Positions 1-64,000 of a stretch of DNA of 64,000 nucleotides are shown here, in pieces (positions within the stretch are counted from its first letter, which is position 1; the number at the start of each line of letters is the position of its first letter). The notes beneath the pieces are model-generated. The model was not told where the DNA came from. It did no database searches and saw nothing but the letters and a program-made list of their open reading frames with translations. This stretch comes from a virus: positions 61,546-125,545 of IMG/VR virus record IMGVR_UViG_3300049893_002454. One strand, given 5' to 3'. Position numbers and translations under genes: made by a program.

Positions 1-14
1 TTGGCGAGGTATAG

Positions 15-1049
15 ATGGCGAACAACGATGCTACTGAGCAAAATCGTCTTAGAGGCGAATTATATAATAGATATAATCGAGGTATCAATAATATAAAGCA
101 AGATATCTCTGACGGGTATCATGATCATAGATTCATATCTAGATTTATAGGCAAGTACCACACATATAGCGATAGAGGACTCTGTTTCTCAGAGGGTTTG
201 GGCCGTATGACATGGGGTCATGTGATCGGCTTCTTTGCAAATAAAACTCAATATGCTTGGTCTAGAGAGATGGAGGGGAGCAGAAGCAAGTACGAATCTA
301 GGGTTGGCAATATTTTAGCAAATAATATTAAAGCCTTGAAAAGCGCTGATATAACTGATATATTTGAGTTATTCTTGTATCTATATGCTCATAACGATAC
401 TAATCTTTTGTCATTTGCGCAAACACATATAGCTTTGAGTAGAAATTTAGAGGAGTGTTACGGCGTCAGTCATAATATAGTGGCGCCTGACGGAACCAGC
501 ATTATACCAGAGGAGGGTTATTCTGCTGATGAGATAGCAACTATATGCAAGGCGCTTCGTTCTGACGCTAGAGGGCGTTATAAAAATATTTATAGCGCCA
601 CTGTATTATCGCCAACAGACGGGACGGGGACTTTTCCAATTCCCGCAGTTGGTTATTCTATAGTTCCACTCATTGGTGTTGATGGATCTGCGATATTCTT
701 ACCCTGGAAAAAAGATAGATGTATACTATTAGAGTGTCATAAGGATAGCCTGCCCGAAGATCACAAGCCGCATATATACCGAAGGCCTATAGATCCAAAA
801 GACCTGTTTCCATATATATTATCTGATGAATGTAATATCTACAATCCAGATGATTACGATTTTGTGCGCACCACATTGTATTATCGTACTGAAGAAAATT
901 GCATAATGTGTTGGTTCTCCAGTAAAGCATTATTAGACATTAGTAAGCAGTGTTTTACCCGACGTATAATCAATTGGTGGAAGTACCAGAAATTTAAATT
1001 CCGAGCAAGAATTAATAGATGTAGGCTTGCACGCATAGGTCTTGAGTGA
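15..1049 (+). CDS. Hypothetical protein, 344 aa
   Basis: I do not recognise this protein. The ATG at 15 follows a GAGG-type ribosome binding site within the first 14 bases, so the gene looks complete. The protein is soluble-looking and rich in Tyr, Asn and Arg. Its middle has a Pro/Gly stretch (around residues 195-225), and its C-terminus is strongly basic with several Trp and Arg (about 315-344), which could bind nucleic acid. I see no signal peptide, membrane segment or known catalytic motif. A gap of about 180 bases separates it from the next gene, so it probably ends a transcription unit that begins outside the window. Confidence 0.6.
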   Translation: MANNDATEQNRLRGELYNRYNRGINNIKQDISDGYHDHRFISRFIGKYHTYSDRGLCFSEGLGRMTWGHVIGFFANKTQYAWSREMEGSRSKYESRVGNILANNIKALKSADITDIFELFLYLYAHNDTNLLSFAQTHIALSRNLEECYGVSHNIVAPDGTSIIPEEGYSADEIATICKALRSDARGRYKNIYSATVLSPTDGTGTFPIPAVGYSIVPLIGVDGSAIFLPWKKDRCILLECHKDSLPEDHKPHIYRRPIDPKDLFPYILSDECNIYNPDDYDFVRTTLYYRTEENCIMCWFSSKALLDISKQCFTRRIINWWKYQKFKFRARINRCRLARIGLE

Positions 1050-1156
1050 ACTTTACTACAATAGCTACGGAGCGTACCAATAAGATTACAGCGCTACACC
1101 TTAATATACTACATGGCAAGCTGAGCTATCTAATCCCACTATCTCCATATACTGTA

Positions 1157-1164
1157 TATAAATA
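1157..1164 (+). promoter_or_regulatory. Possible late-promoter-like box TATAAATA
   Basis: The gap between 1049 and 1233 holds TATAAATA at 1157-1164, the same octamer as the T4 late promoter core. It lies 69 bases before the sigma-like gene. A short inverted repeat (CGGAT/ATCCG) follows around 1170-1187. The match is exact, but the gap is AT-rich and no -35 element is clear, so promoter activity is only a guess. Confidence 0.25.
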
Positions 1165-1232
1165 ATATACGGATTTTTCTATATCCGGAAGCAATAGCCA
1201 TTGCCCTGGTAGTAGAATATATGGAGATTTGT

Positions 1233-1661
1233 ATGGCATCTAAAAGTGACCCGATACAGTTTAAATATCGCGAAATGAGCCTCGAGCCATCGCTATTGGG
1301 CAATTTCTGCGAATCTGATGGGCTTTACAGTACTGACTATCAAAAAACCGATGAATTATTAGATCTTGTGGATGAGTTGAATGAACGGATCCGCGAGATT
1401 ATAACCGTTCGTCTAACTGACCGGCAGCGGGAAGTAATGGAGCTGCTATATTATCATGGACTCACACAGACCGAAGTCGCACTTAGACTTGGGTTGTGTC
1501 AGCCTACCATACACAAGACCACATCTGGCAACCTTGACTATAAAAATGGTGGTAAGAGATATGGCGGGGCACTGAAGAAGATTAAAAAAATCTGTGATGA
1601 GGATGAACGTATTAGCTTTATTATGAAACGTATAACCGAAATTAAGACAGGAAGTATATGA
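1233..1661 (+). CDS. Sigma-70 region 4-like HTH protein
   Basis: This 142-residue protein probably binds DNA. Residues about 61-97 read as a helix-turn-helix of the sigma-70 region 4 type: LTDRQREVMELLYYHGLTQT leads into a recognition helix around residues 81-97. No sigma region 2 is visible, so it is not a full sigma factor. It may be a phage transcription regulator or a small-terminase-like HTH protein. The ATG at 1233 is preferred over 1221 because GGAG sits seven bases before it. It overlaps the next small gene by four bases (ATGA), so the two are probably translated together. Confidence 0.6.
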   Translation: MASKSDPIQFKYREMSLEPSLLGNFCESDGLYSTDYQKTDELLDLVDELNERIREIITVRLTDRQREVMELLYYHGLTQTEVALRLGLCQPTIHKTTSGNLDYKNGGKRYGGALKKIKKICDEDERISFIMKRITEIKTGSI

Positions 1662-1801
1662 AGAAGACTGGGATTACTGTTAAGGTATATGAGCGCACCA
1701 AGCAAGTTGCAGAGGATGGTTTTAGTCAGGCTAGAGTAGTATTGTGTTGTCAGGGTAAGGCTCATACCCATGGCGGTTTAGGATGGAAGTATTTGACCTA
1801 A
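1658..1801 (+). CDS. Stand-alone NUMOD-like DNA-binding repeat, 47 aa
   Basis: This short gene starts at an ATG that overlaps the upstream stop codon. Its second half has the pattern DGFSxxxVxxCCxGKxxTHGGxxW (residues about 20-43). The same pattern occurs four times in the GIY-YIG endonuclease at 37931-38995, for example DGFSPGKVSACC followed by THGGYRW. In homing endonucleases such repeats are modular DNA-binding elements. Here one repeat stands without a nuclease domain. It could be a remnant of a lost homing endonuclease or a small DNA-binding partner of the HTH protein encoded just upstream. Similarity to the later gene is plain by eye; the function is inference. Confidence 0.55.
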   Translation: MKKTGITVKVYERTKQVAEDGFSQARVVLCCQGKAHTHGGLGWKYLT

Positions 1802-1811
1802 GGAGTATTGT

Positions 1812-2402
1812 ATGAAATATACAGAAGAAAGCATTAGTTTAGAACTAGAGAAACTAAATAAAGAAATGCATTCACTTAATAGTGAAATTGAAAAAATGCG
1901 ATACACAAGTCTACCATCCGAGGTTGAGCCTGGTACTTGGTATAAAATAAAGTTACCAGAAGGGGAGTTTCTACGAAGAGCTGGGGAACATTTGCAACAA
2001 TATGCTGAGCTAAAGCGCGACAGGAGAGCCCTAGAGTATATGCTCAGAGAGTTGCGTGATGAGGAGAAGAGGCGTAAAAATATAGTCCCCAAGGAAAAGA
2101 ATTCAGATGACTATAGCTTTAATCTAGATTTCGAATCACTCGCATCCCGCAGAGCTGCCCGTTTGTTAAAAATTGCCGCTTGTGCGTGTGATGAAATGGG
2201 CGCTGAAGATCACGAAGATGAAGATTATATGTCTCATCAGAACGCGACCGCTATACTAGAGCAAGCGATTTTTATTGCAAAAACAATATCTGAACATACC
2301 GGAGAGGGCCATAAGTTGGATGACTGGTTGGAAGATAAGATTTCCAAGGTGGCCGACGACATGGATGAAATTTTTAAGTACTTAAAGCATGGTAAAGATT
2401 AA
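1812..2402 (+). CDS. Hypothetical coiled-coil protein, 196 aa
   Basis: I recognise no family. An AAGGAG ribosome binding site seven bases upstream supports the ATG at 1812. The N-terminal half (about residues 3-95) is highly charged and predicted by eye to form coiled coil, with many Glu, Lys and Leu. The C-terminal half is acidic and has an Ala-rich helix around residues 112-125 (RAARLLKIAACACDEMG), which loosely resembles the helical hairpin found in several other proteins of the window. It sits between the HTH genes and the first structural candidates. It may be a virion or scaffold-associated protein, but nothing proves it. Confidence 0.5.
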   Translation: MKYTEESISLELEKLNKEMHSLNSEIEKMRYTSLPSEVEPGTWYKIKLPEGEFLRRAGEHLQQYAELKRDRRALEYMLRELRDEEKRRKNIVPKEKNSDDYSFNLDFESLASRRAARLLKIAACACDEMGAEDHEDEDYMSHQNATAILEQAIFIAKTISEHTGEGHKLDDWLEDKISKVADDMDEIFKYLKHGKD

Positions 2403-2477
2403 TTGTACGAACTGATAATATTAAGTATCTATCAATAACCAACTAGATACTTTGATCTTATTCTATTTGGAGGACGG

Positions 2478-2978
2478 ATGTCTACTGATTTTGATTGGGC
2501 TCATCTCATCAATGTTATTGAGCCGAAGCGTGACACTCAGTGCCTTGCTTGGGAAGACGTGCGAAGTAATTTCCGCAAGATAGCCTGGGACGTATACAAG
2601 CCTCTAGATGGCTCGGAACAATTATGGGAACTGCGCGATGGCGACGATGGTAGAAAGTATTTGTACGCCATGTATCAAAGTGCGCCAGAAAAGCCCGCCG
2701 AGAGCAATATAATTGAAGAGATCAGAACAACGGCCTCCGCTGACTGGACCGCTACTTGTGATCGAGATCGTAAAAATATAACCCTAAGTTTTAAAGGGTT
2801 TCCGCTCAAGCGCTTTGCATCTACAGAGTTTAAGTTTGAACCAGATGAAGCTGAGCAATTTGCTGCTTTTTTACAAGCGAAGACCGCACAACCAGAATTT
2901 GTGCGACAAGTGCTAAAGGGACTACCGTTACATATGGCAGAGGTTGTCTCTGAGCTAAAGACACATAGCGAGGAATAA
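2478..2978 (+). CDS. Hypothetical protein, 166 aa
   Basis: I do not recognise it. GGAGG lies five bases before the ATG. The protein has no membrane segment or signal peptide. It has a Trp-rich N-terminal half (FDWAHL, LAWEDV, IAWDVY, QLWELR) and a C-terminal Ala/Glu-rich helix. The gene ends one base before the next ATG at 2980, so it is probably co-translated with the 514-residue protein that follows. Its place at the head of a unit that ends at the 5825 terminator suggests a virion or assembly protein. Confidence 0.5.
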   Translation: MSTDFDWAHLINVIEPKRDTQCLAWEDVRSNFRKIAWDVYKPLDGSEQLWELRDGDDGRKYLYAMYQSAPEKPAESNIIEEIRTTASADWTATCDRDRKNITLSFKGFPLKRFASTEFKFEPDEAEQFAAFLQAKTAQPEFVRQVLKGLPLHMAEVVSELKTHSEE

Positions 2979-2979
2979 T

Positions 2980-4524
2980 ATGTCTCAAAAAGTAGATTTG
3001 GCACAGTTGCTCAGTCTGACAAATCAGGTTCTGACTGGGAAGGAATATTTTGTTTCGACCGTATTAGGGCGTCTAGATGATGCGGCAACTGTTATGCCAC
3101 ATGATGCAGCCATTCGCACGGCCCAGTTAGCACTTAAGCGCAGGCTGGAGAAAGAAGGCAGCCTAAGCACAATTACTCAAAAACAATTTCAATCATTATA
3201 TGATGATGTGTGTGCTCTAGGCAATCGCACTGCCTTTCGAGAATTATTAGGAGACTTGCTGGTCACTGCAGCTCCTGAGCCCACCGCTCACTATAACCCA
3301 GATTTCACCGCCTCTCACAGAGATTCCGATGATGTCCTCAAACTCGCTGATGATAATTTGGTCGGAGAATTCTCTGTATTGTGGGGCAATACTAAGGTGG
3401 CCGGTGACCGAGTAGTCCAAAATGGTGCTGATAGTTTAAAGATACACTTCGCTTCTTTGGGTTTCAGTAATCCCACCGCAGAAGTAGTCGATCGTGCTGA
3501 CGGATTTCTTATGTTCTCCGTTCAGGCCGACAGTCCAATAGGCAGATTTACTACTTATGTTCCAGTGGAAGTAAATAGCGGTTCGGCGCTTATGCCTAGC
3601 GTATTTGCTTCTAGTAGCGGATTTTCTGAATTAACTAAGGATAATCTTCTTACTTATGCTCGTGACTTACATTCCGGCTCTACTCGACTAGCTTCTCCCC
3701 AAAAGTTATTAGCTGGGTTGGTAGCTGTCGCTGCCGAATCGAGGCCAGTGTTAGCAGTTAAGACCGCAAGCGGAGATGATATTGCCTTAGCCAGCCCAAC
3801 ACTCTATCAGACGGTCTCTGATCATGTAGTAGCTGAAGAGGAAGAGCGCTATACAGAATTCCCAGATCAATTAACTGGTATGGTAACCCCAGAGTTGCGT
3901 GATGCCATTATAGAAGCAGGTCTTACATACAGCAAGGATATTGTTATTACGGCCAAGACAATTGTTTCAGACAGTATCCGTAGTGCTGGTCTGATTATAG
4001 ATCGCTTAGCTATTGACTCTGAGTTTGATGGCGGGCTGGTCGTAGCAGCTTCAATTACCGGCCCTGGTGGCAAGAAAACCATTCAGGTTCCAATTGAAGT
4101 AGTCGGCAGTCAAGTGCTTATGCCTAGCGTATTTACTTCAGGTATAGCAGTTGAGGCCTTTGATGTTTCTTCATTAAAGAAATTTGCAGCTGCAACTGAT
4201 GTAGGCGTATTCAATGCTGCGTTTTCTACAAAGTCCGGATGGTCGTATAAAGACCTATACTCCCATGTTATCAAAAGTGCTGCATATGGAAACTTCGTTG
4301 AGGCAGAAGATGCTATGTCCGTTATAGCTGAGCAATATGGCCCAGATTTTCATAGAGCAGTTTTCACAGATTTATCAGACATACTGAGCAATGCTGCCAG
4401 CTCTGGCGAGAGCACTGCAACTCCGATTGAGCAGATGATCGCCGAAGCCGGTGAGCGTGCGCGTAATATCGAAGATCGCATAAAGATGAGCAGCACGCTT
4501 ATGTATCTTATTCCAGAAGATTGA
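2980..4524 (+). CDS. Probable virion protein with internal domain duplication
   Basis: This 514-residue protein is not a family I can name. It contains two copies of one domain: around residues 180-205 it reads TYVPVEVNSGSALMPSVFAS and around 365-390 QVPIEVVGSQVLMPSVFTS, each preceded by a beta-rich stretch with a Gly turn. The copies also match at DNA level over about 20 bases near 3589 and 4117. The C-terminus is helical. Length, the beta-rich repeated domain and the position among head genes fit a structural protein. It overlaps the upstream end of the next gene's reading frame, with that gene's chosen start eight bases downstream. Confidence 0.55.
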   Translation: MSQKVDLAQLLSLTNQVLTGKEYFVSTVLGRLDDAATVMPHDAAIRTAQLALKRRLEKEGSLSTITQKQFQSLYDDVCALGNRTAFRELLGDLLVTAAPEPTAHYNPDFTASHRDSDDVLKLADDNLVGEFSVLWGNTKVAGDRVVQNGADSLKIHFASLGFSNPTAEVVDRADGFLMFSVQADSPIGRFTTYVPVEVNSGSALMPSVFASSSGFSELTKDNLLTYARDLHSGSTRLASPQKLLAGLVAVAAESRPVLAVKTASGDDIALASPTLYQTVSDHVVAEEEERYTEFPDQLTGMVTPELRDAIIEAGLTYSKDIVITAKTIVSDSIRSAGLIIDRLAIDSEFDGGLVVAASITGPGGKKTIQVPIEVVGSQVLMPSVFTSGIAVEAFDVSSLKKFAAATDVGVFNAAFSTKSGWSYKDLYSHVIKSAAYGNFVEAEDAMSVIAEQYGPDFHRAVFTDLSDILSNAASSGESTATPIEQMIAEAGERARNIEDRIKMSSTLMYLIPED

Positions 4525-4532
4525 GGTGGTTA

Positions 4533-5807
4533 ATGCTTGATTTTTTATCTAAGACTGCGGGTATTTTAAATGAAATTGACAGCCCTGCAGCAAAGCAGGC
4601 TGCTGCTGCTCTTGAAAGTGTGCTTATGGCACACGCAGCTCGCCGTACTACGGTAATGACTCATGAAGAAGTAGTTGAGTTTAACACTAAATTAAAGCAG
4701 TTCTTGGATGATACGCTTGGTAGCGGCAAGATTCCGCGTGGGTTAAAATGGCGATTACTGCAGTTGCAGGACGGTCAGACCCAGTTAACCAAACAATTGG
4801 CTAATATGGAGAAGCGTAGGGGCAAGGGTCCACAGCCACTTATGCCAGCAGAGCCTCCTGGTAAACACACTTCAGTTGAGATGCCTGGCGAGATAATGCT
4901 GCAAGATGAAGTCGCGCCTACAGAGGCCCCAGTTGAAGCAGAGCAATCTTGGGCTGATATTGCCGAAGAAGGCCTGCGTGAAATGCAACAACGAGCTCCG
5001 ACAGTTGCTCCCGCAGCAGTGCCGGAATTAGCACGTAAGCCATTAGAAGTTATGGAGAAGTCTCCACCTGTAGCCACTGAATCTCCTATGGTGACCGAAG
5101 ATGCACAGAAAGATGTCCCTGCTCCAGCGTCATTTAAAATGCACAAGCAGCCGGCAGTTAAGGTTTTATCACCAGAGCAGATTAAGGATCTTGCTACCAA
5201 TCCACCATCGGCTCCTAGCAAATATGCTCCTAAGGGCACCAAGGCTGAGCCGCCCAAAGCTTCAGGCACTCATGCAGAGACATGGGATGATAAACTCAAG
5301 CGCTGGGTTGGCCTTAGCAATCGAGCCGAGTTATTAACTGATATGGTTAAAATAGCTGATAAATTAGATGCTGCTGGTTATGTCGAAGCAGCTAATATTG
5401 TAGAAAAAATTATTGTAGAGGCCGCTGAACAATATCCGTCCCCTAGCGAAGCACGTAAAGATCTCTATGATTTCAGTGCGCACAATAAAGAAACTATGCA
5501 CGGGGCTGTGAAATCAGAAGTGGAAGAGAACCGCAAGAATCATCATCTGCACACTCATCAGGGCACAGCTGTGTCACAAACACGGTATTCTCCTGATATG
5601 CCCGGCGTTATGATGCAGCGAGTCTCAGATGGAGTTTATAGAGATACTGTGACCGGTAAGGTCTATGATTTTCATCATGGATTTACTGATGCTAGTGGGA
5701 CCAGCCGTTCAGGTGGCAGTATTAAACATCAGACTCCAAGCTTTTCTCAATATGCTCCGCCATCACGTGTTTTCGAGGGTGCTGGAACATTATCCAGAAG
5801 AAAGTAA
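4533..5807 (+). CDS. Probable virion protein with helical-hairpin motif and Pro/Ala linker
   Basis: This protein has 424 residues when started at the ATG at 4533, chosen because GAGGTGG precedes it. It has a helical N-terminus, a long Pro/Ala/Glu-rich linker (about residues 95-245), a helical hairpin of the pattern LDAAGYVEAANIVEK (about 275-290), and a polar C-terminus with His- and Tyr-rich segments (HHLHTHQGT, VYDFHHGF). The hairpin recurs in several other proteins of the window. The linker suggests an extended, multi-domain virion or internal head protein. It is the last gene before a strong terminator. The function is unknown. Confidence 0.5.
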   Translation: MLDFLSKTAGILNEIDSPAAKQAAAALESVLMAHAARRTTVMTHEEVVEFNTKLKQFLDDTLGSGKIPRGLKWRLLQLQDGQTQLTKQLANMEKRRGKGPQPLMPAEPPGKHTSVEMPGEIMLQDEVAPTEAPVEAEQSWADIAEEGLREMQQRAPTVAPAAVPELARKPLEVMEKSPPVATESPMVTEDAQKDVPAPASFKMHKQPAVKVLSPEQIKDLATNPPSAPSKYAPKGTKAEPPKASGTHAETWDDKLKRWVGLSNRAELLTDMVKIADKLDAAGYVEAANIVEKIIVEAAEQYPSPSEARKDLYDFSAHNKETMHGAVKSEVEENRKNHHLHTHQGTAVSQTRYSPDMPGVMMQRVSDGVYRDTVTGKVYDFHHGFTDASGTSRSGGSIKHQTPSFSQYAPPSRVFEGAGTLSRRK

Positions 5808-5824
5808 TGCATCTGCGCATCTGT

Positions 5825-5869
5825 GAGGGGCGAGCTGTACATATAGGCAGCAGCCCCTCTATTTTTTTT
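5825..5869 (+). terminator. Rho-independent terminator
   Basis: A seven-base-pair stem GAGGGGC (5825-5831) / GCCCCTC (5853-5859) is followed after TA by eight consecutive T (5862-5869). It lies 18 bases after the stop codon of the upstream gene and closes the first transcription unit. Confidence 0.8.
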
Positions 5870-5889
5870 GGAGATATTTGGAGTAGAAA

Positions 5890-6597
5890 ATGGCACCACA
5901 AAATAAAGTATTGCAGCACCCTCTTAAGGAAGAAATAATTTCTCAGTTAGTTAATGGAACTCCTGTTCGCGATGTCGCTGACTTTCTACGCCTCAAGTAT
6001 CCTGAAGAAGAGAATTCTCACCTACGGGTAAGTTTCTCTACTATTCAGAATTTTAAGAAAACCTACCTTGATATAGATGGCCAGATTGCTCGAGATGTAC
6101 GAGCTGCGGCTACAGAAGCGATTTCAGCTCGTAGAGTGGACGAGGGTCGGGAAAGTGTTGCATCTACATCTGCCTATCAAAGAAAAATAAATGAAATAGT
6201 TGATGGCAAACTAGACGTACAGAAAGAGATTTTAAAAGCATTCTCTCTCCTAGAATCACGCATTGAGCACTTTTATAACTTATTATCAAACTATGAATTT
6301 CCCAACTCCCGTGAAGAACGTGTATTTCAGGGATATATAGATCAATTAATTAAGCTGCTGGAAAGCTACAAGAAATATGTTGAAGGTTATTCTGAGTCAG
6401 TAGATCATAATGTCAATATCAATATTATGAATGATCAGATTGAATTAGTCCGTGATGCTGTGAGGCAATCGCTGGAAGATGTCTCTCCAGATCTAGCTAT
6501 ACGCTTTATGGATAACTTAAATAGGAATATGAAAACATTAGAGTATAGTGCTTCAGGACATGTAGTAGGAGAGGCGGTGATTAGTGGCCGACATTGA
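5890..6597 (+). CDS. HTH protein, candidate small terminase subunit
   Basis: The 235-residue protein begins with a likely helix-turn-helix (about residues 11-60; EEIISQLVNGTPVRDVADFL, then SFSTIQNFKKTYL). The rest is helical and charged, suitable for oligomer formation. Small terminase subunits have this plan: an N-terminal DNA-binding HTH and a helical assembly region. The gene is the first of the packaging block and lies about 4.9 kb upstream of the large terminase with six genes between, so linkage is loose. It overlaps the next gene by 14 bases. The assignment is inference from architecture and position, not from a recognised signature. Confidence 0.45.
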   Translation: MAPQNKVLQHPLKEEIISQLVNGTPVRDVADFLRLKYPEEENSHLRVSFSTIQNFKKTYLDIDGQIARDVRAAATEAISARRVDEGRESVASTSAYQRKINEIVDGKLDVQKEILKAFSLLESRIEHFYNLLSNYEFPNSREERVFQGYIDQLIKLLESYKKYVEGYSESVDHNVNINIMNDQIELVRDAVRQSLEDVSPDLAIRFMDNLNRNMKTLEYSASGHVVGEAVISGRH

Positions 6598-8146
6598 TTA
6601 TGATAACGAAATCGAATTAGCCCTGACCTATGGTCTAATTAATGACTATGCTGCAGAAAAATTAGCTAATATAGCTAAGCAAGGTATGACTGAGTCTTTG
6701 TGGCAAAGTACGCTAGAGAATTATAGAGAGGCCACAAGTGCGGGGGTAGGTAGCGACAAAGATTTCACTATATTTTTCTATATCGATCTATTTGCTGATG
6801 ACCTACTTAAGAAATTCTTCGGTGTATCATTATCGCAATTAGAAAAGGACGACTTTAAGCGATATTTATTTGAACACAGAGATGAATTAAATCTGACGAG
6901 CATAGAATCATTCAAGAATGCTGTTAATGAGTGGATTGGCAAGAATGAATCAGTACACAAGCTAGCCCACCGTAATACAGAATCACGAATCCCTTTAGCA
7001 CCATCATATGACCTAAATAAATGGGCTACTTTATTTGTGCAAATACAAAATTCAATACGTACTGGACTAGATCAAAGCATTGCTCTAGATCGAGTATCGT
7101 CAGTATTATCAGTTCCAGAAAAATATAAATTCTTAATATGGGCAAACTATCATTTGAAAAATGATAATAACAAATACGATGTCAATGGTCAGATTCGCGC
7201 TAAAGAGCAGCAACTGCGTAGAGAGGTACCTATGAAGAATAAAATAGCATCGGATGGACAATATTATTATATTCCGAAATTACTAGGCAGACAAGAACCT
7301 CAGCACGAGTCTCTACCAGCATTACCAGCATTCGATTATGAACACGAAGAGCAATATGCCATAGATTTTGAAACCGCTCGTAATAAGCTTATGAGCAGAG
7401 TATTTGCTATAGATAAATTGCTTGAAAAGTATAGAAGGGTAATCAAGCAAGAGCAAATGGATGCTGTTGAAGATGCCTTGTCTGAATTACGTAGGCGCAT
7501 CAGAAAGCTGCGTCTAGCTAGTTCAGTGAAGGATTCGATTATTAAAACAGCTAATATACTTGAGAAATTGCAGTTTGGCGATGGTGCGGCCGAGCTATTT
7601 GCGATAGCTGCTGATGAGCCAGTACTTCCCAATATCGGCAATACCAAAATGGTTGATCGTGAATTTAAAACTGTCCCTGCGGAACAGCGTGAGGTTGCAC
7701 TGGATGATGCCATCAAACGCCTTACTGATATAAGTGCTATCCTAAAGAATCGCGATCTAGTTCGCTCATTGGCCGAAATAGATCTGATGCTACATAAATT
7801 GCGTATGGCTAGCTTTTTTCCAGAAATACAAGAAGCACAATCTAAGCTAATCGACGCATTCGGCTATGCTAGCAATAAAGTGGAGGACCTGTTGCCCAAG
7901 CTTCGCGGCGGACTGCATACCCAACCAGAGGTAATTTCAGAGCAGATACCCGAAGCACCACCAGCTTTACCTGCAAGCAAGCAGTTGGGAGATGAAGTAC
8001 GTGAGATGTCTGCTGGTTTAGGCAGTCAACGAGCTCAGAAGCCCGAACCAAAAAAGCAACCTGAACCAGAACCGGTCAAAGAACAAGACGACGAGGGGTT
8101 TGAAGATGAGCCTATCAATTTAAAGTCAATCCCGGCATTAGAGTGA
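6584..8146 (+). CDS. Probable head-associated protein, 520 aa
   Basis: I do not recognise this protein. It starts at a GTG at 6584 within the end of the upstream gene, with GGAGAGGCGG about ten bases before. It is mostly helical. Residues about 318-343 (IIKTANILEKLQFGDGAAEL) resemble the helical hairpin seen in other proteins here, and the C-terminus is a Pro/Glu/Lys-rich tail (about 455-510). No catalytic motif is visible. The tail and the packaging-block position make a virion or portal-associated role possible. Nothing further can be supported. Confidence 0.5.
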   Translation: MADIDYDNEIELALTYGLINDYAAEKLANIAKQGMTESLWQSTLENYREATSAGVGSDKDFTIFFYIDLFADDLLKKFFGVSLSQLEKDDFKRYLFEHRDELNLTSIESFKNAVNEWIGKNESVHKLAHRNTESRIPLAPSYDLNKWATLFVQIQNSIRTGLDQSIALDRVSSVLSVPEKYKFLIWANYHLKNDNNKYDVNGQIRAKEQQLRREVPMKNKIASDGQYYYIPKLLGRQEPQHESLPALPAFDYEHEEQYAIDFETARNKLMSRVFAIDKLLEKYRRVIKQEQMDAVEDALSELRRRIRKLRLASSVKDSIIKTANILEKLQFGDGAAELFAIAADEPVLPNIGNTKMVDREFKTVPAEQREVALDDAIKRLTDISAILKNRDLVRSLAEIDLMLHKLRMASFFPEIQEAQSKLIDAFGYASNKVEDLLPKLRGGLHTQPEVISEQIPEAPPALPASKQLGDEVREMSAGLGSQRAQKPEPKKQPEPEPVKEQDDEGFEDEPINLKSIPALE

Positions 8147-8153
8147 GCACTTA

Positions 8154-8906
8154 ATGGATCTCAAAGAATTATTAAATTTAATCTCCGAAGTGGCAGACAC
8201 TCATGGAATCAGAGCTCCTCACATCGTTGGAGGTATTCCCCGAGATATCTATATGGGCTTACTCGAGGACTTAAATGACATCGATCTGACTAATGGAGAT
8301 AGCAGCATTTCTCGTTTGGCCGATCTGATAGGGGAGCGATTAGGAGTATCGCCTGCAACTCTTGCAGATGGACATAAAAAGATTAGATATGGTAGATTCT
8401 CTATAGATTTTTCTACAAATCAGATATACGATAATATTGACCAGTTGCTTATTGCTAGAGGTATGACTGTCGCAAACGATATGGTACGAGAAACCTTCTC
8501 GCGTGATTTTACAATAAATACCCTAATGGTGCCTTTAGATTTCTCTAAGATAGTCGACCTTACATCTATGGGAAAGTATGATATAGATCATAAAGTAATT
8601 AGGTGTCCTGTTGATCCACTTACTGCCATGACCTCGTCACCAAATCGTATAATTAGAGCATTTTATTATGCCGCTAGATATCGTATGTCAATAGATGACG
8701 ACCTTAAGAAAGTTATAAAAACAAACCTTCATCTATTAGAGCAGGTAAAGGAGAAATACTCCTCTGATAAGTTGGCGGCTGCTATAAAGCATGATGCTAA
8801 TATACTCAATGATCTTATTGAGTTGGGCGTGCTACAGAAGATTAAATTAACCAAGGAGATGACTGAGCAGCTTATTCAAAAGCGCCGTTTGGTCGATATA
8901 TTATGA
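8154..8906 (+). CDS. Nucleotidyltransferase with CCA/poly(A) polymerase head domain
   Basis: The 250-residue protein carries the head-domain signature of CCA-adding enzymes and bacterial poly(A) polymerases. GG-x-P-RD (VGGIPRD, about residues 24-30) is followed by NDIDLT (about 40-45), whose DxD would hold the catalytic metals. A later RETFSRDFTINTLM (about 116-129) matches the conserved segment of this family. Such enzymes add nucleotides to RNA 3' ends. It is shorter than full CCA-adding enzymes, with only part of the RNA-binding body. Its place inside a packaging operon is odd. It overlaps the next gene by four bases. Activity is likely; the RNA substrate is unknown. Confidence 0.8.
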   Translation: MDLKELLNLISEVADTHGIRAPHIVGGIPRDIYMGLLEDLNDIDLTNGDSSISRLADLIGERLGVSPATLADGHKKIRYGRFSIDFSTNQIYDNIDQLLIARGMTVANDMVRETFSRDFTINTLMVPLDFSKIVDLTSMGKYDIDHKVIRCPVDPLTAMTSSPNRIIRAFYYAARYRMSIDDDLKKVIKTNLHLLEQVKEKYSSDKLAAAIKHDANILNDLIELGVLQKIKLTKEMTEQLIQKRRLVDIL

Positions 8907-9379
8907 GTATAATTATAGCATCTCTGGTGCACTTATCTACATTGATACGAAACATGGGACAGGCCTTAGAAATGCCAGAAATTTATTCTATGGGCAATGA
9001 GATACTCGATCTTAGCACATTTCCAGAAAAAACCATACTAGAACATATGGCTAATAACACTGTACGATACAAGATGGCATCCAAAGTCCCTCAACCACTT
9101 AGATCTAACTATGATTATGGAGAGCTTTGGCCAAAAGTGTTAGATGATTATCGTAGTGGCAAAATTCATACTATAGTAGACTATATACGAAAAAAGAAGA
9201 AAGCAGGAAATCGCAAAAAGAAGAAAGCAACTTACATGCCTCTACTAGACTCCTGTGGTGGTTCACAGGCTGATCCCGCCTATTGGATAGAATTACTACA
9301 TAGTAAGCCATCACCTACAATAGTTGATTTCATAAGTTATGTGAAGGGAAGTGTGCGTGATAGCGGAGATGATGTATGA
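8903..9379 (+). CDS. Hypothetical protein, 158 aa
   Basis: I recognise no domain. The start codon overlaps the stop of the nucleotidyltransferase and its own stop overlaps the next start, so it belongs to one tightly coupled operon. The N-terminus is mildly hydrophobic (IIIASLVHLSTLI) but is probably a buried helix rather than a membrane anchor. Around residues 94-110 there is a strongly basic patch (KKKKAGNRKKKKA), which could contact RNA or DNA. A partner role for the upstream nucleotidyltransferase is possible but is inference from position only. Confidence 0.5.
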   Translation: MSIIIASLVHLSTLIRNMGQALEMPEIYSMGNEILDLSTFPEKTILEHMANNTVRYKMASKVPQPLRSNYDYGELWPKVLDDYRSGKIHTIVDYIRKKKKAGNRKKKKATYMPLLDSCGGSQADPAYWIELLHSKPSPTIVDFISYVKGSVRDSGDDV

Positions 9380-9903
9380 CATTTCGTAAAATAGCAATTA
9401 TTCGCCAGGATAATCATCTATCGTGTCCGTTCGGATTGCCTATAAGTGAGGCCTGTAAGTATGCCGGCGAAAGCATCCAATATATGACTCCTCTTGATGA
9501 GGTTGAGAAAGATGATCGTGAAAGATTTGCTAATGCTAATAAAAAGGTATACGTTCATCGTAATACTGGCGAACGCTGTCCGTACGCTGACAAGATCGCT
9601 GAGGGAGCGCCTGTTGTGCATTGTGATTTCGAAGAAGGTGGAGAAGGTTTAAGTGACTCGCCAATGCGTCCGAGTCCATACTATCCACGCGTCTTTAATG
9701 GATTGGCGAATAATGCTGGTGGCGGGATAGCCGGACTAGTAGCACATCCAATACACTCATACTGGGATAATATGGAGGCTCAGCAACTGTTTGCTAGTAT
9801 GCTAACTATGTTTGCTCGTGAGTCTATGGACGATGTAAAAATAACTAAGGTAGCAGCTGACTTATTTGAAGAGCTTTTAGAAAAAGGGCGCGGAGGACAA
9901 TAG
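9376..9903 (+). CDS. Cys-containing conserved-looking protein, 175 aa
   Basis: The protein has spaced cysteines: CPFGLPISEAC near residues 14-24, RCPYADKI near 56-63 and VHCDFEEGG near 70-78. This suggests a bound zinc ion or metal cluster. A Gly-rich stretch (NNAGGGIAGL) and a HPIHSYWD segment follow. I believe similar proteins occur near the terminase of other large phages, but I cannot name a family. It is coupled to the upstream gene by a four-base overlap and to the next gene by a one-base gap. A role in head assembly or DNA packaging is inferred from position only. Confidence 0.5.
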   Translation: MTFRKIAIIRQDNHLSCPFGLPISEACKYAGESIQYMTPLDEVEKDDRERFANANKKVYVHRNTGERCPYADKIAEGAPVVHCDFEEGGEGLSDSPMRPSPYYPRVFNGLANNAGGGIAGLVAHPIHSYWDNMEAQQLFASMLTMFARESMDDVKITKVAADLFEELLEKGRGGQ

Positions 9904-9904
9904 T

Positions 9905-10825
9905 ATGCCATTATATAATGATGACAGTAATGATAAAGATGTCATTGAGATTTTTGAACAGGACGACTTGCTTGATGAAGCAGTTGAGGTCCTAGAAGAT
10001 ATTGTGCCTGGCGCTGACCTAGTAATAATTGCACCAGACGAAGATGATGATGCTAAGGTAGTTGAAGAGACTCGCGAGCGTGATTGGGTTAATGATGGGG
10101 ATCATAGCCAATTTATTAAATATGTTCGTGAGCGATTAGACGGAATACCACGCCATACCGGACAAACTACAGTGGGCTGTGAACGTGCGATTGCCTACTT
10201 AAAGCGACTCGATAAGGAAATCTCTCGTGCTATTCAGAGTGATGATGATAATGTCATAGATGAAGAAGAGGCTGAGAAGATTCGTGACACAATCATAGAG
10301 TTTGTTTCTAAGCTAGAAGATGCTTATGATACTCTAACGTCCAAGAAAAGATTAAAAAGGAAGGCATCAGTTAAAATAGGAAATCAAGTGATTGCTCGCA
10401 TCAATGATGGTGTGGATATCAAGTACTATGTTTCTGTTGATAATGGCGAAGGTGAGGAATTTCTTCCTGTTTCCATTGCCGAGCCTACAGATGAGCAAGT
10501 CCAGATATTTGCACTAGGTGAGCAGACAAATGACTCTCTAGTAAAAGAGGCTGGCAGTGCAAAGATTTTCCTATTTGAAGATCCGTTCTTGCATGCAATT
10601 ACTAGATTATTGTTAAATTCACATGTTTCTGCTGGTAGGGATATCGAGAAGGTTTATGCTGGTTTAAATAATAAGTATAACTTTACTCCGCGAGAAGAGC
10701 TCAGTATTCAGGAGCTACTATTACAGAAGGGATTTCCAATGTTCAAGGATCTTGGACGTCTAGGTGATAATCAAGACCATTCAACTGGAGAAGGTATAGA
10801 TTTCGGTACTACGTACCATGCATAG
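9905..10825 (+). CDS. Hypothetical acidic protein, 306 aa
   Basis: I do not recognise it. The first 65 residues are very acidic (many Asp and Glu). A central helical segment (about 85-145) is followed by a beta-rich region (about 155-215) and a helical C-terminus with FLFEDPFLHAITRLLLNS. An acidic N-terminus can mimic nucleic acid or mask a basic partner. The AGGACAATAGT upstream gives a plausible ribosome binding site. Position in the packaging operon suggests a virion or assembly protein. Nothing more can be supported. Confidence 0.5.
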   Translation: MPLYNDDSNDKDVIEIFEQDDLLDEAVEVLEDIVPGADLVIIAPDEDDDAKVVEETRERDWVNDGDHSQFIKYVRERLDGIPRHTGQTTVGCERAIAYLKRLDKEISRAIQSDDDNVIDEEEAEKIRDTIIEFVSKLEDAYDTLTSKKRLKRKASVKIGNQVIARINDGVDIKYYVSVDNGEGEEFLPVSIAEPTDEQVQIFALGEQTNDSLVKEAGSAKIFLFEDPFLHAITRLLLNSHVSAGRDIEKVYAGLNNKYNFTPREELSIQELLLQKGFPMFKDLGRLGDNQDHSTGEGIDFGTTYHA

Positions 10826-10832
10826 GTGACAT

Positions 10833-11465
10833 ATGAATGATGATTTACTAAAGGCAGTACGTATGCTTGAGCAATTCTCTATTGCTACTACCCGACAAGA
10901 GCATTTTCAAAAATTACGCGACTCAAACAAATCAGAGGTATTTGATAATTTTATCTCTCTAATATCGTCAGAAGATCCTACTATAAATAAAACTACTGGA
11001 AAACAGCATACAGTAGAAAGCATGGTTGCCGAATTACAGGAAAGAGTCGGTTTAGATAGTTTATTAAGAAAACGCTCTAATGATGACTCTATGCAGTTGA
11101 GCCGCAGAGCAAGCATATTGCAAGATACAGAGTCAATTACAAGCGATGAGGAATTAGAAAAAGTATTATCGGAATTCTGCAAGAAATACTTTTTGGCCCG
11201 TGATCACGGCTTATCATCAGCAGAGACTATGCTAGAAGAGCTAAAGTCAGCTCAGAACGGGATGCGCCTAATTGAAACATTCGGCCGCCAAAAGATTTAT
11301 GATTTATTGCATAAAATTGCTGACGAATATCCTAAAGACAATCCAATGCTAACCATCCCTGACGGTAGTGCTGTTACTATGCCAGCAGCAGATCAGATGT
11401 CATTAAATAAGAGTGAGGTTGCAAATATAGGGTTGGGTGGTCCTTCTAGCGCAACTACGCGTTAG
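10833..11465 (+). CDS. Hypothetical helical protein before terL, 210 aa
   Basis: This gene immediately precedes the large terminase gene (eight-base gap) and has a GGTG ribosome binding site. The protein is largely helical and charged, with a hydrophilic C-terminal tail rich in Ser, Gly and Ala. The position directly upstream of terL is where many phages keep the small terminase subunit, so this is a second candidate for that role. However, I see no clear helix-turn-helix. The protein may equally be a head-packaging accessory factor. Confidence 0.5.
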   Translation: MNDDLLKAVRMLEQFSIATTRQEHFQKLRDSNKSEVFDNFISLISSEDPTINKTTGKQHTVESMVAELQERVGLDSLLRKRSNDDSMQLSRRASILQDTESITSDEELEKVLSEFCKKYFLARDHGLSSAETMLEELKSAQNGMRLIETFGRQKIYDLLHKIADEYPKDNPMLTIPDGSAVTMPAADQMSLNKSEVANIGLGGPSSATTR

Positions 11466-11473
11466 GAGGATAG

Positions 11474-13336
11474 GTGGCAGTGTCAGCAAATAACGAGATT
11501 ACTCTAAAACTCTTTAATAAGATCAAGAGCGAAATTTCCGTTCTTGATCCAGTTTCTTTTGCAGAAAATAATCTCACTGTAGATGGAAAACCTTTTCGTA
11601 TGAGCGGAACCGGTTGGAAATTTATGGCCGATTTGTATCGTGAGGTAGCCGCACAAGCGTCGAATAAAAATGCCAAGCCAATGGTAATTTTGAAGGGAAG
11701 GCAGATAGGCGCCACTATACTTGCAGCTGTTTTATCATTATATTTTACTGCTTCAGGGCTATACGGCACTGGCCCGGATAGACCTCCTATGCGAGTATTG
11801 CATGTTTTTCCTACGCTAGGATTAATGTCTAAATATGCCAAAGACAAATTAGGCCCAATGGTTGCTGGATCTCAAGGTGGCTATATTAGCAGTCGATTGC
11901 TGAAAAATGATCCAAATGCAGTTAAAGTAGCTGGTACTGATGAGGCTATCGCAGAAAAGACCTTTTATGGGTATAACAAGCTTCGTATAGACGCCACTGG
12001 TGCTGATGGGGACCGTATCCGTGGTCTTTCGCAAGACGTTATCTTCATAGATGAGGCTCAGGATGTCAGTAAAAAGGCCATCGAAACTGCTGGTCCGATC
12101 CTAACATCATCACAGTATGGAGCCCCGACCAAAGGTATACAGTTATATTTTGGGACTCCTAAAGGTACTGGCTCGCACTTCTATAACATATGGCAGAAGT
12201 CAGATCAGCGATTTTATCAACTAAAGTGTGTCGGATGTAATCACTTCTTTTTCCTATACACTATGGGCAGTGACTCATGGAAGCAAGTTTGGGTATCAGG
12301 GCATGATGTACGTTGTCCGGAGTGTGGCACATTACAGAAGAAAGCCGATGCTATTGAAGGTGGCAGATGGGTTCCTACAAAGCTAGGTGATACGCAATAT
12401 ATTGGATACCATGTAAGTGTACTGCTGCATCCATGGTTTACTAAAGAAAATATTTTAGACTTAGATCCTGCAGTCAATCCAGATCGGCGAGAGGTGGCTT
12501 GGAGAAATGAGACTCTTGGTGAGTTCTATAGCGGCGGCGGCCTCACTATATCAGTAGATGATATTCGTGAAAACTGTTTTGATACCACCAGAGGCTTAGC
12601 CAAGACAATTCTTGACCGTGGTGATAAAACTATTGTTATGGGAGTTGACTGGGGCGGCAAGGATTTGGTTGGTCCGGGTGGCGATGAGGATGATATTTCT
12701 GTAGATAGCAAATCAGATGCCGGACAATCATATACAGCAGTAGTTATTATGAGTGTAGATAAGAGCGGTGTCTTTACAATCGAAAATGCATATAGATTAA
12801 AGCGCAATGATTTTGAATATAAGGTAAATATTATTTCAGAAATGTATCGCATATTCAAGGTGCAGAATGGGGCAGCTGATATAGGGTACGGTCAGGATAT
12901 AGTACAACATATGCAGGGTCCTATGGGATTTGGGGAGCGATTCCTAGGCTGCATCAATAGCGGCACAATCAATAGTACTATATCATATAAACCAAAAGAG
13001 CTGCGTGTAGTCCTTAATAAAGATGCTTTAATAGAAGAAGTGTTCTCTATGGTGCGCAAGGGTAAAATTAGATTTCCTGTGCACGGTGAGTCCTATGATC
13101 GGATCGATTGGCTTATACAGCATTTTACCTCTATGGAGGTAAAGAAGGTTATCAAAAATGATAATGTATATAATAGATATGTGAAGGGTGCCGTACAGAA
13201 TGACGGTCTAATGGCTACAATATATGCCCTTATTGCATATAAATTCCTAGCTACCAGTGGCTTTAAGGGAAGTGATTCTAAAGTCAAGGGAAAGGGCGCA
13301 CCCAGACCAATTCTCGCGTATTTGCCTAAAATATAG
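11474..13336 (+). CDS. terL: Large terminase subunit (ATPase and nuclease)
   Basis: The 620-residue protein is the DNA packaging motor and head-full nuclease. Walker A is LKGRQIGAT (residues 73-81), Walker B is DVIFIDEAQ (188-196) and the coupling motif is FGTPKGTGS (226-234). A zinc ribbon with CxxC pairs at Cys252/255 and Cys281/284 is inserted between the ATPase and nuclease parts. The RNase H-like nuclease shows Asp392 in VMGVDWGG, Asp469 in AADIGYG, and a C-terminal acid in QNDGLMA. Start is GTG at 11474 after AGGAGG; GTG at 11480 is an alternative. It lies directly upstream of the portal, the usual order. Confidence 0.95.
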   Translation: MAVSANNEITLKLFNKIKSEISVLDPVSFAENNLTVDGKPFRMSGTGWKFMADLYREVAAQASNKNAKPMVILKGRQIGATILAAVLSLYFTASGLYGTGPDRPPMRVLHVFPTLGLMSKYAKDKLGPMVAGSQGGYISSRLLKNDPNAVKVAGTDEAIAEKTFYGYNKLRIDATGADGDRIRGLSQDVIFIDEAQDVSKKAIETAGPILTSSQYGAPTKGIQLYFGTPKGTGSHFYNIWQKSDQRFYQLKCVGCNHFFFLYTMGSDSWKQVWVSGHDVRCPECGTLQKKADAIEGGRWVPTKLGDTQYIGYHVSVLLHPWFTKENILDLDPAVNPDRREVAWRNETLGEFYSGGGLTISVDDIRENCFDTTRGLAKTILDRGDKTIVMGVDWGGKDLVGPGGDEDDISVDSKSDAGQSYTAVVIMSVDKSGVFTIENAYRLKRNDFEYKVNIISEMYRIFKVQNGAADIGYGQDIVQHMQGPMGFGERFLGCINSGTINSTISYKPKELRVVLNKDALIEEVFSMVRKGKIRFPVHGESYDRIDWLIQHFTSMEVKKVIKNDNVYNRYVKGAVQNDGLMATIYALIAYKFLATSGFKGSDSKVKGKGAPRPILAYLPKI

Positions 13337-13349
13337 GAGTAGATTTATA

Positions 13350-15230
13350 ATGAAGAAAGATTACCACGATCAAATAAGCAGAGCTGAAGAGCAGGCTAAG
13401 AGATGGTCCGTTCCAGACTCTAGACAAAATGTTCTAGATCAAATGTATTACAATCAAGTGCAACGCCAATTAGGTATTCCTACTGATAGAATGCCTAAAA
13501 CTTTTTTGCAAAAAAATGCTATTGCATCTACTGGATTAAATTCACTGAGTAGTGAACGTAGAGAATATTTACAGGAATTAAATGATCGTGCAGAGGAGCA
13601 TCCCAGACCAAATCTTGCATTAGCTGCTGGAATACGCAAGAATGCATCAGTTAGTACTGGCGGGCTCGGCGGAACGCCAAATACTTCACATATAGGTCCA
13701 GAGCCATTTTCGCCACTGTTTCTTACACAAAATATGCAATTACCGAGAGATCGTATTACGATGAATGCGTGGAATAGAGCATATTTTGAAACAAATCCTA
13801 TTGTAAGAAATGCTATAACGCTACATGCAACATATCCAATATCAAAGCTACAGATCAGATGTGATGATAAGAATGTAGAAAAGTTCTTTTTTGATATGTG
13901 CGATAGAATCGATTTAGAGAATGTGGTCCAGCAAGCTGCGATGGAATTCTGGAAGCTAGGAGAATGTTTCGTGTATGCGTCATTTGATGAGTCCACTAGA
14001 TCATGGGATCAGCTATATCTTCACAATCCAGACTATATTCAAGTTGATGCTTCTCCGCTATCACCAAAAAATACAGTTATTCTATTAAGACCGGATGATG
14101 CATTGAGAAAGATCGTCTCCTCGGCCGACAGTCAATATGCGCGTCTGCGAGAGCAGCTCGACCCACGTATTGTTAATCATGTAATTAGAAATGAGATGAT
14201 TCCACTAGATTCATTTAATATTAGTCACCTAAAGATGCTAAACTCTCCATATGACTTGCGCGGAACATCTATTATCGTAAGCATATGGAAAGATCTTATG
14301 TTGTATGATAAGTATCGCGAGTGTAAATTTATTCAAGCCGACAGCATGGTGAATCCTCTTACATTAGTAAAGCTTGGCACTGATGGGGCGGAAGGATTTT
14401 ACCCCAGACAAGAAGAGATTGATAATTGGCGTTCTATTATGGAACAAGCTCAGTTTGATCGAGATTTTAAAATTATAACTCATGGTTCTGTAGCTATAGA
14501 GCGGGTTGGTTCTGCAGGGCATACTCTCGATACTGCGGCCGATATCAATCAGATTATGGACAATCTTTATACCGGACTGCAAGTACCAAAGTCTCTCTTA
14601 ACTCAAGAAGGTGCATCATATGCTACTGCCTCTGTAGCACTTGATGTGATGAGGCAGAGATATAATAGTTTTAGAACTATGATCTCAAATTGGTTAGAGC
14701 GAAAAATCTTTGCGCCAATATCTGAGGCGCAGGGTTTTTATGATATCGTCGGACAAGAAAAGCGACTAATCATACCTAAAGTTGAATGGAATCACATGAC
14801 GCTCTATGATCTCGATAATTACATAGCGCATCTGGCAACTCTTGTAGAAAAGAACCGTGTATCAGTAAGAACACTAGATCGCAGCCTGGGACTTAGCCGA
14901 AAAAACGAATTGGCAAACATTCGCCAAGAAATGATTGAAGCAGCAATCGTAGCTAAGGAACAAGAGAATTTGTCAAAGATGACATTGTCTCAGCTTAAGA
15001 GCTTAAACCCAACTGAGCCTATACCGGAACCAACAGATAATGGTTCCGGCGGGGCCGGCGGAATGATGGGAGGCCTACCGGGCGTGCCACCACCGTTACC
15101 GGGAGGGGATATGGGCTCACTTGGCCCTCCACCTATTGGTGGTATGGACTTAAATGCTCCGGCCCCAGCACCAATCGAACCTCCAGGAGGCATGCCTGGA
15201 GCCCCAACTCCGCCTGGACCATCAATGTGA
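13350..15230 (+). CDS. Portal protein
   Basis: This 626-residue protein is the dodecameric head gate through which terminase pumps DNA. Evidence is its place right after terL, its size, and a portal-like sequence: FETNPIVRNAITLHATYP (about residues 148-165), YIQVD in the clip/wing region and a long helical C-terminal half with AHLATLVEKNRVSVRTLDRSLG. The last 80 residues are very rich in Pro and Gly. I chose the ATG at 13350 with GGAG nine bases upstream, because an upstream start would lie inside terL. No catalytic motif is expected in this family. Confidence 0.85.
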   Translation: MKKDYHDQISRAEEQAKRWSVPDSRQNVLDQMYYNQVQRQLGIPTDRMPKTFLQKNAIASTGLNSLSSERREYLQELNDRAEEHPRPNLALAAGIRKNASVSTGGLGGTPNTSHIGPEPFSPLFLTQNMQLPRDRITMNAWNRAYFETNPIVRNAITLHATYPISKLQIRCDDKNVEKFFFDMCDRIDLENVVQQAAMEFWKLGECFVYASFDESTRSWDQLYLHNPDYIQVDASPLSPKNTVILLRPDDALRKIVSSADSQYARLREQLDPRIVNHVIRNEMIPLDSFNISHLKMLNSPYDLRGTSIIVSIWKDLMLYDKYRECKFIQADSMVNPLTLVKLGTDGAEGFYPRQEEIDNWRSIMEQAQFDRDFKIITHGSVAIERVGSAGHTLDTAADINQIMDNLYTGLQVPKSLLTQEGASYATASVALDVMRQRYNSFRTMISNWLERKIFAPISEAQGFYDIVGQEKRLIIPKVEWNHMTLYDLDNYIAHLATLVEKNRVSVRTLDRSLGLSRKNELANIRQEMIEAAIVAKEQENLSKMTLSQLKSLNPTEPIPEPTDNGSGGAGGMMGGLPGVPPPLPGGDMGSLGPPPIGGMDLNAPAPAPIEPPGGMPGAPTPPGPSM

Positions 15231-15233
15231 TGT

Positions 15234-15572
15234 ATGAGAATACCTAATGATATACGCAATATTTCATTTAAGACATATCACGGTATAGGCAATGCTCTAG
15301 ATTTTATTTGGCATACTTGTTGTGGCCGTCATGGCGATATTAAGCAGGCGGGTAAATATATAGATATTCTCTCCGGGTGGCGTCTAACTATTAATAAAAT
15401 GCGTATATATAGCTCACCCGAATTATCTCTCGCTGAGAGATTAAATTATAGTAGAGCTTGCAAAGATATAGATTCATTATTATTTAGGCTGAGCAGAATA
15501 TCCGGTGCTCTACCGAAAAAGGTGACCGATGCTATTGAGTCGACGAGCGCAGATCCAGATCAAGGGGATTGA
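15234..15572 (+). CDS. Hypothetical basic protein, 112 aa
   Basis: This small protein is basic and contains a Cys pair followed by an HGD segment (WHTCCGRHGDI, about residues 23-33). The C-terminal half is helical. It begins three bases after the portal stop and overlaps the topoisomerase gene by 44 bases, so it is probably translated. I do not recognise a family. A DNA-handling role alongside the portal and topoisomerase is possible but unsupported. Confidence 0.5.
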   Translation: MRIPNDIRNISFKTYHGIGNALDFIWHTCCGRHGDIKQAGKYIDILSGWRLTINKMRIYSSPELSLAERLNYSRACKDIDSLLFRLSRISGALPKKVTDAIESTSADPDQGD

Positions 15573-16851
15573 AGTATATAGTGCATCTTCTATATATGTG
15601 TTAGCAAAGCGCAAGTATGAAAAGAACTATACTAAGAAGATAAAGACTGATTCTGGCGAAGTGCGTATATATGATGACGCTCATATAGCAAAGCGATGGG
15701 AGAAGAAGGTAGGGCAAATCAGTGCCCTCAAAAAGAATTTACCAAAGCTACAGCATAAGTATCGTGCAGATCTCAAGTCAGATGATCTTAAAATTCGTAC
15801 TATAGCAGCAATAGTAGCTATCTTAGATCTTACTGCAATGCGCATAGGGAATGACGGCTCAGTTGAAGATTTTGGGACATTTGGAGCCACTACTCTCAAA
15901 AAGAAGCATATAAAGATCAGTGGTAATACTGTTAAGTTCAATTTTCTAGGAAAGAAGAAGGTAGATCAGACATTTTCATTTACTGATGCTGGCGTTGCTA
16001 AAGTATTGAAGGAATTATTGAAGGGCAAATCCAACAATGATTTCGTTTTTGAATATGAAGATGGAAAGCGTATCCGCGCCAAAGTAGTTAATCGTTATCT
16101 GGCCGCTTTCAATATCACAGCTAAAGACCTTAGAGGCTTTCACGCTAATCAACTAATGCGCGATGAATTAAAGCATACTAAAGATTTCGAAAAAGCTCTA
16201 GAGCAAGTGTCAGATAGGGTGGGTCACGAGCCAAAGACGTTAATGAACCAATATCTAGATCCTGCATTAGTTAAGCGGTATAAAAAGGCTGCGCTTAGCC
16301 TTGCCGATTATATAAATTCAGAACTTTCAAGTATACTACAGAAACAGCCAAAATCAATGGCTCCATTATCGACAAAACCTAAGTCTAGTGCTCCAGGCAA
16401 GTCGACTCCATTACGTCCAGGAGAGCAGCTGGCAGGTGGGCAGAAGATTACTTCACCATATGGTATGCGCACTCATCCGCGCACAAAGAAAAGGGTTCAT
16501 CATGACGGCGTAGATCTACGCGCAGCAAAGAACACTGAAATCTTAGCTTATGATGATGGCATAGCTGTATTCGCCGGTAGAGGTAATGCTTATAGTGGAA
16601 ATATGGTGACTATTTTACATGGTCCGGATCAAAGGCTTGCAACTAAGTATCTTCATTTGAATAAAGTTCTGGTGTCTCCGGGAGCAAGTGTAAGCAAAGG
16701 TCAGGTTATAGGTCTTGCTGGTTCCACTGGTAGAGTTACGGGAGCGCACCTTCATTTTGTTATGGAATATGATTCGCAGGTCATAGACCCAACCCCATAC
16801 TTAAAAGATCGTACTGTAGTAGGAGCAATGCATGCCAGGGAAGCTGTCTAA
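15529..16851 (+). CDS. Topoisomerase IB fused to M23 peptidase
   Basis: Residues about 10-265 form a type IB topoisomerase core. Arg105 sits in TAMRIGN, followed by FGTFGATTLKKKH. The other expected catalytic residues are a Lys in GKKK (142-144), Arg202 in DLRGFH, His233 in VGHEP and the nucleophile Tyr242 in NQYLDP. After a Pro/Ser/Lys linker (273-297), residues about 305-425 are a lysostaphin-type M23 metallopeptidase with His325 and Asp329 in HDGVD, and HLH at 407-409. The first enzyme relaxes DNA by nicking and rejoining; the second cuts peptidoglycan cross-bridges. No signal peptide is visible. Position among virion genes suggests a packaged, injected protein. The start has AAGGTG upstream. 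Confidence 0.9.
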   Translation: MLLSRRAQIQIKGIEVYSASSIYVLAKRKYEKNYTKKIKTDSGEVRIYDDAHIAKRWEKKVGQISALKKNLPKLQHKYRADLKSDDLKIRTIAAIVAILDLTAMRIGNDGSVEDFGTFGATTLKKKHIKISGNTVKFNFLGKKKVDQTFSFTDAGVAKVLKELLKGKSNNDFVFEYEDGKRIRAKVVNRYLAAFNITAKDLRGFHANQLMRDELKHTKDFEKALEQVSDRVGHEPKTLMNQYLDPALVKRYKKAALSLADYINSELSSILQKQPKSMAPLSTKPKSSAPGKSTPLRPGEQLAGGQKITSPYGMRTHPRTKKRVHHDGVDLRAAKNTEILAYDDGIAVFAGRGNAYSGNMVTILHGPDQRLATKYLHLNKVLVSPGASVSKGQVIGLAGSTGRVTGAHLHFVMEYDSQVIDPTPYLKDRTVVGAMHAREAV

Positions 16852-17077
16852 GACCGATGAAAAGAAATGGCGTAAAGCCAAGCACATTGTACGTAAACAG
16901 AAGGGTTCTAAGCAATCTAAATTCACTGATCGCGACTGGGGTCTAGTTACTCACATATTTAAGAAACAGAAGAAAGCCGCAATAGTAGATGCGCTGTATG
17001 TAATTGCAACAGCATTTGATGCTATAGATGATACCCTGTCAGCAAATTGTATTGATGATATTTTGGAGAATATATGA
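16832..17077 (+). CDS. Small basic protein with helical-hairpin C-terminus, 81 aa
   Basis: The first half is strongly basic (GKLSKTDEKKWRKAKHIVRK, then KQSKFTDRDWGLVTHIFKKQ) and could bind DNA. The second half, residues about 51-81, has the pattern ALYVIATAFDAIDDTLSANC followed by IDDIL, a variant of the helical hairpin seen in several other proteins here. It overlaps both neighbours by short stretches, so it is in a coupled operon between the topoisomerase-peptidase and the giant coiled-coil protein. I know of similar short proteins in phage head gene clusters, but no defined function. Confidence 0.6.
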   Translation: MPGKLSKTDEKKWRKAKHIVRKQKGSKQSKFTDRDWGLVTHIFKKQKKAAIVDALYVIATAFDAIDDTLSANCIDDILENI

Positions 17078-20000
17078 AATATAGCAGCATTGTTAGTGAC
17101 CTGATCCGACGATTCTCATCCCTAGATATTATAATAGAGCCAGAAGAGAGTGCTGTACGCGAAGCTGTGAATAAGCTAATTGGATCAAATCCAAAGTATT
17201 TCGAAGGCGTTAAGAAAGTTGTCGTAGAGCATGACGTTCCACATTCTCCATATTTAGGAAAGTCTACTGGAGAGGGTATTATCTATATTTCATTAGATGC
17301 GATAAGAAATCAGCTCAAATCTCAAGGCGAAGAGCACAATCAGCAGGCTTTTATTCATGAACTGGTTAAGACTCTTGGACATGAGGTGGCTCATATCCGT
17401 GGCGGCATGGAGCACACTGAAGGGCCATCGGAAGTCGAAGAGCAAGTCTTAGAACAGAAGTTTCCAATGCCAGCATTAAAACGAGAGGCTGCTGACTTAA
17501 CAGACAAGCAGAGGAGAGCTATAGTACTGCAGAAAGAGATCGCTGCACTACAGGGGCAATTAAACCAGATTCAGACGGTATGGAAGCAACTTACTAAGCC
17601 AGGTATCAAGGTAGACCCCGCGCGCGAAGTTCATTTTAAAGCAGAACAGGATAGAATTAATAATGAAATAACTGCCAGGCGCTCAGAAATAGAATCTCTT
17701 GAAAAATTGGAACAAGCAGTTACCAAAGAAACGATATCTGATGAGAAGGCGGCTCCTAAATCACCAGCAGTTACAAATGTTAATGATCTGGCTAGATATG
17801 GCCCGCTATTTAAAGATTTAGCTGCATCACTAGGCAGCGCATTATCTGGTCTAGTAAAGCTATATCAGCTCTTAAATGGAGCTCCGGATTTCGTCAAAGG
17901 AGAGGGTAAGATTTTACCAAGGATGAAAGAAGTAATCTCTTCCACGGACGCTTTATATAAAAAGATGTCATCGCGTATACAGGCTCATACGGATGCACCT
18001 CATCTTCTTAAAGAATTAGCATTGGAAATATTATTTGAAGAAACTAGCGAATCGCTACTTGATACTGGTGATTTCCTAACATCAGAACAGGATTTTATTA
18101 CACCGCTGACGAATCAAGGAGTGGAATCAGATTTTTATAAAAATGCCATTGCTCCTTTAGTTAATGAAATACTAGCATCAATAACTAGAGCTGCTGCAGT
18201 TGTTGGTTCAGAGCATAAATCAATTCTTCAGATTCCAGAGTTGTCTACTTCCAAGTTGCCATCGGCACAAAAGAATATAGGTAAACCTCAGCGAGAGACA
18301 AAATCTCACGGCGAGCGCACGCTCTCTACAATACGAGAAGATTATCTTAATGAATTTAGTGGATTGACTGATAAATTAGAGGGGGCTCGGCGCCTTTGGA
18401 AGAATACTGCGGACCAGTCAAAATTAGCCCCGCTTTTAACAAGGAAGGACCAGCTTGAGGCTGAGTTGCAAATAGCTAAGCAAGAGTTGTCCGATGCATT
18501 TGCTGATGTAACCGCGCTTAGTGGCACTCCACGAACAAAGGAGCAGGCGGCAAAACAAAGAGCCTCTAGCGAACGATATCAGATGGCGAAGAGACGCGTA
18601 AAAGATGCTGAGGATGAACTCAGCGCACTAAAGACCAAGATATCATCTCTATATGACACTAGCGCTGTAAATGCAGATGACCTAATTGCTGCTATAGCGC
18701 CTTATTCTAACGTTGCTAGCGTAGAGGCAAGACTAAAGACTGTTTCTGAAAAACTAGAGCAGTTTAAGCTACTTGATGAATATAAGCGCCAACTTACCGA
18801 GCGACGCGAAGAACTGCTATCAAAGTCCAAGGAATTAGGCGAGGGCAATCCAGATGTCAAAGCACTGACTGCTCTTGTTGAAGTTAGCCTCCCTAAACAG
18901 ATAGCTGAGATAGAGGGTGACTTGGGAGCATCTTCTTCCCCAAAATCACGTGAAAAAGATCCTAATGAAAAACGTATAAGGGATGATATTAAGGCGAATA
19001 CTAAATTACTTAATTCACCATTGGTACGATCTATTTTTGATAAGCTTATGCCAGATATGGCTAGTGGCGGAGATCTTCGTACACAAAAGAAAAATCTTGA
19101 GAGAAAAATCAAGGTTCGTACACAAGATGTTGCTCCTGAAACTGATTATGATGAGCTGAAGGGAGTATTACCAGCCGATGTAGAAATTTCTACATGGCAG
19201 TCCCAGATAGCAGATGTCGATAGGGATATTAAATACAGAAAGCGTACTGAGATAATAGACTATATTGGTCGTTTAGGTCAGGCATTGTCTGCAATTGTTC
19301 AGCGAGCTGCTGGTAAATCCGATGTGGCTATTCCTACAGATATATTAGGCAAGTCATTACGCCTCGGCAAATACATTGGTGCTGATGGCAATGCTAAGAT
19401 TATCAGAGACTTAGAAAGCGTCGTAAACGCAAATATGAAGGCTGTTGGACCTATAGAGGCAGAATTAGGTAAGTTGCGCGATGAACTTGCTAATATCAAA
19501 CGCTCACCAAAAAAAGACGAAGTTAAAGCTGAGCGACTAAAGGCTAAGTATAAGTACCTTTCTGAGCAACCGGCTTTCAAGAAACTTAGATCAGATATCT
19601 CTTCGACAATAGAGAGACTAGTACAACATACTAGTCCAATTGTCACAGAGGAGGTATCTCAGCCAAAGATAGTTACTGAGAGAGAGGATGCTCCTGATAT
19701 TTCTGATAAACTACGTCGCAGGCGCGAAAAAGAGGAGCGGAATATCGCTAAGGAGTTTGGTTGGAAAACTGAGCTGCCTTCTCAGGAAGAATCAACTAAA
19801 TTTCCCGAATACGACGAGCGATCTAAGGCTGTTTCTAGACAATGGGAAGCACCGGAGCCGCTGGGCAAGTCTACACTAACAAATGCTATAAAGCAGGATA
19901 TAGAACGAGGTTTGATCGATCCGACAAAAATTCCTTCAGATGTACGCAAGCAGTTGTTAACTCAACTTCACGCCACCTCGGGAGAGTTGCGTTCAATAAA

Positions 20001-21921
20001 AGAACGCCTCGTAACTCCAGATGCAGAGTTGGCAGATTTACAAAAAGAGGAAGCTGCGTTTAGGCTAGATACTTCGGTTGATCCTGATTTTAATAATAAG
20101 CGTATTGAACAAAATATGGCCAAGCAGGAGTCTCTACGGCGTTCGTCCGCTAAACTACGAGAGCAGGCTAAGCGGCTTCATGCTGAGATTAGCAAAATTC
20201 GTGATGTATTGAAGGATCCAGAAAAATATGTACGTGGCACAGGCGAATTAGAAAAAGATTTGGAGAAGCAACTAGAGCGACAAGAAGCCAGGCTGTTGCA
20301 TCAGTATAAACTAGAAGATAGTATTAAAAAGCTTAGAGATGATCTCCTATATGCAGACCCATTGCAGCTTAAGAATATCCAGAAAACTATTGCTATCCAA
20401 GAAGCTGAACTTAAATCCGTAATTAAGGAGATTGCAGAGGCAGATGCCAGCATTGACAGGACTACGCGCCAATTAAGTTCCGCCCGCAAAAAACATAGCA
20501 CTGAAAGTGATAAGCCTTCGCCTATTAAGGAGAAGAGTGTACGTGTCTATGAGCCTACCGAGGAAGAGCGTGCTGCTGCTAAGCTACACAGACAGAGGTA
20601 TGAAGCTGCTGTTGATAAATCTGTGGAAGAAAAGGCCAAGCGATATCGCGCTGCAGATGAGGCGGAGAGAAGGACGATAGCTGAGCGGCGCAAATTCGTT
20701 GATCCTAATAAACCGGAGAAGCAACTTCCGTCTACGCGTATGCTTAATGCCGCACGGGCTATGCGCTATGCCTACAAGAAGGCCTTGGAGTTGAATCCTA
20801 AGGCAGCAACTTCGCGTGAAAGCAAAGTCAGAGATGCTCTCTACCGCCAAACTGAGCTAGATAATTATCTTCGCGTGCTAGACGACGAGTATTTAAAACA
20901 GGCTACTGAGCGTGCTTTATCAGAAACAAGTGATATTCAAGAGCAATTTAAATTACGTACAAAATACTTAGATGAGTTGCATAAAGCGCCAGAATATACA
21001 CAGGGCCTTGAAATGTTGCAGCAGGCAATGAATGATCTGGATAATGCTTCGATTATAGATCGTCCGGAGGGAACTGCTGCTCTGGAGTCAGTTGTTGAGC
21101 CACGCGATATGGGTAAAGGTGTCGGGAGAGTGCGTGGAAAGCCGGAGCGTATGTTAGGTGCGAAGGATCCGTACATGTTATTCTTCCGTGCTCAATATGA
21201 GGCCGAAATAGCTTTAATGCGCTATGAAGAAGCAGCTAAGGCCAAGAAGCACTTGGATAAGGTGGCAGCTAAGGCTAGAAAGGATGCTTCTGATGCGGGG
21301 TTGGACGAAAAGCAGATTAATGAGACTGTGGACAGGGAGTACAATGAAATGTTGGGCGGCATTATGGCAGCACAATATGAATCACTCTCTAAATTTGATA
21401 ATATTGTTGATAAATTAAAGGAAAGCACTCAAGGTAAAAAACCAACTGTATTTTTTGATCCTACCAAAGTAGAATCATATCTAAAGGACCTTGCAGACAA
21501 GCAGGCTGCTGCTGTTCATGAAAAGGAATTAGCAAGACGTTTTATTCAGGTACGGGAAATACCATTGCTTACGGCAGGGACATTCGACCCGGATCGCTAT
21601 CCGAAATTACTTGCTGCTGAATTTAGCGATGAGATGCCTCCAATGTCAGAACTGGCACGCCAACAACGTGGTGGCGAAGGGGTATACAAGAAGTTGCGAT
21701 ATGTCCTGCCACATCTATTGTGGGGACAAACTACACCAGGAAAGAAGGGCAAAAAGGGTGAAGGGGCAGCTGATGTACCTGCCGAAGTTGCGGGATTGCA
21801 AGAATCGCCATTTACTGAAGCTGTAAAGAAGCGCTATACGCCAGCCCCAATCAGACCAGGTGGTAAAGGTCAGCGTGGACAAAATGTACCTCAATTCATG
21901 CAATCAAAGAGTCGGAGCTAA
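17074..21921 (+). CDS. Giant coiled-coil protein with N-terminal HEXXH motif
   Basis: This 1615-residue protein has two parts. The N-terminal 130 residues contain HEVAH at 103-107, a zincin-type zinc site, followed by GGMEH and several Glu that could supply the third ligand. From about residue 140 to 1590 it is almost entirely charged helix with heptad-like Leu spacing, typical of long coiled coil. The last residues are Pro/Gly/Lys-rich. It could be an internal virion protein ejected with DNA, or a ruler-like scaffold with protease activity. I see no transmembrane segment, which argues against a classical tape measure. It starts by a four-base overlap with the upstream gene. Confidence 0.65.
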   Translation: MKYSSIVSDLIRRFSSLDIIIEPEESAVREAVNKLIGSNPKYFEGVKKVVVEHDVPHSPYLGKSTGEGIIYISLDAIRNQLKSQGEEHNQQAFIHELVKTLGHEVAHIRGGMEHTEGPSEVEEQVLEQKFPMPALKREAADLTDKQRRAIVLQKEIAALQGQLNQIQTVWKQLTKPGIKVDPAREVHFKAEQDRINNEITARRSEIESLEKLEQAVTKETISDEKAAPKSPAVTNVNDLARYGPLFKDLAASLGSALSGLVKLYQLLNGAPDFVKGEGKILPRMKEVISSTDALYKKMSSRIQAHTDAPHLLKELALEILFEETSESLLDTGDFLTSEQDFITPLTNQGVESDFYKNAIAPLVNEILASITRAAAVVGSEHKSILQIPELSTSKLPSAQKNIGKPQRETKSHGERTLSTIREDYLNEFSGLTDKLEGARRLWKNTADQSKLAPLLTRKDQLEAELQIAKQELSDAFADVTALSGTPRTKEQAAKQRASSERYQMAKRRVKDAEDELSALKTKISSLYDTSAVNADDLIAAIAPYSNVASVEARLKTVSEKLEQFKLLDEYKRQLTERREELLSKSKELGEGNPDVKALTALVEVSLPKQIAEIEGDLGASSSPKSREKDPNEKRIRDDIKANTKLLNSPLVRSIFDKLMPDMASGGDLRTQKKNLERKIKVRTQDVAPETDYDELKGVLPADVEISTWQSQIADVDRDIKYRKRTEIIDYIGRLGQALSAIVQRAAGKSDVAIPTDILGKSLRLGKYIGADGNAKIIRDLESVVNANMKAVGPIEAELGKLRDELANIKRSPKKDEVKAERLKAKYKYLSEQPAFKKLRSDISSTIERLVQHTSPIVTEEVSQPKIVTEREDAPDISDKLRRRREKEERNIAKEFGWKTELPSQEESTKFPEYDERSKAVSRQWEAPEPLGKSTLTNAIKQDIERGLIDPTKIPSDVRKQLLTQLHATSGELRSIKERLVTPDAELADLQKEEAAFRLDTSVDPDFNNKRIEQNMAKQESLRRSSAKLREQAKRLHAEISKIRDVLKDPEKYVRGTGELEKDLEKQLERQEARLLHQYKLEDSIKKLRDDLLYADPLQLKNIQKTIAIQEAELKSVIKEIAEADASIDRTTRQLSSARKKHSTESDKPSPIKEKSVRVYEPTEEERAAAKLHRQRYEAAVDKSVEEKAKRYRAADEAERRTIAERRKFVDPNKPEKQLPSTRMLNAARAMRYAYKKALELNPKAATSRESKVRDALYRQTELDNYLRVLDDEYLKQATERALSETSDIQEQFKLRTKYLDELHKAPEYTQGLEMLQQAMNDLDNASIIDRPEGTAALESVVEPRDMGKGVGRVRGKPERMLGAKDPYMLFFRAQYEAEIALMRYEEAAKAKKHLDKVAAKARKDASDAGLDEKQINETVDREYNEMLGGIMAAQYESLSKFDNIVDKLKESTQGKKPTVFFDPTKVESYLKDLADKQAAAVHEKELARRFIQVREIPLLTAGTFDPDRYPKLLAAEFSDEMPPMSELARQQRGGEGVYKKLRYVLPHLLWGQTTPGKKGKKGEGAADVPAEVAGLQESPFTEAVKKRYTPAPIRPGGKGQRGQNVPQFMQSKSRS

Positions 21922-21923
21922 TA

Positions 21924-22439
21924 ATGCTTAAATTATCAAGAAAATACAATGATGCATTAGACGAGTTATTTGATATTGCTGTTCGCGCTGCTGCCAAGAG
22001 GCTTATACATTCGGCAAAGCACGGTGATAAAGCAAAGTGTCAGTGTGATCATAGCAAGGAGATTGATGAGTTGGCTAAACAATTCATTGAGGATACAATG
22101 TATATAGATGATGGTAGATTTGGTCTATCTGAACCATTAGCAAAAGCTGCTGCTGGAGGTCAAAGGTATTCTGATCCATTGAATCCAAAGGATACTGCAG
22201 TAACTCTAGTTAGGCTAATACATCATTTAATGCAGCGTTCAAAAATACATAATAGACCAAAATTTATACAGAATATACGCGAACATCTTACAGAATTAAA
22301 TCCTTATATGCTGTCTAAAAAACGCAATAATCCTTCTGCAGCAATCGGTGCTGCAATGAATATTATGAAAAATGTATTACAGTCGCAGCCACCTACAGTT
22401 ATTGGGGCAATTCTTGGACAATTATATAGGATGCTATGA
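21924..22439 (+). CDS. Hypothetical helical protein, 171 aa
   Basis: I do not recognise this protein. It is helical and basic. A KCQCDHSKEID segment (about residues 37-47) gives CxC-x-H, a possible metal site. The C-terminal part has MNIMKNVLQS and a final hydrophobic helix that is too short to be a membrane span. A GGAG sequence before the ATG supports the start. The gene overlaps the next by four bases and follows the giant coiled-coil protein, so it is probably made with it, but its role is unknown. Confidence 0.5.
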   Translation: MLKLSRKYNDALDELFDIAVRAAAKRLIHSAKHGDKAKCQCDHSKEIDELAKQFIEDTMYIDDGRFGLSEPLAKAAAGGQRYSDPLNPKDTAVTLVRLIHHLMQRSKIHNRPKFIQNIREHLTELNPYMLSKKRNNPSAAIGAAMNIMKNVLQSQPPTVIGAILGQLYRML

Positions 22440-23209
22440 TTAAGATATCTAATACTGGTATGGAGGATAGCGGCGTCTCAGATGTTGCCACTGGTCGCAG
22501 AATATACGTCACTGTTACTGCACGAAAGAAGTTCCGTGAAGCAAATCCTCAGTTTACCAAAGTAAGAAATGCATTACTCAATACTGCTATGGCAAATGAT
22601 TTTTCTAAAGCCAAGGTACAGCCAAAATTTTTTAAAGTACGCAAAGATCCGCATGCGAGGGGGCAAGTTCGCACTGGTGCTGGCGGAGAGTATATTGCGA
22701 TTATTGATTCAAATAGCATCAAGATTGTAGGATTTGGTAGGGCTGGAGTACCAAGGCTAACTGGCCTAGTTGCTCCGCAGGTACGAACTCCGGCTTCAGT
22801 GTCATTTGGAGATACCCCCTCTCCAGTGTCATTTGGAGATACCCCCTCTCCAGTGTCATTTGGTAAAACTCCGGCGCCCGTGGCACTTTCAAATACAGAA
22901 TTTTCATATTTCTTAATTAAGCACTCTTTTGATAATCTATGTGCAACTAACAATTTACACGAGGAGCGCCTGCATACAGTAGTCGATCTTTTATCTGAAA
23001 ATACTGGATTGCCTATAGATGAGATTTTACGTAAATTAGAGACGGTCGAAGATCCGTCGACGTTGTATGAACTATGTTCAAATGATCAGGCAGATTATCT
23101 TAAAATACCTGAAGATAAAAATTCATATATAACTGACCCAGTATATAGCACACAATCCTCACTGCCATCATCGGCATTGGCCATACAAACTAGCATTTCA
23201 AATCGCTAA
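22436..23209 (+). CDS. Hypothetical protein with Pro-Ser-Val-Ser-Phe-Gly repeat linker
   Basis: The 257-residue protein has a basic N-terminal domain (about 1-115), a repeated linker and a helical C-terminal domain (about 155-257). The linker is a nine-residue repeat, PSPVSFGDT, present in two exact and one diverged copy. Such Pro-rich linkers separate folded domains. The start overlaps the upstream stop. I recognise no domain. The exact DNA repeat means the linker length may vary between relatives. Confidence 0.5.
   Translation: MIKISNTGMEDSGVSDVATGRRIYVTVTARKKFREANPQFTKVRNALLNTAMANDFSKAKVQPKFFKVRKDPHARGQVRTGAGGEYIAIIDSNSIKIVGFGRAGVPRLTGLVAPQVRTPASVSFGDTPSPVSFGDTPSPVSFGKTPAPVALSNTEFSYFLIKHSFDNLCATNNLHEERLHTVVDLLSENTGLPIDEILRKLETVEDPSTLYELCSNDQADYLKIPEDKNSYITDPVYSTQSSLPSSALAIQTSISNR
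22797..22877 (+). repeat. 27-base tandem repeat inside a coding region
   Basis: Unit 1 (22797-22823) and unit 2 (22824-22850) are identical 27-base copies. Unit 3 (22851-22877) matches for the first half, then diverges. The unit is in frame and encodes nine residues (VSFGDTPSP), so slippage would change linker length without a frameshift. Confidence 0.9.
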
Positions 23210-23221
23210 TTCTATTAATAG

Positions 23222-23797
23222 ATGACCACACCAATATTAGTAGGAATGTCGGAGCTATCATTGAAGATTGCAATCCCAATTTACTCCATTAAAATTAGTC
23301 CTGCTGAAATGGAGCAGTCGAAGAAAGTCAGGGCGCTGCTCAAAGATGTAGTTCTAAAATTAGACCAACTCACTGACTCACTAAAGATATTCTCATCCAT
23401 TATTAGTGAACTTAGGGATGTTTCTGATATAAATCAGGTGCGACGAGAGCTAGTGTCATATAAACATAAAATTCAAGGTGATACCAATGATCTGTTAACC
23501 CTAGTAGAAGGATCACTAACAGAGTGGAATAAAATGATTTCAGATAGTAACTTTGATTCTATCAAACGAGCTTATATTGAAGAGATTCGTAAACTACGAG
23601 AGGATATTGGCAAGTTACTTGAAAGACTTAGAAGACCAACAGAACCATCATTTTTACAGGATACCCCGCAAGATGTAAATAATATTATAGCCGCTAGATT
23701 GGCCATAAATGAAATTATCTCTGCGCAATTATTTCAAAAAATAGATCGTGACATTTTAGGTCGTATAAAGATAGGAACAAAGATAGTGAATTTATAG
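23222..23797 (+). CDS. Hypothetical helical protein, 191 aa
   Basis: The protein is mostly charged helix (about residues 35-150) with coiled-coil character, then a Pro-containing linker and a short helical C-terminus. No known motif is visible. The ribosome binding site is weak (AATTCTATTAATAG before the ATG), so expression may rely on coupling to the upstream gene, 12 bases away. It precedes the small gene at 23805 and the protease/scaffold gene. An assembly role is possible but is inferred only from position. Confidence 0.45.
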   Translation: MTTPILVGMSELSLKIAIPIYSIKISPAEMEQSKKVRALLKDVVLKLDQLTDSLKIFSSIISELRDVSDINQVRRELVSYKHKIQGDTNDLLTLVEGSLTEWNKMISDSNFDSIKRAYIEEIRKLREDIGKLLERLRRPTEPSFLQDTPQDVNNIIAARLAINEIISAQLFQKIDRDILGRIKIGTKIVNL

Positions 23798-23804
23798 GTG
23801 TATT

Positions 23805-23969
23805 ATGGGATTTATTAAATACTCTGTATTAGAATTAGGGGTCGAAGAGACCCTTCCAGGTTGGATTAAGCAGTCCAGTAAAGCAGAATCTGAAGTGAAG
23901 GACGATGACCTCGAGACTGCTAATAAAAGTTTAGATGATGATAGTGAAGAAAATCAAACCAAGGAATAG
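23805..23969 (+). CDS. Small acidic protein, 54 aa
   Basis: An ATG seven bases after the upstream stop, with AGGTG in front, opens a 54-residue frame. The N-terminus is MGFIKYSVLELGVEETLPGW and the rest is acidic (Asp/Glu/Ser-rich). It runs to one base before the GTG that opens the next frame and two before its ATG. The tight fit supports translation. I do not recognise it. An acidic tail of this kind would suit a small partner of the basic scaffold region encoded next. Confidence 0.5.
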   Translation: MGFIKYSVLELGVEETLPGWIKQSSKAESEVKDDDLETANKSLDDDSEENQTKE

Positions 23970-23971
23970 TG

Positions 23972-26900
23972 ATGGCTATTAAAAAGATTGCGTTTAGTGA
24001 TCAACTACATATATCAAATATAGTTTCTTCAGATGTTGTAGAGGCAGAAGCCGATATTGTAAACCGATTTAAGGAAATTGTTGCGTCCTTGCGAGATGAG
24101 CAAGAGCGTATCAAGGTCGGTACCAAGATTGCACCTAAAGTAGAAGACTTTATCTACTGTCATGCTATACAGATGCATGCTGCTGAAGCAAATCTTGTTG
24201 GTGAGGACAGCGGTGAGTTTAGGAAGAATTCCCGTGGTGAGCCAGTACGAGGACATTTTGAATCAGTAAAGGATGGGCGTGGTTCAGATTCGGTAAAGTG
24301 GGTTAGTCCGGATGGAATCCAGCTCTATAAGAATGCTAATGGCGATATTTTCCCAGAAGAAGATCTTATTAAATCGCATAAAGAATGGGTAGGTAAGCCT
24401 CTATGCAAAGATCATATAAGCAGCAGCGTAGATGGAATTCGCGGTATTATAGTTGATACTTTTTATGATAACCGCTTCAAACGTGTCCATGCATTATTTG
24501 CTTTAGATAAGAAGAACTATCCTGAACTTGCTCGTAAAGTTGAAGCCAATTATGCAGTTAATGTCTCGATGGGCACAGCAGTAGGCAGATCTATTTGTAC
24601 CGAATGTGCAAATGTAGCGACCACAGAGTCTGAATATTGTCATCATGTCAAATCAAAATCTAATTATGGTGAAATAAATAAGGATCTCAAGCCCATAGAG
24701 CTTAGCTTAGTGGTTGTGGGTGCTGACCCGCGTGCGAAAGTGCGTACTGTACTAGCTAGCTTTAATAATTATTTTATGCAAAAGGCGGCGGCTCTTGCTG
24801 ATTCTTTAGAAGAAAGCGTAGAACCGACATCAATATCAAAAAATCTTAGTGTATCCGAAGTTATAGATTTACTTGGAGCACTGAACCAAGAAAGTGAAAA
24901 ATATGCCGAGGTCATGCGTCATATTTCCACTATGAAAAATCATGAGCTGCGGGAGCTCGTGCTTAAATTGAAGTCAATGAAAGATCCTACATTAACAACT
25001 GTCAAAGATACTATTGGAGAGTTGTTAGCTGAACGATACATGGCTTCTCCCCCTCCCGCGCTTGATATTAATAATGCAGGACGCCCAACAGGTACGGCCA
25101 CTCAGCCTGATTTAGGATCTGCAGCAGCAACCGGACATGACTTAGCCGGGACAAGCTTAAATACTGAGATAGGTGAGGATCCTATTTCTATGGTAGATAA
25201 GGTCGTAGGAGTTTCACGAACTCTTCCAGATCCTAATAGTGGTATAGCAACGGCATCGGCTATTTTATCAAATTTTACTGATAGTTCTGACACCGATGTC
25301 AATAACAATTCTTTGCACAATAGATTTGCAATGTTGCAGAAGAAGGAGATTCCAATGAATTTTGCAGAGTTACGTAAGCGTGCAGAAGCGCGCAAACAAG
25401 CGTATCACCAGGGCACAGAAGACCCAGCGAAGGCACTTCCGTACGATAAAATGGGTGACGCAGATAAGATCCGAGACACACAGGATAAACAGATGGTTGG
25501 TGATGAGCTTGATACCTCATCCGACATTCCCGCCGAAGATGCTAAGAAGAAGGATATTCTTCAGCGCGCTTCACTTGAAGAGCGTCGAGCTAAGCGAGCT
25601 AAGCTCCTTGAGGCACTTACCAAGCAGGCCGATTCAGCTAAGCCTGGCAATGTAGAGGAGAAGACTGACTCTCTCGGTCGTAAGGTTATGGTCGCCACTA
25701 AACCAGATGGCTCAAAAGAGGTATTGAAGGCTGATGATGAAGCCGGCACTGTTGAGAAGAAGGCTTTCTGGCAAGGAACAGAAGAGCCTACCCCTGGCAA
25801 GACCAGATATCCTCTGATGGGTGAATCACATGATAGCATGCGTGCCAAAGACAAGCAAATGAATGGCGTTGTCGAGACTGGTGCAGATGGCCTTTTCCCT
25901 GGAGATGAGCAGCTGAAGAAATCACTGCAACGCTCAGCGTCCATCAAGGCACGTCTTACAAAGAGCGCTACGCCAGGAAAGAGCACGTGGAAATTTTTTG
26001 CAGGTAATGATGAGATTCTTACTGTAAAGGCTTCTTCGGCATATGAAGTTGGCTTAGATGAGCCCGTACAAAATACAGCCCATCTCTCGCAAGACGGCAA
26101 TGACCTTGTAGCTGATGACTTTTTCAAAACTGATGTTTATGCAAAGGAAGTTATGAAGCTCATCCGTTCTGCTGGTCTTGAGAAAGCAGCAGAGACTTTA
26201 GGTGGTGAGTTACCTCCTCCGCCAGCTGCCCCGCAAGCAGCGCCAGCACCAGCAGTGCAGGAATCGCCTGCTGATGCTGCTGGGGAGCAGGAGAAAGATG
26301 CTAATGATAAGATCGTAGAGGCACTCGCCTCGATCGAATCCGCTGTTGAAGAAATTCGCAATGCAGCTAATATTGAGGATCTGAAGCAGGTAGATGTTTC
26401 ATCTGAAGGCGCTGCGGTTACAGCATCATTCCGTACTCAGCTATTTAAAGTACAGGCGGAGCTAGCATCGGCAGCTGACGAACTAGCTACTTTATCAGAA
26501 TCTGCTGTATCAAGCGCAATCGTTGACGAGGCTGTGTCTGACGCATTTACAGTTGCTACTGCAGCCGCCGATTTGCTAGATAAGTTTGCTGCAAAGAAAA
26601 AGAAGAAAAAAGATGATGTCAAGAAGATGAAGAAGGTAAAGAAGCTTTTTGATAATAAGAAGCTTAAGAAGAAGGATGAAGATGAGGATGAAGATGAGGA
26701 ATTGGAGAAGAGGGCAAGCGCTACACTTGCTGAGCTTCTGGCTGCCAGAGCAGCTCGTCGCGAGGCATTAGTAGCTAGAGCCGCTGATGACGGCAGTGAG
26801 TGGGAAGAGGTTACACGTCCAGAAATCCCATCATTACTAATGCAGCCTGATACTGAAGTTGATACCATTCCTGAACAAACAGAGGTTGATACTACTGCAT

Positions 26901-27805
26901 TAGACGATGGTCTCGATGCTGCCGAAGAGTTAAGTGAAGCCCTGGAGGCATGGGACGCTGAAGACGCTGCATTATCCGCTAAGGATAAGGGAGATGTTGA
27001 AGGTCCGCTTAGCAAAGAAGAGGAAGATGAAGTTGCTGAGATAGCCGACGAAGAGGTTGATGAGCACGAAAAGGAGATGCATGCTGATGATGGCCTCTTA
27101 GATCGCAAGGCCTGGAGAGCGTCTCTTCTAAAGAAGATTGCTGGCGAATGGCAGTCTACGTATTCAGAAGCTCGCAAAGGTGCCGGTCCAGAAGTTAGCG
27201 TTGATGCTAATGTATCAAATAAGCTTAACAAGGTCGAGACTCTGGCCGAGGTTAAGGATGCTATGGAAGATGTAGCTCGTTCTGAGCCGCGTAATGTACG
27301 CATGGCTGCTGAGACCCTTGATCGAATGATTCGTGCCGGGGCCGTTAAAGCAGCTCAACTCAATGAACTTGTTGCTAAGGGGGCTGTAGATGCTGAAGCC
27401 GCCAAATACTGGAAGGAGTATTTTGGTCAGACTGATGGTGGTAGCGAATTCGCTGCTGGCTTAACACAGGAATTCAAGCAGGCTAAGGCCAGCCTTGACG
27501 TTAAGGCATCAGTGGAAGAGCAAGAGGCTAAACTTATGCGCGCTTACAATCTTGCTCTTGAGGCTCAGGAACGCGGCCTTATCCCAAGGTCACGCACTGA
27601 ATTACATCGCTTTGCTTCTAATATGGTTAAGTTGCCAACTGAGCAATTTGAAGCAATGAAGAATATGATTGGCCAGGCACGCAAGGTAGATGAGCACGTT
27701 AAGACTGCCGCTCCGGTAGTTGGACTTAACTACGATCGTGCGCCAGCAGTAGCTCAACAGCCAGATGATATTTCAGTAGAGGGCTTGACTAAGCTCTTCT
27801 TCTGA
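23972..27805 (+). CDS. Prohead protease-scaffold fusion candidate
   Basis: This 1277-residue protein looks like a head maturation protease joined to a scaffold. Residues about 45-270 include KPLCKDHISSSVDGIRGIIV, then a beta-strand-rich part and VNVSMGTAVGRSICTEC with EYCHHVK; the His and the Ser in SMG would fit a Ser/His capsid protease, and the Cys/His cluster may bind zinc. From about 462 the protein is charged and helical, with a poly-Lys stretch then a poly-Asp/Glu stretch (about 870-910). Two repeats QGTExP...MG...DKQM.G lie near residues 479-510 and 599-632. Start ATG is at 23972; GTG at 23969 is possible. Confidence 0.6.
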   Translation: MAIKKIAFSDQLHISNIVSSDVVEAEADIVNRFKEIVASLRDEQERIKVGTKIAPKVEDFIYCHAIQMHAAEANLVGEDSGEFRKNSRGEPVRGHFESVKDGRGSDSVKWVSPDGIQLYKNANGDIFPEEDLIKSHKEWVGKPLCKDHISSSVDGIRGIIVDTFYDNRFKRVHALFALDKKNYPELARKVEANYAVNVSMGTAVGRSICTECANVATTESEYCHHVKSKSNYGEINKDLKPIELSLVVVGADPRAKVRTVLASFNNYFMQKAAALADSLEESVEPTSISKNLSVSEVIDLLGALNQESEKYAEVMRHISTMKNHELRELVLKLKSMKDPTLTTVKDTIGELLAERYMASPPPALDINNAGRPTGTATQPDLGSAAATGHDLAGTSLNTEIGEDPISMVDKVVGVSRTLPDPNSGIATASAILSNFTDSSDTDVNNNSLHNRFAMLQKKEIPMNFAELRKRAEARKQAYHQGTEDPAKALPYDKMGDADKIRDTQDKQMVGDELDTSSDIPAEDAKKKDILQRASLEERRAKRAKLLEALTKQADSAKPGNVEEKTDSLGRKVMVATKPDGSKEVLKADDEAGTVEKKAFWQGTEEPTPGKTRYPLMGESHDSMRAKDKQMNGVVETGADGLFPGDEQLKKSLQRSASIKARLTKSATPGKSTWKFFAGNDEILTVKASSAYEVGLDEPVQNTAHLSQDGNDLVADDFFKTDVYAKEVMKLIRSAGLEKAAETLGGELPPPPAAPQAAPAPAVQESPADAAGEQEKDANDKIVEALASIESAVEEIRNAANIEDLKQVDVSSEGAAVTASFRTQLFKVQAELASAADELATLSESAVSSAIVDEAVSDAFTVATAAADLLDKFAAKKKKKKDDVKKMKKVKKLFDNKKLKKKDEDEDEDEELEKRASATLAELLAARAARREALVARAADDGSEWEEVTRPEIPSLLMQPDTEVDTIPEQTEVDTTALDDGLDAAEELSEALEAWDAEDAALSAKDKGDVEGPLSKEEEDEVAEIADEEVDEHEKEMHADDGLLDRKAWRASLLKKIAGEWQSTYSEARKGAGPEVSVDANVSNKLNKVETLAEVKDAMEDVARSEPRNVRMAAETLDRMIRAGAVKAAQLNELVAKGAVDAEAAKYWKEYFGQTDGGSEFAAGLTQEFKQAKASLDVKASVEEQEAKLMRAYNLALEAQERGLIPRSRTELHRFASNMVKLPTEQFEAMKNMIGQARKVDEHVKTAAPVVGLNYDRAPAVAQQPDDISVEGLTKLFF
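25355..27805 (+). CDS. Possible nested scaffold from internal start
   Basis: Inside the protease-scaffold gene, an in-frame ATG at 25355 follows an AAGGAG (25343-25348) with six bases between. It would give an 816-residue protein beginning MNFAELRKRAEARKQAYHQG, exactly where the charged scaffold-like part begins. Phage lambda uses such a nested start to make scaffold Nu3 from gene C. Here the site and spacing are seen in sequence; use of the start is inference. Confidence 0.45.
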   Translation: MNFAELRKRAEARKQAYHQGTEDPAKALPYDKMGDADKIRDTQDKQMVGDELDTSSDIPAEDAKKKDILQRASLEERRAKRAKLLEALTKQADSAKPGNVEEKTDSLGRKVMVATKPDGSKEVLKADDEAGTVEKKAFWQGTEEPTPGKTRYPLMGESHDSMRAKDKQMNGVVETGADGLFPGDEQLKKSLQRSASIKARLTKSATPGKSTWKFFAGNDEILTVKASSAYEVGLDEPVQNTAHLSQDGNDLVADDFFKTDVYAKEVMKLIRSAGLEKAAETLGGELPPPPAAPQAAPAPAVQESPADAAGEQEKDANDKIVEALASIESAVEEIRNAANIEDLKQVDVSSEGAAVTASFRTQLFKVQAELASAADELATLSESAVSSAIVDEAVSDAFTVATAAADLLDKFAAKKKKKKDDVKKMKKVKKLFDNKKLKKKDEDEDEDEELEKRASATLAELLAARAARREALVARAADDGSEWEEVTRPEIPSLLMQPDTEVDTIPEQTEVDTTALDDGLDAAEELSEALEAWDAEDAALSAKDKGDVEGPLSKEEEDEVAEIADEEVDEHEKEMHADDGLLDRKAWRASLLKKIAGEWQSTYSEARKGAGPEVSVDANVSNKLNKVETLAEVKDAMEDVARSEPRNVRMAAETLDRMIRAGAVKAAQLNELVAKGAVDAEAAKYWKEYFGQTDGGSEFAAGLTQEFKQAKASLDVKASVEEQEAKLMRAYNLALEAQERGLIPRSRTELHRFASNMVKLPTEQFEAMKNMIGQARKVDEHVKTAAPVVGLNYDRAPAVAQQPDDISVEGLTKLFF

Positions 27806-27813
27806 GTCACTTA

Positions 27814-27844
27814 GCGGGAGCCCGGCCATAAACTGGGCTCCCGC
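27814..27844 (+). promoter_or_regulatory. Perfect hairpin without U-tract
   Basis: A ten-base-pair perfect stem GCGGGAGCCC (27814-27823) / GGGCTCCCGC (27835-27844) with an 11-base loop follows the stop of the scaffold gene by eight bases. No T-run follows, so it is not a standard intrinsic terminator. It may protect the mRNA 3' end or mark a processing site. Confidence 0.7.
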
Positions 27845-27855
27845 AGAGATTAATT

Positions 27856-27975
27856 ATGTTCAATAGTCTGCACTTAGAAATTCTAGAACTTGAATTGCTA
27901 GGATTAACAGATGAAGAGATCATGGGATATATTGCCTTCTTCTATTATGACAAAAACTTCATCTCAACAGTATGA
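27856..27975 (+). CDS. Possible small protein, 39 aa
   Basis: An ATG after AGAGATTAATT opens a 39-residue frame that ends inside the next gene. The product is acidic and hydrophobic, with LHLEILELELLGLTDEEI and a C-terminal YIAFFYYDKNF. A frame of this size can occur by chance, and the overlap with the next gene is 65 bases if that gene begins at 27911. It could serve as a translational lead-in. Confidence is low. Confidence 0.3.
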   Translation: MFNSLHLEILELELLGLTDEEIMGYIAFFYYDKNFISTV

Positions 27976-28291
27976 AATTTTTCGCAGATCCCAACAAGAT
28001 CTTCCGGCAATTATCAACCAATTTTTCCTTAAATACCCTCCATCAGGAAATATAACTAAGACCACTAATGGCCCTATAGAAAAATATATGTGGACCACGA
28101 AGGATGGGTCAAGAGCGATCCTGGCTACTTCTAAAAATGGGACTAAGGTTATAAATTTTATATTAGATCAACAGAATGACTTTATTGACAAGTCCTTAGT
28201 CATGAAGTTAGTTTCTGTTGGTGGTAAAAATAAAGATATAGACATTAGAGGGGTATTTGCTAACTTATTGACTGAGGTGTTAGATGCTTAG
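27911..28291 (+). CDS. Hypothetical protein, 126 aa
   Basis: I recognise no family. The protein is basic with a mixed alpha/beta pattern. Starting at 27911 gives 126 residues with a weak AGGAT-like site; starting at the internal ATG at 27950 gives 113 residues (MTKTSSQQYEIF). The C-terminus overlaps the next start by eight bases, so the two genes are probably coupled. It is the first clear gene after the scaffold hairpin. A head assembly role is inference from position. Confidence 0.5.
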   Translation: MKRSWDILPSSIMTKTSSQQYEIFRRSQQDLPAIINQFFLKYPPSGNITKTTNGPIEKYMWTTKDGSRAILATSKNGTKVINFILDQQNDFIDKSLVMKLVSVGGKNKDIDIRGVFANLLTEVLDA

Positions 28292-28973
28292 AGTTATACA
28301 ATACTCTGGCAATGCTAGAGGTATTTCTTATCCGGTGCATCCAAATGATACATTTGAGCCTGGAATGATTGCACAATTTAAAGTGATAAATAACGATATA
28401 GTTCTGGGGGTCTCTGATGGACGAGCTCCATTTGGAATTATAGATGATATCCGAACTACGGCCTTTTCTGCTCCTGTCAATGATGAGCTGGTTGTCATTC
28501 CCGGTGTACCCGTATTTGACGGATATAAATGGGTTAATGGAATGGATACCTCTAAGGAACTATATAATGCTAATATAATTAGTTCCTCATTCGTAGCAGA
28601 TTATCCCGGCTTAAAGCTCAATCCAATTAATGGCATACTGAGAGCGCCTGCTGGTATAGAATTAAATTACTCCATTGATGGCTCCCCTACACCAAATGCC
28701 GTGCGTACGCGAGTCAAGTATGTGTATCACGTACCTAATATTGCTGGAGAAGATAGCACTATTGGTTCTGGAAGGGTGTCGGTGTGGTGGTCGCGTGGTA
28801 TATTTCAAACTGATCAGTATGAAATGACTGCATATAGTGTTAATGCCACCTTATTTGTTAGCTCACGCGGAAAGTTGACCACTGAACAAACTATGCCAGA
28901 GCAGCCAGGCGTGGGAATGTGCATTGTGCCACCTAGCGCACACAATCAATTTTTAGAATTTATTTGGCTGTGA
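28284..28973 (+). CDS. Probable virion structural protein, 229 aa
   Basis: The protein is beta-rich with many Gly, Pro and aromatic residues and few Lys or Glu runs, typical of a capsid or tail surface protein. It includes a PVHPNDTFEPGMIAQF segment (about 17-32), a FDGYKW turn and a C-terminal WWSRGIFQTDQYEM (about 168-181). It has a GAGG-type ribosome binding site. It lies between the scaffold and the capsid genes. I believe related proteins occur in other large phages as virion components, but I cannot name the family. Confidence 0.55.
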   Translation: MLRVIQYSGNARGISYPVHPNDTFEPGMIAQFKVINNDIVLGVSDGRAPFGIIDDIRTTAFSAPVNDELVVIPGVPVFDGYKWVNGMDTSKELYNANIISSSFVADYPGLKLNPINGILRAPAGIELNYSIDGSPTPNAVRTRVKYVYHVPNIAGEDSTIGSGRVSVWWSRGIFQTDQYEMTAYSVNATLFVSSRGKLTTEQTMPEQPGVGMCIVPPSAHNQFLEFIWL

Positions 28974-28980
28974 GGAAAAT

Positions 28981-29283
28981 ATGATTTTTGATCATGAGAA
29001 CGGTAATTGGAAGAATAGCGAGATTGCTCGTACAACATTAGAAATCTTGGCCAGCCAGACAGCTGATCATGTAGACGAGCCTAGTCAGGATACGCCTGAG
29101 GTGGTCGATGAAGAGCGCTTAGTGGCAGAGGCGCGTATTGAATTAGAATCAAATACCCGCATTGGCGCTAGTCATCTAATAATTAATGAACTGAATAGAA
29201 TTGCTGAGCTTATAGGCGATAATCCGCGTGCAGCTCTAGAAATTGAATTAGCGATAGATGATATAAAACATCTTTTAAAGTAG
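28981..29283 (+). CDS. Small acidic helical protein, 100 aa
   Basis: The protein is acidic, with a disordered-looking middle and a helical C-terminus (about residues 65-100). That part reads LNRIAELIGDNPRAALEIEL followed by AIDDIKHLL, the same spacing of hydrophobic residues as the shared helical hairpin in this window. The GAGG site before the ATG is good. It is followed after eight bases by a larger protein that carries the full hairpin. It may be an internal head protein or a small assembly partner. Confidence 0.5.
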   Translation: MIFDHENGNWKNSEIARTTLEILASQTADHVDEPSQDTPEVVDEERLVAEARIELESNTRIGASHLIINELNRIAELIGDNPRAALEIELAIDDIKHLLK

Positions 29284-29291
29284 GAGCTATT

Positions 29292-30128
29292 ATGCAGCGT
29301 ATTAAATATAATGAAAGCGAGATTCTTGAGGCCTTCTATGTTAAGGCTGAAGCTGATGGCTTACTTGATAGACCATCAGAAAATCTTTATCCAGATTTCG
29401 ATATTAGCAGCCCTGTTAAGAATGAATTTGTTGATATAGTTGCCGTCGCTTCGCATGATAATACATTATATGGTCTTCCAGGAGAAAGTGGGGCAGAGAT
29501 GGTTGGCAAAGCCCATCCAGGTGGTGGAACTGCGATTAAACTTGATAACAATGCTCCTAAAGATAAGGATCTAGCTAATGTTGAAACTATCATCGAACGT
29601 CAAAAGGCGATGCACGATGTAGCTAAGAGTAAGCCGACTGGAAAGCTTGTACAGGCTATGACTAAATTAATAGCTTTGGCAAATCTTCTAGATGAGCAGG
29701 GGGAACATGTTGCTGCAGCTGAGTTGGATGCTGAGCTTGCAAAGATCGCTGCAGATTTCCCACAAGCCACTCAGATGCCAGTCAGCTCAGATACTCAGAT
29801 GAGTGCCGATAGAGCGGCCAGAATTAAGGCCAACAATGGGCGTGTGATCTCCATGTTAAACCAACTACGTGGTCTTAAAGGGTTGCCTCCGCTAGCAGCA
29901 TCTGTACAGGCTGGCGTAATTACCAAAGAGGTCAGTGATGAATTGGCTAATTCCATTCCTAATGGTTATTCTACTTGGCGAGAACTATTTTCTAAATTAG
30001 ATAAGTTAATTTCAGACGCTAAGGTTGTGAGGGCACCATCAGCTGGATTTGCTTCAATTCCAACCCCGCAAGTAGCATATCAATCTCCTGCTGCACCTCA
30101 AAAAGGTCCGCCAGCACAATTGCCGTAA
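29292..30128 (+). CDS. Virion protein candidate with AHPGGGT and helical hairpin
   Basis: The 278-residue protein carries AHPGGGT near residues 75-81, then KSKPTGKL near 116-123, then a helical hairpin LANLLDEQGEHVAAAELDAE (about 130-149). The order of these elements is shared with the next gene and, less exactly, with the one at 33418. The C-terminal part is helical with a Pro-rich end. It has TAGGAG before its ATG. This looks like a paralogous family of phage structural or internal head proteins. The elements are seen; the shared role is inferred. Confidence 0.55.
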   Translation: MQRIKYNESEILEAFYVKAEADGLLDRPSENLYPDFDISSPVKNEFVDIVAVASHDNTLYGLPGESGAEMVGKAHPGGGTAIKLDNNAPKDKDLANVETIIERQKAMHDVAKSKPTGKLVQAMTKLIALANLLDEQGEHVAAAELDAELAKIAADFPQATQMPVSSDTQMSADRAARIKANNGRVISMLNQLRGLKGLPPLAASVQAGVITKEVSDELANSIPNGYSTWRELFSKLDKLISDAKVVRAPSAGFASIPTPQVAYQSPAAPQKGPPAQLP

Positions 30129-30140
30129 GGATATAAACAT

Positions 30141-31097
30141 ATGACTTACTTACCAATGCTAGCAGATGTCAACAGATCCGCGCATCCTGGCGGAGGCACT
30201 CAGATTACTGATGCTTCTAGGGAGGGTTTAGTGGAAGATTTATTTGAGGCGCATTTGCGTCACTTGGATGTAGCCGCAAAATCAGCAGTCGTTGGCCGTC
30301 TTGTAACTGCAGCCAATAATTTAGATGCAATGGGATTTACCACTGCAGTGAATCGTATTGATTTACTAATTTCTGCCGCTGATCAAGAAGCAGCTCATTC
30401 TCCTGATATTGCTGAAGCCACACGTCTGATTCAAATGGCAAAGGCTATTTTAGCAGAAGTAGATACTGCTAGTATCAGAGATGTGCAAGATAGGTACATC
30501 TATGATTCACTACACAGTGTAGTGACTCAGGTTGAAGCGTTAATCTCCTCTAATAATATTCTTTCAGCAGAGGCAAAGATAAATGAACTTGATCGACAAT
30601 TGCACTCCTTTAGCATCACAGATGTAGCAGAGGCGCTGGGTGGTGGCGGGACATTTATTGTAAGCAAGAAGTCAGAAGCGCAGCGGTTCATTTATGCTAT
30701 AACTGCATTAAATAAATTGCTTGGCCAAATAGTGCAGTATGGGACTCGTGGCGCAGATGTGCCGAGCACACCTGTTCGCCGAAGAGAAGAAAATCCAGGG
30801 AGTAAGGTATTTCAAGAATACGCTTCCATCTTAAAGAACTTACATAACAGGTATCATGCTGTTGATTCGTGGACTGAACATGTTGAAGCAAATGATCCTA
30901 AGAGATTTATAGCTGTTGATGATGCTGTAGCAAAAATACCAAATCTTACGCACCTTAGTGACCTAGATTTCTATATATCTAATTTAGATAAAGATAAATC
31001 ATTATCCGATCAGGTATTGATGGGTCGTATACAGCAGCTAAAGACGTCATTTGCAACAATAGTTGTCGCTCTAGAATCTATAATGGGAGCTTATTAG
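30141..31097 (+). CDS. Paralogous virion protein candidate with AHPGGGT
   Basis: The 318-residue protein has AHPGGGT at about residues 14-20, and the hairpin LVTAANNLDAMGFTTAVNRI at about 54-73. The upstream neighbour has the same two elements in the same order, with a longer N-terminus. The remainder is helical, with a TRGADVPSTPVRRREENPGS linker near 213-232. The ATG at 30141 follows AAGG. The shared N-terminal arrangement suggests gene duplication. I do not know the function; an internal head or neck role would fit. Confidence 0.55.
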   Translation: MTYLPMLADVNRSAHPGGGTQITDASREGLVEDLFEAHLRHLDVAAKSAVVGRLVTAANNLDAMGFTTAVNRIDLLISAADQEAAHSPDIAEATRLIQMAKAILAEVDTASIRDVQDRYIYDSLHSVVTQVEALISSNNILSAEAKINELDRQLHSFSITDVAEALGGGGTFIVSKKSEAQRFIYAITALNKLLGQIVQYGTRGADVPSTPVRRREENPGSKVFQEYASILKNLHNRYHAVDSWTEHVEANDPKRFIAVDDAVAKIPNLTHLSDLDFYISNLDKDKSLSDQVLMGRIQQLKTSFATIVVALESIMGAY

Positions 31098-31098
31098 T

Positions 31099-32019
31099 AT
31101 GGGCTCAATATCTAGCAGACTTCCAAAAGCAAAAGATCGTTCTCAGGATAGCACAGCGCCGCGTCATAGCACTGGACCTGATCGCAGCACTGGCGCATCT
31201 CCAGTCATTACAGCACTGCAAACTATATTGCTTAATAATGGAAGGATCGACCATGGCGGCGTGAGTGGAGTTTACGATCAGAAAACTCATGATGCAATTA
31301 GTGCATGGCTAGATAGCTTAAAATATACAGATGAGCCTAGGGCTAAAAATATAAGTATAATCCTTGATTGGTTTACAAGAAAGGGTGTTGATTATTTGCA
31401 GAAGAATCCAGATGAAATTGCTGATCGCATATTTCAATTACAAACTGCATTTTATCAAAGACCGTCCCCTGTCAAAGAGCAGGGTACTATTTTTTCTGAG
31501 GTAACCTTGCCTAATGGTACACAAGCAAAGATGCCACTAACTATGGTATGGCAACGTGGCTGGCCAATGTACTTAGCATTACTAGAACAATACAATCTTG
31601 TTACGCGCACACTTCCATATGAACAACGCTTAAATCAATTAGCATTAGCAACAAGAGCAATAGCAGACTCGTTGTTAGAAGATCCTAGGAATCAAAATTT
31701 AGCCTCAGCAATTATAAAGGCCGATGCCGATCTGCGTGAGCATTGGAGTTTACAAGAAAAGCAACATACGCAATCTGTGCCTGGAAAGACATTAATTTCT
31801 ACCCTTGAAGATTGGATTCCAGAGCTCAGCTCAGCCTCTAGTAATGATAAATTGCGTATAATAAATCATATTTATTCCTCATTTCCATATGCAGAGACAT
31901 TTATGGAGACCCCTCCAAATATTAATTCACAGATAACAGATATAGGTGCTGTACGTCGCAACAGAGCTTCTCTTACAAGCAGCGTACAGACATTCTGGGA
32001 TCGTCTGAGAGGAATTTGA
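31099..32019 (+). CDS. Protein with weak peptidoglycan-binding-like repeat, 306 aa
   Basis: Residues about 36-73 (VITALQTILLNNG, then GGVSGVYDQKTHDAISAWL) follow the pattern of the PG_binding_1 fold: LQ, then G, then GxYxxxT, then a hydrophobic helix. The match is weak. The first 35 residues are basic and polar, without a signal peptide. The rest is helical. It overlaps the next gene's ATG at its stop codon. Combined with two neighbours that carry single membrane segments, it may belong to a virion group that meets the cell envelope. This is inference. Confidence 0.45.
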   Translation: MGSISSRLPKAKDRSQDSTAPRHSTGPDRSTGASPVITALQTILLNNGRIDHGGVSGVYDQKTHDAISAWLDSLKYTDEPRAKNISIILDWFTRKGVDYLQKNPDEIADRIFQLQTAFYQRPSPVKEQGTIFSEVTLPNGTQAKMPLTMVWQRGWPMYLALLEQYNLVTRTLPYEQRLNQLALATRAIADSLLEDPRNQNLASAIIKADADLREHWSLQEKQHTQSVPGKTLISTLEDWIPELSSASSNDKLRIINHIYSSFPYAETFMETPPNINSQITDIGAVRRNRASLTSSVQTFWDRLRGI

Positions 32020-33416
32020 TGACAGTAAAGATCTCCAATGCATCATTAGGGTCACTACCGGAGCCAATTAAAGATTTATTATGGGATGATGAGAAGGGCT
32101 TTTTCGAAAACAGCCTTCGTTGGGGAGGGCGGGGACTGATGTTCGTCAGCACCCCCTTAGCAATTATCAATGTTGCAGCGGGAGCGCTTGGCATTAGCCT
32201 ACAAGATATAGGGCGCACCATTGATGCCGTGGTTACAAACTCACCATCAGGAAATCCAACTCAGATTGCAGAAATAGTATTCAATGACCTAGCTTCAAAA
32301 TTCAGTAAGAAGGCCGGAGCTGAATCTATCAATCTAGTAATCCAGGCGGCAGATCCAGCTGAAACTAAGTCAAGAGTCCCCATCTCATTTGAAGCCGAAC
32401 AGCCTAACGGTACAAAGAAACCTGTGCCAAAGACCATCTCATTTGAAGCAGAGCAGCCAGTTGCTAAAAGAAAGCCCGCTCCTAAGCCAGTATTATTTCC
32501 GACTGATTCAACTGATACTGTACATAACCAACCATCTCCTGATAATAAGAATTCCCCGTCACCAAAAGAGTCTAATCGCCAGCTGGCGCTTGAACAGGAG
32601 AAGATGCGGCTGCGAGATGAGGCAGATCAGCGCAAGCACCAACGTAGATTGCAGTATGTTGATAAGACATTTGAACAACAGAAATTACTGCGAGAACTCG
32701 ATCAAGATGCCGTGCGCGAGGCAAATAAGGGAAAGGCTGAATTGGCTGCCCATCATGCCAAGGTTGAAGAGGCTAAGTTTTCACGCGATCGCGCAGCGAT
32801 GGAGCATCAGATCCGTACAAAATTCGAAATCGAGAACAAATATTTAAGGGACCAAAAATTATTTGATCTACATCGGCAACTTATTCTTGGTCAAATTACG
32901 CCAGAGCAGCATAAAGTACTATCTGCTGCCCTTACAAATACCCCTATATCAGATCGCGATCTTAAGCAGGCGCGCAAATCTCTAACACGAGCCGAACGTG
33001 AACAACTTCAGAATCGACTAAAGATTCAGACTGAAGAAATGAAGCATGCCGCAAAGAATAAAGAGCTTCTGCAGAGACAGGAATTAAAGCATGCAAGATT
33101 AATGCATGGTGCCCGTCACGGTAATAGTGGATTACTTTCATTATTCTCAGGTAAAGTTGGAAAGGCAGGTATGATTGCCGCATTAGCCGCGATAATATTT
33201 GCTGGCCTCAAGGTAATGAATAGTTCTGGCGAAACAAATGTGCCACGTACGCGTATGGAGATCGAAGAGAGCCCCATCTCTGAAGCTGATGATACAATTC
33301 AAGATGCTGCTACAGATACGGATATGCATAGTCCAAGCGAGAGCTCTTCTAATAAGAATATACGTAATATAAGCACACATGTAAATAGCGAGCTTAAAGA
33401 TATATTGGGTGATTAA
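32019..33416 (+). CDS. Coiled-coil protein with C-terminal membrane segment
   Basis: The protein has 465 residues. An N-terminal region includes mildly hydrophobic stretches, then a repeated linker (PISFEAEQP then TISFEAEQP, each followed by KxPxPK), then about 180 residues of strongly charged coiled coil (about 185-370). One hydrophobic helix, MIAALAAIIFAGLKV (about residues 385-399), is followed by an acidic tail. The ATG at 32019 overlaps the upstream stop. The plan resembles a membrane-anchored coiled coil, possibly for DNA delivery. I do not recognise a family. Confidence 0.5.
   Translation: MTVKISNASLGSLPEPIKDLLWDDEKGFFENSLRWGGRGLMFVSTPLAIINVAAGALGISLQDIGRTIDAVVTNSPSGNPTQIAEIVFNDLASKFSKKAGAESINLVIQAADPAETKSRVPISFEAEQPNGTKKPVPKTISFEAEQPVAKRKPAPKPVLFPTDSTDTVHNQPSPDNKNSPSPKESNRQLALEQEKMRLRDEADQRKHQRRLQYVDKTFEQQKLLRELDQDAVREANKGKAELAAHHAKVEEAKFSRDRAAMEHQIRTKFEIENKYLRDQKLFDLHRQLILGQITPEQHKVLSAALTNTPISDRDLKQARKSLTRAEREQLQNRLKIQTEEMKHAAKNKELLQRQELKHARLMHGARHGNSGLLSLFSGKVGKAGMIAALAAIIFAGLKVMNSSGETNVPRTRMEIEESPISEADDTIQDAATDTDMHSPSESSSNKNIRNISTHVNSELKDILGD
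32379..32486 (+). repeat. Imperfect 54-base direct repeat in coding region
   Basis: Two adjacent in-frame units of 54 bases (32379-32432 and 32433-32486) both begin CATCTCATTTGAAGC after one or two bases. They encode ISFEAEQP followed by a Lys/Pro-rich stretch. Only the first half is well conserved. Confidence 0.75.
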
Positions 33417-33417
33417 T

Positions 33418-34854
33418 ATGAATATGAAAATTGATGAAGTCCTACATGCTTATGCACAAATTCTTAGTGACTTACCTGAACAATCTACACCAGAGCCGCT
33501 ATGGCATGCCACAGTAGATTTTCCAGATACTATCCCGGATCTAGATGTAGCCACTGTCTCATTGGAAACAAATGCATTTGTCTCTACAGCTGCTGATAAA
33601 CAAGAAGTAGAGCTACTTAAAGAAAAGCTGCATCCAGTTAAGATAGAGGATGTTATTGAGCTTGCCCATCCAGAACCAGTATATATTGCTGATGCCATGG
33701 GAGATGGCGGTCTGGTTGAAAATCAAAATGAGTTACATAAGAAGATCGTTGAAATGATCAACAAGTATCCATCGGGGACAGCGGTGCATAAGTATGCTGC
33801 TCTAGTCGAAGATCTTTTATCTGTAGCCAGCCATCTCGATGCAGATGGTCATAGCTCGGCTGCTAATGAATTGGATTCATTGGCTAGCGATATAGCTTCA
33901 GTTATAAAAAAAAAGAATAGTGAGTTAACGAAATCAGCATTTCTTTTCGCTATCCCTGCTGTTGTGAAGGGAGTGGCAGCAATCCTCTCTGCCACTGGTG
34001 CTGCATGGTATGCTTATAAAGGAAAGCAAGATAACCTAGCTGCAGACTTAAAAAAGCTTGGAGATAATGTAGATTCATGGAAAGATGATAGCACATTCGC
34101 CGCATTTAAGACACGCATCTATAAATTACGGGATGCAATAACAAGTATGCAGGGCGCAACTTCAAAATGGATTTCAGACTCCAATGCTTATGCAAGTCAT
34201 AAATCGCCACTAGCATTAAAGGATCTACACGATTCTACTGAGGAACTCAAAAATACGTTTGATGCATATAAGCCGATTAGAGATGAGGTTATTGAAAGTA
34301 AGCTCTCCGGTGGCTGGTTCCCTTTATTTAAATTATATGAGTCAAATGTTATGAGCGGATATAAGGATCTAATGAACTATGCTGCATCGCAAGAGGCGGG
34401 TGCAACTAGAGCAAAGCAGGATCAGGATCCATTTGAATCAAAGGAAATGTTAGACGCTCCTGGTGTAGAAGAGCCTGCAACGTCTAGTAATGCAGATTCT
34501 ACTCCGCTAGACAAATCTTTGACTACTCAAGCACAATTATTTATTAATCAAGCTTATGAGCCGATTGGCCCTGCGCATGGAATCATTGATGACGTGTGGT
34601 ATAGAGGTATTAAGGGAATGGTCGATTCATTAAGATCTCGTCTACAGCGTGCGTCTGCTGTGCAAGATCCTAATACTGCTGCCGAGACTGCAATGCAGTT
34701 AAACATTTCAAGATTTGTAAAGATGAATAATGATGGAAGCTACTCATTACTAGTCAGTGCTTCTGATATAAATAAGATCATAAATCTAACCGAATTAGTA
34801 GAGTCTCAGGCACAAGCAATACGCGCTCAACCACATGAGAGCCTCTTAAAATAG
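33418..34854 (+). CDS. Membrane-segment protein with helical hairpin, 478 aa
   Basis: I chose the ATG at 33418 because GGGTG lies just upstream; the in-frame GTG at 33409 is inside the previous gene. The protein has YPSGTAVHKY, then the hairpin SVASHLDADGHSSAANELDS (about 135-154), then a hydrophobic stretch FLFAIPAVVKGVAAILSATG (about 175-194) that could span a membrane, followed by long helical domains. Hairpin and upstream region relate it to the genes at 29292 and 30141. It is the last gene before a long gap and the decoration gene. An internal virion protein that inserts into membrane is a reasonable guess. Confidence 0.5.
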   Translation: MNMKIDEVLHAYAQILSDLPEQSTPEPLWHATVDFPDTIPDLDVATVSLETNAFVSTAADKQEVELLKEKLHPVKIEDVIELAHPEPVYIADAMGDGGLVENQNELHKKIVEMINKYPSGTAVHKYAALVEDLLSVASHLDADGHSSAANELDSLASDIASVIKKKNSELTKSAFLFAIPAVVKGVAAILSATGAAWYAYKGKQDNLAADLKKLGDNVDSWKDDSTFAAFKTRIYKLRDAITSMQGATSKWISDSNAYASHKSPLALKDLHDSTEELKNTFDAYKPIRDEVIESKLSGGWFPLFKLYESNVMSGYKDLMNYAASQEAGATRAKQDQDPFESKEMLDAPGVEEPATSSNADSTPLDKSLTTQAQLFINQAYEPIGPAHGIIDDVWYRGIKGMVDSLRSRLQRASAVQDPNTAAETAMQLNISRFVKMNNDGSYSLLVSASDINKIINLTELVESQAQAIRAQPHESLLK

Positions 34855-34872
34855 TATCGATATTACTACGAC

Positions 34873-34880
34873 TACTAATA
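34873..34880 (+). promoter_or_regulatory. TACTAATA box, candidate phage promoter
   Basis: TACTAATA followed by AAATAG lies 81 bases before the decoration gene. The same octamer occurs in three other gaps at 40434, 44622 and 56274, each before the first gene of a unit. The shared motif is seen; promoter function is inferred. Confidence 0.35.
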
Positions 34881-34960
34881 AAATAGTAAAAAATCTGACC
34901 TGTTTTTCTGTATCAAGTTGTTTGAGCAGTATAAAACAAAATCCATACAAGGAATAAATC

Positions 34961-35638
34961 ATGGCTCTTTTCCCCATGCAGCCCGGCCTTCAACCGCTGG
35001 GTCATTTCGATTGTCTCGACACTAGCTTAACCAGCGTTACTGGTGGCGAAGTTATGTCACTCACTGCTGTTGCAACCGCCCTCTCTTCTACCGAGAAGGC
35101 TGCTGCAGACGCAACTGACGGCTATCTCTATGATGCCTCAGGCTCTATCACAAATCGCGCTGTTGCTTATTTAGCTGCGGCTGGCGACGTTAACCGCTTT
35201 CTTGCTCTAGCTGATGACGGTCTTGCTGGTTATGGCACCTCTTTCGGCGAATCTATCGGTGTACCGGTAGGCATGTCGACGACTGGAACCAATCTCGGCC
35301 CGCATACCGCCGCAGCTTCAGGTAAGGTAACCCTATGGGATAAGCCTGGTACCTACGAAGTTACAGTTTCTTCGTTGGCCTCAGACTTCGTCTCGACACT
35401 TACATCGGTAGGCCTAACCCCCGGTGCCTCACTTGGTTACAATGCCAGCTCTAAGCTAGCTCATACTGCCTGCTCAGGCGCAGTAGCCAACTCGGGCGTA
35501 GCTACATTTATTGAGTTCTCATCGAGCGGTTCACTCGTCACCACACCACCTAAGTTGGTTGGTACGACTTCCCTCTCGGTGCTCTACCCACGCATTGTAG
35601 TTTCATTCCATGCAGGACACGGGACCCGCGCTCTCTGA
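34961..35638 (+). CDS. Capsid decoration protein candidate
   Basis: The 225-residue protein is rich in Ala, Ser, Thr and Gly and beta-strands, has almost no Lys, and sits alone between a candidate promoter and a strong terminator directly upstream of the major capsid gene. This is where many phages encode a head decoration protein. Its codons are more C-ending than those of neighbouring genes, as in the capsid gene, which suggests high expression. Residues about 9-31 (GLQPLGHFDCLDTSLTSVTG then GEV) recur at the N-terminus of the fibre protein at 52744. The ATG has an AAGGAATAAATC site. Confidence 0.65.
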   Translation: MALFPMQPGLQPLGHFDCLDTSLTSVTGGEVMSLTAVATALSSTEKAAADATDGYLYDASGSITNRAVAYLAAAGDVNRFLALADDGLAGYGTSFGESIGVPVGMSTTGTNLGPHTAAASGKVTLWDKPGTYEVTVSSLASDFVSTLTSVGLTPGASLGYNASSKLAHTACSGAVANSGVATFIEFSSSGSLVTTPPKLVGTTSLSVLYPRIVVSFHAGHGTRAL

Positions 35639-35650
35639 TAGCTGATCTCT

Positions 35651-35683
35651 AATAAGTGGGGCCTAAAAAACCCCACTTATTTT
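35651..35683 (+). terminator. Rho-independent terminator after decoration gene
   Basis: An eleven-base-pair stem AATAAGTGGGG (35651-35661) / CCCCACTTATT (35671-35681) with a nine-base loop ends in TTTT (35680-35683). The A-rich 5' arm could also end transcription from the opposite strand. Confidence 0.85.
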
Positions 35684-35804
35684 ATACTGCAATGCATGCT
35701 GATGCTATATATGGTCGTCCCATAATTGCGGTCTTAAAGCCTCCAGGATAGTATAAGAAGGTTAAGTAAGTGAAAGTAAAAACTATATCTATAGGAGATA
35801 TTCA

Positions 35805-37810
35805 ATGACTACAGGTCTTTTTAATGACAAGGGAGAGCTGAATGCTACATCAGTAGCCGATGCAGTCTCTAACCTTGCCAAGTATGCAAGTGTTATTCAA
35901 AATCATATGAGCTCAAATCAGTCTCTCGCCGGCCGCCCATCCCTCAATGAGCAGCAACGTGACGACATGGTTAAGCGCGCTCTTCAAACAACCGAAGGCA
36001 AGATTGCACTCGGCCAAGCCATGGCTTTGCCGATCCGACGCAACCTTGACTATCAAGGCGTTGCGAGAAAGGCTTTCGTCGTAGATCCTTTGCCAAACGG
36101 CGCCCTTGCCGTTTATGATCGCGACGTCGATGTGGCTGCAGTAGTTGTAGCCAGCAACGGTTCAGCTCCAGAATCACAAGTTCGTGGCGACCGCATAAAC
36201 GTTCCGGAATTTGAAATCGTTTCAAACCCGGTCGTTCGTATCCGTGAAGTCAAGATGCGTCGATTCAATGTGATCGACCGTGCTGTTCAAAAGGCACGCC
36301 AGGAGATCAACTGACCTTGGGTCTCCGTTAAATACCAGGTTATGCTGGAAATCCTCGAAGCTGTTTAGTACCGAATAATCGAGTAATAATCTAAACAGTA
36401 TGGGACAATCAGCAGGGGATAGTTAAATGAAAGTCGAAGATATCCTTTCTTATGAACAGCTTTATGAGCTCTATGTAGTAATTAAACTTTCTGATGCAGA
36501 AATTGCAGAGAAATTTGATTTAACAGTAGGGCAGGTTCACAGACTTAGAAATAAGTATTTGATTAAAGCTATTGAGCCATATGAACGCCATCCTAAGGCA
36601 AAATTAGATGATCAAGAGATTAGCCTAATTATAGGATTGCTTTTGGGCGACGGCCATATGCGTTTAAGAGAAGGCAGGAACACCTACCCGTCTCTTATTA
36701 TTGAGCAGTCAGCTAAGCATAGAGAATATTGCTTTTGGCTGTTTGAAGCACTTAAAGATTGGGTCCCGGATAGAAAAAGGTACCCGCGTCAGGCTCAGCA
36801 TAAGAATAAAGAAAAGATATATCACTCGTACACTTTTAGCACAGTTAGCCACCCAGCATTCTTTCAATTATATAATGCATTTTATAAGAATGGAAGAAAG
36901 ACCCTTGATATACAATATATAGCCAATCACTTTAATGTATTATCACTGGCTGTATGGTTGCAGGATGATGGCTCACTAACTGGAACTTGTAAAAGAAATA
37001 TTCTGTACACTAATTCATTTTCAAGAAGTGATATTAATGGCTTAAGGGATATTTTATTTGATAGGTTTGGGCTAAAAACTTGGATTTCTAAACGCACTAC
37101 AACTACCGAAATTAGTTATGAGATTGCGTTTGATAGAGAATCATCCAAGAAACTTTCAGACATGCTACGACACATCGTTGTACCAAGTATGTTGTACAAG
37201 CTAATCCCCTCAGAGACTACAAATGGTACTGCTACATAGTAGCAGAAGGTATAGTCCGACACTCCGAGCGATTGGAGATTAACAGAGCTGCCAAGCTCAA
37301 GAAGATGCTAACGCATTTGCTGCGCTGGATTTCGCAGCCGACGCCTCCCTTAGTGGTGAAAACACCGCTCAGGACATCGTCGATGGTGGTTTAACCCGTC
37401 GCGATCTCGTTGAGATCTCGACCCAGGTTGATCGCTGGGATCTGGCTACCTCGAAGTTCTTCATGAACATCTTCGAGTTTAACGATATGCGTCTGTGGTC
37501 CTCACAGAACGGCACTGGCGTTGCCGATGTAGATCCGGTTACCCACCGTGAAATCCTCCAAACCGGTCTTTATGGCCGTATCTTTGGAGCGGACATTATC
37601 GTCAGCAAGATGGTTACCCCAGGTACCGTATTTGCTTGCGCTGATGCCGAATTCGTCGGTGTTATGCCAGTACGACAGGACATCGAAATCCTCCCAGCGG
37701 ACGAACCAAAGCGTCTAATGTTAGGATGGGTGGTCTCGGAAATTATCGGCATAGGCGTTGCAAACCCACGCGGTGTTGCAGTAGGCCGTAAGAGCGTAAC
37801 TGTAGGCTGA
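35805..37810 (+). CDS. Major capsid protein, split by a group I intron
   Basis: The gene is join(35805..36307, 37291..37810). The spliced product is 340 residues and forms the icosahedral shell; an HK97 fold is expected. Exon 1 encodes residues 1-167 plus two bases of codon 168, and exon 2 the rest, so the junction reads QEI-QAQEDANAFAALDFAA. Without splicing the frame stops at 36314. Typical capsid features in exon 2 are TGLYGRIFGADIIVSKMVTP, EFVGVMPVRQDIEILPAD and a C-terminal NPRGVAVGRKSV. GGAG lies before the ATG. Codons are unusually C-rich. Fold assignment rests on position, size and sequence style. Confidence 0.85.
36308..37290 (+). ncRNA. Group I intron in the capsid gene
   Basis: The 983-nt self-splicing intron can be placed by pairing. 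P1: exon GGAGAT (36302-36307) pairs with GTCTCC (36321-36326), leaving the expected U-G wobble at the 5' splice site. P10: CTTGG (36316-36320) pairs with the first exon 2 bases CCAAG (37291-37295). The intron ends in G at 37290. Core elements include the helix CTGTTTAG/CTAAACAG (36361-36368 / 36391-36398), AATCAGCAGGGG near 36407-36418 and TATAGTCCGACAC near 37250, close to the usual P7 region. Splicing restores a continuous capsid frame. It hosts a LAGLIDADG gene. Confidence 0.92.
36427..37239 (+). CDS. LAGLIDADG homing endonuclease in the intron
   Basis: The 270-residue protein cuts intronless capsid alleles and so spreads the intron. Two LAGLIDADG motifs are visible: IIGLLLGDGHM (about residues 74-84) and LAVWLQDDGSL (about 176-186); each ends with the acidic residue that binds catalytic metal. 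The N-terminal 55 residues contain a helix-turn-helix (SDAEIAEKFDLTVGQVHRL). GGGG upstream of the ATG within the intron supports translation. It sits within the intron loop, before the conserved 3' core. The protein is full length and the motifs are intact, so the element may be active. Confidence 0.93.
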   Translation: MKVEDILSYEQLYELYVVIKLSDAEIAEKFDLTVGQVHRLRNKYLIKAIEPYERHPKAKLDDQEISLIIGLLLGDGHMRLREGRNTYPSLIIEQSAKHREYCFWLFEALKDWVPDRKRYPRQAQHKNKEKIYHSYTFSTVSHPAFFQLYNAFYKNGRKTLDIQYIANHFNVLSLAVWLQDDGSLTGTCKRNILYTNSFSRSDINGLRDILFDRFGLKTWISKRTTTTEISYEIAFDRESSKKLSDMLRHIVVPSMLYKLIPSETTNGTAT

Positions 37811-37843
37811 TATTGATTTAATGGCGTATTGACGCTATAATCT

Positions 37844-37877
37844 GCCCCGCAGGGTTACCTGCGGGGCTTTTTATTTG
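37844..37877 (+). terminator. Rho-independent terminator after the capsid gene
   Basis: A ten-base-pair perfect stem GCCCCGCAGG (37844-37853) / CCTGCGGGGC (37858-37867) with a four-base loop is followed by TTTTTATTTG. It closes the capsid transcription unit 34 bases after the stop codon. Confidence 0.95.
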
Positions 37878-37930
37878 TAGAAATCACATGGTTTTAAAAT
37901 TTCTCGTCCAAGCCATTGTTACAAGCTCAT

Positions 37931-38995
37931 ATGATCATCATCATGATCGGCATCTACCGAATTTATAACTTAGTCTCCAAACATTCATATATAGGATCAT
38001 CGAAAAATATTTCTTCTCGATGGGATTCTCATAGGCGGGAGCTGAATAGAGGAGTCCATCATTCGAAATATCTACAGGCAGCATGGAATAAATATGGCGA
38101 AGGGAGCTTTGTATTTGAGATCGTAGAGCTATGTGATCAGGACGATTTACGAGATAGAGAGCAGTCGATGATCAATCTGATTAAACCCGAATATAACATC
38201 TCTATGATTGTAGATCTTCCCAATCCTCCTCCGAATAGGCCAATTATCCGTACAAATATACTTACTGGCGAAACTGTTATCTTTGCAACACGCGACCTTG
38301 CCGCTATGGATGGTGACTTCAATGAAGGCAGCATTACCTCATGTTGCCATGGTCATGCATCTAGTCATCGTGGATATTTTTGGAAGTTTGCTGACGGATC
38401 AACTCCAGAATTTAGACCTGTCAATGGCGTATTTAATGTATTGCGTATTGAAATAGATGGATACTCTGTTCAGAAATTTCCCTCTATCAGGAATGCAGAG
38501 ATAAACACTCCTGGTTCCACATATAAGGGCATACATGCCTGTTGCAAAAAGCAGCTAAAGAGTCATGCTGGTTATCGTTGGTGCTTCGATGGGTATCAAC
38601 AAGTTTATGCTAGATCGCCTAGGCGTAAAAGGATATGTAATAGGGCAGTACGTAGAGTTTCAATTGACTCTAATGAAATTTATATCTACAGCAGAGTTTC
38701 TGACGTTAAGAGTGATGGTTATTCTCTTGGCAATGTTATATCTTGCTGTAATGGACATAGAAAGTCGCATAAGAGATGTATTTGGGAGTGGGATGACCAG
38801 ACTACTCCACGCGCATATGAGTCAGAAGAGAAAGGTAAGGGATCTGTTATTGGCACCTCTGTTCATACTGGAGAGATTCGTATTTATCCCAGTATATCTG
38901 CAACTTCTGTAGACGGATTTAGTCCGGGCAAAGTCTCAGCATGCTGTCTTGGAAGAAGAAAAACTCATGGAGGCTACAGATGGCAGAGACAGTAG
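37931..38995 (+). CDS. GIY-YIG homing endonuclease with four NUMOD-like repeats
   Basis: The N-terminus has the GIY-YIG nuclease: IGIYRIYN then KHSYIGSS, then RWDSHRRELN, with a Glu downstream in REQSMINLI-KPEYN. The C-terminal two-thirds holds four repeats ending CC-x(6-10)-SH-x-GY-W: SITSCCHGHASSHRGYFW, GIHACCKKQLKSHAGYRW, NVISCCNGHRKSHKRCIW and KVSACCLGRRKTHGGYRW. These repeats probably read DNA. ATG at 37931 or 37943 are both possible; neither has a strong ribosome binding site. It lies directly after the capsid terminator, so it seems to be a free-standing mobile gene. It overlaps the next gene by 16 bases. Confidence 0.88.
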   Translation: MIIIMIGIYRIYNLVSKHSYIGSSKNISSRWDSHRRELNRGVHHSKYLQAAWNKYGEGSFVFEIVELCDQDDLRDREQSMINLIKPEYNISMIVDLPNPPPNRPIIRTNILTGETVIFATRDLAAMDGDFNEGSITSCCHGHASSHRGYFWKFADGSTPEFRPVNGVFNVLRIEIDGYSVQKFPSIRNAEINTPGSTYKGIHACCKKQLKSHAGYRWCFDGYQQVYARSPRRKRICNRAVRRVSIDSNEIYIYSRVSDVKSDGYSLGNVISCCNGHRKSHKRCIWEWDDQTTPRAYESEEKGKGSVIGTSVHTGEIRIYPSISATSVDGFSPGKVSACCLGRRKTHGGYRWQRQ

Positions 38996-40161
38996 TATGT
39001 CCGATATGCAATAGCAATCATAAATATATTGCGAAACATCTGCAACTAGTACACAGTGATGTATATCGTCAGAATGAAATGCTGTGTATAGAACTCTATA
39101 ATTCAGGTTTAACCGTAGCAGAGATTTCTAAACATCCGGATATTATCTTCAATAATAAAATGACTATAAGTAGGATTCTGCGCCGTTTTATTGACGTAGA
39201 TACTATAGAGCGAGCGCGTCGCCTTCGTGCAGCTACGTCGCTAAGTCGTGCTGGTAGAAAGAAGAAAGCTTTAGCTAATGCGAAGGCGATAGCTTCGAGT
39301 TCTAATAGACATAATGTACTTAATGCTATATCGGATTTAGTTACTCTGGACTCATCTCACATTAGAGAGGTTCAAGAATTTGCAGCTGAGTCTGGATTAG
39401 ATTTTAATCCACGCAATGGTATAATCTCAAAAGATAATAAGATAATACTAATCCTTCCAATCTCAGATATATTCTCAACATACTCTTTTCTTGCCCGTGA
39501 CTTTTATCAACAAGCCATTAGTACCTCAAATCCTCTAATATTATTCTTAGATGAATTGCGATCAAAGAAGGTCCTAATTAGCTCTATGATTGATGCTAGA
39601 ATAGGTAGCGAGAATTTAATCCGCTGCTCGGCCAGGCAGTGTCTAGTTCGACAACTATCATCACAAGAGTCAAGAGCATTTTTTGACAATAACCATATAT
39701 CAGGTCACGTTACCGGCAGCATGTATGTTGGTCTAGAATTTAATAATGAAATTATAGCCGCTATATCTATGCGCAGGCCATTCACTAATCGGTATAGCGG
39801 ATATCTAGAAATTGCTAGATTTGCAGTAAAATCAGGATATATTGTTAGGGGCGCCTTCAGTAAATTACTAAGTAATATCATTAATCAAATAGGTGCGTCA
39901 TATACTCATATATTATCGTACTGTGATTTGCGCTATGGTACTGGAAATGTATATCGTGTGAATGGATTTACTGAAATTGGTCGCACTAAGCCAGATTACT
40001 GCTATACGGACGGTATAAGACGATACCATAGATTTAAGTATCGTGCTGCAGACGGTCGTACTGAACGCGAGATTGCTGAAGCGGCTGGATTGCATAGGTT
40101 ATATGGGGTAGGGTCGATTATATACGAACTGGAGATTCCCGCAGGCAGGAGCCGGACCTAA
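38980..40161 (+). CDS. Zinc-finger protein with Vsr/GNAT-associated C-terminal region
   Basis: I chose ATG 38980 because GGAGG precedes it. The 393-residue protein begins with CPICxxxxxYIAKHLQLVH, a C2H2-like finger, then a helix-turn-helix-like part (TVAEISKHP). Residues about 195-350 (IRCSARQCLVRQL, FFDNNHISGH, EIARFAVKSGYIVRGAFSKL, YCDLRYGTGN-VYRVNGF) match the region that follows Vsr-like nuclease domains in phage homing proteins and has a GNAT-like look. The part just before it (LDELRSKKVLISSMIDARIG) may be a degenerate nuclease core. It is probably a mobile DNA-targeting protein; activity is uncertain. Confidence 0.65.
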   Translation: MAETVVCPICNSNHKYIAKHLQLVHSDVYRQNEMLCIELYNSGLTVAEISKHPDIIFNNKMTISRILRRFIDVDTIERARRLRAATSLSRAGRKKKALANAKAIASSSNRHNVLNAISDLVTLDSSHIREVQEFAAESGLDFNPRNGIISKDNKIILILPISDIFSTYSFLARDFYQQAISTSNPLILFLDELRSKKVLISSMIDARIGSENLIRCSARQCLVRQLSSQESRAFFDNNHISGHVTGSMYVGLEFNNEIIAAISMRRPFTNRYSGYLEIARFAVKSGYIVRGAFSKLLSNIINQIGASYTHILSYCDLRYGTGNVYRVNGFTEIGRTKPDYCYTDGIRRYHRFKYRAADGRTEREIAEAAGLHRLYGVGSIIYELEIPAGRSRT

Positions 40162-40253
40162 TAGTCTTGTGTCGATCTGCAGAATTATATTCTCAGCAAT
40201 GCGATTATTTTAAATTTTCTGTCTATGGTTCATCTGCTAGCAGTATTTTCCAC

Positions 40254-40397
40254 ATGAAGACTTGTCCGCTATGCCATAAGCCGTCATCGCGCATCATTAA
40301 ACACGTTGTAGAAGCTCATCCAGATGAAGCTGCGCACCAAGAGGCTCTTAAAGGGAAGTTGCCTCTGCGGCCGGAGTTTACAAGCTCTGGGGTCTAG
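40254..40397 (+). CDS. Small C2H2-type zinc-finger protein, 47 aa
   Basis: The frame starts at ATG 40254 and encodes MKTCPLCHKPSSRIIKHVVE-AHPDE. The CPxC-x(9)-KH-x(4)-H pattern is the same as at the N-terminus of the upstream 393-residue protein, so it is likely a partial duplicate or a remnant of a second copy. The ribosome binding site is weak and the frame is short. It may be a pseudogene fragment or a small DNA-binding protein. Confidence 0.5.
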   Translation: MKTCPLCHKPSSRIIKHVVEAHPDEAAHQEALKGKLPLRPEFTSSGV

Positions 40398-40433
40398 GTC
40401 ACGCCAAATACGAGATTGCTCTCGACTAAACCA

Positions 40434-40441
40434 TACTAATA
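40434..40441 (+). promoter_or_regulatory. TACTAATA box, candidate phage promoter
   Basis: The octamer, preceded by CCA and followed by TTTAG, lies 51 bases before the first fibre gene. See the same box at 34873, 44622 and 56274. Its use as a promoter is inferred from repeated position. Confidence 0.35.
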
Positions 40442-40491
40442 TTTAGCCATACCAATGCCCTTGTAATATATCATTAGCATTGGAGCGTGGC

Positions 40492-41976
40492 ATGTTGGAT
40501 TTAACAGAAGTCTTTTTTAATATTGAAAATATTTCAAATAAAGACATTATCCTTTTTGGAAGCTATCGGCTGCGTCCAGGGGCCAAGGCAGATCTTTTCA
40601 AAGTTATACCTAATCTAAGCGAATCTCGGATAATCGACGCACTACGCTCACCTAGTGGCGAATTATTCGTATTTAGCGAATTACAGAAAAAGATAATCAT
40701 TCATGATTTTAGACTTACCTCACTTGACAGTGCGCGCGTAGGTGCTAAGCATATTGTGTCGAATAATGTCCCTGAACGAGGGAAGGTATTAGGTTTCGAT
40801 GGAGCAATGCTTAAGTGGGTTAGTGGTGGTGGCGGGCATTTTGACGTAGAGGCTCCGTTGGTACGCGAAGCTGATACACTGCGTATTGATCGTGCGGGTC
40901 CGCATACATCAGGATATCTTAGCAAAGAGGACTGGCTAGCATTTAGCAATATTACTACTGGATTTAGAATATGGCAATACTACGACCTGCCCGCCAATAT
41001 CGGAGTAAAATGCAAAATAGCATCGTTTAATACTGCATCGATACCGTTTAATACCGGATCTATTGTAAATGGCAGCGCTGTAATCGTAAATGCATCTACT
41101 CTGTCCGCTCCTGGAAAATCACGATGGAAGATTCTAGGATCTAAATCACAGATTGTAGTTACTCAACATATTGGAGATGAGGTGCTATTAAGTGCTGCCC
41201 CTAAAGCAGAAGAATTATGTAGATTATACTTCTTAGTGTGCTTGCCTGCCGGAGTTGATGTGCCGGATAGCTACTCTGGTGCCCCGGACTATGTACGTCA
41301 GCTACGCGCAGAATATTTTGATTTTATAGACCTTAATAGCTCTAAGACAGAATTAATAAATGGCACGAAAACTTTTAAGTCACCAGTTATATTTGAATCA
41401 GATCAGCAGATTAATCAAAGTTTAACTGTTGCTGGAAAAATTACAGCTCACTCAATAACTTTAAATGACGCACCTCAATCATATCACGTACTAACATCTT
41501 CTGCAATGGGCAGCGGCACTTGGCAAGCCAATCCAACAGTATCACAGGGACCTCCGTTAAACTGCTATGATGGGCAGTTGTGGGTTAGGACCCCAGACTT
41601 TGAGTTATTTGTATATGATGGTACTAGAACTAGTTGGCTAAGCGTAGCAGAGCGCTCTATAAGCGCTTGGTCAACTCAGACCCTTGCACATATGTACCTA
41701 GCGCAGGGAGGGGGCTCTACGTGCAATATACTGCCTCTAAAGAGCACTCTTGTTGGTATGGTGGCATCTAGCAGTCCAGGCTCATCATGGACTGCAGAAG
41801 TACATATTAATAATTCTATCATACCCGGTGCATTTATTAAAGTTGGCGAGGACGGTAGAGGATTCAGCAATAATCTGTCCGTGCCATTTAATCAAGGAGA
41901 CCGTATACAATTCTTTGTAAATGGTCATATGATTGACAATCCTAAGATTGAAGCAATCTTCAAGAAAAGCTTTTAA
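40492..41976 (+). CDS. Fibre or baseplate-associated structural protein A
   Basis: The protein has 494 residues from the ATG at 40492, which follows GGAG. It shares an N-terminal plan with the next gene: FNIENISNKDIILFG..LRPGAKADLF, a helical patch, KIIIHDFRLTSL, then SGYLSKEDWLAF near residue 140, and a beta-rich core beginning FRIWQYYDLPA. The segment SxGYLSxxDWxxF is common in phage tail fibres just after the anchor domain. The C-terminus has a PPLNCYDGQLWVRTPDFELF segment, then a beta-rich end. It opens the fibre block and is probably an adhesin or its base. Confidence 0.65.
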   Translation: MLDLTEVFFNIENISNKDIILFGSYRLRPGAKADLFKVIPNLSESRIIDALRSPSGELFVFSELQKKIIIHDFRLTSLDSARVGAKHIVSNNVPERGKVLGFDGAMLKWVSGGGGHFDVEAPLVREADTLRIDRAGPHTSGYLSKEDWLAFSNITTGFRIWQYYDLPANIGVKCKIASFNTASIPFNTGSIVNGSAVIVNASTLSAPGKSRWKILGSKSQIVVTQHIGDEVLLSAAPKAEELCRLYFLVCLPAGVDVPDSYSGAPDYVRQLRAEYFDFIDLNSSKTELINGTKTFKSPVIFESDQQINQSLTVAGKITAHSITLNDAPQSYHVLTSSAMGSGTWQANPTVSQGPPLNCYDGQLWVRTPDFELFVYDGTRTSWLSVAERSISAWSTQTLAHMYLAQGGGSTCNILPLKSTLVGMVASSSPGSSWTAEVHINNSIIPGAFIKVGEDGRGFSNNLSVPFNQGDRIQFFVNGHMIDNPKIEAIFKKSF

Positions 41977-41990
41977 CCGGTTGGTGAGTA

Positions 41991-43613
41991 GTGGCTGTAA
42001 AATTCTTCAGGCCTAAGCTTATAGTTGAAAATATTTCCCATAAAGCGGTCAGGCTTTTGGGCCTTACAACTATTTTACCTGGTGAAACAATAGATCTTTT
42101 CGATCAGGTGGAGCAGCTATCTCTGTACGAAGATCTTATCCTAAAGGCTCTTGAGAAGCCATGGGGCGATCTTTATAATGAGGTCGTTAATAAAAGAACT
42201 TTAGTTATTCACGATCTGGTATTATCAAGCTTTTACTATGGATTGGTGACACCTGATAATATTATTGCCGATAATAATTATTTTCCAGGCGCAGTTCCAG
42301 CAGTAGTTAACTCCGATACATTTTCCTGGATAGCTCCATCGATTGCCTTCGCTCAATCTCCTTTAGAAATATCGTCTGGTGTAATTTCGATTCCAAAGGC
42401 AAGCGCCACTTCAGACGGTTATTTATCCAAAGAAGACTGGCTATTATTTGCTGGAAATACAAAGCCGGCCATGAAGATATGGCAGTATCAAGATTTCTCT
42501 GCCCCGGTATCTACGAGCCTAACTCTTACGGCCTTTCAGAATGGCACGGGATTATCATTCAACGCATCGTATATACTTAATGATACAGCTCAGATAACAA
42601 TTAGCAGCAATAGCTCAGTACCTCCTACAACTACACTTTCATTTCCAGCCAGATATCTTCCATCCAATCGAGTTACTGTATCATCTCATGTAAGCACTAC
42701 AGTCATTCTAAGTGCAGCTCCAGACACATCACTCTCATGTAGAGTATATTTTTTAATTGAGTTGCCACCAGGCGAATCATTACCCTCAGGATACCAAGAG
42801 GATCCAGAGTTTCTTAATGACGTTAATTTAGAATTTTTAGATGATAACTATGTTAACCAGAATCAAGATGAAGACATTTATGGAAAGAAGACGTTTATAT
42901 CTGAGACTGTGTTCAACAATAGTGTTGGCATAAATGTAGCCTCTCCAGCAGCTGATTTAGATGTATTTGGGCTCATTCAGACTACATCACTTCGTATACC
43001 AACAGGAGCTTCCGACGGATACTTCTTTAGATCTGATGGATATGGATTAGGTTCATGGGCACCAATTCAGGCTGCTGGCATTACAGACCACGGATTGCTC
43101 TCCGGTCTTAGCGATGATGACCATCCTATTTATCTCAGAGTTGATGGAGCCAGGCCTATGGCCGGGGCATTGGATATGGATGGATACTCCATTCTATCAG
43201 CGCAGTTGGATGGGATATTGTATTTTCGAATGCCAAGCGGAGCAGTGGATGGCTATGTACTTACATCTAATGCGCTTGGCGAGGCAAGCTGGCAGCCTAG
43301 TGCATCAATGATTGGGTCGGGGATCTCTGAGACTCAGCATGAAAACTTAGATACGTTGGTGCATAATCTAGCAGAAACGTATTTTGAAGAAATAATTACT
43401 GTGGGCGGCAAGGTGACTGCTGTAATCGATTGGACATCTCCTGCTAAGATATTAAAGATCAGAGAATTTCAATACTCATATAATGGCACTAAAATATCAC
43501 AGGAGATTGCAATTCAATATGACGGTTCTGGTACTGAGGTCCAGCGGCTAACGACTGACTTTAATTATGTCGGAAGTTCTATAGTCTCTTCTACCACTAC
43601 GGAGATACCATAA
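41991..43613 (+). CDS. Fibre structural protein B, paralogue of the previous gene
   Basis: The 540-residue protein starts at GTG 41991 after GGTGAG. Its first 270 residues parallel the gene at 40492: VENISHKAVRLLGLTTILPG with ETIDLF, TLVIHDLVLSS, DGYLSKEDWLLF, KIWQYQDFSAP and CRVYFLIELP. After that it has fibre modules: NNSVGINVASPAADLDVFGL, HGLLSGLSDDDHPIYLRVDG and a C-terminal beta-sandwich-like end. Five DGY tripeptides occur. The pair likely arose by duplication and forms two fibres or two parts of one. Its stop overlaps the next start by one base. Confidence 0.7.
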   Translation: MAVKFFRPKLIVENISHKAVRLLGLTTILPGETIDLFDQVEQLSLYEDLILKALEKPWGDLYNEVVNKRTLVIHDLVLSSFYYGLVTPDNIIADNNYFPGAVPAVVNSDTFSWIAPSIAFAQSPLEISSGVISIPKASATSDGYLSKEDWLLFAGNTKPAMKIWQYQDFSAPVSTSLTLTAFQNGTGLSFNASYILNDTAQITISSNSSVPPTTTLSFPARYLPSNRVTVSSHVSTTVILSAAPDTSLSCRVYFLIELPPGESLPSGYQEDPEFLNDVNLEFLDDNYVNQNQDEDIYGKKTFISETVFNNSVGINVASPAADLDVFGLIQTTSLRIPTGASDGYFFRSDGYGLGSWAPIQAAGITDHGLLSGLSDDDHPIYLRVDGARPMAGALDMDGYSILSAQLDGILYFRMPSGAVDGYVLTSNALGEASWQPSASMIGSGISETQHENLDTLVHNLAETYFEEIITVGGKVTAVIDWTSPAKILKIREFQYSYNGTKISQEIAIQYDGSGTEVQRLTTDFNYVGSSIVSSTTTEIP

Positions 43614-44272
43614 TGAGTGGAGTAATAGTTCTAAATCAACTATCTGCTGAAATAGTTAGTGCTGATGGTTATTCCGCAGTTGTTCTTTCTGGCAACTCTC
43701 TAGATAATGAAACTAGTGGAGTGTTGTTAGCAGGTACTGATGGTTACACTGTAAGTTTCATACGCACAAATTCAGACGGAGTACTGCAGATAGATCCAAT
43801 CGGTACTACTGTTCAGCCCATTTCAGGAACGGTTGCATCTAATCAGAGTGGGATATGGTATGTAAGGCTGACTGATGGTTACGGTAATCCAGTATTGGTA
43901 CGTACTAGTGCCGCACAGGCTGGCGATCCTGGTGTAGTTGTACGCGTAGCTAGCTCTACTACTGATGGATATGTCGCATCCTTATTAGACAGAAGTAAGG
44001 CTAATACTGCCTCTAGGACTACGGTAGCAAATACTACAGTAGCGACCACAATACTTTCAAATAATGATCTTAGGAAGGGTGCTACCATTTATAACAGCTC
44101 TAATAAGTTATTATATATCGCCTTTGGGCCTGTAGACGCTACACTTGCTAGCTTCACTGCACTGATAGCTACAAATGGATACTATGAATTGCCCTATGGA
44201 TTTACTGGACGCATTTCTGGCATATGGGGGGCTTCCGGTAGCGGAGGAGCTCTAGTGACGGAGCTAACATAA
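43613..44272 (+). CDS. Virion protein with conserved C-terminal fibre domain, 219 aa
   Basis: The N-terminal 120 residues are beta-rich and contain four DGY tripeptides. The C-terminal 80 residues (TTVANTTVATTILSNNDLRK, IYNSSNKLLYIAFG, YYELPYGFTGRISGIWGASG, TEL) match the plan of a widespread phage structural domain seen at fibre or virion protein ends, which I recall but cannot name exactly. The one-base overlaps at both ends place it in a tight series with the fibre genes. It may be a fibre tip or a connector. Confidence 0.65.
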   Translation: MSGVIVLNQLSAEIVSADGYSAVVLSGNSLDNETSGVLLAGTDGYTVSFIRTNSDGVLQIDPIGTTVQPISGTVASNQSGIWYVRLTDGYGNPVLVRTSAAQAGDPGVVVRVASSTTDGYVASLLDRSKANTASRTTVANTTVATTILSNNDLRKGATIYNSSNKLLYIAFGPVDATLASFTALIATNGYYELPYGFTGRISGIWGASGSGGALVTELT

Positions 44273-44619
44273 TGCCATACTTTCCTCCTACGCCAAGGTC
44301 TATATATATTACCGCAGATGATATCCCGGCTGGCAATATAACTCTCTTAGATGACGGGTATTGGGCATCTGGATATGTTTATCTTGACTCAATTCACGTA
44401 GAAACAACATCTACTGATTGGGATTTATATTTATGTCAGGATAGCTCCTTTAACATTAGCGATATTACAACAATTAAGTTGGTAGCCAATGGGCTTGGAA
44501 GTAGCGTCGTTCCAGTCAATATATCATACGACAGTCTAGACGGCAATGTATTTCTTGTCTATGAAAATAATGTAGGTACATCTAATGTGTCGCTATACAT
44601 CGTAGGTAGAACTCTTTAG
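44272..44619 (+). CDS. Small virion protein, 115 aa
   Basis: The protein is beta-rich, with many Tyr, Asp, Val and Ile, and no charge runs. Segments such as DDGYWASGYVYLDSIHVETT and DWDLYLCQDSSF alternate polar and hydrophobic residues, typical of a beta-sandwich. It closes the series 40492-44619 before a 50-base gap with a TACTAATA box. I do not recognise a family. A fibre accessory or capping role fits the context only. Confidence 0.55.
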   Translation: MPYFPPTPRSIYITADDIPAGNITLLDDGYWASGYVYLDSIHVETTSTDWDLYLCQDSSFNISDITTIKLVANGLGSSVVPVNISYDSLDGNVFLVYENNVGTSNVSLYIVGRTL

Positions 44620-44621
44620 CA

Positions 44622-44629
44622 TACTAATA
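44622..44629 (+). promoter_or_regulatory. TACTAATA box, candidate phage promoter
   Basis: The octamer, followed by TTAATTC, lies 41 bases before the gene at 44670, in the first gap of more than 40 bases in the fibre block. It shares sequence with 34873, 40434 and 56274. Confidence 0.35.
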
Positions 44630-44669
44630 TTAATTCACATCTTAGATATTTAGACTTGGAGGATTTAGC

Positions 44670-46787
44670 ATGGCAATAGCTGATGACTTTAGCATTTCTG
44701 CTACTGGCGATATTAGATATACTGGCACAGGAAGTAATTATTCTGTTATTTCATTTCACCGATGGTTGGGCGATCTTATGGATGACGCTCAAGCTTCAGG
44801 TAATGATATTCTTGATATTACCGATGCTACCGCTTCAGAGCGTTCGACTGATAACATCATCACATTAAATTCTCCATACAATATCGACAATACTGCGGCT
44901 CAGCATCTCTATGACGGTTCCATTATACAGGATAGCGGTAACACCATCTATGATGGCATCGTCTGCTTTTCTGCTCCAGGTACATATCTGCAGATTATCC
45001 AAAACGGTCGCCCAGCATCTCCAAATTTCTGGACTACTGGTCTAAACGCTGATGCTAATAACGGTATTAGCCATCGGTTCATGATAAAGGTCAGGACTGG
45101 TGGTGCGGATATAGATGGCCGTCGTATTCTTGGTCAAACTCGTGTATTTAATCAGACTTATTCAGAATTCCGTATTAATGGTACGTCGCGAGGTAATAAC
45201 GTACTAGCATTAACCTATGCTACAGATCTTAATAATCAAACTTCTGAACCAACAGTAGAAGGTTGGACTGGCATAACAAACACTCAGGGATATCGCCTTC
45301 TAGATGTCGACAATGATGGGTTCACCGAGCCATATTACTCAGAGTGGAATAAGGACATTTACACCATAAATCAGCTTTATGAGCGAACTAAATGGCTGAG
45401 TCGAACTTCCACGGAAGAAGATGGTTACAGTGGCACAGCGACTGATTATCCAGTAGGTGACGGAACGACTACTAGGCAAGCACAGTCATTTAGAAATGGC
45501 CCTGTACCTCAGAATCTAACACGTGTAATTGCTAGACTTAAAAAGTTTGGTACGCCAACGGGTAATCTTACGGCAAACTTATATGCGATTAGCGGTACTC
45601 ATGGAAGTACTGCGGTTCCAACCAGTAGTGCTCTGGCAACATCAGTAACGTTCGATGTAAGCCAACTTACGACATCATACTTACAATATGAGATTGCATT
45701 TAATACGCAATATAATATGATCGCTGATGGCTATTACGCTATATCATTTGAATATAGCGGTGGAAATGCATCTAATTATGTTCAGATTAGCGGTTCAAGT
45801 ACGGGCAGTCACGCTGGTAATAAATCTAGCTTTGCTGGAAGCTGGACCGCACAAGCATCAGAGGATCTTTGGTTCAAGTGCTTTGCCTCTCCATTACTAT
45901 ACGGTATTACCGGAGAAGTATTTAGAGGTATAACTCACGAAATTGAACTCGATGGTCCCAGTGGCACATTCTCATCGTGGGCCCCGGTATCATGGCCATC
46001 GGGCACAGGGCAGATGCTCGCTATTAACTCTACTACTGCGCCAAGCAAGATGTGGATACAGTTACTGACAGGCGTGGCCCCAATAGACAATCAGATAATT
46101 ACTGATGGGTACACTTCGGCCACCGCAACAGTAAATGTAACTGTCACTGAACGAGCACTATCGTTTCCATTTATCGGAGCCTCGACCGGTTCAGCTATAA
46201 TAGGCTCCTATGGCCTAGGTATAGAGACTTCCGATCTGACCGCTAGCGATCGTCTATTCGATCTAAATAATACATCTCGAGTGCCACCTAACAATGTGTC
46301 ATTCACTGTTAGCGGACTGGTAAGCGGAGAGGATCGGGTTCTAGTCGGGCCAGGTAACGGAGGTCTCCTACATACAAATCAATTATCTCTTAGCACTCCT
46401 CTGACTGGTGGGGCAGAAACAGCAGTTGTTGTATCTACAACAATACCTCTCGATACACCGTCATCTGGCACTATTAGAGTTCAGTTAAATAGCGGTATAT
46501 ATCGCAGATTAGCTTACTCATCATTCCTAGGATCAACATTTACCTTAACAGCCTCGACTGACTTTACCGGAGATAATGCTAGCGCGGCCAATAATGTATT
46601 TATTAGCTATATCGATAAGGTTGCTTCGGCTACTAGCGAAAGTTTCACTGTAGTTTTCCAATCTACACGTTCACTATTTGTGCGCGTGCGCGACGGCGGC
46701 GCAAGTCCGATTAAAACGTTCGAGACCACAGCATCACTCGGATCTGGTGGAGGCTCTGCTACGGCAATTAGAACCTCAGATGCGTAA
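44670..46787 (+). CDS. Large virion structural protein, 705 aa
   Basis: The protein starts after a good GGAGG site. The first 200 residues (MAIADDFSISATGDIRYTGT, then SFHRWLGDLMDDAQ, LYDGSIIQ, FWTTGLNADANNG, HRFMIKVRTGGADIDGRRIL) match a family of phage virion proteins that I recall from large phages without a precise name. A carbohydrate-binding or jelly-roll-like region follows (about 270-420), then a beta-rich C-terminus. Three DGY tripeptides occur. It is probably a surface-exposed tail or fibre component. A functional partner cannot be read from the sequence. Confidence 0.6.
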   Translation: MAIADDFSISATGDIRYTGTGSNYSVISFHRWLGDLMDDAQASGNDILDITDATASERSTDNIITLNSPYNIDNTAAQHLYDGSIIQDSGNTIYDGIVCFSAPGTYLQIIQNGRPASPNFWTTGLNADANNGISHRFMIKVRTGGADIDGRRILGQTRVFNQTYSEFRINGTSRGNNVLALTYATDLNNQTSEPTVEGWTGITNTQGYRLLDVDNDGFTEPYYSEWNKDIYTINQLYERTKWLSRTSTEEDGYSGTATDYPVGDGTTTRQAQSFRNGPVPQNLTRVIARLKKFGTPTGNLTANLYAISGTHGSTAVPTSSALATSVTFDVSQLTTSYLQYEIAFNTQYNMIADGYYAISFEYSGGNASNYVQISGSSTGSHAGNKSSFAGSWTAQASEDLWFKCFASPLLYGITGEVFRGITHEIELDGPSGTFSSWAPVSWPSGTGQMLAINSTTAPSKMWIQLLTGVAPIDNQIITDGYTSATATVNVTVTERALSFPFIGASTGSAIIGSYGLGIETSDLTASDRLFDLNNTSRVPPNNVSFTVSGLVSGEDRVLVGPGNGGLLHTNQLSLSTPLTGGAETAVVVSTTIPLDTPSSGTIRVQLNSGIYRRLAYSSFLGSTFTLTASTDFTGDNASAANNVFISYIDKVASATSESFTVVFQSTRSLFVRVRDGGASPIKTFETTASLGSGGGSATAIRTSDA

Positions 46788-46793
46788 TATATT

Positions 46794-47240
46794 ATGGCAG
46801 GCATATTATTCTTTTTTGAAGATAATGATATTGATATATTCTCTGGTCGGAGACTCGATCTTTCGGCCTGGAATTATGCCATTAAATCTGCGGGAGATAT
46901 TACTAAGGTAATTATTGTCAATAGGACATCGCTTCAAATTTCTACATTTGACTCAGATCTAGAATACTTCTTAGTAACCAAAGATTTACCACAGCTAGAT
47001 GGTAGCATAATACACGTAGTATGTCCCTGGGATAATACATGTAATACAGTAAGTTTATGGAATTATGAGCACAGTGCTGATTGGTATTTATTTGGCCCGG
47101 CCAAGGGATGGAAAGAGTACGGTAAGTTGTCAAATGGATTAACTATTCCAGTGGCAAATAATATTGCATTCCATTCTGTTCATGCGGCATCAATCGTTAT
47201 GGCCCATCGCTATGGAGTTAATAAATGGCAGCACCGGTAG
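46794..47240 (+). CDS. Hypothetical protein, 148 aa
   Basis: I recognise no family. The protein is mixed alpha/beta with many aromatic residues (FFFEDND, SAWNYAI, WNYEHSADWYLFGPAKGW). It starts six bases after the previous stop, with a poor ribosome binding site, and overlaps the next gene by 16 bases, so translation is probably coupled. The aromatic content would suit a carbohydrate-contacting or virion surface protein. Confidence 0.5.
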   Translation: MAGILFFFEDNDIDIFSGRRLDLSAWNYAIKSAGDITKVIIVNRTSLQISTFDSDLEYFLVTKDLPQLDGSIIHVVCPWDNTCNTVSLWNYEHSADWYLFGPAKGWKEYGKLSNGLTIPVANNIAFHSVHAASIVMAHRYGVNKWQHR

Positions 47241-49060
47241 TTTCATTTGTAGGAACCAAGGCCGTTAATGGTGAAAGCACCACTACTTATGTAGGAGGAT
47301 CGGTTGCTCTGAATGCCGATAATGTGCTAGAGGGGTCAAACTCTGTAGGAGATAAAGTCTCTGCCGCTACCGTGACTACCTATGCATTAGGTGCTGCTGT
47401 TACCGGCGAGCCTTTCAACTTCTCTTCAGGAGGGGCAAATCAATTTGATCACATATTTATGATCACTCAATTGCAGGGCTCAGTTGATACGCTTGCAAAT
47501 GGTGGGGTTGGAATTGTGGTGGCGGATGATCTTGCTACTGATAGTGTTGGAACGTGGTATGTTGGTCCCAAATCAGGGTATCTAGGTGGCTGGGTATATT
47601 ATGTTATAAATCCAGCAAGGGCTTTCGACACAGTCACTGCCGGCTCTGCTTCCTGGACGACAACTGGAAATCCTGCTCAATTATCAGGAGTAGATGGATT
47701 GGGTGTAAGGTGGAAGATTCTTAATACAATAATGGGTGCGTCAGATAATTGCTTCTTAGACGTTATGTCTGTTGGTACTGGTTATAGTATAACTAATGGC
47801 GATGCAGGGTCAGCAGAAGGTAAATTTAGTGATTTCTCGACATATGAGGAGTCGTCTTCAAATCGCTATGGCGCACTAGAGACCAAATCCGGAATTCTAT
47901 TCCCGCTATGCAAATTATATATAGGAGCATCATCGGGTTCAACTAATACCGAATTTATCGATAGTGGGTTTACTGTAGTGTGGCAGGATGCATATGTAGC
48001 TAGTGACTTCTATGGTCTCATATGTCGGCAAGGGACCGGCACGACAGACGTTCAGTTATCTAGTGGTATATTTAAGGCTGCCGGCTCTACTGAGGTATAT
48101 CTTGATTTTTCCGGAGTAGCAAATGTAGATTTGACTAATATAAATGTTGAAAGGGCAAGATTAATTGATCTGGATGTGAACTGTACCTGGACTGGTGGGC
48201 AAGTAGTTAATTCTGGTATGGTTGAGCTATTCGGCGCGGCGGCTATAACGGCTGTAGACTTCCTGAGATGCACTGATGGATACCAATTAAAGATTACAAA
48301 TAATTCTTATATGGATAATGTAGACAATATATCGTTTACCTCTGGCGGTACAGGACATGCTATATGGATTACTGCCACTGGAACATATTCATTTGATAAT
48401 ATCGTATTCTCTGGTTATGCTGGTTCCGATGGATCTACTGGAAATGAGTGTGTATTTAATAATAGTGGAGGAAGTATTACGATAAATGTAAATGGTGGTA
48501 CATCTCCGACTATACGCAATAGTGCAGGTTCAAGTACGACTGTAAATGCCGGATCAGTGTCAGCTACCGTTACTGTAGTAGACACAACTATCACTCCCAT
48601 TCAGTCGGCTAGAGTCCTGGCATTAGCCGCCTCAGGCGGGCCAATGCCATTCGATGTTACAGTTACTATAGTGAACTCTGGCACTACGGCAACTGTAACG
48701 CATACGAGTCACGGATTAAGTACTAATGATAAGGTTCAGATAAAGGGTGCTAGTCATTATCAGAACAATGGGGTATTTTCTATAACCAAAACAGATAATA
48801 ATACCTATACGTATACGATGCCATCTGCACCGGGAAGTAATCCTACAGGTACTATCAAAGCAACATTTGCTGTATTATCAGGAATGACTGATATTAATGG
48901 ACAAATTACAATGTCAAGAGTATTCCCATCAGATCAGCCAATTGCAGGTAAGGTGAGAAAATCAACCTCGTCCCCACTATATAAAACCACTACATTTGTA
49001 GGAACAGTTGATAGTTCTACTGGACTTACTGCGACTTTGCAAATGATTTCTGATGAATAA
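47225..49060 (+). CDS. Probable beta-helix fibre protein with C-terminal Ig-like module
   Basis: The 611-residue protein is beta-strand-rich with short repeats of Asn, Gly, Ser and Thr, as in beta-helix fibres (about residues 190-450). Near the C-terminus, residues about 475-545 (VTIVNSGTTATVTHTSHGLS, NDKVQIKGASHYQNNGVFSI, NTYTYTMPSAPGSNPTGTI) match a module common in phage tail proteins, with HGLS..D.V.I.GA..YNG.F.I. One DGY occurs. It is probably a receptor-binding or surface protein. Its start lies within the end of the previous gene. Confidence 0.6.
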   Translation: MAAPVVSFVGTKAVNGESTTTYVGGSVALNADNVLEGSNSVGDKVSAATVTTYALGAAVTGEPFNFSSGGANQFDHIFMITQLQGSVDTLANGGVGIVVADDLATDSVGTWYVGPKSGYLGGWVYYVINPARAFDTVTAGSASWTTTGNPAQLSGVDGLGVRWKILNTIMGASDNCFLDVMSVGTGYSITNGDAGSAEGKFSDFSTYEESSSNRYGALETKSGILFPLCKLYIGASSGSTNTEFIDSGFTVVWQDAYVASDFYGLICRQGTGTTDVQLSSGIFKAAGSTEVYLDFSGVANVDLTNINVERARLIDLDVNCTWTGGQVVNSGMVELFGAAAITAVDFLRCTDGYQLKITNNSYMDNVDNISFTSGGTGHAIWITATGTYSFDNIVFSGYAGSDGSTGNECVFNNSGGSITINVNGGTSPTIRNSAGSSTTVNAGSVSATVTVVDTTITPIQSARVLALAASGGPMPFDVTVTIVNSGTTATVTHTSHGLSTNDKVQIKGASHYQNNGVFSITKTDNNTYTYTMPSAPGSNPTGTIKATFAVLSGMTDINGQITMSRVFPSDQPIAGKVRKSTSSPLYKTTTFVGTVDSSTGLTATLQMISDE

Positions 49061-49069
49061 GGATTATTT

Positions 49070-49300
49070 ATGGATGATTTTGATAAGAAGGTAGTGCAGA
49101 TAGAGGTCGACAGAAAAAATACTGCGGCAGTCATACAAGCATTGGATGAGTTACGCAGTACGTGTCAGACGCAGCAGGAAAGAATTGACGGATTAATTTC
49201 AACAGTGTCTACCTTGCATCAGCGAATGTTAGAGCTCGAACAGCTCGTTCGTGTACAGAAGGCAATGACGTTTGGTAGTGGACCATCAGTAAGGACATAA
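49070..49300 (+). CDS. Small coiled-coil protein, 76 aa
   Basis: The protein is almost entirely amphipathic helix (about residues 15-66), with Leu, Ile and Val in heptad spacing, and a polar Gly/Ser tail. An AAGGA site precedes the ATG. It begins nine bases after the previous stop and ends one base before the next start. A trimeric coiled coil of this length could join fibre parts or act as a small fibre assembly factor. No family is recognised. Confidence 0.55.
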   Translation: MDDFDKKVVQIEVDRKNTAAVIQALDELRSTCQTQQERIDGLISTVSTLHQRMLELEQLVRVQKAMTFGSGPSVRT

Positions 49301-49301
49301 T

Positions 49302-50006
49302 ATGGCGATTATAACTAGGGCCTCTAAAGGTTCTGCTCTTTCACATGCTGAGGTAGATAATAATTTCACTGAGTTGGATGAGATCCCTAATGGAAAGACC
49401 TTTCCAAAAACACAGAATGTTGGTATTAAGGTCGACATTGACGCTCCAACATTTCCATGGGTAGATTTAGTTGGAGAAATAGGAATCAACACTGGTGCCC
49501 CAAACCCAGCATCGCAAGAATTATATATAAATGGGATCTATCAGATTAAGTTTGATGAAGATGACGCTGCATTTGTGAATTTTCACCTACCACATGACTA
49601 TGTAGTCGGAAGTGAGCTCTACATGCACATTCATTGGTCTCATACGAGTACTGTTGTAACAGGGGGATCCGTGACATTTGGCATTGAGATGACATATGCT
49701 AAAGGACATAACCAAGCAGCATTCTCATCTACCTCAACTCTAAGTATTGCACAAAATGCCTCAACTACTCAGTACCAGCACTTAATCGCCGAAGCTCAAG
49801 CCTCTACAGCGGGAGGATCTCCGACTGCTATAAATACTTCGCTATTGGAGCCAGATGGCCTTATCTTATGTAGAATTTTTTTAGACAGCAATGACATCAC
49901 CACAAGTGATATGAGCGTCGTAGCGCCATTTATCCACTTCGCTGATATACATTATCAATCTACAGGCATAGGAACTAAGAATAAAACTCCTTCATTTTGG
50001 GGATAG
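49302..50006 (+). CDS. Fibre protein with HAEVDNNF anchor and beta-rich C-terminus
   Basis: The N-terminus ITRASKGSALSHAEVDNNFT is a common start of phage tail fibre proteins. The rest is beta-rich, with a HDYVVGSELYMHIHWSHTST segment and a C-terminal FADIHYQSTGIGTKNK-TPSFWG that I know from many uncultured phage structural proteins. At 234 residues it is short for a fibre, and may be the receptor-binding end of a longer complex. It is packed between two other fibre genes with gaps of one and three bases. Confidence 0.65.
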   Translation: MAIITRASKGSALSHAEVDNNFTELDEIPNGKTFPKTQNVGIKVDIDAPTFPWVDLVGEIGINTGAPNPASQELYINGIYQIKFDEDDAAFVNFHLPHDYVVGSELYMHIHWSHTSTVVTGGSVTFGIEMTYAKGHNQAAFSSTSTLSIAQNASTTQYQHLIAEAQASTAGGSPTAINTSLLEPDGLILCRIFLDSNDITTSDMSVVAPFIHFADIHYQSTGIGTKNKTPSFWG

Positions 50007-50009
50007 TAA

Positions 50010-51209
50010 ATGTCAGTACTTTATGTAGATAATAATTATTGGGAAGAAGGGTATGCTCAGACCGGGATTACCATCGACTGGGATGATAAGATCATCTTTA
50101 TTCCTCGTTCATATATGCTTGAGATTCAGTCGACACCAACAGAAATACGACAACTTGATCTCAATCAATTTAGACTTGAGTTAAAAGACCTAGAAGATGA
50201 GGTCGACGGGATATCTTTTCTTGATACACACAATCACTCTCCCCCTGTCACTGTAGGTGGCGTCACATTGGCTAGAGTTATTGAAATTATAAATGGATAT
50301 ACTATCACTTTTGAGGATGGCCAGTATGCTGTCAACTTATTAGGTGCAAATTCTAATGTAGCGGACATAACTAATGTAAATCAGGTGTCTGTGCGATCAG
50401 CGAATTCTGCTGGTCTTACAGATCTTGGTTCGCTACAGAGCAGTGCATATAGCGGAGGTGTTGCTATAGATACTAATAGTATTTATAGCGGGACTAACTT
50501 TCCTATGGGTACAAGAGGATTCCCTGTTAATAACATGGATGACGCAATCTCAATTGCAACGGCAAGAGGTCTTAAGACTATATATGTAACAAAAGATCTG
50601 TACCTGCTGTCTGGTTCATACTCTACTCATCAGTTTACATTCGTAGGGAATAGTATTCATACTATCATGTATATAGGTGAGAGTGCAGATGCTGGATACT
50701 GTGAATTTCAGAATCTTACATTATCAGGATATCTCGATGCTGGGACTTTGATGCGCGAGTGTGTTGTGACGAATACCGTGATTAGCAACAGCACTATGTT
50801 TACGTCGGCTTTAGTTGGCCCAATCACTTTTCAAGGCAACCAGCAATGCACTATGTTGCAGTGTTTTTCTGCATTACCAACTCCAATTACATTAGACTTT
50901 AATGGTGCCAGTAGTGGCTTGATTTGTATTATTCGTGGTCTTATTGGAGATATTAATATTATTAATTGCTCTCAGCCGGTTATTGCTGATATTGGGCTAT
51001 CGCCTGGTATAATATCATTAGATGCTAGCGTAACAGTAGGGGTATTTAATATTCATGAAGAAAGCATTATATCGAATAGCAGCACGGCTACTGTAAATGA
51101 CAGCACAGTGTTTAAGCATACTGCTGATATTAATTGGGGATTAAACACATCTGCTATATCCTCTCCGGGATCTATAGGTGAAAAGATACGTAAGAATTTA
51201 TTAAGGTGA
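50010..51209 (+). CDS. Structural protein with N-terminal virion domain and beta-helix
   Basis: The first 150 residues (IIFIPRSYM, PTEIRQLDLNQFRLELKDLE, HNHSPPVTVGGVTLARVIEI, GYTITFEDGQYAVNLLGANS, QVSVRSANSAGL) match a phage virion domain that I recall as widespread and conserved but without a solved role. Residues about 175-370 are beta-rich and repetitive, like a right-handed beta-helix. It ends six bases before the patatin gene. It is probably a fibre or baseplate adhesin. Confidence 0.65.
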   Translation: MSVLYVDNNYWEEGYAQTGITIDWDDKIIFIPRSYMLEIQSTPTEIRQLDLNQFRLELKDLEDEVDGISFLDTHNHSPPVTVGGVTLARVIEIINGYTITFEDGQYAVNLLGANSNVADITNVNQVSVRSANSAGLTDLGSLQSSAYSGGVAIDTNSIYSGTNFPMGTRGFPVNNMDDAISIATARGLKTIYVTKDLYLLSGSYSTHQFTFVGNSIHTIMYIGESADAGYCEFQNLTLSGYLDAGTLMRECVVTNTVISNSTMFTSALVGPITFQGNQQCTMLQCFSALPTPITLDFNGASSGLICIIRGLIGDINIINCSQPVIADIGLSPGIISLDASVTVGVFNIHEESIISNSSTATVNDSTVFKHTADINWGLNTSAISSPGSIGEKIRKNLLR

Positions 51210-51215
51210 GGTATT

Positions 51216-52034
51216 ATGGATAATCTTAAATTAGTCCTGTCCGGCTCAGGAACTCCATACCCAGTGCATGTTGGTGCTATAATTTGTTTAGCGGAGCATG
51301 GACTGGTATTTAATGAGGTAGTTGGCACGAGCGGGGGCGCTATCGTAGCTTCGCTTCTAGCTTCAGGTTATAAACCAAATTATGAACTAATAGACTTAAT
51401 GAAGAAGACTATTCCAATTAAAAATAAGTTATATGATCCTTCCATATGGTCTCTCTTATCAAAATGGGGATTTATAAAGGGTGATAAGATTGAGCGTATG
51501 CTAGATAAATATCTGGTTAAAAAGCTAAAGGACACTAAGATCCCTCTGCATATCGTAACATGCAATATTGATCAAAGAAAGATGAGAGTATTCTCCACAG
51601 CAACAGATCCAAATATGGATATCTCACTTGCAGTAAGAGCTAGCATGTCAATTCCTGGTGTATTCGTGCCAGTGGTGATAGATGGTGAGCGATATGTGGA
51701 TGGTGGACTAGCTGGTAATTTTCTTATAGATCATTTTAAGGCAGATGATATGGTAATAGGCATTAGAATTAGATCAGTGCATGACAAACATAATAAAATT
51801 TCTAATGCATTTGATTACACAAGTGCTGTTGTAGATACGATGCTTGAAGCTATGGTAGATGAGAGATTAGAGGATGCTAAGAATACTCATGTTATTACAA
51901 TAAATACTAAACATAATAGTTTAAATCTAGTTATGACAGAAGCAGATGTGTTAGATATGATTTCTGAAGGGTATAATGCTACTACATTGTGGCTGAGGAA
52001 GAATAAGAGAATATTTCCCCCGCGATCTCAGTGA
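51216..52034 (+). CDS. Patatin-like phospholipase
   Basis: The 272-residue protein has the features of a patatin lipid hydrolase. An oxyanion-hole-like SGSGTPYPVHVGAI (residues about 9-22) precedes the nucleophile motif GTSGG (about 37-41). The catalytic Asp is in VDGGLAGN (about 161-168). The enzyme would cut acyl chains from phospholipids, using a Ser-Asp dyad. No signal peptide is seen. Its place among fibre genes suggests it may be a virion enzyme acting on the host membrane, or a lysis aid. The last codons run into the terminator at 52023-52053. Confidence 0.9.
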   Translation: MDNLKLVLSGSGTPYPVHVGAIICLAEHGLVFNEVVGTSGGAIVASLLASGYKPNYELIDLMKKTIPIKNKLYDPSIWSLLSKWGFIKGDKIERMLDKYLVKKLKDTKIPLHIVTCNIDQRKMRVFSTATDPNMDISLAVRASMSIPGVFVPVVIDGERYVDGGLAGNFLIDHFKADDMVIGIRIRSVHDKHNKISNAFDYTSAVVDTMLEAMVDERLEDAKNTHVITINTKHNSLNLVMTEADVLDMISEGYNATTLWLRKNKRIFPPRSQ

Positions 52035-52077
52035 TCTTATAGATCGGTTTTTTCGCAAAAGTATTTAATATCTTGGA
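52008..52077 (+). repeat. Direct repeat, copy 1, with terminator
   Basis: About 70 bases match 52363-52433. The copy covers the last codons of the patatin gene and a hairpin CGATCT (52023-52028) / AGATCG (52041-52046) followed by six T (52048-52053). It acts as an intrinsic terminator whose loop includes the patatin stop codon. Confidence 0.8.
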
Positions 52078-52131
52078 CGTAGAACTATTATCTTAGATGT
52101 TATCGATTAGTACTTATATGGACTCATACGT

Positions 52132-52293
52132 GTGTGGCGTAGGTTGTTTAGAAGTAGTGTCACGAAACGCGTTTATATCGAATATGAGGCATCTCTGACA
52201 GCTGAATGTACCAATCGTAGATCACAAAAAGACGAGGCTCATAAGGCAAATAAACTCGTAGAATTATATAGAATACTTAGTAATAGGAAGTAA
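52132..52293 (+). CDS. Possible small basic protein, 53 aa, GTG start
   Basis: In the 487-base gap after the patatin gene, a frame from GTG 52132 runs to a TAA in the second unit of the 10-base tandem repeat. The product is basic and helical (TAECTNRRSQKDEAHKANKL then VELYRILSNRK). No ribosome binding site is visible. It may be a gene remnant. The rest of the gap holds the two repeat/terminator copies and the tandem repeat; I see no other gene there. Confidence 0.25.
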   Translation: MWRRLFRSSVTKRVYIEYEASLTAECTNRRSQKDEAHKANKLVELYRILSNRK

Positions 52294-52333
52294 TAGGAAG
52301 TAATAGGAAGTAATAGGAAGTAATAGGAAGTAA
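52281..52333 (+). repeat. 10-base tandem repeat TAATAGGAAG
   Basis: Five exact units of TAATAGGAAG (52281-52330) are followed by a partial unit (TAA). Each unit carries stop codons. There are no spacers, so it is not a CRISPR. It lies between the two copies of the 70-base direct repeat. Confidence 0.95.
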
Positions 52334-52362
52334 AGACTTGGATCGCCCTATGCATTTGTCTA

Positions 52363-52433
52363 AGAATATTTTCCTCCGCGATCTCGGTTATCTTATAGAT
52401 CGGTTTTTTTGCAAAAGTATTTAATATCTTTGA
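52363..52433 (+). repeat. Direct repeat, copy 2, with terminator
   Basis: This copy matches 52008-52077 with a few substitutions. It has the same stem CGATCT (52379-52384) / AGATCG (52397-52402) and seven T (52404-52410). No patatin reading frame precedes it, so the end of that gene and its terminator seem to have been duplicated. Confidence 0.8.
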
Positions 52434-52521
52434 CACCAAACATTTATCATAATAATATTAAAAATCTCGAATAAAACCACAACTGTCTTAACGAATGTAA
52501 TTATACTCAGAGGTGCCGAGG

Positions 52522-52740
52522 ATGAGTGTTGACGAACAGATTTTAAATGAGTTGAAGCAAATAAATATAACACTATCAAAACTAGTATATATACTAGATC
52601 ACAAATCATCTAATACTCAGACACATGGTCAACCTACAAAAGATCAATTTATGATAGATATAGAAGAAAGAATAAGAAAAGCCAGAAGCGAAGCAGAGGC
52701 AAAGATGAATAAGCTCAAAGCTGGCACCCTAGGATTGTAA
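52522..52740 (+). CDS. Small helical protein, 72 aa
   Basis: The ATG at 52522 follows AGAGGTG at a usable distance; an in-frame GTG at 52513 is a weaker choice. The protein is helical: VDEQILNELKQINITLSKLV at the N-terminus, then a charged C-terminal helix (IEERIRKARSEAEAKMNKLK). It could form a small coiled-coil trimer that joins the fibre encoded three bases downstream to its base. No family is recognised. Confidence 0.55.
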   Translation: MSVDEQILNELKQINITLSKLVYILDHKSSNTQTHGQPTKDQFMIDIEERIRKARSEAEAKMNKLKAGTLGL

Positions 52741-52743
52741 GCA

Positions 52744-54540
52744 ATGATTAAACCGTTTCAGTCAGGCCTGGTGCCACTTGGTCATTTTGATTTTGATGAT
52801 ACTCAACTAAGCCTATTGAAAGGCGGAGAAGTAGTAGTTCTTGATAAAAAAGAAGTATCTGTTGTTGAAAAAACAGCAACGGACGTTTATGTTGATACTG
52901 ACAGGACCGGATTTAGATTAGCTAATGAAGCCGACATAGGCCCATTTTTCTTTACAGATCCAGGGACAAATGGTGGAGGATTTTCTAATATAGCGGCAGA
53001 AAGAACATCTCTCTTCTCCACTGGTCATGGTGTCATTACATACGAGCAAGCTAGCAGTAAAGCTACAGTATGGGGGACCGAAGGGTTCTATACCATCAGT
53101 ATAGACGCAATAGATCCTACAATAGACGACACGCTACTTCCAAATACAGAGTTATATGTAAGTGAAGATGGGCAACTAACTATAACTCCAAGTTCTAGCG
53201 GAAGAATTGTAGGTTACTTTATTGAGTATAGAAAAAAAAGCGTAGTAGCGAATAGGCTATACACAATGCCTGGCACTGAGATAAATACAGACGTTGTCGT
53301 GGTTTATAAATTAAATGCAGATGGATATAATGCTAACAGTGCTGGTACCACTATAGACCCAGATTCACTTACATTAGGTCAGCCTACAGATGGATACTTC
53401 TCAGACGGATATTTTAATTTCACATCAACAACGAGGATTGCCGATGCAGTTGATGAGATTTCAGAGCATATTCTAAGTATATCCGGCGGTGCAAATACAG
53501 CATTATCAAATTTAGGTCCAACATCGATAAATCAAGATCTATTGCCAGATACAGACGCAACTCACTTATTAGGGTCTCCAACACTAAGATGGAAAGATGG
53601 ATACTTTGGGCCGACATCACTACATATTGTAGGAACAGCAGCTGAAGTAGGAATTGAGACTGATTGGAGATTGGGCTTAAATAGTAGCGGGTCATTTACT
53701 GTATCGAATAATTCAGATTCACTTATCATAACACCAGACGGCTATGTTGGTATATCAAAAATTCCAACAGCACATTTAGACATATCAGGATTTATAAAGA
53801 CCGATTCAGGAATTATACTGTCTGACAACTCAGTAATATCAGATATGGAATCTATACTGCCATCACAAAGTGGCAATGCCGGAAACTTTCTTTATACAGA
53901 TGGAAGTACGACTTCTTGGCGAGGAATCCGCGCATCAGATATATTGGCCCAGTTTGCAATATCCACATTTGCAGTGACATCTGCCACTAGAGAGGTGGGA
54001 GAGTCGGTTAGTCCAGCTAGCTTCACGGCTACCTACAACAGGACGCCGGCCTCAGCTATACTGACAGATAATAATGGCTCAAGCGCTGTAGATGTAACAT
54101 CAACTCCAACAGCATTTAACTCTGCCGGACCATTCGTCAAAACAACAAATAATAGCTCTGTAATATTTACACTTACAGCAAATGATGGAGTAGATCCAAA
54201 CTCAGTGCTAACTTCAACTATGAGATGGAGACCTCGCGTGTACTATGGAATAGGGGTAGATGGCATTTCTACCGAAGCTGGCATAGAAGGACTGCCCAGT
54301 TACCAGTTGCTTGCAACTAAAGCACTTACATTTACGGTTACTGCCGGAGCAACCGACCACATATACTATGCCGCTCCAAGCTCATACGGAACGCCTACAT
54401 TCACAGTTGGTGGATTTTCTGGTGGATTTACTTTAGTCGGAACTATATCCGTGACGAATATATATAGCGTAACCCAAGACTATGTATTATATAAGTCTAC
54501 AAATGCAAACTTGGGTAATACAACAGTGGTGGTGACTTGA
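52744..54540 (+). CDS. Fibre protein with decoration-protein-like N-terminus
   Basis: The 598-residue protein has an N-terminus (FQSGLVPLGHFDFDDTQLSL then GGEVVVL) that matches residues about 9-31 of the decoration candidate at 34961. Residues about 1-145 appear related, including a WGTEGFYTISI segment comparable to WDKPGTYEVTV. The rest is fibre-like: SNLGPTSINQDLLPDTDATH, then LGSPTLRWKDGYFGP, a module also found in the next two large fibres, then a beta-rich end with KALTFTVTAGATDHIYYAAP. Five DGY occur. It may attach a fibre to the capsid. Its stop overlaps the next ATG. Confidence 0.7.
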   Translation: MIKPFQSGLVPLGHFDFDDTQLSLLKGGEVVVLDKKEVSVVEKTATDVYVDTDRTGFRLANEADIGPFFFTDPGTNGGGFSNIAAERTSLFSTGHGVITYEQASSKATVWGTEGFYTISIDAIDPTIDDTLLPNTELYVSEDGQLTITPSSSGRIVGYFIEYRKKSVVANRLYTMPGTEINTDVVVVYKLNADGYNANSAGTTIDPDSLTLGQPTDGYFSDGYFNFTSTTRIADAVDEISEHILSISGGANTALSNLGPTSINQDLLPDTDATHLLGSPTLRWKDGYFGPTSLHIVGTAAEVGIETDWRLGLNSSGSFTVSNNSDSLIITPDGYVGISKIPTAHLDISGFIKTDSGIILSDNSVISDMESILPSQSGNAGNFLYTDGSTTSWRGIRASDILAQFAISTFAVTSATREVGESVSPASFTATYNRTPASAILTDNNGSSAVDVTSTPTAFNSAGPFVKTTNNSSVIFTLTANDGVDPNSVLTSTMRWRPRVYYGIGVDGISTEAGIEGLPSYQLLATKALTFTVTAGATDHIYYAAPSSYGTPTFTVGGFSGGFTLVGTISVTNIYSVTQDYVLYKSTNANLGNTTVVVT

Positions 54541-56030
54541 TGCCAGTAGAGATTATTGATTATGTGTACCCGAAGAATAACGGCACCTTTCCAACTCACG
54601 ATGCAGCATACGGAAAAGGGGGGTATCTATCAGTAGCGGACGTTACTGCCAGAAATGCAATAGCAACTGCCCGCAGAACAGAAGGTATGCGCGTACGCAC
54701 AAATGACACTGGAATGGAATGGATACTAACATCTGATTTGCTTACCTGGGTACAGGCGCCAGGAAGTACACGGCAAGACATTATTTCAATGGCCGGCACT
54801 GTGATTGATATATATGTTGATATAAGTGGTGATGACGGGTACGACGGACTTTCGTATGCAACAGCATACAGGACTATTCAAGCAGCAATAGATTCGATAC
54901 CAGAGAATCTCTATACTATTTATGGCAAAAGTGTAAATGTACATCTTGGTACAGGAACATTTAGCAAATTCACGCTAAATAAAAAAGGTGTCTATATTAA
55001 AATTATAGGTGACAGAAGAAGCCCTTTAGAGACATGGGAATATGGAAGTAAGTCATTTTCAATAGTCAGCGGATACACTCACAGAGCGAGTACCACCATA
55101 TCTGCTTGGACAGGAACAGTAGATGAGACTACACATTGGTTAGAACTAGATTACTCATCATATGGTGGTCCAACAGATAATATCTCAGCATTATGTGTAC
55201 TCAACAGCACGAGCCCAACATTGCATGCTACGGCAGGGTTCACCGGAGATGACAGTATAGCACTACATCCCTTTCTATCAACTATAGATGATGAAGGAAA
55301 CCAATTTGAATTGTATGCCGATGATACATCAAAAATTGAACTAATAGGTGTTAAAATATTAAGCTCGAATGCTACATACTTTAAAAGAGTACTTATGTGG
55401 GGATGTTACTATTATAATACAATTGGAGCACTATATTTATTAGGATATAGCGGAGGTTCTATAACATTTGACGGCACCTCCAGCAACTCAGGAAGTGTGG
55501 TAATCGTAGATGGATTTTTAACAGGATGCGTCATAAGACAAAGGGCCTTAACGGTAAACTCATATGGCGGTACATTATTAGCATCAATTAGCAGTATAAC
55601 AGTAAAAGGGGCATTTACAGCTGCAGGCATAGTGATCGAGTCGCGCTGTAATATCAGTGATATAGATAATGAGACGCAGCGTCAGGGTATTACAGTACAA
55701 TATGATGGTATCTTGGAGATGACAAATGCTGGTAATGGCATAAAAATACAGGGGACCCCAACCAGGGCATTAACAGTAAATGATGGTGCAATAGTTAAAT
55801 TAATAAATAATGCCAGCAGACGATTTTCAGGAGCCATTGCCGGAGTACCGGTAGTTATTACCAGTGGTACCGTAATAAATGCAAAGGCATGCTGCAATAC
55901 ATTTCTAACAAATAGCTCTACACCAGGAAATGAAATAACAGTTGGGGCAAATGCTACTACAACCTTTGCTGCTCAGCCAACAACTGATCTAGCACTGGGA
56001 AATACATCAACAATGTCGAGGGCCACATGA
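54540..56030 (+). CDS. Pectate-lyase-like beta-helix protein
   Basis: The 496-residue protein has an N-terminal region ending DISGDDGYDGLSYATAYRTI then QAAIDSIP (about residues 97-125). This is the usual entry to right-handed beta-helix depolymerases and tailspikes. Repeated beta turns follow to about residue 440 (SGYTHRASTT, GYSGGSITFD, GGTLLASISS). No catalytic pair can be assigned by eye. The start at 54540 overlaps the previous stop. It may cut or bind host surface polysaccharide. Confidence 0.65.
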   Translation: MPVEIIDYVYPKNNGTFPTHDAAYGKGGYLSVADVTARNAIATARRTEGMRVRTNDTGMEWILTSDLLTWVQAPGSTRQDIISMAGTVIDIYVDISGDDGYDGLSYATAYRTIQAAIDSIPENLYTIYGKSVNVHLGTGTFSKFTLNKKGVYIKIIGDRRSPLETWEYGSKSFSIVSGYTHRASTTISAWTGTVDETTHWLELDYSSYGGPTDNISALCVLNSTSPTLHATAGFTGDDSIALHPFLSTIDDEGNQFELYADDTSKIELIGVKILSSNATYFKRVLMWGCYYYNTIGALYLLGYSGGSITFDGTSSNSGSVVIVDGFLTGCVIRQRALTVNSYGGTLLASISSITVKGAFTAAGIVIESRCNISDIDNETQRQGITVQYDGILEMTNAGNGIKIQGTPTRALTVNDGAIVKLINNASRRFSGAIAGVPVVITSGTVINAKACCNTFLTNSSTPGNEITVGANATTTFAAQPTTDLALGNTSTMSRAT

Positions 56031-56236
56031 AGATAGATATGGGAAACCCAAGAACTAGGATAGTGTATAATTTAATACTAAAAGATTTTGTCAAAACAGG
56101 AAGTACAGTTGCTGAGAAAAAGCATAAAATAGCAGAATTTATAGTCTCGGCAGATATTAGTCAATTAGTTGATGAGTATCCTGAAGCTGAAATGATTAAG
56201 AAAGCAGCAGAGGAATATCTTAGTATAGATGAGTGA
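56027..56236 (+). CDS. Small helical protein, 69 aa
   Basis: The ATG overlaps the previous stop codon. The protein is charged and helical with a hydrophobic middle (IVYNLILKDFVKTGS) and a C-terminal helix (EAEMIKKAAEEYLS). Size, position and coupling fit a small fibre assembly protein, but no family is recognised. It precedes an 81-base gap with a TACTAATA box and the next large fibre. Confidence 0.5.
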   Translation: MKIDMGNPRTRIVYNLILKDFVKTGSTVAEKKHKIAEFIVSADISQLVDEYPEAEMIKKAAEEYLSIDE

Positions 56237-56273
56237 CGGGATTTCTAATTCATACATAATGGCCATACATAGG

Positions 56274-56281
56274 TACTAATA
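56274..56281 (+). promoter_or_regulatory. TACTAATA box, candidate phage promoter
   Basis: The octamer, followed by AATAAC, lies 37 bases before the ATG of the giant fibre gene at 56318. It matches the boxes at 34873, 40434 and 44622. Confidence 0.35.
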
Positions 56282-56317
56282 AATAACACATATACCAGTT
56301 AGCTTACCTGGGGTTCT

Positions 56318-59300
56318 ATGGCTGGCACAATATACCCATTGGGCATAGATGGATATGCCCAATTACCACTCATCTATGATCTAATAAGTCCAGTGCGCGC
56401 GGATGATATAAATCGCGTTCGCACTGCAGTAGTAGCTGTAGAGACTGAGCTTGGTATAAATCCTAGCAGCACACATGGAACTGTGCGCTCTCGTTTAGAT
56501 GCCCTTGAAAGTGGTATAGGCGGAGCAGGTGGGGCCTATTTAATTACTGATCCGGGTGATTTACTCACGCGCAATAGCACAGACTTAGCTAAACTAGCTG
56601 TGGGAGCAGACGGCTATCTTCTTATCGCAGATTCTACTCAAGATACGGGCCTAAGATGGGGCACTGCTACAGGAGAAACACCAGACTTTATAAGTGCTCA
56701 CATAGAGAGCCCTACGAATAAAGAATACTTCCTCGTCCTCTACTCCCCATTTGCTGGATTCATAGAATCCATAACAACACAATCAAGTTCTGGCACATGT
56801 AGACTAGATGGCTATATTGACGGCACAGTGCTAGGAGGAACATACAATTCAGTCTCATCAGTCGAAGAGACACAATTACATGCCACAGATAATAGTTTTA
56901 TTATTGGACAGACAATATCAATAATAATATCACAGAACTCTACGTGTACTGATCTAAGATTTACAATTAAGTTTATTCGAGACAACTATGTAGGCAATTC
57001 TGGCGAAGCAAATACAGGTGCAAATATTGGGGCCGGAGGCGTTGGACTATTTAAACAAAAGTCTGACCACATACTTCAATTTCGTAATATAAATGCAGGT
57101 TCATCGAAGATATCTGTTGCACTTGATTCTCCAAATAACGAAGTAGATATAGATGTCGTAGAGGCGCAACTTACCCTTAATAATATTGGAGGGACACTAT
57201 CAATTGCAAAGGGAGGCACTGGACAGACTAGCGCATCAAGTGCATTCAACTCTCTCAGTCCAACTACTACCAAAGGAGACCTGGTAGTTAGAGATGCTTC
57301 TACAAATACACGCCTAGCTATAGGCACAGATGGGTATGTGCTTACAGCAGACTCTGCCGAAAGTACTGGTATAAAGTGGGCCCCGCAAACAGGGTCTGGG
57401 GGAGGAGCTCCTGCAAATGCGCAATATGTCACACTAGTAGCCGACGGTACATTGACACAAGAACGTATATTAACTGGAACAGCCGGGCAGATTGATATTA
57501 CTGACGGCGGTGCCGGAGCAGCGGTCACATTAAGCATGGCCGCTACTGGAGTAACTCCAGGCGTATATTCGCAACCGCAATTAACTATAGATACACAGGG
57601 TCGAATTACCGCTGCTGCTGACGGTTATGCAGCTCCAGTTAATGCACAATATTTAACATTAGCTACAAACGCCACATTGACACAAGAAAGAGTTCTTGTG
57701 CCAACCGGAGGAGAGCTGACACTGACAGATGGTGGCGCAGGAGGCAATGCAACTATAGCACTCGCTACTACCGGAGTTAGCCCAAATACTTATGCCTTTG
57801 CTACAATAAGCGTTGATTCTAAAGGCAGAATTACATCAGCATCAGCAAATAGCGCAGCTAATTCAGCACTATCAAATCTTACCACCACAAGCATAAATAC
57901 ATCGCTACTCCCAGCTATAACAGACGGTTATGATATTGGCTCTCCGACACTTAGATGGCAAGATCTACATCTGACACGTACTATACAAACAGTCCGTAGC
58001 TCAGGAGTAACGGAACATAGTGGCTCAGTATATTCAAATATAGCATCAGAAGCACATGCATTCTCACACTACAGAGCGGAGGGAACAGAAGCACTTCCGG
58101 CAGAAGTGTCTGTAGGGGATATTTTAGGAAGACATAATTTCTACGGTTTTGATGGCGCAACCTTTAATATTGGTGCACAAATTGAATCTATTGCAGACGC
58201 AGTGTGGAGTGGTTCTGACTTTGGCACTACGCTAGATATAAAAACTGTTTCAGCAGGTAGTACTACACTATCAAGTAGAATAGCCATTGATTCTTCGGGT
58301 ATGGTTGGTATAGGTACAACCTCACCTGTCTATAATTTACATGTTGCTGGAGATGGATACTTCTCTGGCTTTGCACGCGTAAGCTACACGGCAGCATCAC
58401 CGGCCACAGCAGGTGCGGGGGCCATACGTTGGAGTGGCACGGAAATTGAGTACAGCGATGGCTCTATATGGGTATCTACTGCCACGCCATCAAATGTCGC
58501 AAATAGATATCTTTCAAATCTATTAGTTACATCAATAAATACAGATCTTATTCCAGCAGAAGATGATGCATACAGCCTTGGCTCTCCTACATACAGATGG
58601 AAGGACGGATACTTCGGTCCATCGTCGCTACACCTGATAGCACTTCCGTCGGAGACAGACGGTTTTATAAACTCTCATTGGGCATTAGAAGTGCTAGATG
58701 ATGGTTATCTAGCGTTTAATAACAATGTTGAAATTAAAGCTAGAATTTCTAGAGATGGCTATGTTATTCCAAGCGCAGGATTTATTTTTCCTGACGGAAC
58801 CAAGATGGTCACGGCTGTACCACAGGTTTTCGCTGCTGGAACCTCCGGTGCAATACAATTTAATAATAATTCTAGTTTTAGCGCAGACAGTACAGCTCTG
58901 TACTGGAATATATCAGAAGATCAGCTAGGACTTGGTACAAATACTACAAATGCTAGACTTACAGTTGATGGGTATATCTCGCTCAGCGAGCAATCAGAGT
59001 CTCCTCCTCCAACGTCATCATATGGAAAGATCTACGTTAAACAGTCTGACTCGCGAATATATTATGGGGATGATTCCGGCCAAGAACACTATTTAACACA
59101 TGATGGCTACGAAGTAATTGCATGGGCAGCATCAATTGCGCTAAATCTAAGTCCGTCATTGCCATTACAGCGCACTATTACGTTAGATGGTGTGGCTACA
59201 GCTACAACAATCAGCTCTACAATAAATAGAGGAGTAGGTAGAAGTCTGGTACTGCGCATGCTTGCCGGAGCAACAACACACACATTATCATGGCCGCCTA

Positions 59301-60463
59301 GTTGGAACTGGTTAGGAGATGCATCTCCATCTTCACTGACGGCAGGAAACGTAGCCATATTGACCATCATATCATATGGTGTGGCAGAATCAGATATAGT
59401 TGCTTCATGGGAATATGAAGGAGCATCTACAGCACTTACAGGGTCAGGCTCATCAGGAGCGGTAGCATTCTGGAATGGAGCAACATCATTAGCACAAGAT
59501 GCTGCAAGTTTCTTCTGGGACGATAGCAATAATAGATTATCAGTCGGAACAAACACTCCATCAACCGCAGTACATGTGTTAACTAATGCCAATGACGATG
59601 GTATTTGGGCGCAAAATGCTACAGACGGATATTCGGTAGGACTGCATGCCAGAGCTACTAGTAGCGGAGGTTTGCGCGGCATAGGTATCAGAGCACATGG
59701 GCCAACCACTTCAGGAACCTTTCTTGGGTCAACTACTAACAATAACGTCACTATTGCAGCATACGGAGCTGAAACAACAGCAATAAAAGTCGGCACAGAT
59801 CTCGATGCCATACCTATTATATTTGGAAATAGGTCGTCTGCAAATGGGGAGAGCATTGGGCAAGAGCGTTTGCGTATAGCTGCAGATGGTAGCGTAGTAG
59901 TAAATGAACAGGGATATGAACATGTAAATTTCCGTGTTGATGGATACAACAATGCAAATAGACTGGTTGTCGCAGCTTCATCAGGCAGAGTCGGAATAGG
60001 CACCGATAGTCCCAATGAAATTCTAACTGTCACAGGCAAGATTTCTATAGTATACACCACATCTCCTACTGCTACAGATGGATACGGAAAGTTATATCCA
60101 AAAGCATCTGACGGATATCTGTACTATATGGATGATGATGGTAATGAATATAATCTCATTACCGCCAGTTTAGTCGGGGTAAAAACTCCGATCACTAACG
60201 TATCTACAAATCATACCATCACGTTATTAAACGGCACCATTATTGTCGATGCTTCAGTAGGCCCAGTAACAATAACACTCCCAACAGTGTTATCTGCGAA
60301 TGAATATATATTTAGGGTCAAGAAGAAAGATGTAAGCTCAAATGCTGTTATTATAGATGCCGCTGGTGCAGAAACTATAGATGGGGCATCCACATATTCA
60401 CTATACACACAGTATGAAACTATTACTGTACAGTCTGATGGAACACAATGGTGGATTATCTAG
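56318..60463 (+). CDS. Giant tail fibre, 1381 aa
   Basis: The protein is a mosaic of fibre modules. It includes DINRVRTAVVAVETELGINP near residue 30, SPTTTKGDLVVRDASTNTRL then TDGYVLTADSAESTGIKW, two copies of a TSIN..L.P....LGSP..RW segment (near residues 530 and 735), GYGKLYPKASDGYLYYMDDD and a C-terminal beta domain ending in a TLPTVLSANEYIFRVKKKDV stretch and YETITVQSDGTQWWII. Such ends are common in phage fibres. It holds about 16 DGY tripeptides. No chaperone or enzyme motif is visible. It is probably a receptor-binding fibre. Confidence 0.75.
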   Translation: MAGTIYPLGIDGYAQLPLIYDLISPVRADDINRVRTAVVAVETELGINPSSTHGTVRSRLDALESGIGGAGGAYLITDPGDLLTRNSTDLAKLAVGADGYLLIADSTQDTGLRWGTATGETPDFISAHIESPTNKEYFLVLYSPFAGFIESITTQSSSGTCRLDGYIDGTVLGGTYNSVSSVEETQLHATDNSFIIGQTISIIISQNSTCTDLRFTIKFIRDNYVGNSGEANTGANIGAGGVGLFKQKSDHILQFRNINAGSSKISVALDSPNNEVDIDVVEAQLTLNNIGGTLSIAKGGTGQTSASSAFNSLSPTTTKGDLVVRDASTNTRLAIGTDGYVLTADSAESTGIKWAPQTGSGGGAPANAQYVTLVADGTLTQERILTGTAGQIDITDGGAGAAVTLSMAATGVTPGVYSQPQLTIDTQGRITAAADGYAAPVNAQYLTLATNATLTQERVLVPTGGELTLTDGGAGGNATIALATTGVSPNTYAFATISVDSKGRITSASANSAANSALSNLTTTSINTSLLPAITDGYDIGSPTLRWQDLHLTRTIQTVRSSGVTEHSGSVYSNIASEAHAFSHYRAEGTEALPAEVSVGDILGRHNFYGFDGATFNIGAQIESIADAVWSGSDFGTTLDIKTVSAGSTTLSSRIAIDSSGMVGIGTTSPVYNLHVAGDGYFSGFARVSYTAASPATAGAGAIRWSGTEIEYSDGSIWVSTATPSNVANRYLSNLLVTSINTDLIPAEDDAYSLGSPTYRWKDGYFGPSSLHLIALPSETDGFINSHWALEVLDDGYLAFNNNVEIKARISRDGYVIPSAGFIFPDGTKMVTAVPQVFAAGTSGAIQFNNNSSFSADSTALYWNISEDQLGLGTNTTNARLTVDGYISLSEQSESPPPTSSYGKIYVKQSDSRIYYGDDSGQEHYLTHDGYEVIAWAASIALNLSPSLPLQRTITLDGVATATTISSTINRGVGRSLVLRMLAGATTHTLSWPPSWNWLGDASPSSLTAGNVAILTIISYGVAESDIVASWEYEGASTALTGSGSSGAVAFWNGATSLAQDAASFFWDDSNNRLSVGTNTPSTAVHVLTNANDDGIWAQNATDGYSVGLHARATSSGGLRGIGIRAHGPTTSGTFLGSTTNNNVTIAAYGAETTAIKVGTDLDAIPIIFGNRSSANGESIGQERLRIAADGSVVVNEQGYEHVNFRVDGYNNANRLVVAASSGRVGIGTDSPNEILTVTGKISIVYTTSPTATDGYGKLYPKASDGYLYYMDDDGNEYNLITASLVGVKTPITNVSTNHTITLLNGTIIVDASVGPVTITLPTVLSANEYIFRVKKKDVSSNAVIIDAAGAETIDGASTYSLYTQYETITVQSDGTQWWII

Positions 60464-60471
60464 GATAACAT

Positions 60472-63400
60472 ATGACATATAACCCAAATACGCGAACTAT
60501 TCATGATTATTCAAAAGAGCCAACTGGATTTCCAGACAGGACGAGTACTTCAATTGCATTCAATAATGGAACTCGCACATTAACAGTATACCCTACAGGA
60601 AGCTCTTTCGATTATTACATACAGGGAGTGAGGTATACTCATCTCGGGCCAGCAGAAACAACGATCTCAGATACAGAAGGTCTCTGGTATATATATTTCG
60701 ATGGATATACTCTTCAAAATACACAAACATTCACTACAGATATAATCACACGATACGCATACGTCGCTGTGCTATATTGGGATTCAGTAAATAACGATGC
60801 AATATATTTAGGAGAGGAGCGACATGGGCTGACGATGGATGGTCAGACTCACCTATATTTACATAATAGTGTCGGAGCGGTGTTTATAAATGGATTTGGG
60901 TTGGCAGACTTTCAGATAGACGGCACTGGTGACAGTTCTGCTGATGGATACTTTTCAGTAGGGAATGGGATATTCCATGATGAAGACATTAGGCATACGG
61001 TAACAGACGGGTCTCCTCAGGACCTCTATCCGATATCGTATTTGCCAGTCTTTCATCGTACTGGCTCAGATGGATACTGGCGAGCTAAAGACGCCAATGC
61101 ATTTCCTGTAATTTATTCAGGCACAGCGGGCTATACTGGAGCAAATGGAAGGCTTCCATACAATCAATGGACAGGGTCTATATGGCAGTTAACGCAAGTT
61201 ACAAGTGGAAACTATGTCTTAGTTCATGTGATAGCCACGAATGATATACTAAATCCAATTATTGCATTGCAAGGGCAAGCAGAGTATGCGAATATATCAC
61301 AAGCCAGAACAGGCGCAACTACAGAACTTGCTAGCATAGCAGGATTACCATTTTCCGAAACAGTTGCATTAGGTTCAGTAATCTACCAAACCTCAAATAC
61401 CTATACTAATTTAATAAAAGCCAGAATTGTAAGTACTGATACCGGTAGCAACTATGTTGATTTTAGGAAAGTAAGCTCATTACCATCTAATCAAATTAGC
61501 GATCACGGAAATCTATCAGGATTAAGCGATCCAGATCATCCAGCAAGCGCCATATTTACGTCGACGTCCTCTTTCAATGGGATACTTAGTGGTTCAAATA
61601 CCACAGTGCAATCAGCACTCGATACACTAGATAATCTAAGTATAGCGCAGATCTCGCCACTAACAACCAAAGGAGATTTACTTACAAGAGATGCCTCAAC
61701 TCATGTGCGAGTGGGAGTAGGTACAGACGGTTATGTGCTAATGGCAGACAGTACAGTATCATCAGGTATAAAATGGGCCGCCAGTGCAAATACAGCGCTC
61801 TCAAATCTAACCACCACATCAATAAACCAGTCATTACTCCCATCAACAGATATAACATACAATCTCGGCAGTCCAAGTAAGCGATGGAAAGATGGATACT
61901 TTGGACCATCATCATTACACATAACTTCATTAGCATCAGAAACTGGCGGAACAGCCAAAGATTGGTCTATTGGCATAGGTTCAGATGGATATATGTCAGT
62001 ATACGACGGCGGGTCACGTAGACTCGCTATCACACCTGATGGATATGTAGCACTGCGTAAATCTGGCGGAAAATTTAGTGCTTTTGATGAAAATAGCAGA
62101 GATGTAAAGTTCGCCACTAAATTCAATAGTATCACTAGCCAATATGGTTTAGGGCAAATGTATAATGAGACTTGGATTGGTGCTATAGATGATGGTTACG
62201 GTAAGATAGGATTCTATACTTCGCTACCCAATAATGGAATTTCTTCAGCTACAACAAATGCTGATATGTATGTAAAAACCACTGGCGTAGAAATTAAAAA
62301 TAATCTATTAGTTAACTCGACAACGCTTTTTGCTGATTCGGTTAACAATCGCGTAGGCATCGGTACTATAACTCCCACAGAAAGACTTCACATAGTAGGA
62401 GGTAATGCACTTTTTGGCGGCACGATAAGCTCTCCAGGAGCAGGAACAAGTTCAGAGAGATTTGGAGCACTATCAGCTGCAGCAGGAAATAATAGTGTAT
62501 CTATTGGCAATGACTCTACTTCTACAGGAGCCAGCTCAGTAGCGCTCGGATATAGCGCAAACACATCATCAAATGCTTCATCAGCAGTAGCAATAGGATC
62601 ACAATCAGAGTCGCTATCAGCAAATAATGTAGTTATCGGAGCTTCTGCTAACACTTCCACTAATACTGGAAACTCAGTAGCCATAGGATATAACACTACA
62701 ATATCAGCATCGGCGAATGCCTCAGTCGCAATTGGTGCCCAAACAAATATAACTACAGGAGCCTCTTCTTCAATAGCCATAGGTTATGATTCAACTGCAT
62801 CTGGGGTATATGCTGTAGCTATTGGAGAGAGTGCAATAGCCAGCGGAACTAGATCATTAGCCATAGGTAGAAATGCAAATGCATCAGCAACAGCATCGAT
62901 CATGATTGGCTTTGATGGATATGCTGATGCGCCGAACACATTTGCTAGCGGCTCAACAGCATTTCCAATAAACAGCATATATTTCGGCAAAGGAATTAGC
63001 AGCCCCTCACCGACAACATATTCAATTAAAGGGACGGCCGGATCAGCAGATGGTTATGTCGGCGGCGGAATAAATATAGATGGGGGATTGGGAGGCAGTG
63101 TAGCAACTGCTGGTGGCGAAATAAAGATAAGGACCGCTGCCGCAGGCACAGGAACAACTCTGGTAGATAGAGTTACTGTCGCTGCTAGCGGCACTATTAC
63201 TATAGGAAGTCATTTTGATTTAGCAGAGATCACAGCACCATCAACCCCGTCTACAAATTTTGGCAGCCTATATGTAAAATCAAAGGCTTCCACAAACTCA
63301 ATTTATTTCAAGAATGATGCTGGGACGGAATTTGATCTAACTTTAGATGGTTATACTGGCAGTAATATTGGCGAAACAATTACTGGTGGAACAGTCGGGT

Positions 63401-64000
63401 CCATATTATTTGTCGATACTGGACCGGTAATTGCTCAAGATAACTCTAATCTTTTCTGGAATAATGGAACTAATAGATTAGGATTAGGTACATCAGATCC
63501 ACAAGAACAATTACATGTAGCAAATAATATACGTACTGATGGCTTTATACAGCTAGCTGAGATTGCAGCCCCGGCAACACCTGCTACTGGCTTTGGTCGA
63601 ATTTATGAAAAGACCGATGGTTATTTATATTTCAAGAACGATGATGGTACAGAATTTGATTTAACAGCAGCATCAATGGCTATTGGAAATACTATTACAA
63701 GTGCTACAGCTGGAAGTGTTTTATTTGCTGGTGTATCAAGTGTTCTAGCTCAAGATAATTCTAATTTCTTTTGGGATGACACCGATAATTGTCTACGTAT
63801 CGGTGCTAATTCTGGAAGCAGCACTGATCGATTAGATGTATTTGGAACTGTTAATGGTACATCAATAGCAATCCGTGCCACAGGGGCTAGCACTTCTATT
63901 GGATATCGACTTGTCAATTCTACTTTATCTTATGAGTCTCAAGTAGCTATGGCTGTCACCGCTAATGATTGGACAACAAATTCTGTAGCAGGAGACTTAG
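60472..64000 (+). CDS. Giant fibre with YadA-like head repeats, cut by the window end
   Basis: The frame is open from ATG 60472 to the last base (1176 complete codons) with no stop, so the C-terminus is missing. Its order is: an N-terminal beta domain, DHGNLSGLSDPDHPAS, SPLTTKGDLLTRDASTH, TSINQSLLPSTDITYNLGSP then KRWKDGYFGPSSLH, then a block (about 62490-62900) of about nine repeats of the form SVAIG (SVALGYS, AVAIGSQ, SVAIGYN, SIAIGYD, SLAIGRN) as in the head of YadA-type trimeric adhesins. More fibre modules follow. About 12 DGY occur. It is probably a trimeric, host-binding fibre. Confidence 0.8.
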   Translation, partial: MTYNPNTRTIHDYSKEPTGFPDRTSTSIAFNNGTRTLTVYPTGSSFDYYIQGVRYTHLGPAETTISDTEGLWYIYFDGYTLQNTQTFTTDIITRYAYVAVLYWDSVNNDAIYLGEERHGLTMDGQTHLYLHNSVGAVFINGFGLADFQIDGTGDSSADGYFSVGNGIFHDEDIRHTVTDGSPQDLYPISYLPVFHRTGSDGYWRAKDANAFPVIYSGTAGYTGANGRLPYNQWTGSIWQLTQVTSGNYVLVHVIATNDILNPIIALQGQAEYANISQARTGATTELASIAGLPFSETVALGSVIYQTSNTYTNLIKARIVSTDTGSNYVDFRKVSSLPSNQISDHGNLSGLSDPDHPASAIFTSTSSFNGILSGSNTTVQSALDTLDNLSIAQISPLTTKGDLLTRDASTHVRVGVGTDGYVLMADSTVSSGIKWAASANTALSNLTTTSINQSLLPSTDITYNLGSPSKRWKDGYFGPSSLHITSLASETGGTAKDWSIGIGSDGYMSVYDGGSRRLAITPDGYVALRKSGGKFSAFDENSRDVKFATKFNSITSQYGLGQMYNETWIGAIDDGYGKIGFYTSLPNNGISSATTNADMYVKTTGVEIKNNLLVNSTTLFADSVNNRVGIGTITPTERLHIVGGNALFGGTISSPGAGTSSERFGALSAAAGNNSVSIGNDSTSTGASSVALGYSANTSSNASSAVAIGSQSESLSANNVVIGASANTSTNTGNSVAIGYNTTISASANASVAIGAQTNITTGASSSIAIGYDSTASGVYAVAIGESAIASGTRSLAIGRNANASATASIMIGFDGYADAPNTFASGSTAFPINSIYFGKGISSPSPTTYSIKGTAGSADGYVGGGINIDGGLGGSVATAGGEIKIRTAAAGTGTTLVDRVTVAASGTITIGSHFDLAEITAPSTPSTNFGSLYVKSKASTNSIYFKNDAGTEFDLTLDGYTGSNIGETITGGTVGSILFVDTGPVIAQDNSNLFWNNGTNRLGLGTSDPQEQLHVANNIRTDGFIQLAEIAAPATPATGFGRIYEKTDGYLYFKNDDGTEFDLTAASMAIGNTITSATAGSVLFAGVSSVLAQDNSNFFWDDTDNCLRIGANSGSSTDRLDVFGTVNGTSIAIRATGASTSIGYRLVNSTLSYESQVAMAVTANDWTTNSVAGDL

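Follow-up and report, generated by a model that had tools for sequence, protein, structure and literature searches.

A type IB topoisomerase-M23 peptidase fusion encoded among the head genes of a large bacterial virus, proposed as a packaged and co-ejected effector

The gene described here lies in a window of 64,000 nucleotides (the whole stretch of DNA that was analysed), which is part of a linear 125.5-kb IMG/VR contig from an uncultured large bacterial virus. Its open reading frame at 15529-16851 (plus strand) comprises 440 uninterrupted codons, as the original prediction had it, and joins a predicted type IB topoisomerase (TopIB) to a predicted M23 peptidase. The gene order around it is terminase, portal, 112-aa ORF, fusion, 81-aa ORF, 1615-aa ORF and head maturation protease. 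The terminase large subunit (11474-13336, plus strand) matches its PHROG at 3.2e-60 as well as PF05876, the portal gene (13257-15230, plus strand; its true start is probably near 13350) matches the PHROG portal family at 9.5e-48, and the head maturation protease, which carries a long C-terminal region (23969-27805, plus strand), matches its PHROG at 4.8e-10. The fusion had been described as lying beside the portal gene; the two do share this stretch of head genes, but they are not directly adjacent, for the 112-aa ORF (15234-15572, plus strand) intervenes and shares its last 44 bases with the fusion. Small ORFs occupy the corresponding interval between portal and TopIB in L011, L013 and LR745208, and portal orthologues were found near TopIB in L002, L011-L014, L016 and L018-L024. 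The order portal, small ORF, TopIB and, further on, head protease is also that of LR745208 (L002), a 485-kb phage whose TopIB carries a fused HAD domain. The 1615-aa gene (17074-21921, plus strand) has a zincin-like HExxH motif in its N-terminal part, a long stretch that is charged and repetitive and reads as coiled coil, and a weak match to a tape-measure PHROG (2.4e-07), and is a candidate for a further internal protein; the L013 ORF at this place has only 766 aa.

Several other features of the window and of related contigs were recorded. A CCA-adding-type nucleotidyltransferase is encoded separately in the head cluster (8154-8906), with the same function as the PolyA_pol domain that is fused to TopIB in the related phages L039, L055 and L134. 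At 35805-37810 a LAGLIDADG endonuclease ORF stands between two ORFs that correspond to the beginning and the end of a single 291-aa LR745208 protein; a major head protein PHROG has matches in two proteins of the window contig, and this region is probably a head protein gene interrupted by an intervening sequence. A patatin-like phospholipase gene (51216-52031) follows downstream of the head cluster, and the end of the window is occupied by a very long ORF (60472-63999) that carries YadA head-type repeats. The contig also encodes a GroEL-type chaperonin, a DnaJ-like protein, DNA polymerase III alpha, IMP dehydrogenase and several sugar-nucleotide enzymes. Among the related contigs, the portals of L013 (6549-9689), L129 and L141 have an insertion of ~360 aa at a similar place, that of L013 reading like an intein, and in LR745208 a TnpB-like gene in opposite orientation is inserted between the terminase and portal genes (L002:7487-8770).

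By Pfam profile, each half of the fusion matches the family that had been named for it, residues 58-281 scoring 102.8 bits (2.3e-29) with Topoisom_I (PF01028; cut-off 23.7) and residues 324-421 scoring 90.2 bits (9.8e-26) with Peptidase_M23 (PF01551; cut-off 28.7), and a sequence search of the PDB returned TopIBs for the first half and M23 enzymes for the second. From Pfam, alignments and structural matches we place the TopIB catalytic domain at residues 46-252 (15664-16284) and the M23 (LytM-like) peptidase domain at residues 303-430 (16435-16818). Between them is a linker (residues 253-302, 16285-16434), mostly of low confidence, which varies in length and is the fastest-evolving part of the protein, and ahead of them an N-terminal tail of low predicted confidence (residues 1-45, 15529-15663), all on the plus strand. 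The AlphaFold2 model (pLDDT 71.5) contains two folded domains separated by a low-confidence stretch at ~253-292. Its best PDB matches in Foldseek, all at a probability of 1.00, are TopIBs for one domain (3m4a at 1.8e-12, variola 2h7f at 1.4e-11 and 3igc, and 2f4q) and M23 enzymes for the other (3slu, 6ue4, 2b13 and LytM structures).

The catalytic residues named at the outset are likewise in place. When the first half is aligned, through a profile built on 11 relatives, with the thaumarchaeal, variola, Deinococcus and human TopIBs, R105 (15841-15843), K142 (15952-15954), R202 (16132-16134), H233 (16225-16227) and Y242 (16252-16254) fall in the catalytic motifs of the variola enzyme and are invariant in all 11; the spacing of nine residues between His and Tyr is also common to the two proteins. 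When an N-terminal DNA-clamp or cap domain was sought, about 45-100 residues only were found ahead of the TopIB core, with a low-confidence N-terminal end. In the second half the zinc ligands of the HxxxD and HxH motifs, H325 (16501-16503), D329 (16513-16515), H407 (16747-16749) and H409 (16753-16755), are present, to which we add the catalytic histidine H376 (16654-16656). That the two halves are a type IB topoisomerase and an M23 peptidase is thus fully supported by profile and model, and both activities are predicted.

The original prediction called for a search for other proteins with both domains. An earlier single-protein scan yielded none, and an alignment-based scan of IMG/VR viral contigs found the same fusion on three further independent contigs, L011 (433 aa, 72% identity to the window fusion), L012 (410 aa, 54%) and L013 (452 aa, 51%). 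The five M23 residues and the TopIB catalytic residues are invariant in all four fusions, as is the peptide LAKRKYEK in the N-terminal tail, which aligns with an RVAARYxxKK segment standing ahead of TopIB in huge-phage relatives. Between the window and L011, pN and pS were 0.11 and 0.93 for TopIB and 0.24 and 0.72 for M23, and the linker had a pN of 0.39, above both domains; synonymous change is nearly saturated at this distance, and the pN/pS ratios are therefore rough and are taken as signs of constraint. As full-length orthologues occur on three other contigs with the residues all invariant, the fusion is real: an assembly artefact or frame fusion is ruled out by these orthologues, and chance or degenerate domains by the retention of all catalytic residues and by pN far below pS.

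The four fusions group as one clade (support 100/98, present in 100% of bootstrap trees) in a maximum-likelihood tree built from 89 TopIB domains; their nearest neighbours there, L039, L055, L107, L119 and L134, are proteins of 480-2621 aa without M23. The TopIB-M23 fusion is therefore under purifying selection within a single clade and, as the four are monophyletic, a single gain of M23 suffices, which would make M23 a rare partner of TopIB. A custom M23 profile found M23 joined to TopIB in these four proteins only, among the matches listed. No such fusion was found in deposited phages or plasmids, where no single place covered 80% of the query, or in bacterial genome contigs, which were scanned with the fusion alignment as short peptide patterns that distant cases could escape.

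The TopIB half has a far wider distribution. Scanning IMG/VR with a conserved TopIB motif listed at least 100 loci and, after removal of near-copies, 91 proteins among the matches listed, in addition to those of the window and of four reference phages. Among these matches the portal was in reach in 32 non-redundant loci, on the same strand as TopIB in 32 of 32. When the 41 non-redundant loci with at least 4 kb upstream were considered, 25 had a portal, 31 had at least one of portal, terminase and head protease, and 10 had no head gene in reach, again among the matches listed; the sample depends on the motif pattern and on the stored length of DNA, and these figures are not population frequencies. 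Exactly one TopIB was found in 23 of the 24 records searched whole, so that it does not duplicate a replication enzyme of this type.

Among the matches listed, lengths run from about 270-350 aa, for solo TopIBs, up to 3125 aa, and the fusion partners, attached on the N- as well as the C-terminal side, include HAD, CCA-polymerase, 2H phosphoesterase, RNA ligase, pyrophosphatase, GNAT and LPD1 domains. Pfam analysis of the 88 TopIB proteins without M23, most of which keep the catalytic pentad, returned PolyA_pol (12), 2'-5' RNA ligase/2H (10), PAP2 (5), DUF5661 (4), InPase (3), HAD_SAK (3), LPD1 (2), GNAT, RNA ligase, LigD_N and others. TopIB is thus a conserved portal-side component in a broad group of huge phages, exchanging its fusion partners, and this pattern suggests a kit of enzymes that may be injected with the viral DNA.

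The longest of these ORFs (1300-3125 aa; L014, L016, L019, L024, L039, L055, L134 and others) are mostly beside the portal on huge-phage contigs, and their many other enzyme domains include RNA ligase, InPase, PolyA_pol, Acb1-like 2H, AAT and GNAT. In the long TopIB ORFs (L014-L146) an RVAxR[YWHF] motif occurs 102 times compared with 18 expected from shuffling; it sits at domain junctions and protein ends and may be a cleavage or targeting tag. As LR745208 carries the motif in proteins throughout its genome, beyond the head genes, we set it aside as proof of packaging.

We propose that the fusion is a compact effector of the polyvalent type, belonging to the head module, which would be packaged into the head and co-ejected with the genome, M23 cutting the wall and TopIB acting on DNA; we assign this reading a probability of roughly 0.6. 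Type IB topoisomerases require neither ATP nor a divalent metal, and such an enzyme would therefore suit action in a packed head or at entry. The protein would be made late in infection, packaged, possibly held in the head by contact of its TopIB domain with DNA, and would exit through the portal along with the DNA. At the entry site the M23 domain would then cut the peptide cross-links of the host wall, and the TopIB domain would take torsion out of the genome during its entry or just after it. The earlier picture of M23 opening the wall ahead of the DNA and TopIB easing supercoils behind it is plausible, and we infer packaging, ejection, both activities and their order. A point against the proposal is that the two domains would work in separate compartments, a demand that one polypeptide has to reconcile; the disordered linker could do so by its reach, or might be cut by the phage head protease. 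LAKRKYEK is the only conserved candidate for a packaging signal. That the protein may be carried in the head and ejected is supported by comparison, through the conserved head-gene location and the multidomain relatives of polyvalent type. Polyvalent proteins are encoded with the head genes of portal-terminase phages and also in conjugative elements, and they are thought to be packaged in the capsid and injected (Iyer et al. 2017, PMC5512222); it is on this precedent that the window protein is read as a small injected effector. For the larger group, we consider it an even bet that a large group of huge phages generally carry type IB topoisomerase in their virions, as the constant core of portal-side, head-packaged and injected multi-enzyme proteins that gain wall-cutting (M23), RNA-processing and anti-defence domains; the window protein would then be the form in which wall opening is combined with DNA untwisting.

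An alternative that we judge unlikely is that TopIB serves during packaging, in the procapsid or at the portal, where it would relieve the torsion produced by the terminase motor, with M23 as a passenger destined for the next infection. TopIB adjoins terminase or portal in most loci (it is only 15-36 bases from the terminase gene in L021, L036 and L133), it stays constant while its partners vary and it needs no ATP, all of which would fit such a role; it leaves unexplained why M23, or enzymes directed at defence and RNA, should be fused to TopIB, and these partners favour action after ejection.

Quite improbable, in our view, is a protein that stays out of the head and acts as a late endolysin, its TopIB half working on DNA as infection draws to a close. 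Among the M23 PHROGs several are endolysins, and M23 is the only peptidoglycan hydrolase of the window contig among the families tested, none being found for SLT, phage lysozyme, Amidase_2, M15_3, NlpC/P60 or VanY on this possibly incomplete contig. Against such a role are the head-gene location, the retention of this TopIB, in an unchanged position, by relatives without M23, and the closest relative, whose contig encodes a separate VanY peptidase, a candidate endolysin, more than 90 kb upstream of the fusion. As the equivalent of that stretch would fall outside the window contig, a separate endolysin is likely in the window phage. No endolysin with a topoisomerase is known to us.

The interchange of partners on both sides of a constant TopIB could also mean that TopIB is a DNA-binding carrier, anchoring the fused enzyme onto packaged DNA with relaxation being secondary. 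We give this little credence, since a domain that did no more than bind DNA could dispense with the catalytic pentad, whereas the pentad, Y242 included, is kept across the relatives as described above. Finally, that the first half is a tyrosine recombinase is barely credible, as, for all the shared superfamily, the weak PF00589 match reaches 20.2 bits, below its cut-off of 27.1 and far from the PF01028 score, while the solved relatives by sequence and fold are TopIBs and the His-Tyr spacing is that of the variola enzyme.

The co-ejected effector proposed here bears on two open questions, namely how very long phage genomes enter free of torsion and what phage heads carry besides DNA. A conserved portal-side topoisomerase with swapped fused enzymes offers a direct genetic handle on both entry torsion and head cargo, and DNA topology would join the functions that injected phage proteins may control. 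With its 440 residues and two domains the window protein is a simple model, in which wall opening and DNA relaxation are separable by single active-site mutations. The fusion had been put forward as previously not known, and neither the open-licence PMC papers nor the databases searched hold a report of it; nor do the open-licence PMC papers report TopIB in polyvalent proteins or as the constant part of portal-side phage proteins. Both domains and injected multi-enzyme proteins are already known, and what appears to be new is the fusion and the constant portal-side TopIB, the general pattern being the larger point.

Compared with known enzymes, the window TopIB has the catalytic core fold and R-K-R-H-Y pentad of the poxvirus, Deinococcus, eukaryotic and thaumarchaeal TopIBs, with the histidine of the pox and eukaryote type at a position that is Asn in the aligned Deinococcus sequence; unlike all of these it is joined to a cell-wall peptidase and encoded in a phage head gene cluster. 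A 2021 jumbo-phage survey mentions a TopIB in a few phages, such as Lu11 and PaBG (PMC7824862). The solo TopIBs of Lu11, PaBG, RSL1 and Motura and of Xanthomonas and Rhizobium phages share the phage TopIB core, but they are distant from that of the window, with long branches in the tree, and in the stretches fetched no portal or terminase is annotated beside them. The M23 domain resembles those of virion-internal and tail proteins, such as tape measures and the pre-ejectosome internal protein of cyanophage A4 (PDB 9k2v, a match to the M23 half), in its fold and presumed cutting of the wall at entry; none of those found has a topoisomerase.

The closest parallel is with the polyvalent proteins. 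T4, P1 and phiKZ are cited as carriers of internal proteins that enter with the DNA. Polyvalent lysozyme and DD-peptidase domains have been proposed to breach peptidoglycan at entry (PMC5512222). The text of that paper does not mention TopIB, the sole match to 'topoisomerase' being a reference title, and does not name M23. The TopIB relatives carry the polyvalent-network domains LPD1, InPase, 2H and GNAT, and the window fusion, for which LPD, InPase, 2H, MPTase and GNAT were considered, has none; it also differs from polyvalent proteins in being small, with two domains only. Like them, it joins two biochemically unrelated domains in one chain, is encoded with the head genes of a portal-terminase phage, and includes a domain predicted to cut peptidoglycan, a kind that is present in the known polyvalent set.

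Follow-up and report, generated by a model that had tools for sequence, protein, structure and literature searches.

The interrupted capsid gene and its predicted splice junction

The window, that is, the whole stretch of 64,000 nucleotides of DNA analysed here (bases 61546–125545 of a 125,545-base IMG/VR virus record assembled from a metagenome), carries a major capsid protein gene in two pieces separated by an insert of 983 nt (Table 1). The major capsid protein is usually the most abundant protein of a phage, and its gene is, in phages generally, highly expressed and essential. Without splicing, the capsid open reading frame (ORF) that starts at 35805 runs into the insert, where its stop codon ends 7 nt after U36307. 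Joining 35805–36307 to 37291–37810, so that U36307 is followed by C37291, yields a stop-free frame of 340 residues in which codon 168 is exactly restored by the removal of the insert. The joined product matches the profile phrog_2522 ("major head protein") over its full length (residues 9–335, 5.2e-75), in agreement with a first-pass annotation that had predicted a continuous capsid protein of this size. Its nearest isolate homologue is gp27 of Bacillus phage G (51%), and the next ones are mycobacteriophage and Erwinia phage capsids. Apart from these two pieces, the whole record contains no capsid gene of the phrog_2522 family.

Table 1. Features of the interrupted capsid gene and its insert, in window coordinates.
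Feature	Position	Strand	Basis
Exon 1, major capsid protein gene (residues 1–167 and two bases of codon 168)	35805–36307	+	phrog_2522 match of joined product; relatives
P1 5′ strand (exon) GGAGAU, U·G at splice site	36302–36307	+	pairs with 36321–36326
Group I intron, 983 nt	36308–37290	+	core helices, covariance model, same intron in second phage
In-frame stop of unspliced capsid frame, inside P1 loop	36312–36314	+	sequence
Internal guide sequence: P10 strand CUUGG (36316–36320) and P1 3′ strand GUCUCC (36321–36326)	36316–36326	+	pairing; identical in L091
P3 5′ strand UACCA, pairs with 37224–37228 UGGUA	36333–36337	+	same-register pairing in 68 other introns
P4 5′ strand, pairs with 36409–36414	36343–36348	+	conserved class motif AUGCUGGAAA
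P5 (36352–36355/36402–36405) and P5a (36361–36368 CUGUUUAG / 36391–36398 CUAAACAG)	36352–36405	+	pairing in sequence; class motif GGACAAUCAGCAGG
P6 5′ strand GGGGAU, pairs with 37204–37209 AUCCCC; also likely ORF ribosome-binding site	36415–36420	+	pairing; L091 change
LAGLIDADG homing endonuclease ORF, 270 aa, in P6 loop	36427–37239	+	PF03161, I-SceI match, dN/dS
P7 5′ strand G(A)GACUA, bulged A37214, pairs with 37252–37257	37213–37219	+	68 other introns; R1 match
P3 3′ strand UGGUA	37224–37228	+	68 other introns
P8 hairpin CUGCUA/UAGCAG (37229–37234/37240–37245), ORF stop codon in loop	37229–37245	+	pairing, covariation, R1
P7 3′ strand UAGUCC	37252–37257	+	68 other introns; R1
P9 hairpin CUCCGA-GCGA-UUGGAG (37262–37267/37272–37277), GNRA tetraloop	37262–37277	+	covariation in 46 relatives
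Terminal G of intron	37290	+	sequence, junction scan
Exon 2, capsid gene; CCAAG 37291–37295 is the P10 partner	37291–37810	+	joined frame, relatives, P10

The junction itself is well constrained by comparison with genes that lack the insert. IMG/VR contains 80 uninterrupted capsid loci, 66 of them distinct, and in all 66 distinct relatives the region of the junction motif EIQAQEDAN (residues 155–185) is open straight through, with R159, A160, Q162–R165, E167–Q169, E172, D173 and N175 invariant. The predicted junction had been described as reading like an ordinary capsid segment, and these relatives bear this out. The closest capsid relative (L002), 91% identical, has no intron, as would be expected for a mobile element. 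A scan for junctions with a U before the insert, a G at its end and an open frame returned 14 candidates, and only one of them, 36308–37290, combines a P1 of 6 bp with an adjacent P10 of 5 bp, an arrangement that arose by chance in 82 of 200,000 trials in which the first 50 bases of the intron were shuffled. Since positions 36308 and 37291 both hold a C, the spliced product by itself fits 36308–37290 and 36309–37291 equally; we chose the former because of the U·G pair and the terminal G. P1, P10 and G37290 all lie where the first-pass annotation had placed them. A programmed frameshift or readthrough was weighed and discarded, since nothing but the removal of 983 nt, at the bases defined by P1 and P10, restores the frame.

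Catalytic core, intron class and endonuclease frame

The catalytic core, which was absent from the first-pass annotation, follows the group I order P3, P4, P6, P7 and P8, with the guanosine site in P7. P3 is short (5 bp) and neither P2 nor P7.1/P7.2 was seen, the corresponding spacers measuring 6 nt (P1 to P3) and 4 nt (P7 5′ strand to P3 3′ strand). A search with a 3′-core pattern uncovered a second contig, L085/L091, in which this intron recurs, and a P4/P5 pattern search of IMG/VR returned at least 119 stretches, from which 69 parsed cores (68 without the window) were used to derive the anatomy. A first sketch of the core, with AUCCUC/GGGGAU as P3, GGACAA/UAGUCC as P7 and the ORF in P8, was rejected on the evidence of the second phage and the 68 other introns; these assign GGGACAAUCAGCAG to P5/P4 and GGGGAU/AUCCCC to P6, and place the 5′ strand of P7 inside the 3′ end of the ORF.

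Covariation within the class provides strong constraints on this assignment, with the exception of P4 and P5, for which it is not independent because the loci were picked by exact P4/P5 motifs; P3, P8 and P9 do have it. In the register adopted for P3, 90% of the cells are paired in the 68 other cores, versus 54% in shuffles (highest 62%) and 25–42% in slid registers. Parts of P7 also served as parsing anchors, its informative part being the covarying first pair and bulge, where the agreement is complete (68/68): CAGAG occurs with UAGUCC in 39 of 39 cases and CAACG with UAGUCU in 29 of 29. Across P7–P8–P9 in 46 of the 68 cores, 93% of the cells are paired versus 70% after shuffling, and changes on both sides number 203 versus 58. 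In P9 the paired fraction of cells among these 46 relatives is 98%, and every pair shows compensatory changes.

We built a covariance model (R1) of the P7–P8–P9 module from 46 other viral introns, leaving out both the window and L091. It matches the window at 37207–37280 (55.7 bits, E 4.2e-13; next match, 0.37), which is its sole real match in the whole 125-kb record. Its match closes P9 at 37280, ten bases short of G37290, and the refuting condition named in the first-pass annotation, a covariance model with splice sites elsewhere, did not arise. The group I intron and both splice sites proposed earlier are thus upheld by a model made without the window, by covariation in the class, by an intron at the same base in L091 and by the 66 relatives that read across the junction. 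By contrast, Rfam at its gathering score yields no match in the window, and RF00028 at a lax threshold scores 14.9 bits against a gathering score of 50, with only the 3′ part correctly placed. This miss is probably due to the ORF, which splits the core and puts about 790 nt of P6 loop between its halves; the ORF-bearing introns of L091, L097 and L212 also fall below the Rfam gathering score. Class members that have no long ORF score 72–80 bits on RF00028, which links the class to group I.

The second contig (L091, IMGVR_UViG_3300043177_000268) is independent, comes from another sample and has the intron inserted at exactly this base. Its identity to the window is 95% in the 5′ non-coding part of the intron and 98% in the last 51 nt, compared with 75% in the ORF outside the core and 82–84% in the exons, and this better preservation of the RNA parts suggests that the ribozyme is under strong selection. 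Three of the L091 changes keep the pairing, namely U-A to U·G in P6, U-A to U·G in P3 and G·U to A-U in P9. L091 has a second intron at nt 286 of the capsid coding sequence, with another LAGLIDADG ORF (32% identical), and removal of both introns gives 340 residues, 309 of them identical to the capsid of the window. Between these two phages the exon dN/dS is about 0.06, which indicates that the capsid is under selection.

The 270-residue ORF belongs to the LAGLIDADG_2 family (PF03161, 4.2e-35), as does I-SceI, the endonuclease of the yeast mitochondrial omega intron, which it matches over residues 58–261 (2.1e-14). Its two acidic motifs, LLLGDG (D75) and WLQDDG (D180/D181), align with those of I-SceI, but, unlike the latter, it has an N-terminal HTH-like region (about residues 1–50) before the domain. 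Compared with L091, its dN is 0.14 and its dS 1.9, for a dN/dS of about 0.07 that is rough because dS is near saturation. The family match, the presence of both catalytic motifs and this low ratio agree with its initial description as intact. The last 36 nt of the ORF overlap P6, P7, P3 and P8, and the GGGG within P6 is its presumed ribosome-binding site. Translation of the ORF would then compete with core folding on the same RNA molecule. Ribosomes on exon 1, on the other hand, should not reach the core, because the unspliced capsid frame ends within P1. In many introns of the class (loci L092–L209), the ORF starts with ATGGACAATCAGCAG (MDNQQ), its first codons being the 3′ strands of the ribozyme P5/P4.

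A probable mobile intron in a capsid gene and its known counterparts

Considering its structure, its conserved pairing and the existence of both uninterrupted and interrupted alleles, the insert is almost certainly a group I intron, both mobile and self-splicing, that interrupts the major capsid gene of a phage. We infer the following course of splicing, cutting and homing. In the transcript, the core P3–P9 would fold and the guide sequence 36316–36326 would form P1 with the last bases of exon 1 and P10 with the first bases of exon 2. A guanosine bound in P7 would attack after U36307, and the freed U would then attack after G37290, joining the exons into the message for the 340-residue capsid. 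The LAGLIDADG endonuclease translated from the ORF in the P6 loop would cut capsid alleles that have no intron, around the conserved EIQAQEDAN codons, and repair of the cut allele would copy the intron in.

Other explanations account less well for these observations. Given that the short P3 and the lack of P2 possibly denote a weak ribozyme, the insert might be imagined as a degenerate intron, formerly mobile, whose splicing is poor or lost and which leaves the gene dead. We consider this very improbable, since the RNA parts are 95–98% identical to those of L091, well above exons and ORF, the exon dN/dS indicates a capsid under selection, and no further capsid gene of this family occurs in the record. 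Still less credible is an assembly chimera that put an intron fragment into the capsid gene: the record is indeed a metagenome contig, but L091, which stems independently from a different sample, shares the intron down to the base of insertion and is diverged throughout. To an equally negligible degree, the insert might be no intron but an endonuclease gene of the free-standing kind, by which the capsid is divided into two chains. LR745208 and L222/L223 do have free-standing LAGLIDADG ORFs immediately downstream of a capsid gene that is intact; however, the full ribozyme core, the P1/P10 pairings and the exact restoration of codon 168 speak against such a split, and the exon 2 frame offers no start codon before M225 of the joined protein (ORF 37463).

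The mobile intron that we favour has several counterparts, as introns in capsid genes (PMC3706429, PMC7886860) and the overlap of an ORF with the ribozyme core (PMC3073962) are already known. For the capsid intron of the mycobacteriophage LittleE (Cluster J), splicing was shown by RT-PCR and N-terminal sequencing (PMC3706429). Like that of the window, it is of group I type, has a U before it and a G at its end, lies in the major capsid gene and contains a LAGLIDADG-like ORF; it differs by its capsid family and host and by its ORF of 177 aa, which is I-CreI-like and on the opposite strand (PMC3706429), whereas the ORF of the window is I-SceI-like (LAGLIDADG_2) and on the sense strand. In the Delta and Zeta groups of crAss-like phages, the capsid gene has several group I introns with endonuclease ORFs, and crAss-like phages with the capsid ORF in five fragments are described, but these phages are another lineage, and their introns were found via signature endonuclease domains (PMC7886860). 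PhiCrAssBcn14 has a LAGLIDADG protein related to that of the window, located between two fragments of a replicative helicase. The td intron of T4 also has its ORF in the P6 loop, with a 3′ end that supplies P6/P7 bases, although its enzyme, I-TevI, is of the GIY-YIG type and the overlap is 20 nt, versus a LAGLIDADG enzyme and 36 nt over P6, P7, P3 and P8 in the window (PMC3073962). In Jug phages and Bastillevirinae, essential genes are interrupted by group I introns that carry endonuclease ORFs, in some cases with overlap of ORF and core, and the LAGLIDADG family phrog_11023 occurs there as well as in the window; the host genes, however, are terL, nrdD and the DNA polymerase (PMC12363816, PMC11878797).

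The window thus provides a well-resolved intron in a capsid gene that Rfam missed, probably through the split core, and the two diverged intron alleles, together with the 91%-identical uninterrupted allele, form a natural set for homing tests.

Insertion sites in related capsid genes

A scan of IMG/VR with the single endonuclease protein found no relatives, but a three-member alignment did, and most of these lie in capsid genes of this family that are interrupted. Among the phrog_2522 capsid relatives, with sites counted from loci of two patterns and one alignment, introns occupy about eight positions of the capsid coding sequence: nt 218, 228 (L216), 230 (L214), 234 (L213, with a weak P10), 286 (L091), 309 (L125), 492 (L097) and 503 (the window and L091), those with bracketed loci being placed by homology and P1/P10. 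In all interrupted capsid loci with solved sites, R1 finds the core. Several phages have two introns in one capsid gene, among them L212 (IMGVR_UViG_3300026133_000017, 1097–3499), with introns at nt 218 and 234 separated by an exon of 16 nt (2308–2323); here the best-scoring P1/P10 solution yields AQAMANPIRRNLDYQG, which is the family sequence. At the threshold used, the P1/P10 rule gave no solution for the double intron of L221, and it did not solve the first intron of L125 or the 3′ end of L113.

On balance, this phage clade appears to have in its capsid gene an insertion hot spot for a single class of LAGLIDADG group I introns, with related free-standing LAGLIDADG ORFs next to intact capsid genes, and the endonuclease lineage may be tied to this gene while moving between sites inside it. 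What is new, as far as our limited search of open papers goes, is the variety of capsid insertion sites in the clade: relatives of the capsid gene carry introns of one class at about eight positions, including the pair with a 16-nt exon between them. The relatives with other insertion positions offer material on how endonucleases change target, on the creep of ORF ends into the ribozyme core and on the minimum exon size between two group I introns.

Further elements were observed in and around these genes. L211 (IMGVR_UViG_3300028840_003855) has five intron-model matches within 5.8 kb and at least two LAGLIDADG ORFs. L087 (IMGVR_UViG_3300015162_000018, 1599–1853) contains an HNH-carrying group I intron (62.3 bits in Rfam) that sits in another, capsid-like-looking phage gene and has a P7–P9 almost the same as that of the window. 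In L082 (LR745208.1, 2965–6654), an open frame of about 1,230 codons made of repeated HTH and LAGLIDADG units lies just downstream of the intact capsid gene. In the window, the capsid gene is directly followed by a GIY-YIG ORF with I-HmuI/NUMOD-like repeats (37949–38995), found at the same place in L091, which looks like a free-standing homing endonuclease. This is overlapped by another ORF (38941–40161), whose C-terminal half resembles phrog_3339 ("homing endonuclease") and, weakly, the Mom/GNAT family.

What the first reader, a model, noticed from the sequence alone, without database searches (positions are those of the whole stretch)
40492..64000. Massive enrichment of the tripeptide Asp-Gly-Tyr in the fibre block
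I count about 48 DGY tripeptides by eye in the fibre genes, 16 in one protein and 12 in the next, but only a handful elsewhere. Codons vary at all three wobble positions, so selection seems to act on the peptide, not on a DNA repeat. Several sit where related fibres have Gly-Gln, Gly-Thr or Gly-Lys in known modules (for example VLTADS and LGSPxxRWKD). This suggests repeated convergent or copied change to Tyr after Gly, perhaps for trimer packing, ligand contact or modification.
Basis: seen in the sequence. Interest (0 to 1): 0.72.

Follow-up and report, generated by a model that had tools for sequence, protein, structure and literature searches.

The report
Phage tail sugar-tag motif, Asp-Gly-Tyr
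The tail fibres of this uncultured phage and its relatives are peppered with one exact three-residue word, Asp-Gly-Tyr, which behaves like an address label for attaching sugars, and these phages carry sugar-attaching enzymes of their own, so it may be a viral code for coating tail fibres with sugar.

Summary
After Asp-Gly, Tyr follows 48 of 102 times. NGY, EGY, DGF and DGW are not enriched: the word itself is selected. The close relative G001 and two other phages (G002, G003) show it too; 17 fibre-module relatives and 30 bacterial loci do not. DGY has sequon-like properties: no flanking consensus, almost no proline after Tyr (3 of 733 against 4%), preference for indel-rich loops, site turnover, confinement to tail proteins. 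The genome encodes a glycan cluster. In related phages a GT4 glycosyltransferase lies just downstream of DGY-rich tail genes: 64 of 66 testable GT4 loci show at least 3-fold DGY. Best explanation: DGY is an acceptor site for glycosylation of tail fibres by phage enzymes, probably on Tyr; attachment is inferred. Against: the window's GT4 is not in the tail-linked clade, and the 116-kb relative G086 is DGY-rich without a detected GT. Trimer packing fits poorly.

The parts
41991..43613 (+). fibre gene, 540 aa, 5 DGY (codons at 42414, 43014, 43035, 43179, 43248)
43613..44272 (+). fibre-block gene, 219 aa, 4 DGY
44272..44619 (+). fibre-block gene, 115 aa, 1 DGY
44670..46787 (+). fibre-block gene, 705 aa, 3 DGY
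47225..49060 (+). fibre-block gene, 611 aa, 1 DGY
52744..54540 (+). fibre gene, 598 aa, 5 DGY; homologous to G001 (68% best segment) with DGY gained and lost between the two
54537..56030 (+). fibre-block gene, 497 aa, 1 DGY
56318..60463 (+). large fibre, 1381 aa, 16 DGY in 30 DG; 76% identical (best segment) to a gene of G001
60472..63999 (+). large fibre, at least 1176 aa, open at the window end (which is the contig end), 12 DGY; YadA head repeat (PF05658)
40480..41976 (+). first gene of the block, 498 aa, 0 DGY (internal contrast); 70% identical to G001

Best explanation
DGY, not followed by proline, is an acceptor sequon on the exposed loops of tail-fibre and baseplate-periphery proteins. 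A glycosyltransferase encoded by the phage recognises Asp-Gly-Tyr and puts a sugar on it, most likely on the tyrosine hydroxyl. Other phage enzymes supply and extend the glycan. In the tail-linked relatives the best candidate is the GT4 gene next to the DGY-rich tail genes; in the window's phage it is one of the GTs at G000:2402-10903. The likely benefit is a changed or shielded virion surface. Shown: the word, its exactness, its confinement to tail proteins, its loop and indel context, the proline exclusion, the GT gene neighbourhood and the glycan cluster in the same genome. Inferred: that a sugar is attached, which residue carries it, and which enzyme does it.
For: Exact word: pooled tail proteins upstream of GT4 have 733 DGY against 44 expected, NGY 1.4x, DAY 1.3x, DGF not among the six highest; other genes of the same loci 34 against 36. 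Proline at +1: 3 of 733 against 308 of 7,665 for other Tyr (p 2e-9; homologous sites are not independent) and 45 of 1,114 after DG-not-Y; 0 of 243 in G000-G003. Loops: 77% of 70 DGY near indels against 31% of 84 DG-not-Y, flanks less conserved; 12 of 13 in coil. Turnover: 23 sites in 11 homologues, only one of them in 10. GT link: GT4 found in 16 DGY records; of 80 GT4 loci, 64 of the 66 with a new upstream gene of at least 500 aa show 3-fold or more DGY, median 16x; 70 of 80 tail-family loci have GT4 within 3.7 kb and the other 10 end within 2.8 kb. Own genome: GT4, further GTs, GDP-mannose dehydratase, UDP-GlcNAc 2-epimerase, UDP-glucose dehydrogenase family, nucleotidyltransferase, methyltransferases. 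Controls: 17 fibre-module relatives 1.04x, 30 bacterial GT4 loci 1.08x. The terminase relative G004 has few DGY and neither GT4 nor GT2. The closest solved fold to the GT4 model is a chlorovirus glycosyltransferase, 3oy2.
Against: No glycan has been seen. In the GT4 tree the window's GT4 and that of G001 group with bacterial GT4s, not with the tail-linked clade, so the two are not one clearly shared enzyme. G086 (116 kb, same lineage as the window) has 63 DGY and no GT4 or GT2; G084 and G085 are similar. All are linear, possibly incomplete records. The gene neighbourhood is a shared synteny, so its loci are not independent, and terminase relatives of the window occur in tail-linked GT4 records, so the groups are distant kin. 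In G001 the GT4 lies about 100 kb from the fibres on the contig. GT-bearing cultured phages checked (immuto, EGole, Magritte) lack DGY enrichment.
Confidence: 0.58

Rival explanations
1. DGY is a modification site, but for another chemistry or another supplier: Tyr sulphation, phosphorylation or similar, or glycosylation by the host, with the phage glycan genes serving something else such as DNA hypermodification or host surface change.
For: Same sequon evidence. G086 has DGY without a detected GT. A sulphotransferase-family gene sits in the G017 cluster.
Against: No sulphotransferase among the G000 cluster genes scanned with Pfam or the 10 of G002. The GT4 next to the tail genes is the constant partner.
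Confidence: 0.2
2. DGY is a structural turn or packing element of phage fibres (Asp-Gly turn followed by an aromatic), kept by selection on folding or trimer contact, as the first reader leaned to.
For: Many sites replace another DG-x turn at the same position.
Against: NGY, DGF and DGW not enriched. Sites prefer indel-rich, weakly conserved loops, come and go between relatives, and occur in non-homologous proteins. Control fibres that share modules show none.
Confidence: 0.1
3. Exposed DGY tyrosines bind the receptor or another ligand directly.
For: Fibres bind receptors, and aromatic residues can stack on sugars (established knowledge); loop position.
Against: Also in baseplate-periphery genes. 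Trp and Phe, usual in such contacts, are not used. Proline exclusion after Tyr is not expected.
Confidence: 0.06
4. Spread of a DNA unit or copied modules explains most sites.
For: Fibre modules are shared between G000 and G002 (56% over 296 aa).
Against: 14 different 9-mers, background codons, no off-frame or reverse copies in the block; 44 distinct contexts.
Confidence: 0.03

Closest known systems
Bacteroidetes general protein O-glycosylation, sequon D(S/T)(A/I/L/V/M/T...) (PMC8698959, passages read)
   Same: A strict three-residue word beginning with Asp on many proteins, served by a glycan gene locus.
   Different: Ser/Thr acceptor and a cellular system; here Gly-Tyr follows Asp and the genes are viral. 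Not tested whether any enzyme is shared.
Tyrosine O-glycosylation of bacterial S-layer proteins, for example Paenibacillus alvei SpaA (PMC2943079, passages read)
   Same: Sugars on tyrosine of surface proteins, with a GT4-family enzyme in an S-layer pathway (WsaF).
   Different: Few sites and no DGY word in the passages read; cellular proteins.
Mycobacteriophage virion glycosylation (Freeman 2023, PMC10527164; not held, known here from its citation in PMC12619734)
   Same: Phage-encoded GTs modify virion proteins.
   Different: There the glycans are at C-termini of capsid and tail-tube subunits; here a dispersed tripeptide in fibre and baseplate proteins.
Chlorovirus autonomous glycosylation; GT B736L, PDB 3oy2 (sequence match, fold match; papers seen as search listing only)
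   Same: Virus-encoded glycosylation machinery; the GT4 fold model matches 3oy2 best.
   Different: Algal viruses; an abstract seen describes N-linked glycans on the capsid.
Moraphages, large aquatic phages with four core glycosyltransferases (PMC12619734, passages read)
   Same: Large uncultured phages with GTs in the core genome and baseplate genes.
   Different: The passages read give no target motif; whether they are the same phages was not tested.

Membership tests
Protein glycosylation sequon system | short strict consensus, neighbours of the word not enriched | tested here: met
Protein glycosylation sequon system | proline excluded next to the acceptor | tested here: met
   3 of 733 against 4%; 0 of 243
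Protein glycosylation sequon system | sites in exposed loops, with turnover | tested here: met
   one protein family and one model only, exposure itself not computed
Protein glycosylation sequon system | cognate glycosyltransferase in the same genome | tested here: inconclusive
   present in G000-G003 and in most GT4 loci; absent from the incomplete record G086; window GT4 not in the tail-linked clade
Protein glycosylation sequon system | sugar covalently attached at the site | not testable with these tools
   needs mass spectrometry
Glycosyltransferase family 4 (GT-B fold) | Pfam Glycos_transf_1 match and GT-B fold | tested here: met
   PF00534 1.2e-11; model pLDDT 92, listed PDB matches are glycosyltransferases and glycogen/sucrose-phosphate synthases of that fold
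Bacteroidetes D(S/T)x O-glycosylation | Ser or Thr after Asp | tested here: not met
   the enriched word is DGY
Tandem pentapeptide GYDxDGYD repeats seen in other records | regular five-residue spacing | tested here: not met
   sites dispersed, distinct contexts

The most novel reading that the evidence does not exclude
A widespread group of uncultured phages, many with genomes above 200 kb, runs its own protein-glycosylation code: a strict Asp-Gly-Tyr-(not Pro) sequon for tyrosine O-glycosylation scattered over fibre and baseplate proteins, read by phage-encoded GTs encoded near the tail genes, so that glycan sites can be gained and lost by single-codon changes to tune the tail surface.
Probability: 0.45. 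Interest if true: 0.85.

Novelty: new variant of a known kind. Interest (0 to 1): 0.72.

Why it matters
Phage virion glycosylation has been reported, but I found no sequon for it in print (searches). A readable code would let glycosylated phage proteins be predicted from sequence alone, would connect the glycosyltransferases of large phages to a concrete target, and would bear on fibre-receptor recognition and on how fibres change their surface by point mutation. It also offers a simple test: mass spectrometry on DGY peptides.

Tried and rejected
DNA motif: rejected. Composition or shuffling: rejected. Calcium loop D-x-D-G: only a few tail-protein sites sit in dockerin-like loops; flanks elsewhere show no such pattern. 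Record-level association over 50 records from the triple-DGY scan: 11 of 19 DGY-rich records have GT4 against 4 of 31 others (Fisher p 0.001), with a cut-off I chose myself. It is confounded, because several DGY-rich records without GT4 are tandem pentapeptide repeats (G010, G015, G019) or fragments of the same lineage (G016, G028, G030), as one search showed. Two unrelated lineages: I first read G002/G003 as unrelated to the window, but one search showed terminase relatives of the window inside tail-linked GT4 records, so I dropped that claim. A homologue of the tail protein without GT4 as natural knock-out: none found. Pfam and PHROGs on the fibres themselves: almost nothing. Tail-protein fold search: no match below 0.001, only its dockerin part at the top. 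(last fibre in viral contigs): nothing. Genome scan with the GT4 alignment: mostly bacterial GT4s; a 3-kb contig in a Thioploca bin falls inside the tail-linked clade and may be a phage fragment.

Full report
OBSERVATION. The 14 ORFs from 40480 to the window end hold 48 DGY in 7,393 aa, 16 and 12 of them in the last two proteins; 36 upstream genes hold 6 in 12,837 aa. Composition predicts 1.78 in the block. Tyr follows Asp-Gly 48 of 102 times, but follows other Gly only 24 of about 617 times. Leaving out the 48, Tyr (about 3.4%) and DG are near ordinary levels, so the excess is in the whole word. All 48 DNA matches are in frame; none is off frame or on the minus strand within the block; codon use at the sites resembles the background. 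As a look-elsewhere control, the best tripeptide in 49 control loci reaches 1e-11 (Ser-Gly low complexity), against 1e-44 for DGY here.

WHERE ELSE. The window is the last 64 kb of a 125,545-base virus record, G000. A close relative, G001 (76% best-segment identity to the 1381-aa fibre; 142 kb), and two other records, G002 and G003 (97 and 96 kb, with baseplate genes), show the same word as their most enriched tripeptide of at least 8 copies: 21, 69 and 94 copies in their fibre or DGY-bearing genes, 17 to 22 times expectation. In G000-G003 NGY, EGY and DGW stay low. Seventeen loci that share fibre modules but lie in other phages show 13 against 12.5 expected. No INPHARED phage matches the fibre block at DNA level or the tail-linked family at protein level. 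Cultured phages with distant GT relatives (Flavobacterium phage immuto, Streptomyces phage EGole, Microbacterium phage Magritte) have no DGY excess to speak of (1 to 4 copies); the Microcystis phage region is 2.4x with 5 copies.

THE GLYCOSYLTRANSFERASE LINK. An all-against-all comparison of G000-G003 genes showed, besides fibre modules and a few other shared genes, one gene present in all four: a GT4-type glycosyltransferase (G000:2402-3532; G001:103860-104990; G002:66382-67545; G003:94677-95903). In G002 and G003 it follows the DGY-bearing baseplate-side genes. In G000 it opens a cluster with GDP-mannose dehydratase, UDP-GlcNAc 2-epimerase, several GT2- and GT4-type enzymes, a UDP-glucose/GDP-mannose dehydrogenase family protein, a HAD/nucleotidyltransferase fusion, methyltransferases and two further epimerase/dehydratases. 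In twelve further DGY records the same GT4 was found, usually next to the DGY-rich tail gene.

REVERSE TEST. A scan of viral contigs with the GT4 alignment gave 80 loci (109 relatives in all, best 80 kept). Counting tail genes of at least 500 aa upstream of the GT, each protein once, 66 loci could be tested; 64 show at least 3-fold DGY, median 16-fold. The other 14 of 80 were truncated or duplicates. Pooled, these tail genes hold 733 DGY against 44 expected, and the remaining genes in the same loci 34 against 36. Thirty bacterial loci with GT4 relatives show 20 against 18.6. Conversely, of 80 loci found through the 950-1,350-aa tail protein, 70 have the GT4 within 3.7 kb; the other 10 end within 2.8 kb of the tail gene. 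This is one conserved gene order, so the loci are not independent.

SEQUON-LIKE PROPERTIES. Single-residue neighbours of DGY are near expectation (NGY 1.4x, DAY 1.3x, DFY 1.4x; DGQ 2.8x and DGK 2.3x are the highest), and flanks have no strong consensus. Proline directly after Tyr is nearly absent: 3 of 733, against 4% after other Tyr, after DG-not-Y or after any residue, and 0 of 243 in G000-G003 (G002 and G003 overlap in part with the first set). In 11 homologues of the tail protein, 77% of 70 DGY lie near alignment gaps, against 31% of 84 DG-not-Y, and their flanks are less conserved (0.40 against 0.54); the sites fall in 23 columns, most in a minority of sequences. In a model of one family member (mean pLDDT 84, 50 sequences) 12 of 13 DGY tyrosines are in coil (13 of 24 for other Tyr), several in loops around or below pLDDT 50. 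Solvent exposure was not computed.

MECHANISM. The pattern is what a modification enzyme's recognition word would leave: exact, short, independent of flanks, proline-averse, in loops, on tail proteins only, with turnover. The constant partner gene is a GT4 whose model (pLDDT 92) matches GT-B enzymes, best a chlorovirus glycosyltransferase, 3oy2, and also PglA. I therefore favour glycosylation of tail-fibre loops by phage-encoded enzymes, on Tyr by inference. Tyrosine O-glycosylation of bacterial surface proteins is known (PMC2943079, passages), and a three-residue Asp-first sequon is known in Bacteroidetes (PMC8698959, passages).

AGAINST. No sugar has been seen. G086, a 116-kb record of the window's own lineage, has 63 DGY and no GT4 or GT2 detected, and G084 and G085 look similar; all are linear records that may be incomplete. 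G002 has no GT2, leaving GT4 as the only GT detected there by the models used. I first thought the two groups unrelated; a terminase search showed relatives of the window's terminase in tail-linked GT4 records, so they are distant kin.

NOVELTY. Phage virion glycosylation is reported for mycobacteriophages (known here through the citation in PMC12619734), and large phages with several core GTs have been described there without a target word in the passages read. Seven searches of the held library found no DGY motif or phage tail sequon (listings only). I file it as a new variant of a known kind, with the reservation that the chemistry is unproven.

Noticed in passing
window 37916-38995: A GIY-YIG/HNH-type homing endonuclease gene (PHROGs) just upstream of the fibre block also carries 3 DGY, in its repeated segments; it is not a virion protein by annotation.
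   Followed up: no
L037 3-2402 (G000 start, outside the window): An 800-aa ORF made of imperfect repeats of about 20 aa (EYWVEGKRHRTDGPA), directly before the GT4 gene; shorter relatives occur in G001 and G002.
   Followed up: no
L112 (G010), L138 (G015), L103 (G019): Tandem pentapeptide-like repeats GYDxDGYN, up to 48 DGY in one 1713-aa ORF, unlike the dispersed DGY here; they contaminate any DGY-density scan.
   Followed up: partly
L391, L392 (Flavobacterium phage immuto): This cultured phage has a large GT cluster and its structural proteins are enriched in Ser-Gly-Ser (61 copies, 4.7x); low complexity or possibly another modification word.
   Followed up: no
G001:101785-102711: A second GT4 copy next to the intact one, with two in-frame stop codons.
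   Followed up: no
L182 3636-6608 and homologues: The conserved tail protein contains a dockerin-type calcium-binding domain (PF00404); several DGY sit in its loops.
   Followed up: partly
window 51216-52034: A 272-aa gene inside the fibre block reads like a patatin-type phospholipase (GTSGG motif, recalled; only a PHROG of unknown function matched).
   Followed up: no

Follow-up and report, generated by a model that had tools for sequence, protein, structure and literature searches.

Decoration proteins of the beta-tulip type occupy three-fold or quasi-three-fold sites of the capsid as trimers and grip it mainly by an N-terminal arm (PMC7602432). A trimeric base of the same type is found in gp8.5 of phi29, where it binds the capsid at quasi-three-fold sites and then carries a fibre outward (PMC6542822, PMC7602432), and the capsid stabilisation protein of HFTV1 has been tied by DALI to gp8.5, TW1 and Pam3 (PMC12494034). 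Fibres on the head have also been described for phages 7-7-1 and phiCrAss001. In the portions of these reports available to us, the 7-7-1 fibres reach for the flagellum and their density protrudes from pentamers, the phiCrAss001 fibres are anchored in hexon pockets by short N-terminal segments, and a decoration-domain base is described for neither (PMC12796354, PMC10172136).

In uncultivated phages, fibres of the tail are not normally told from those of the head. We analysed a window of 64,000 nucleotides of viral DNA (the whole stretch considered here), in which the N-terminus of one fibre resembles a decoration protein encoded directly before the capsid gene. Like 7-7-1 and phiCrAss001, this phage would carry fibres on its head.

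Likeness of the fibre N-terminus to the decoration protein

The fibre gene and its parts are the following:

52744-54540, + strand: fibre open reading frame, 598 aa, starting with ATG
52744..53313, + strand: N-terminal beta-tulip-like decoration domain, residues 1-190, proposed capsid anchor (BLASTP, AlphaFold model, structural matches)
53314..53919, + strand: fibre shaft, residues about 191-392, conserved with the relative G001 (alignment to G001 and to a 1381-aa fibre)
53920..54537, + strand: variable fibre tip, residues about 393-598, unrelated to the tip of the G001 homologue (alignment)

The N-terminus of the fibre bears GLVPLGHFDFDDTQL...GGEV and the ORF at 34961-35638 bears GLQPLGHFDCLDTSL...GGEV; both elements that the sequence-only reading had called shared are thus carried by both ORFs. 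That reading had put the similarity at about 145 residues, and it turned out to be somewhat longer, about 185. BLASTP aligned fibre residues 4-162 with the 34961 product (E 6e-12, 31% identity), and a genome-level tblastn stretched the similarity to residues 3-188 (E about 1e-10). The local score of the pair was 142, 18 standard deviations above the shuffles (n=2,000), whose maximum was 71, and the fibre domain scored 158.8 bits against the profile of the 34961 family. Across 48 aligned domain sequences, W, K, G and D residues were invariant, and G001 carries the same gene pair of fibre and decoration protein. An identity of only about 31% might arise by chance or from low complexity when two structural proteins are both beta-rich and rich in Gly and Ser, but the E-value, the shuffles, the invariant residues, the second genome and the common fold described below rule this out, leaving it a negligible probability. 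Judged by sequence and modelled structure, the first 190 or so residues of the fibre share descent with the phage's own capsid-decoration protein family. Neither protein had a relevant sequence match in Pfam, PHROGs or the PDB; weak matches to hydrogenase and ABC-transporter ATPase chains in the sequence searches were set aside as chance.

The nature of the partner protein follows from these neighbouring features:

34961..35638, + strand: stand-alone decoration (cement) protein, 225 aa, paralogue of the fibre N-terminal domain (directly before the capsid gene; fold)
35805..36314, + strand: major capsid protein, first coding part (PHROG 2522 major head protein, E 3.6e-31)
37463..37810, + strand: major capsid protein, last coding part (PHROG 2522, E 1.7e-26)

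An intact homologue of the capsid protein (L004) is 51% identical to gp27, the capsid protein of Bacillus phage G. In phage G, gp26 is encoded just before gp27, is annotated as capsid decoration and is present in the solved capsid (6wkk). Of about 80 related viral contigs, fetched by capsid or domain similarity, most likewise have a gene of the 34961 family immediately before the capsid gene; in a few the decoration gene was several kb off, in some there were two tandem copies, and in one the capsid match lay on the opposite strand. The family was present in all 42 whole related records searched, and also in a giant-phage-like contig of a Chitinophagales MAG. The decoration profile did not match gp26 significantly (hhalign, E 0.097), and the link between the two therefore rests on structure and gene position. 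The 34961 product, partner of the fibre domain, is a capsid-decoration protein.

Several features of this region were seen in passing. An insert (36314-37463) that holds a LAGLIDADG endonuclease ORF (Pfam LAGLIDADG_2) interrupts the capsid gene, and beyond it, at 37916-40161, lie an ORF of GIY-YIG type and one with a weak likeness to Mom; G001 has its capsid gene in three pieces and G002 has it intact. Tandem decoration gene pairs precede the capsid gene in two other phages (L023, 6676-8296; L083, 3317-4863). Upstream of the capsid gene, at 28284-28973, a conserved 229-aa protein has the stretch SGKVTVW...G.LT in common with the decoration family (hhalign E 1e-5, probability 82%), and by this sequence it is possibly a third, distant member of the decoration fold.

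Predicted fold of the fibre domain

The fibre domain and the stand-alone decoration protein were modelled separately with AlphaFold2 (alignments of 48 and 46 sequences, pLDDT 78 and 75, respectively), with confidence lowest around a glycine-rich loop. The strand order of the two models was identical and both matched the same solved decoration proteins, so that the different folds which would have spoken against a shared domain were not seen. These proteins are the trimeric beta-tulip capsid-stabilising proteins; gp8.5 was matched less well.

In a Foldseek search of the PDB with the fibre domain, the E-values were weak (best 0.16), and the top 21 matches were all capsid-shell chains. Under VIA-align, the Z scores against capsid-stabilising proteins were 11.1 (BB1), 10.9 (FCWL1), 10.8 (Sf11), 10.6 (HFTV1), 10.4 (T1), 10.1 (TW1), 9.5 (Pam3) and 9.4 (XM1). 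A C-terminal fragment of the phi29 tail appendage gp12 followed at 7.9 and the phi29 head-fibre base gp8.5 at 6.6; after another gp8.5 entry at 5.9, the score fell to 3.2 for the best unrelated chain. The assignment of the fibre domain to the beta-tulip fold thus comes from structural matching, with Z up to 11.1 as against at most 3.2 for unrelated chains. The list for the stand-alone protein was nearly identical (best Z 9.5). Because the gp12 C-terminus also matches, the fold by itself is not head-specific.

The likeness to TW1 gp56, HFTV1 CSP, T1, FCWL1, Pam3 and BB1 covers about 115-130 residues of the predicted fold (Z 9.5-11.1), at a sequence identity of 9-14%, and these proteins, unlike ours, have no fibre attached. 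In a library of viral structures, the best match of the fibre domain model was phage G gp26 (E 6.6e-4, probability 1.00), a kinship seen by structure with no detectable sequence link. Like the 34961 gene, the gp26 gene stands before that of a related capsid protein; gp26, however, is a stand-alone protein of 165 aa, with no fibre.

In layout, the fibre resembles gp8.5. Both have an N-terminal beta-tulip base and then a fibre, as judged from the domain order in the sequence and the fold match. The differences are that gp8.5 has no sequence similarity to our fibre (no match in phage records or Pfam), that its spike is an alpha-helical supercoil whereas the shaft here is of a type common with a sibling fibre, and that the base here is a paralogue of the same phage's separate decoration protein. 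To our knowledge, phi29 has no separate decoration protein. The fibre would work in the way of the gp8.5 head fibre, but its sequence places it outside that family. Most likely, the head-fibre design known from phi29 has here been assembled from different parts, in a phage related to the giant Bacillus phage G.

Divergence of the domain and place of attachment

Of the residues conserved in the decoration family, the fibre domain keeps 11 of 16 in the N-terminal arm region and 11 of 17 in the core. Conservation within the family peaks in the glycine-rich loop (decoration residues 83-119), where the sampled decoration proteins have at least 11 of 13 conserved residues; the fibre has 4 of the 13. 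Either this loop makes trimer contacts specific to decoration proteins, or the fibre binds a different site, and if the loop touches the capsid, the binding site of the fibre may differ. In the tree, the fibre domain sits on a branch of 2.74 changes per site, outside the clade of the phage's own decoration protein. So long a branch means that the domain is no recent copy, a recent duplication of the phage's own decoration gene being ruled out by the tree, and that the join between domain and fibre is old or fast-evolving.

The fibre gene, paralogous to the decoration gene, is not upstream of the capsid gene; it lies 17 kb downstream among other fibre genes. At the sequence level, the domain occurs in the 42 related records only as capsid-adjacent or stand-alone copies and in two fibre fusions. 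These fusions belong to two genomes, G000 and G001, and no others were found in the viral contigs, the 42 related records, the genome contigs or the phage G, LucasX and C48C1 records; among 50,697 phage records, the fibre domain had no sequence match. Its descent places the fibre anchor in the capsid-adjacent decoration family, from which it departs by the lost loop and the position of its gene.

These departures could be explained if a decoration-type domain had lost capsid binding and been re-used to form the trimeric base of a fibre on the tail, baseplate or neck. The lost loop, the long branch and the place of the gene within a cluster of other fibre genes all suit such a history, and a domain of related fold does occur in the phi29 tail appendage gp12. 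In gp12, however, the matching domain is the C-terminal end (residues 692-854) and not an anchor, whereas the domain of our fibre is N-terminal, where phage fibres attach, and has kept most of the arm residues. A sibling fibre of 1381 aa has the same shaft on another N-terminus, as expected for two anchoring places, and no tail fibre with the domain was present in the 50,697 phage records. The concern that the domain might be a general trimer base of tail fibres, already voiced in the sequence-only reading, thus has one instance at the level of fold (gp12 C-terminus, Z 7.9) and none at that of sequence, where only decoration copies and the two fusions were seen in the 42 records and none in the 50,697. 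On balance, we regard re-use on the tail, baseplate or neck as unlikely. Another explanation would confine the fibre to a special place on the capsid, the portal-proximal vertex or the collar, in the manner of whiskers. A diverged domain could recognise a distinct capsid environment, and phiCrAss001 is described as using a pair of head fibres to serve two hexon environments (PMC10172136); we nevertheless consider such a special site very improbable here.

We think it probable, from sequence, modelled fold and analogy with known systems, that the product of the gene is a head (capsid) fibre, in which the decoration domain would be the capsid anchor and the fibre the arm. The earlier suggestion of a possible head fibre with a decoration-like base thereby gains support from homology, the common fold and the gp26 match, and attachment to the head is what we would deduce from them. 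The retention of the arm, the grip used by beta-tulip proteins and the precedent of gp8.5 together lead us to infer that fibre trimers would sit at or near decoration sites. In the arrangement that we infer, for trimeric state, site and copy number as for adhesion, three chains would form a decoration-type trimer, as in gpD, gp87 and gp8.5, and its N-terminal arms would rest on a three-fold or quasi-three-fold capsid site, with fibre trimers replacing ordinary decoration trimers on the head or standing beside them. Phage fibres are usually trimers too, and a decoration trimer could therefore pass into a trimeric shaft with no change of symmetry. The trimer would run outward into this shaft and an exchangeable tip, and the tip may bind the cell surface and keep the particle near its host before the tail engages.

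A broader proposal, towards which we lean only slightly, is that in this phage-G-like phage a copy of the capsid cement became a socket into which exchangeable fibre modules of the ordinary kind fit, so that shafts and tips of one kind would serve both on the head and on other fibres and the head would have host-recognition arms of its own. This would be a plausible route to the origin of head fibres, in which a decoration domain was joined to a fibre shaft while the original decoration protein stayed in the genome. It would also provide a simple sequence rule, an N-terminal decoration domain on a fibre, by which head fibres might be predicted in uncultivated phages, and head-borne arms, if true, would alter what fibre genes can be taken to say about host range.

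Shaft, tip and neighbouring fibre genes

Two further genes of the cluster bear on the fibre:

52513..52740, + strand: small ORF of 75 aa immediately before the fibre gene (60% identity in G001)
56318..60463, + strand: 1381-aa fibre with an unrelated N-terminus and the shaft module in common (sequence comparison)

Within the shaft, residues 247-343 align with residues 725-820 of the 1381-aa fibre at 47% identity. The G001 homologue is 69% identical over fibre residues 1-393 and unrelated beyond; its tip is instead like the C-terminal 87 residues of the 1381-aa fibre (46%). Because the N-terminus of the 1381-aa fibre differs, the shaft and tip modules sit on two different N-terminal anchors. The fibre part also had weak matches in other phages, to structural proteins and to proteins annotated as tail fibres. 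The 75-aa ORF may encode a partner in fibre assembly.

Read by eye, the ORF list of the rest of the record, a 125-kb fragment, yielded no sheath, tube or baseplate gene, and tail fibres were thus not picked out. A patatin-like phospholipase gene (51216-52034) lies within the fibre cluster and is conserved in G001. In the proteins of the cluster (40400-64000), 48 copies of the tripeptide DGY were counted as against 1.8 expected, whereas its number is close to or under the expected one in the early part of the window and elsewhere in the genome; it is also found in 31 of 46 decoration proteins. Many different codons encode it, which argues for selection at the level of the protein. Outside the window, the first 20 kb of the record (L149) contain a long run of genes resembling glycosyltransferases and sugar epimerases, whose products, going by this resemblance, could modify virion proteins.
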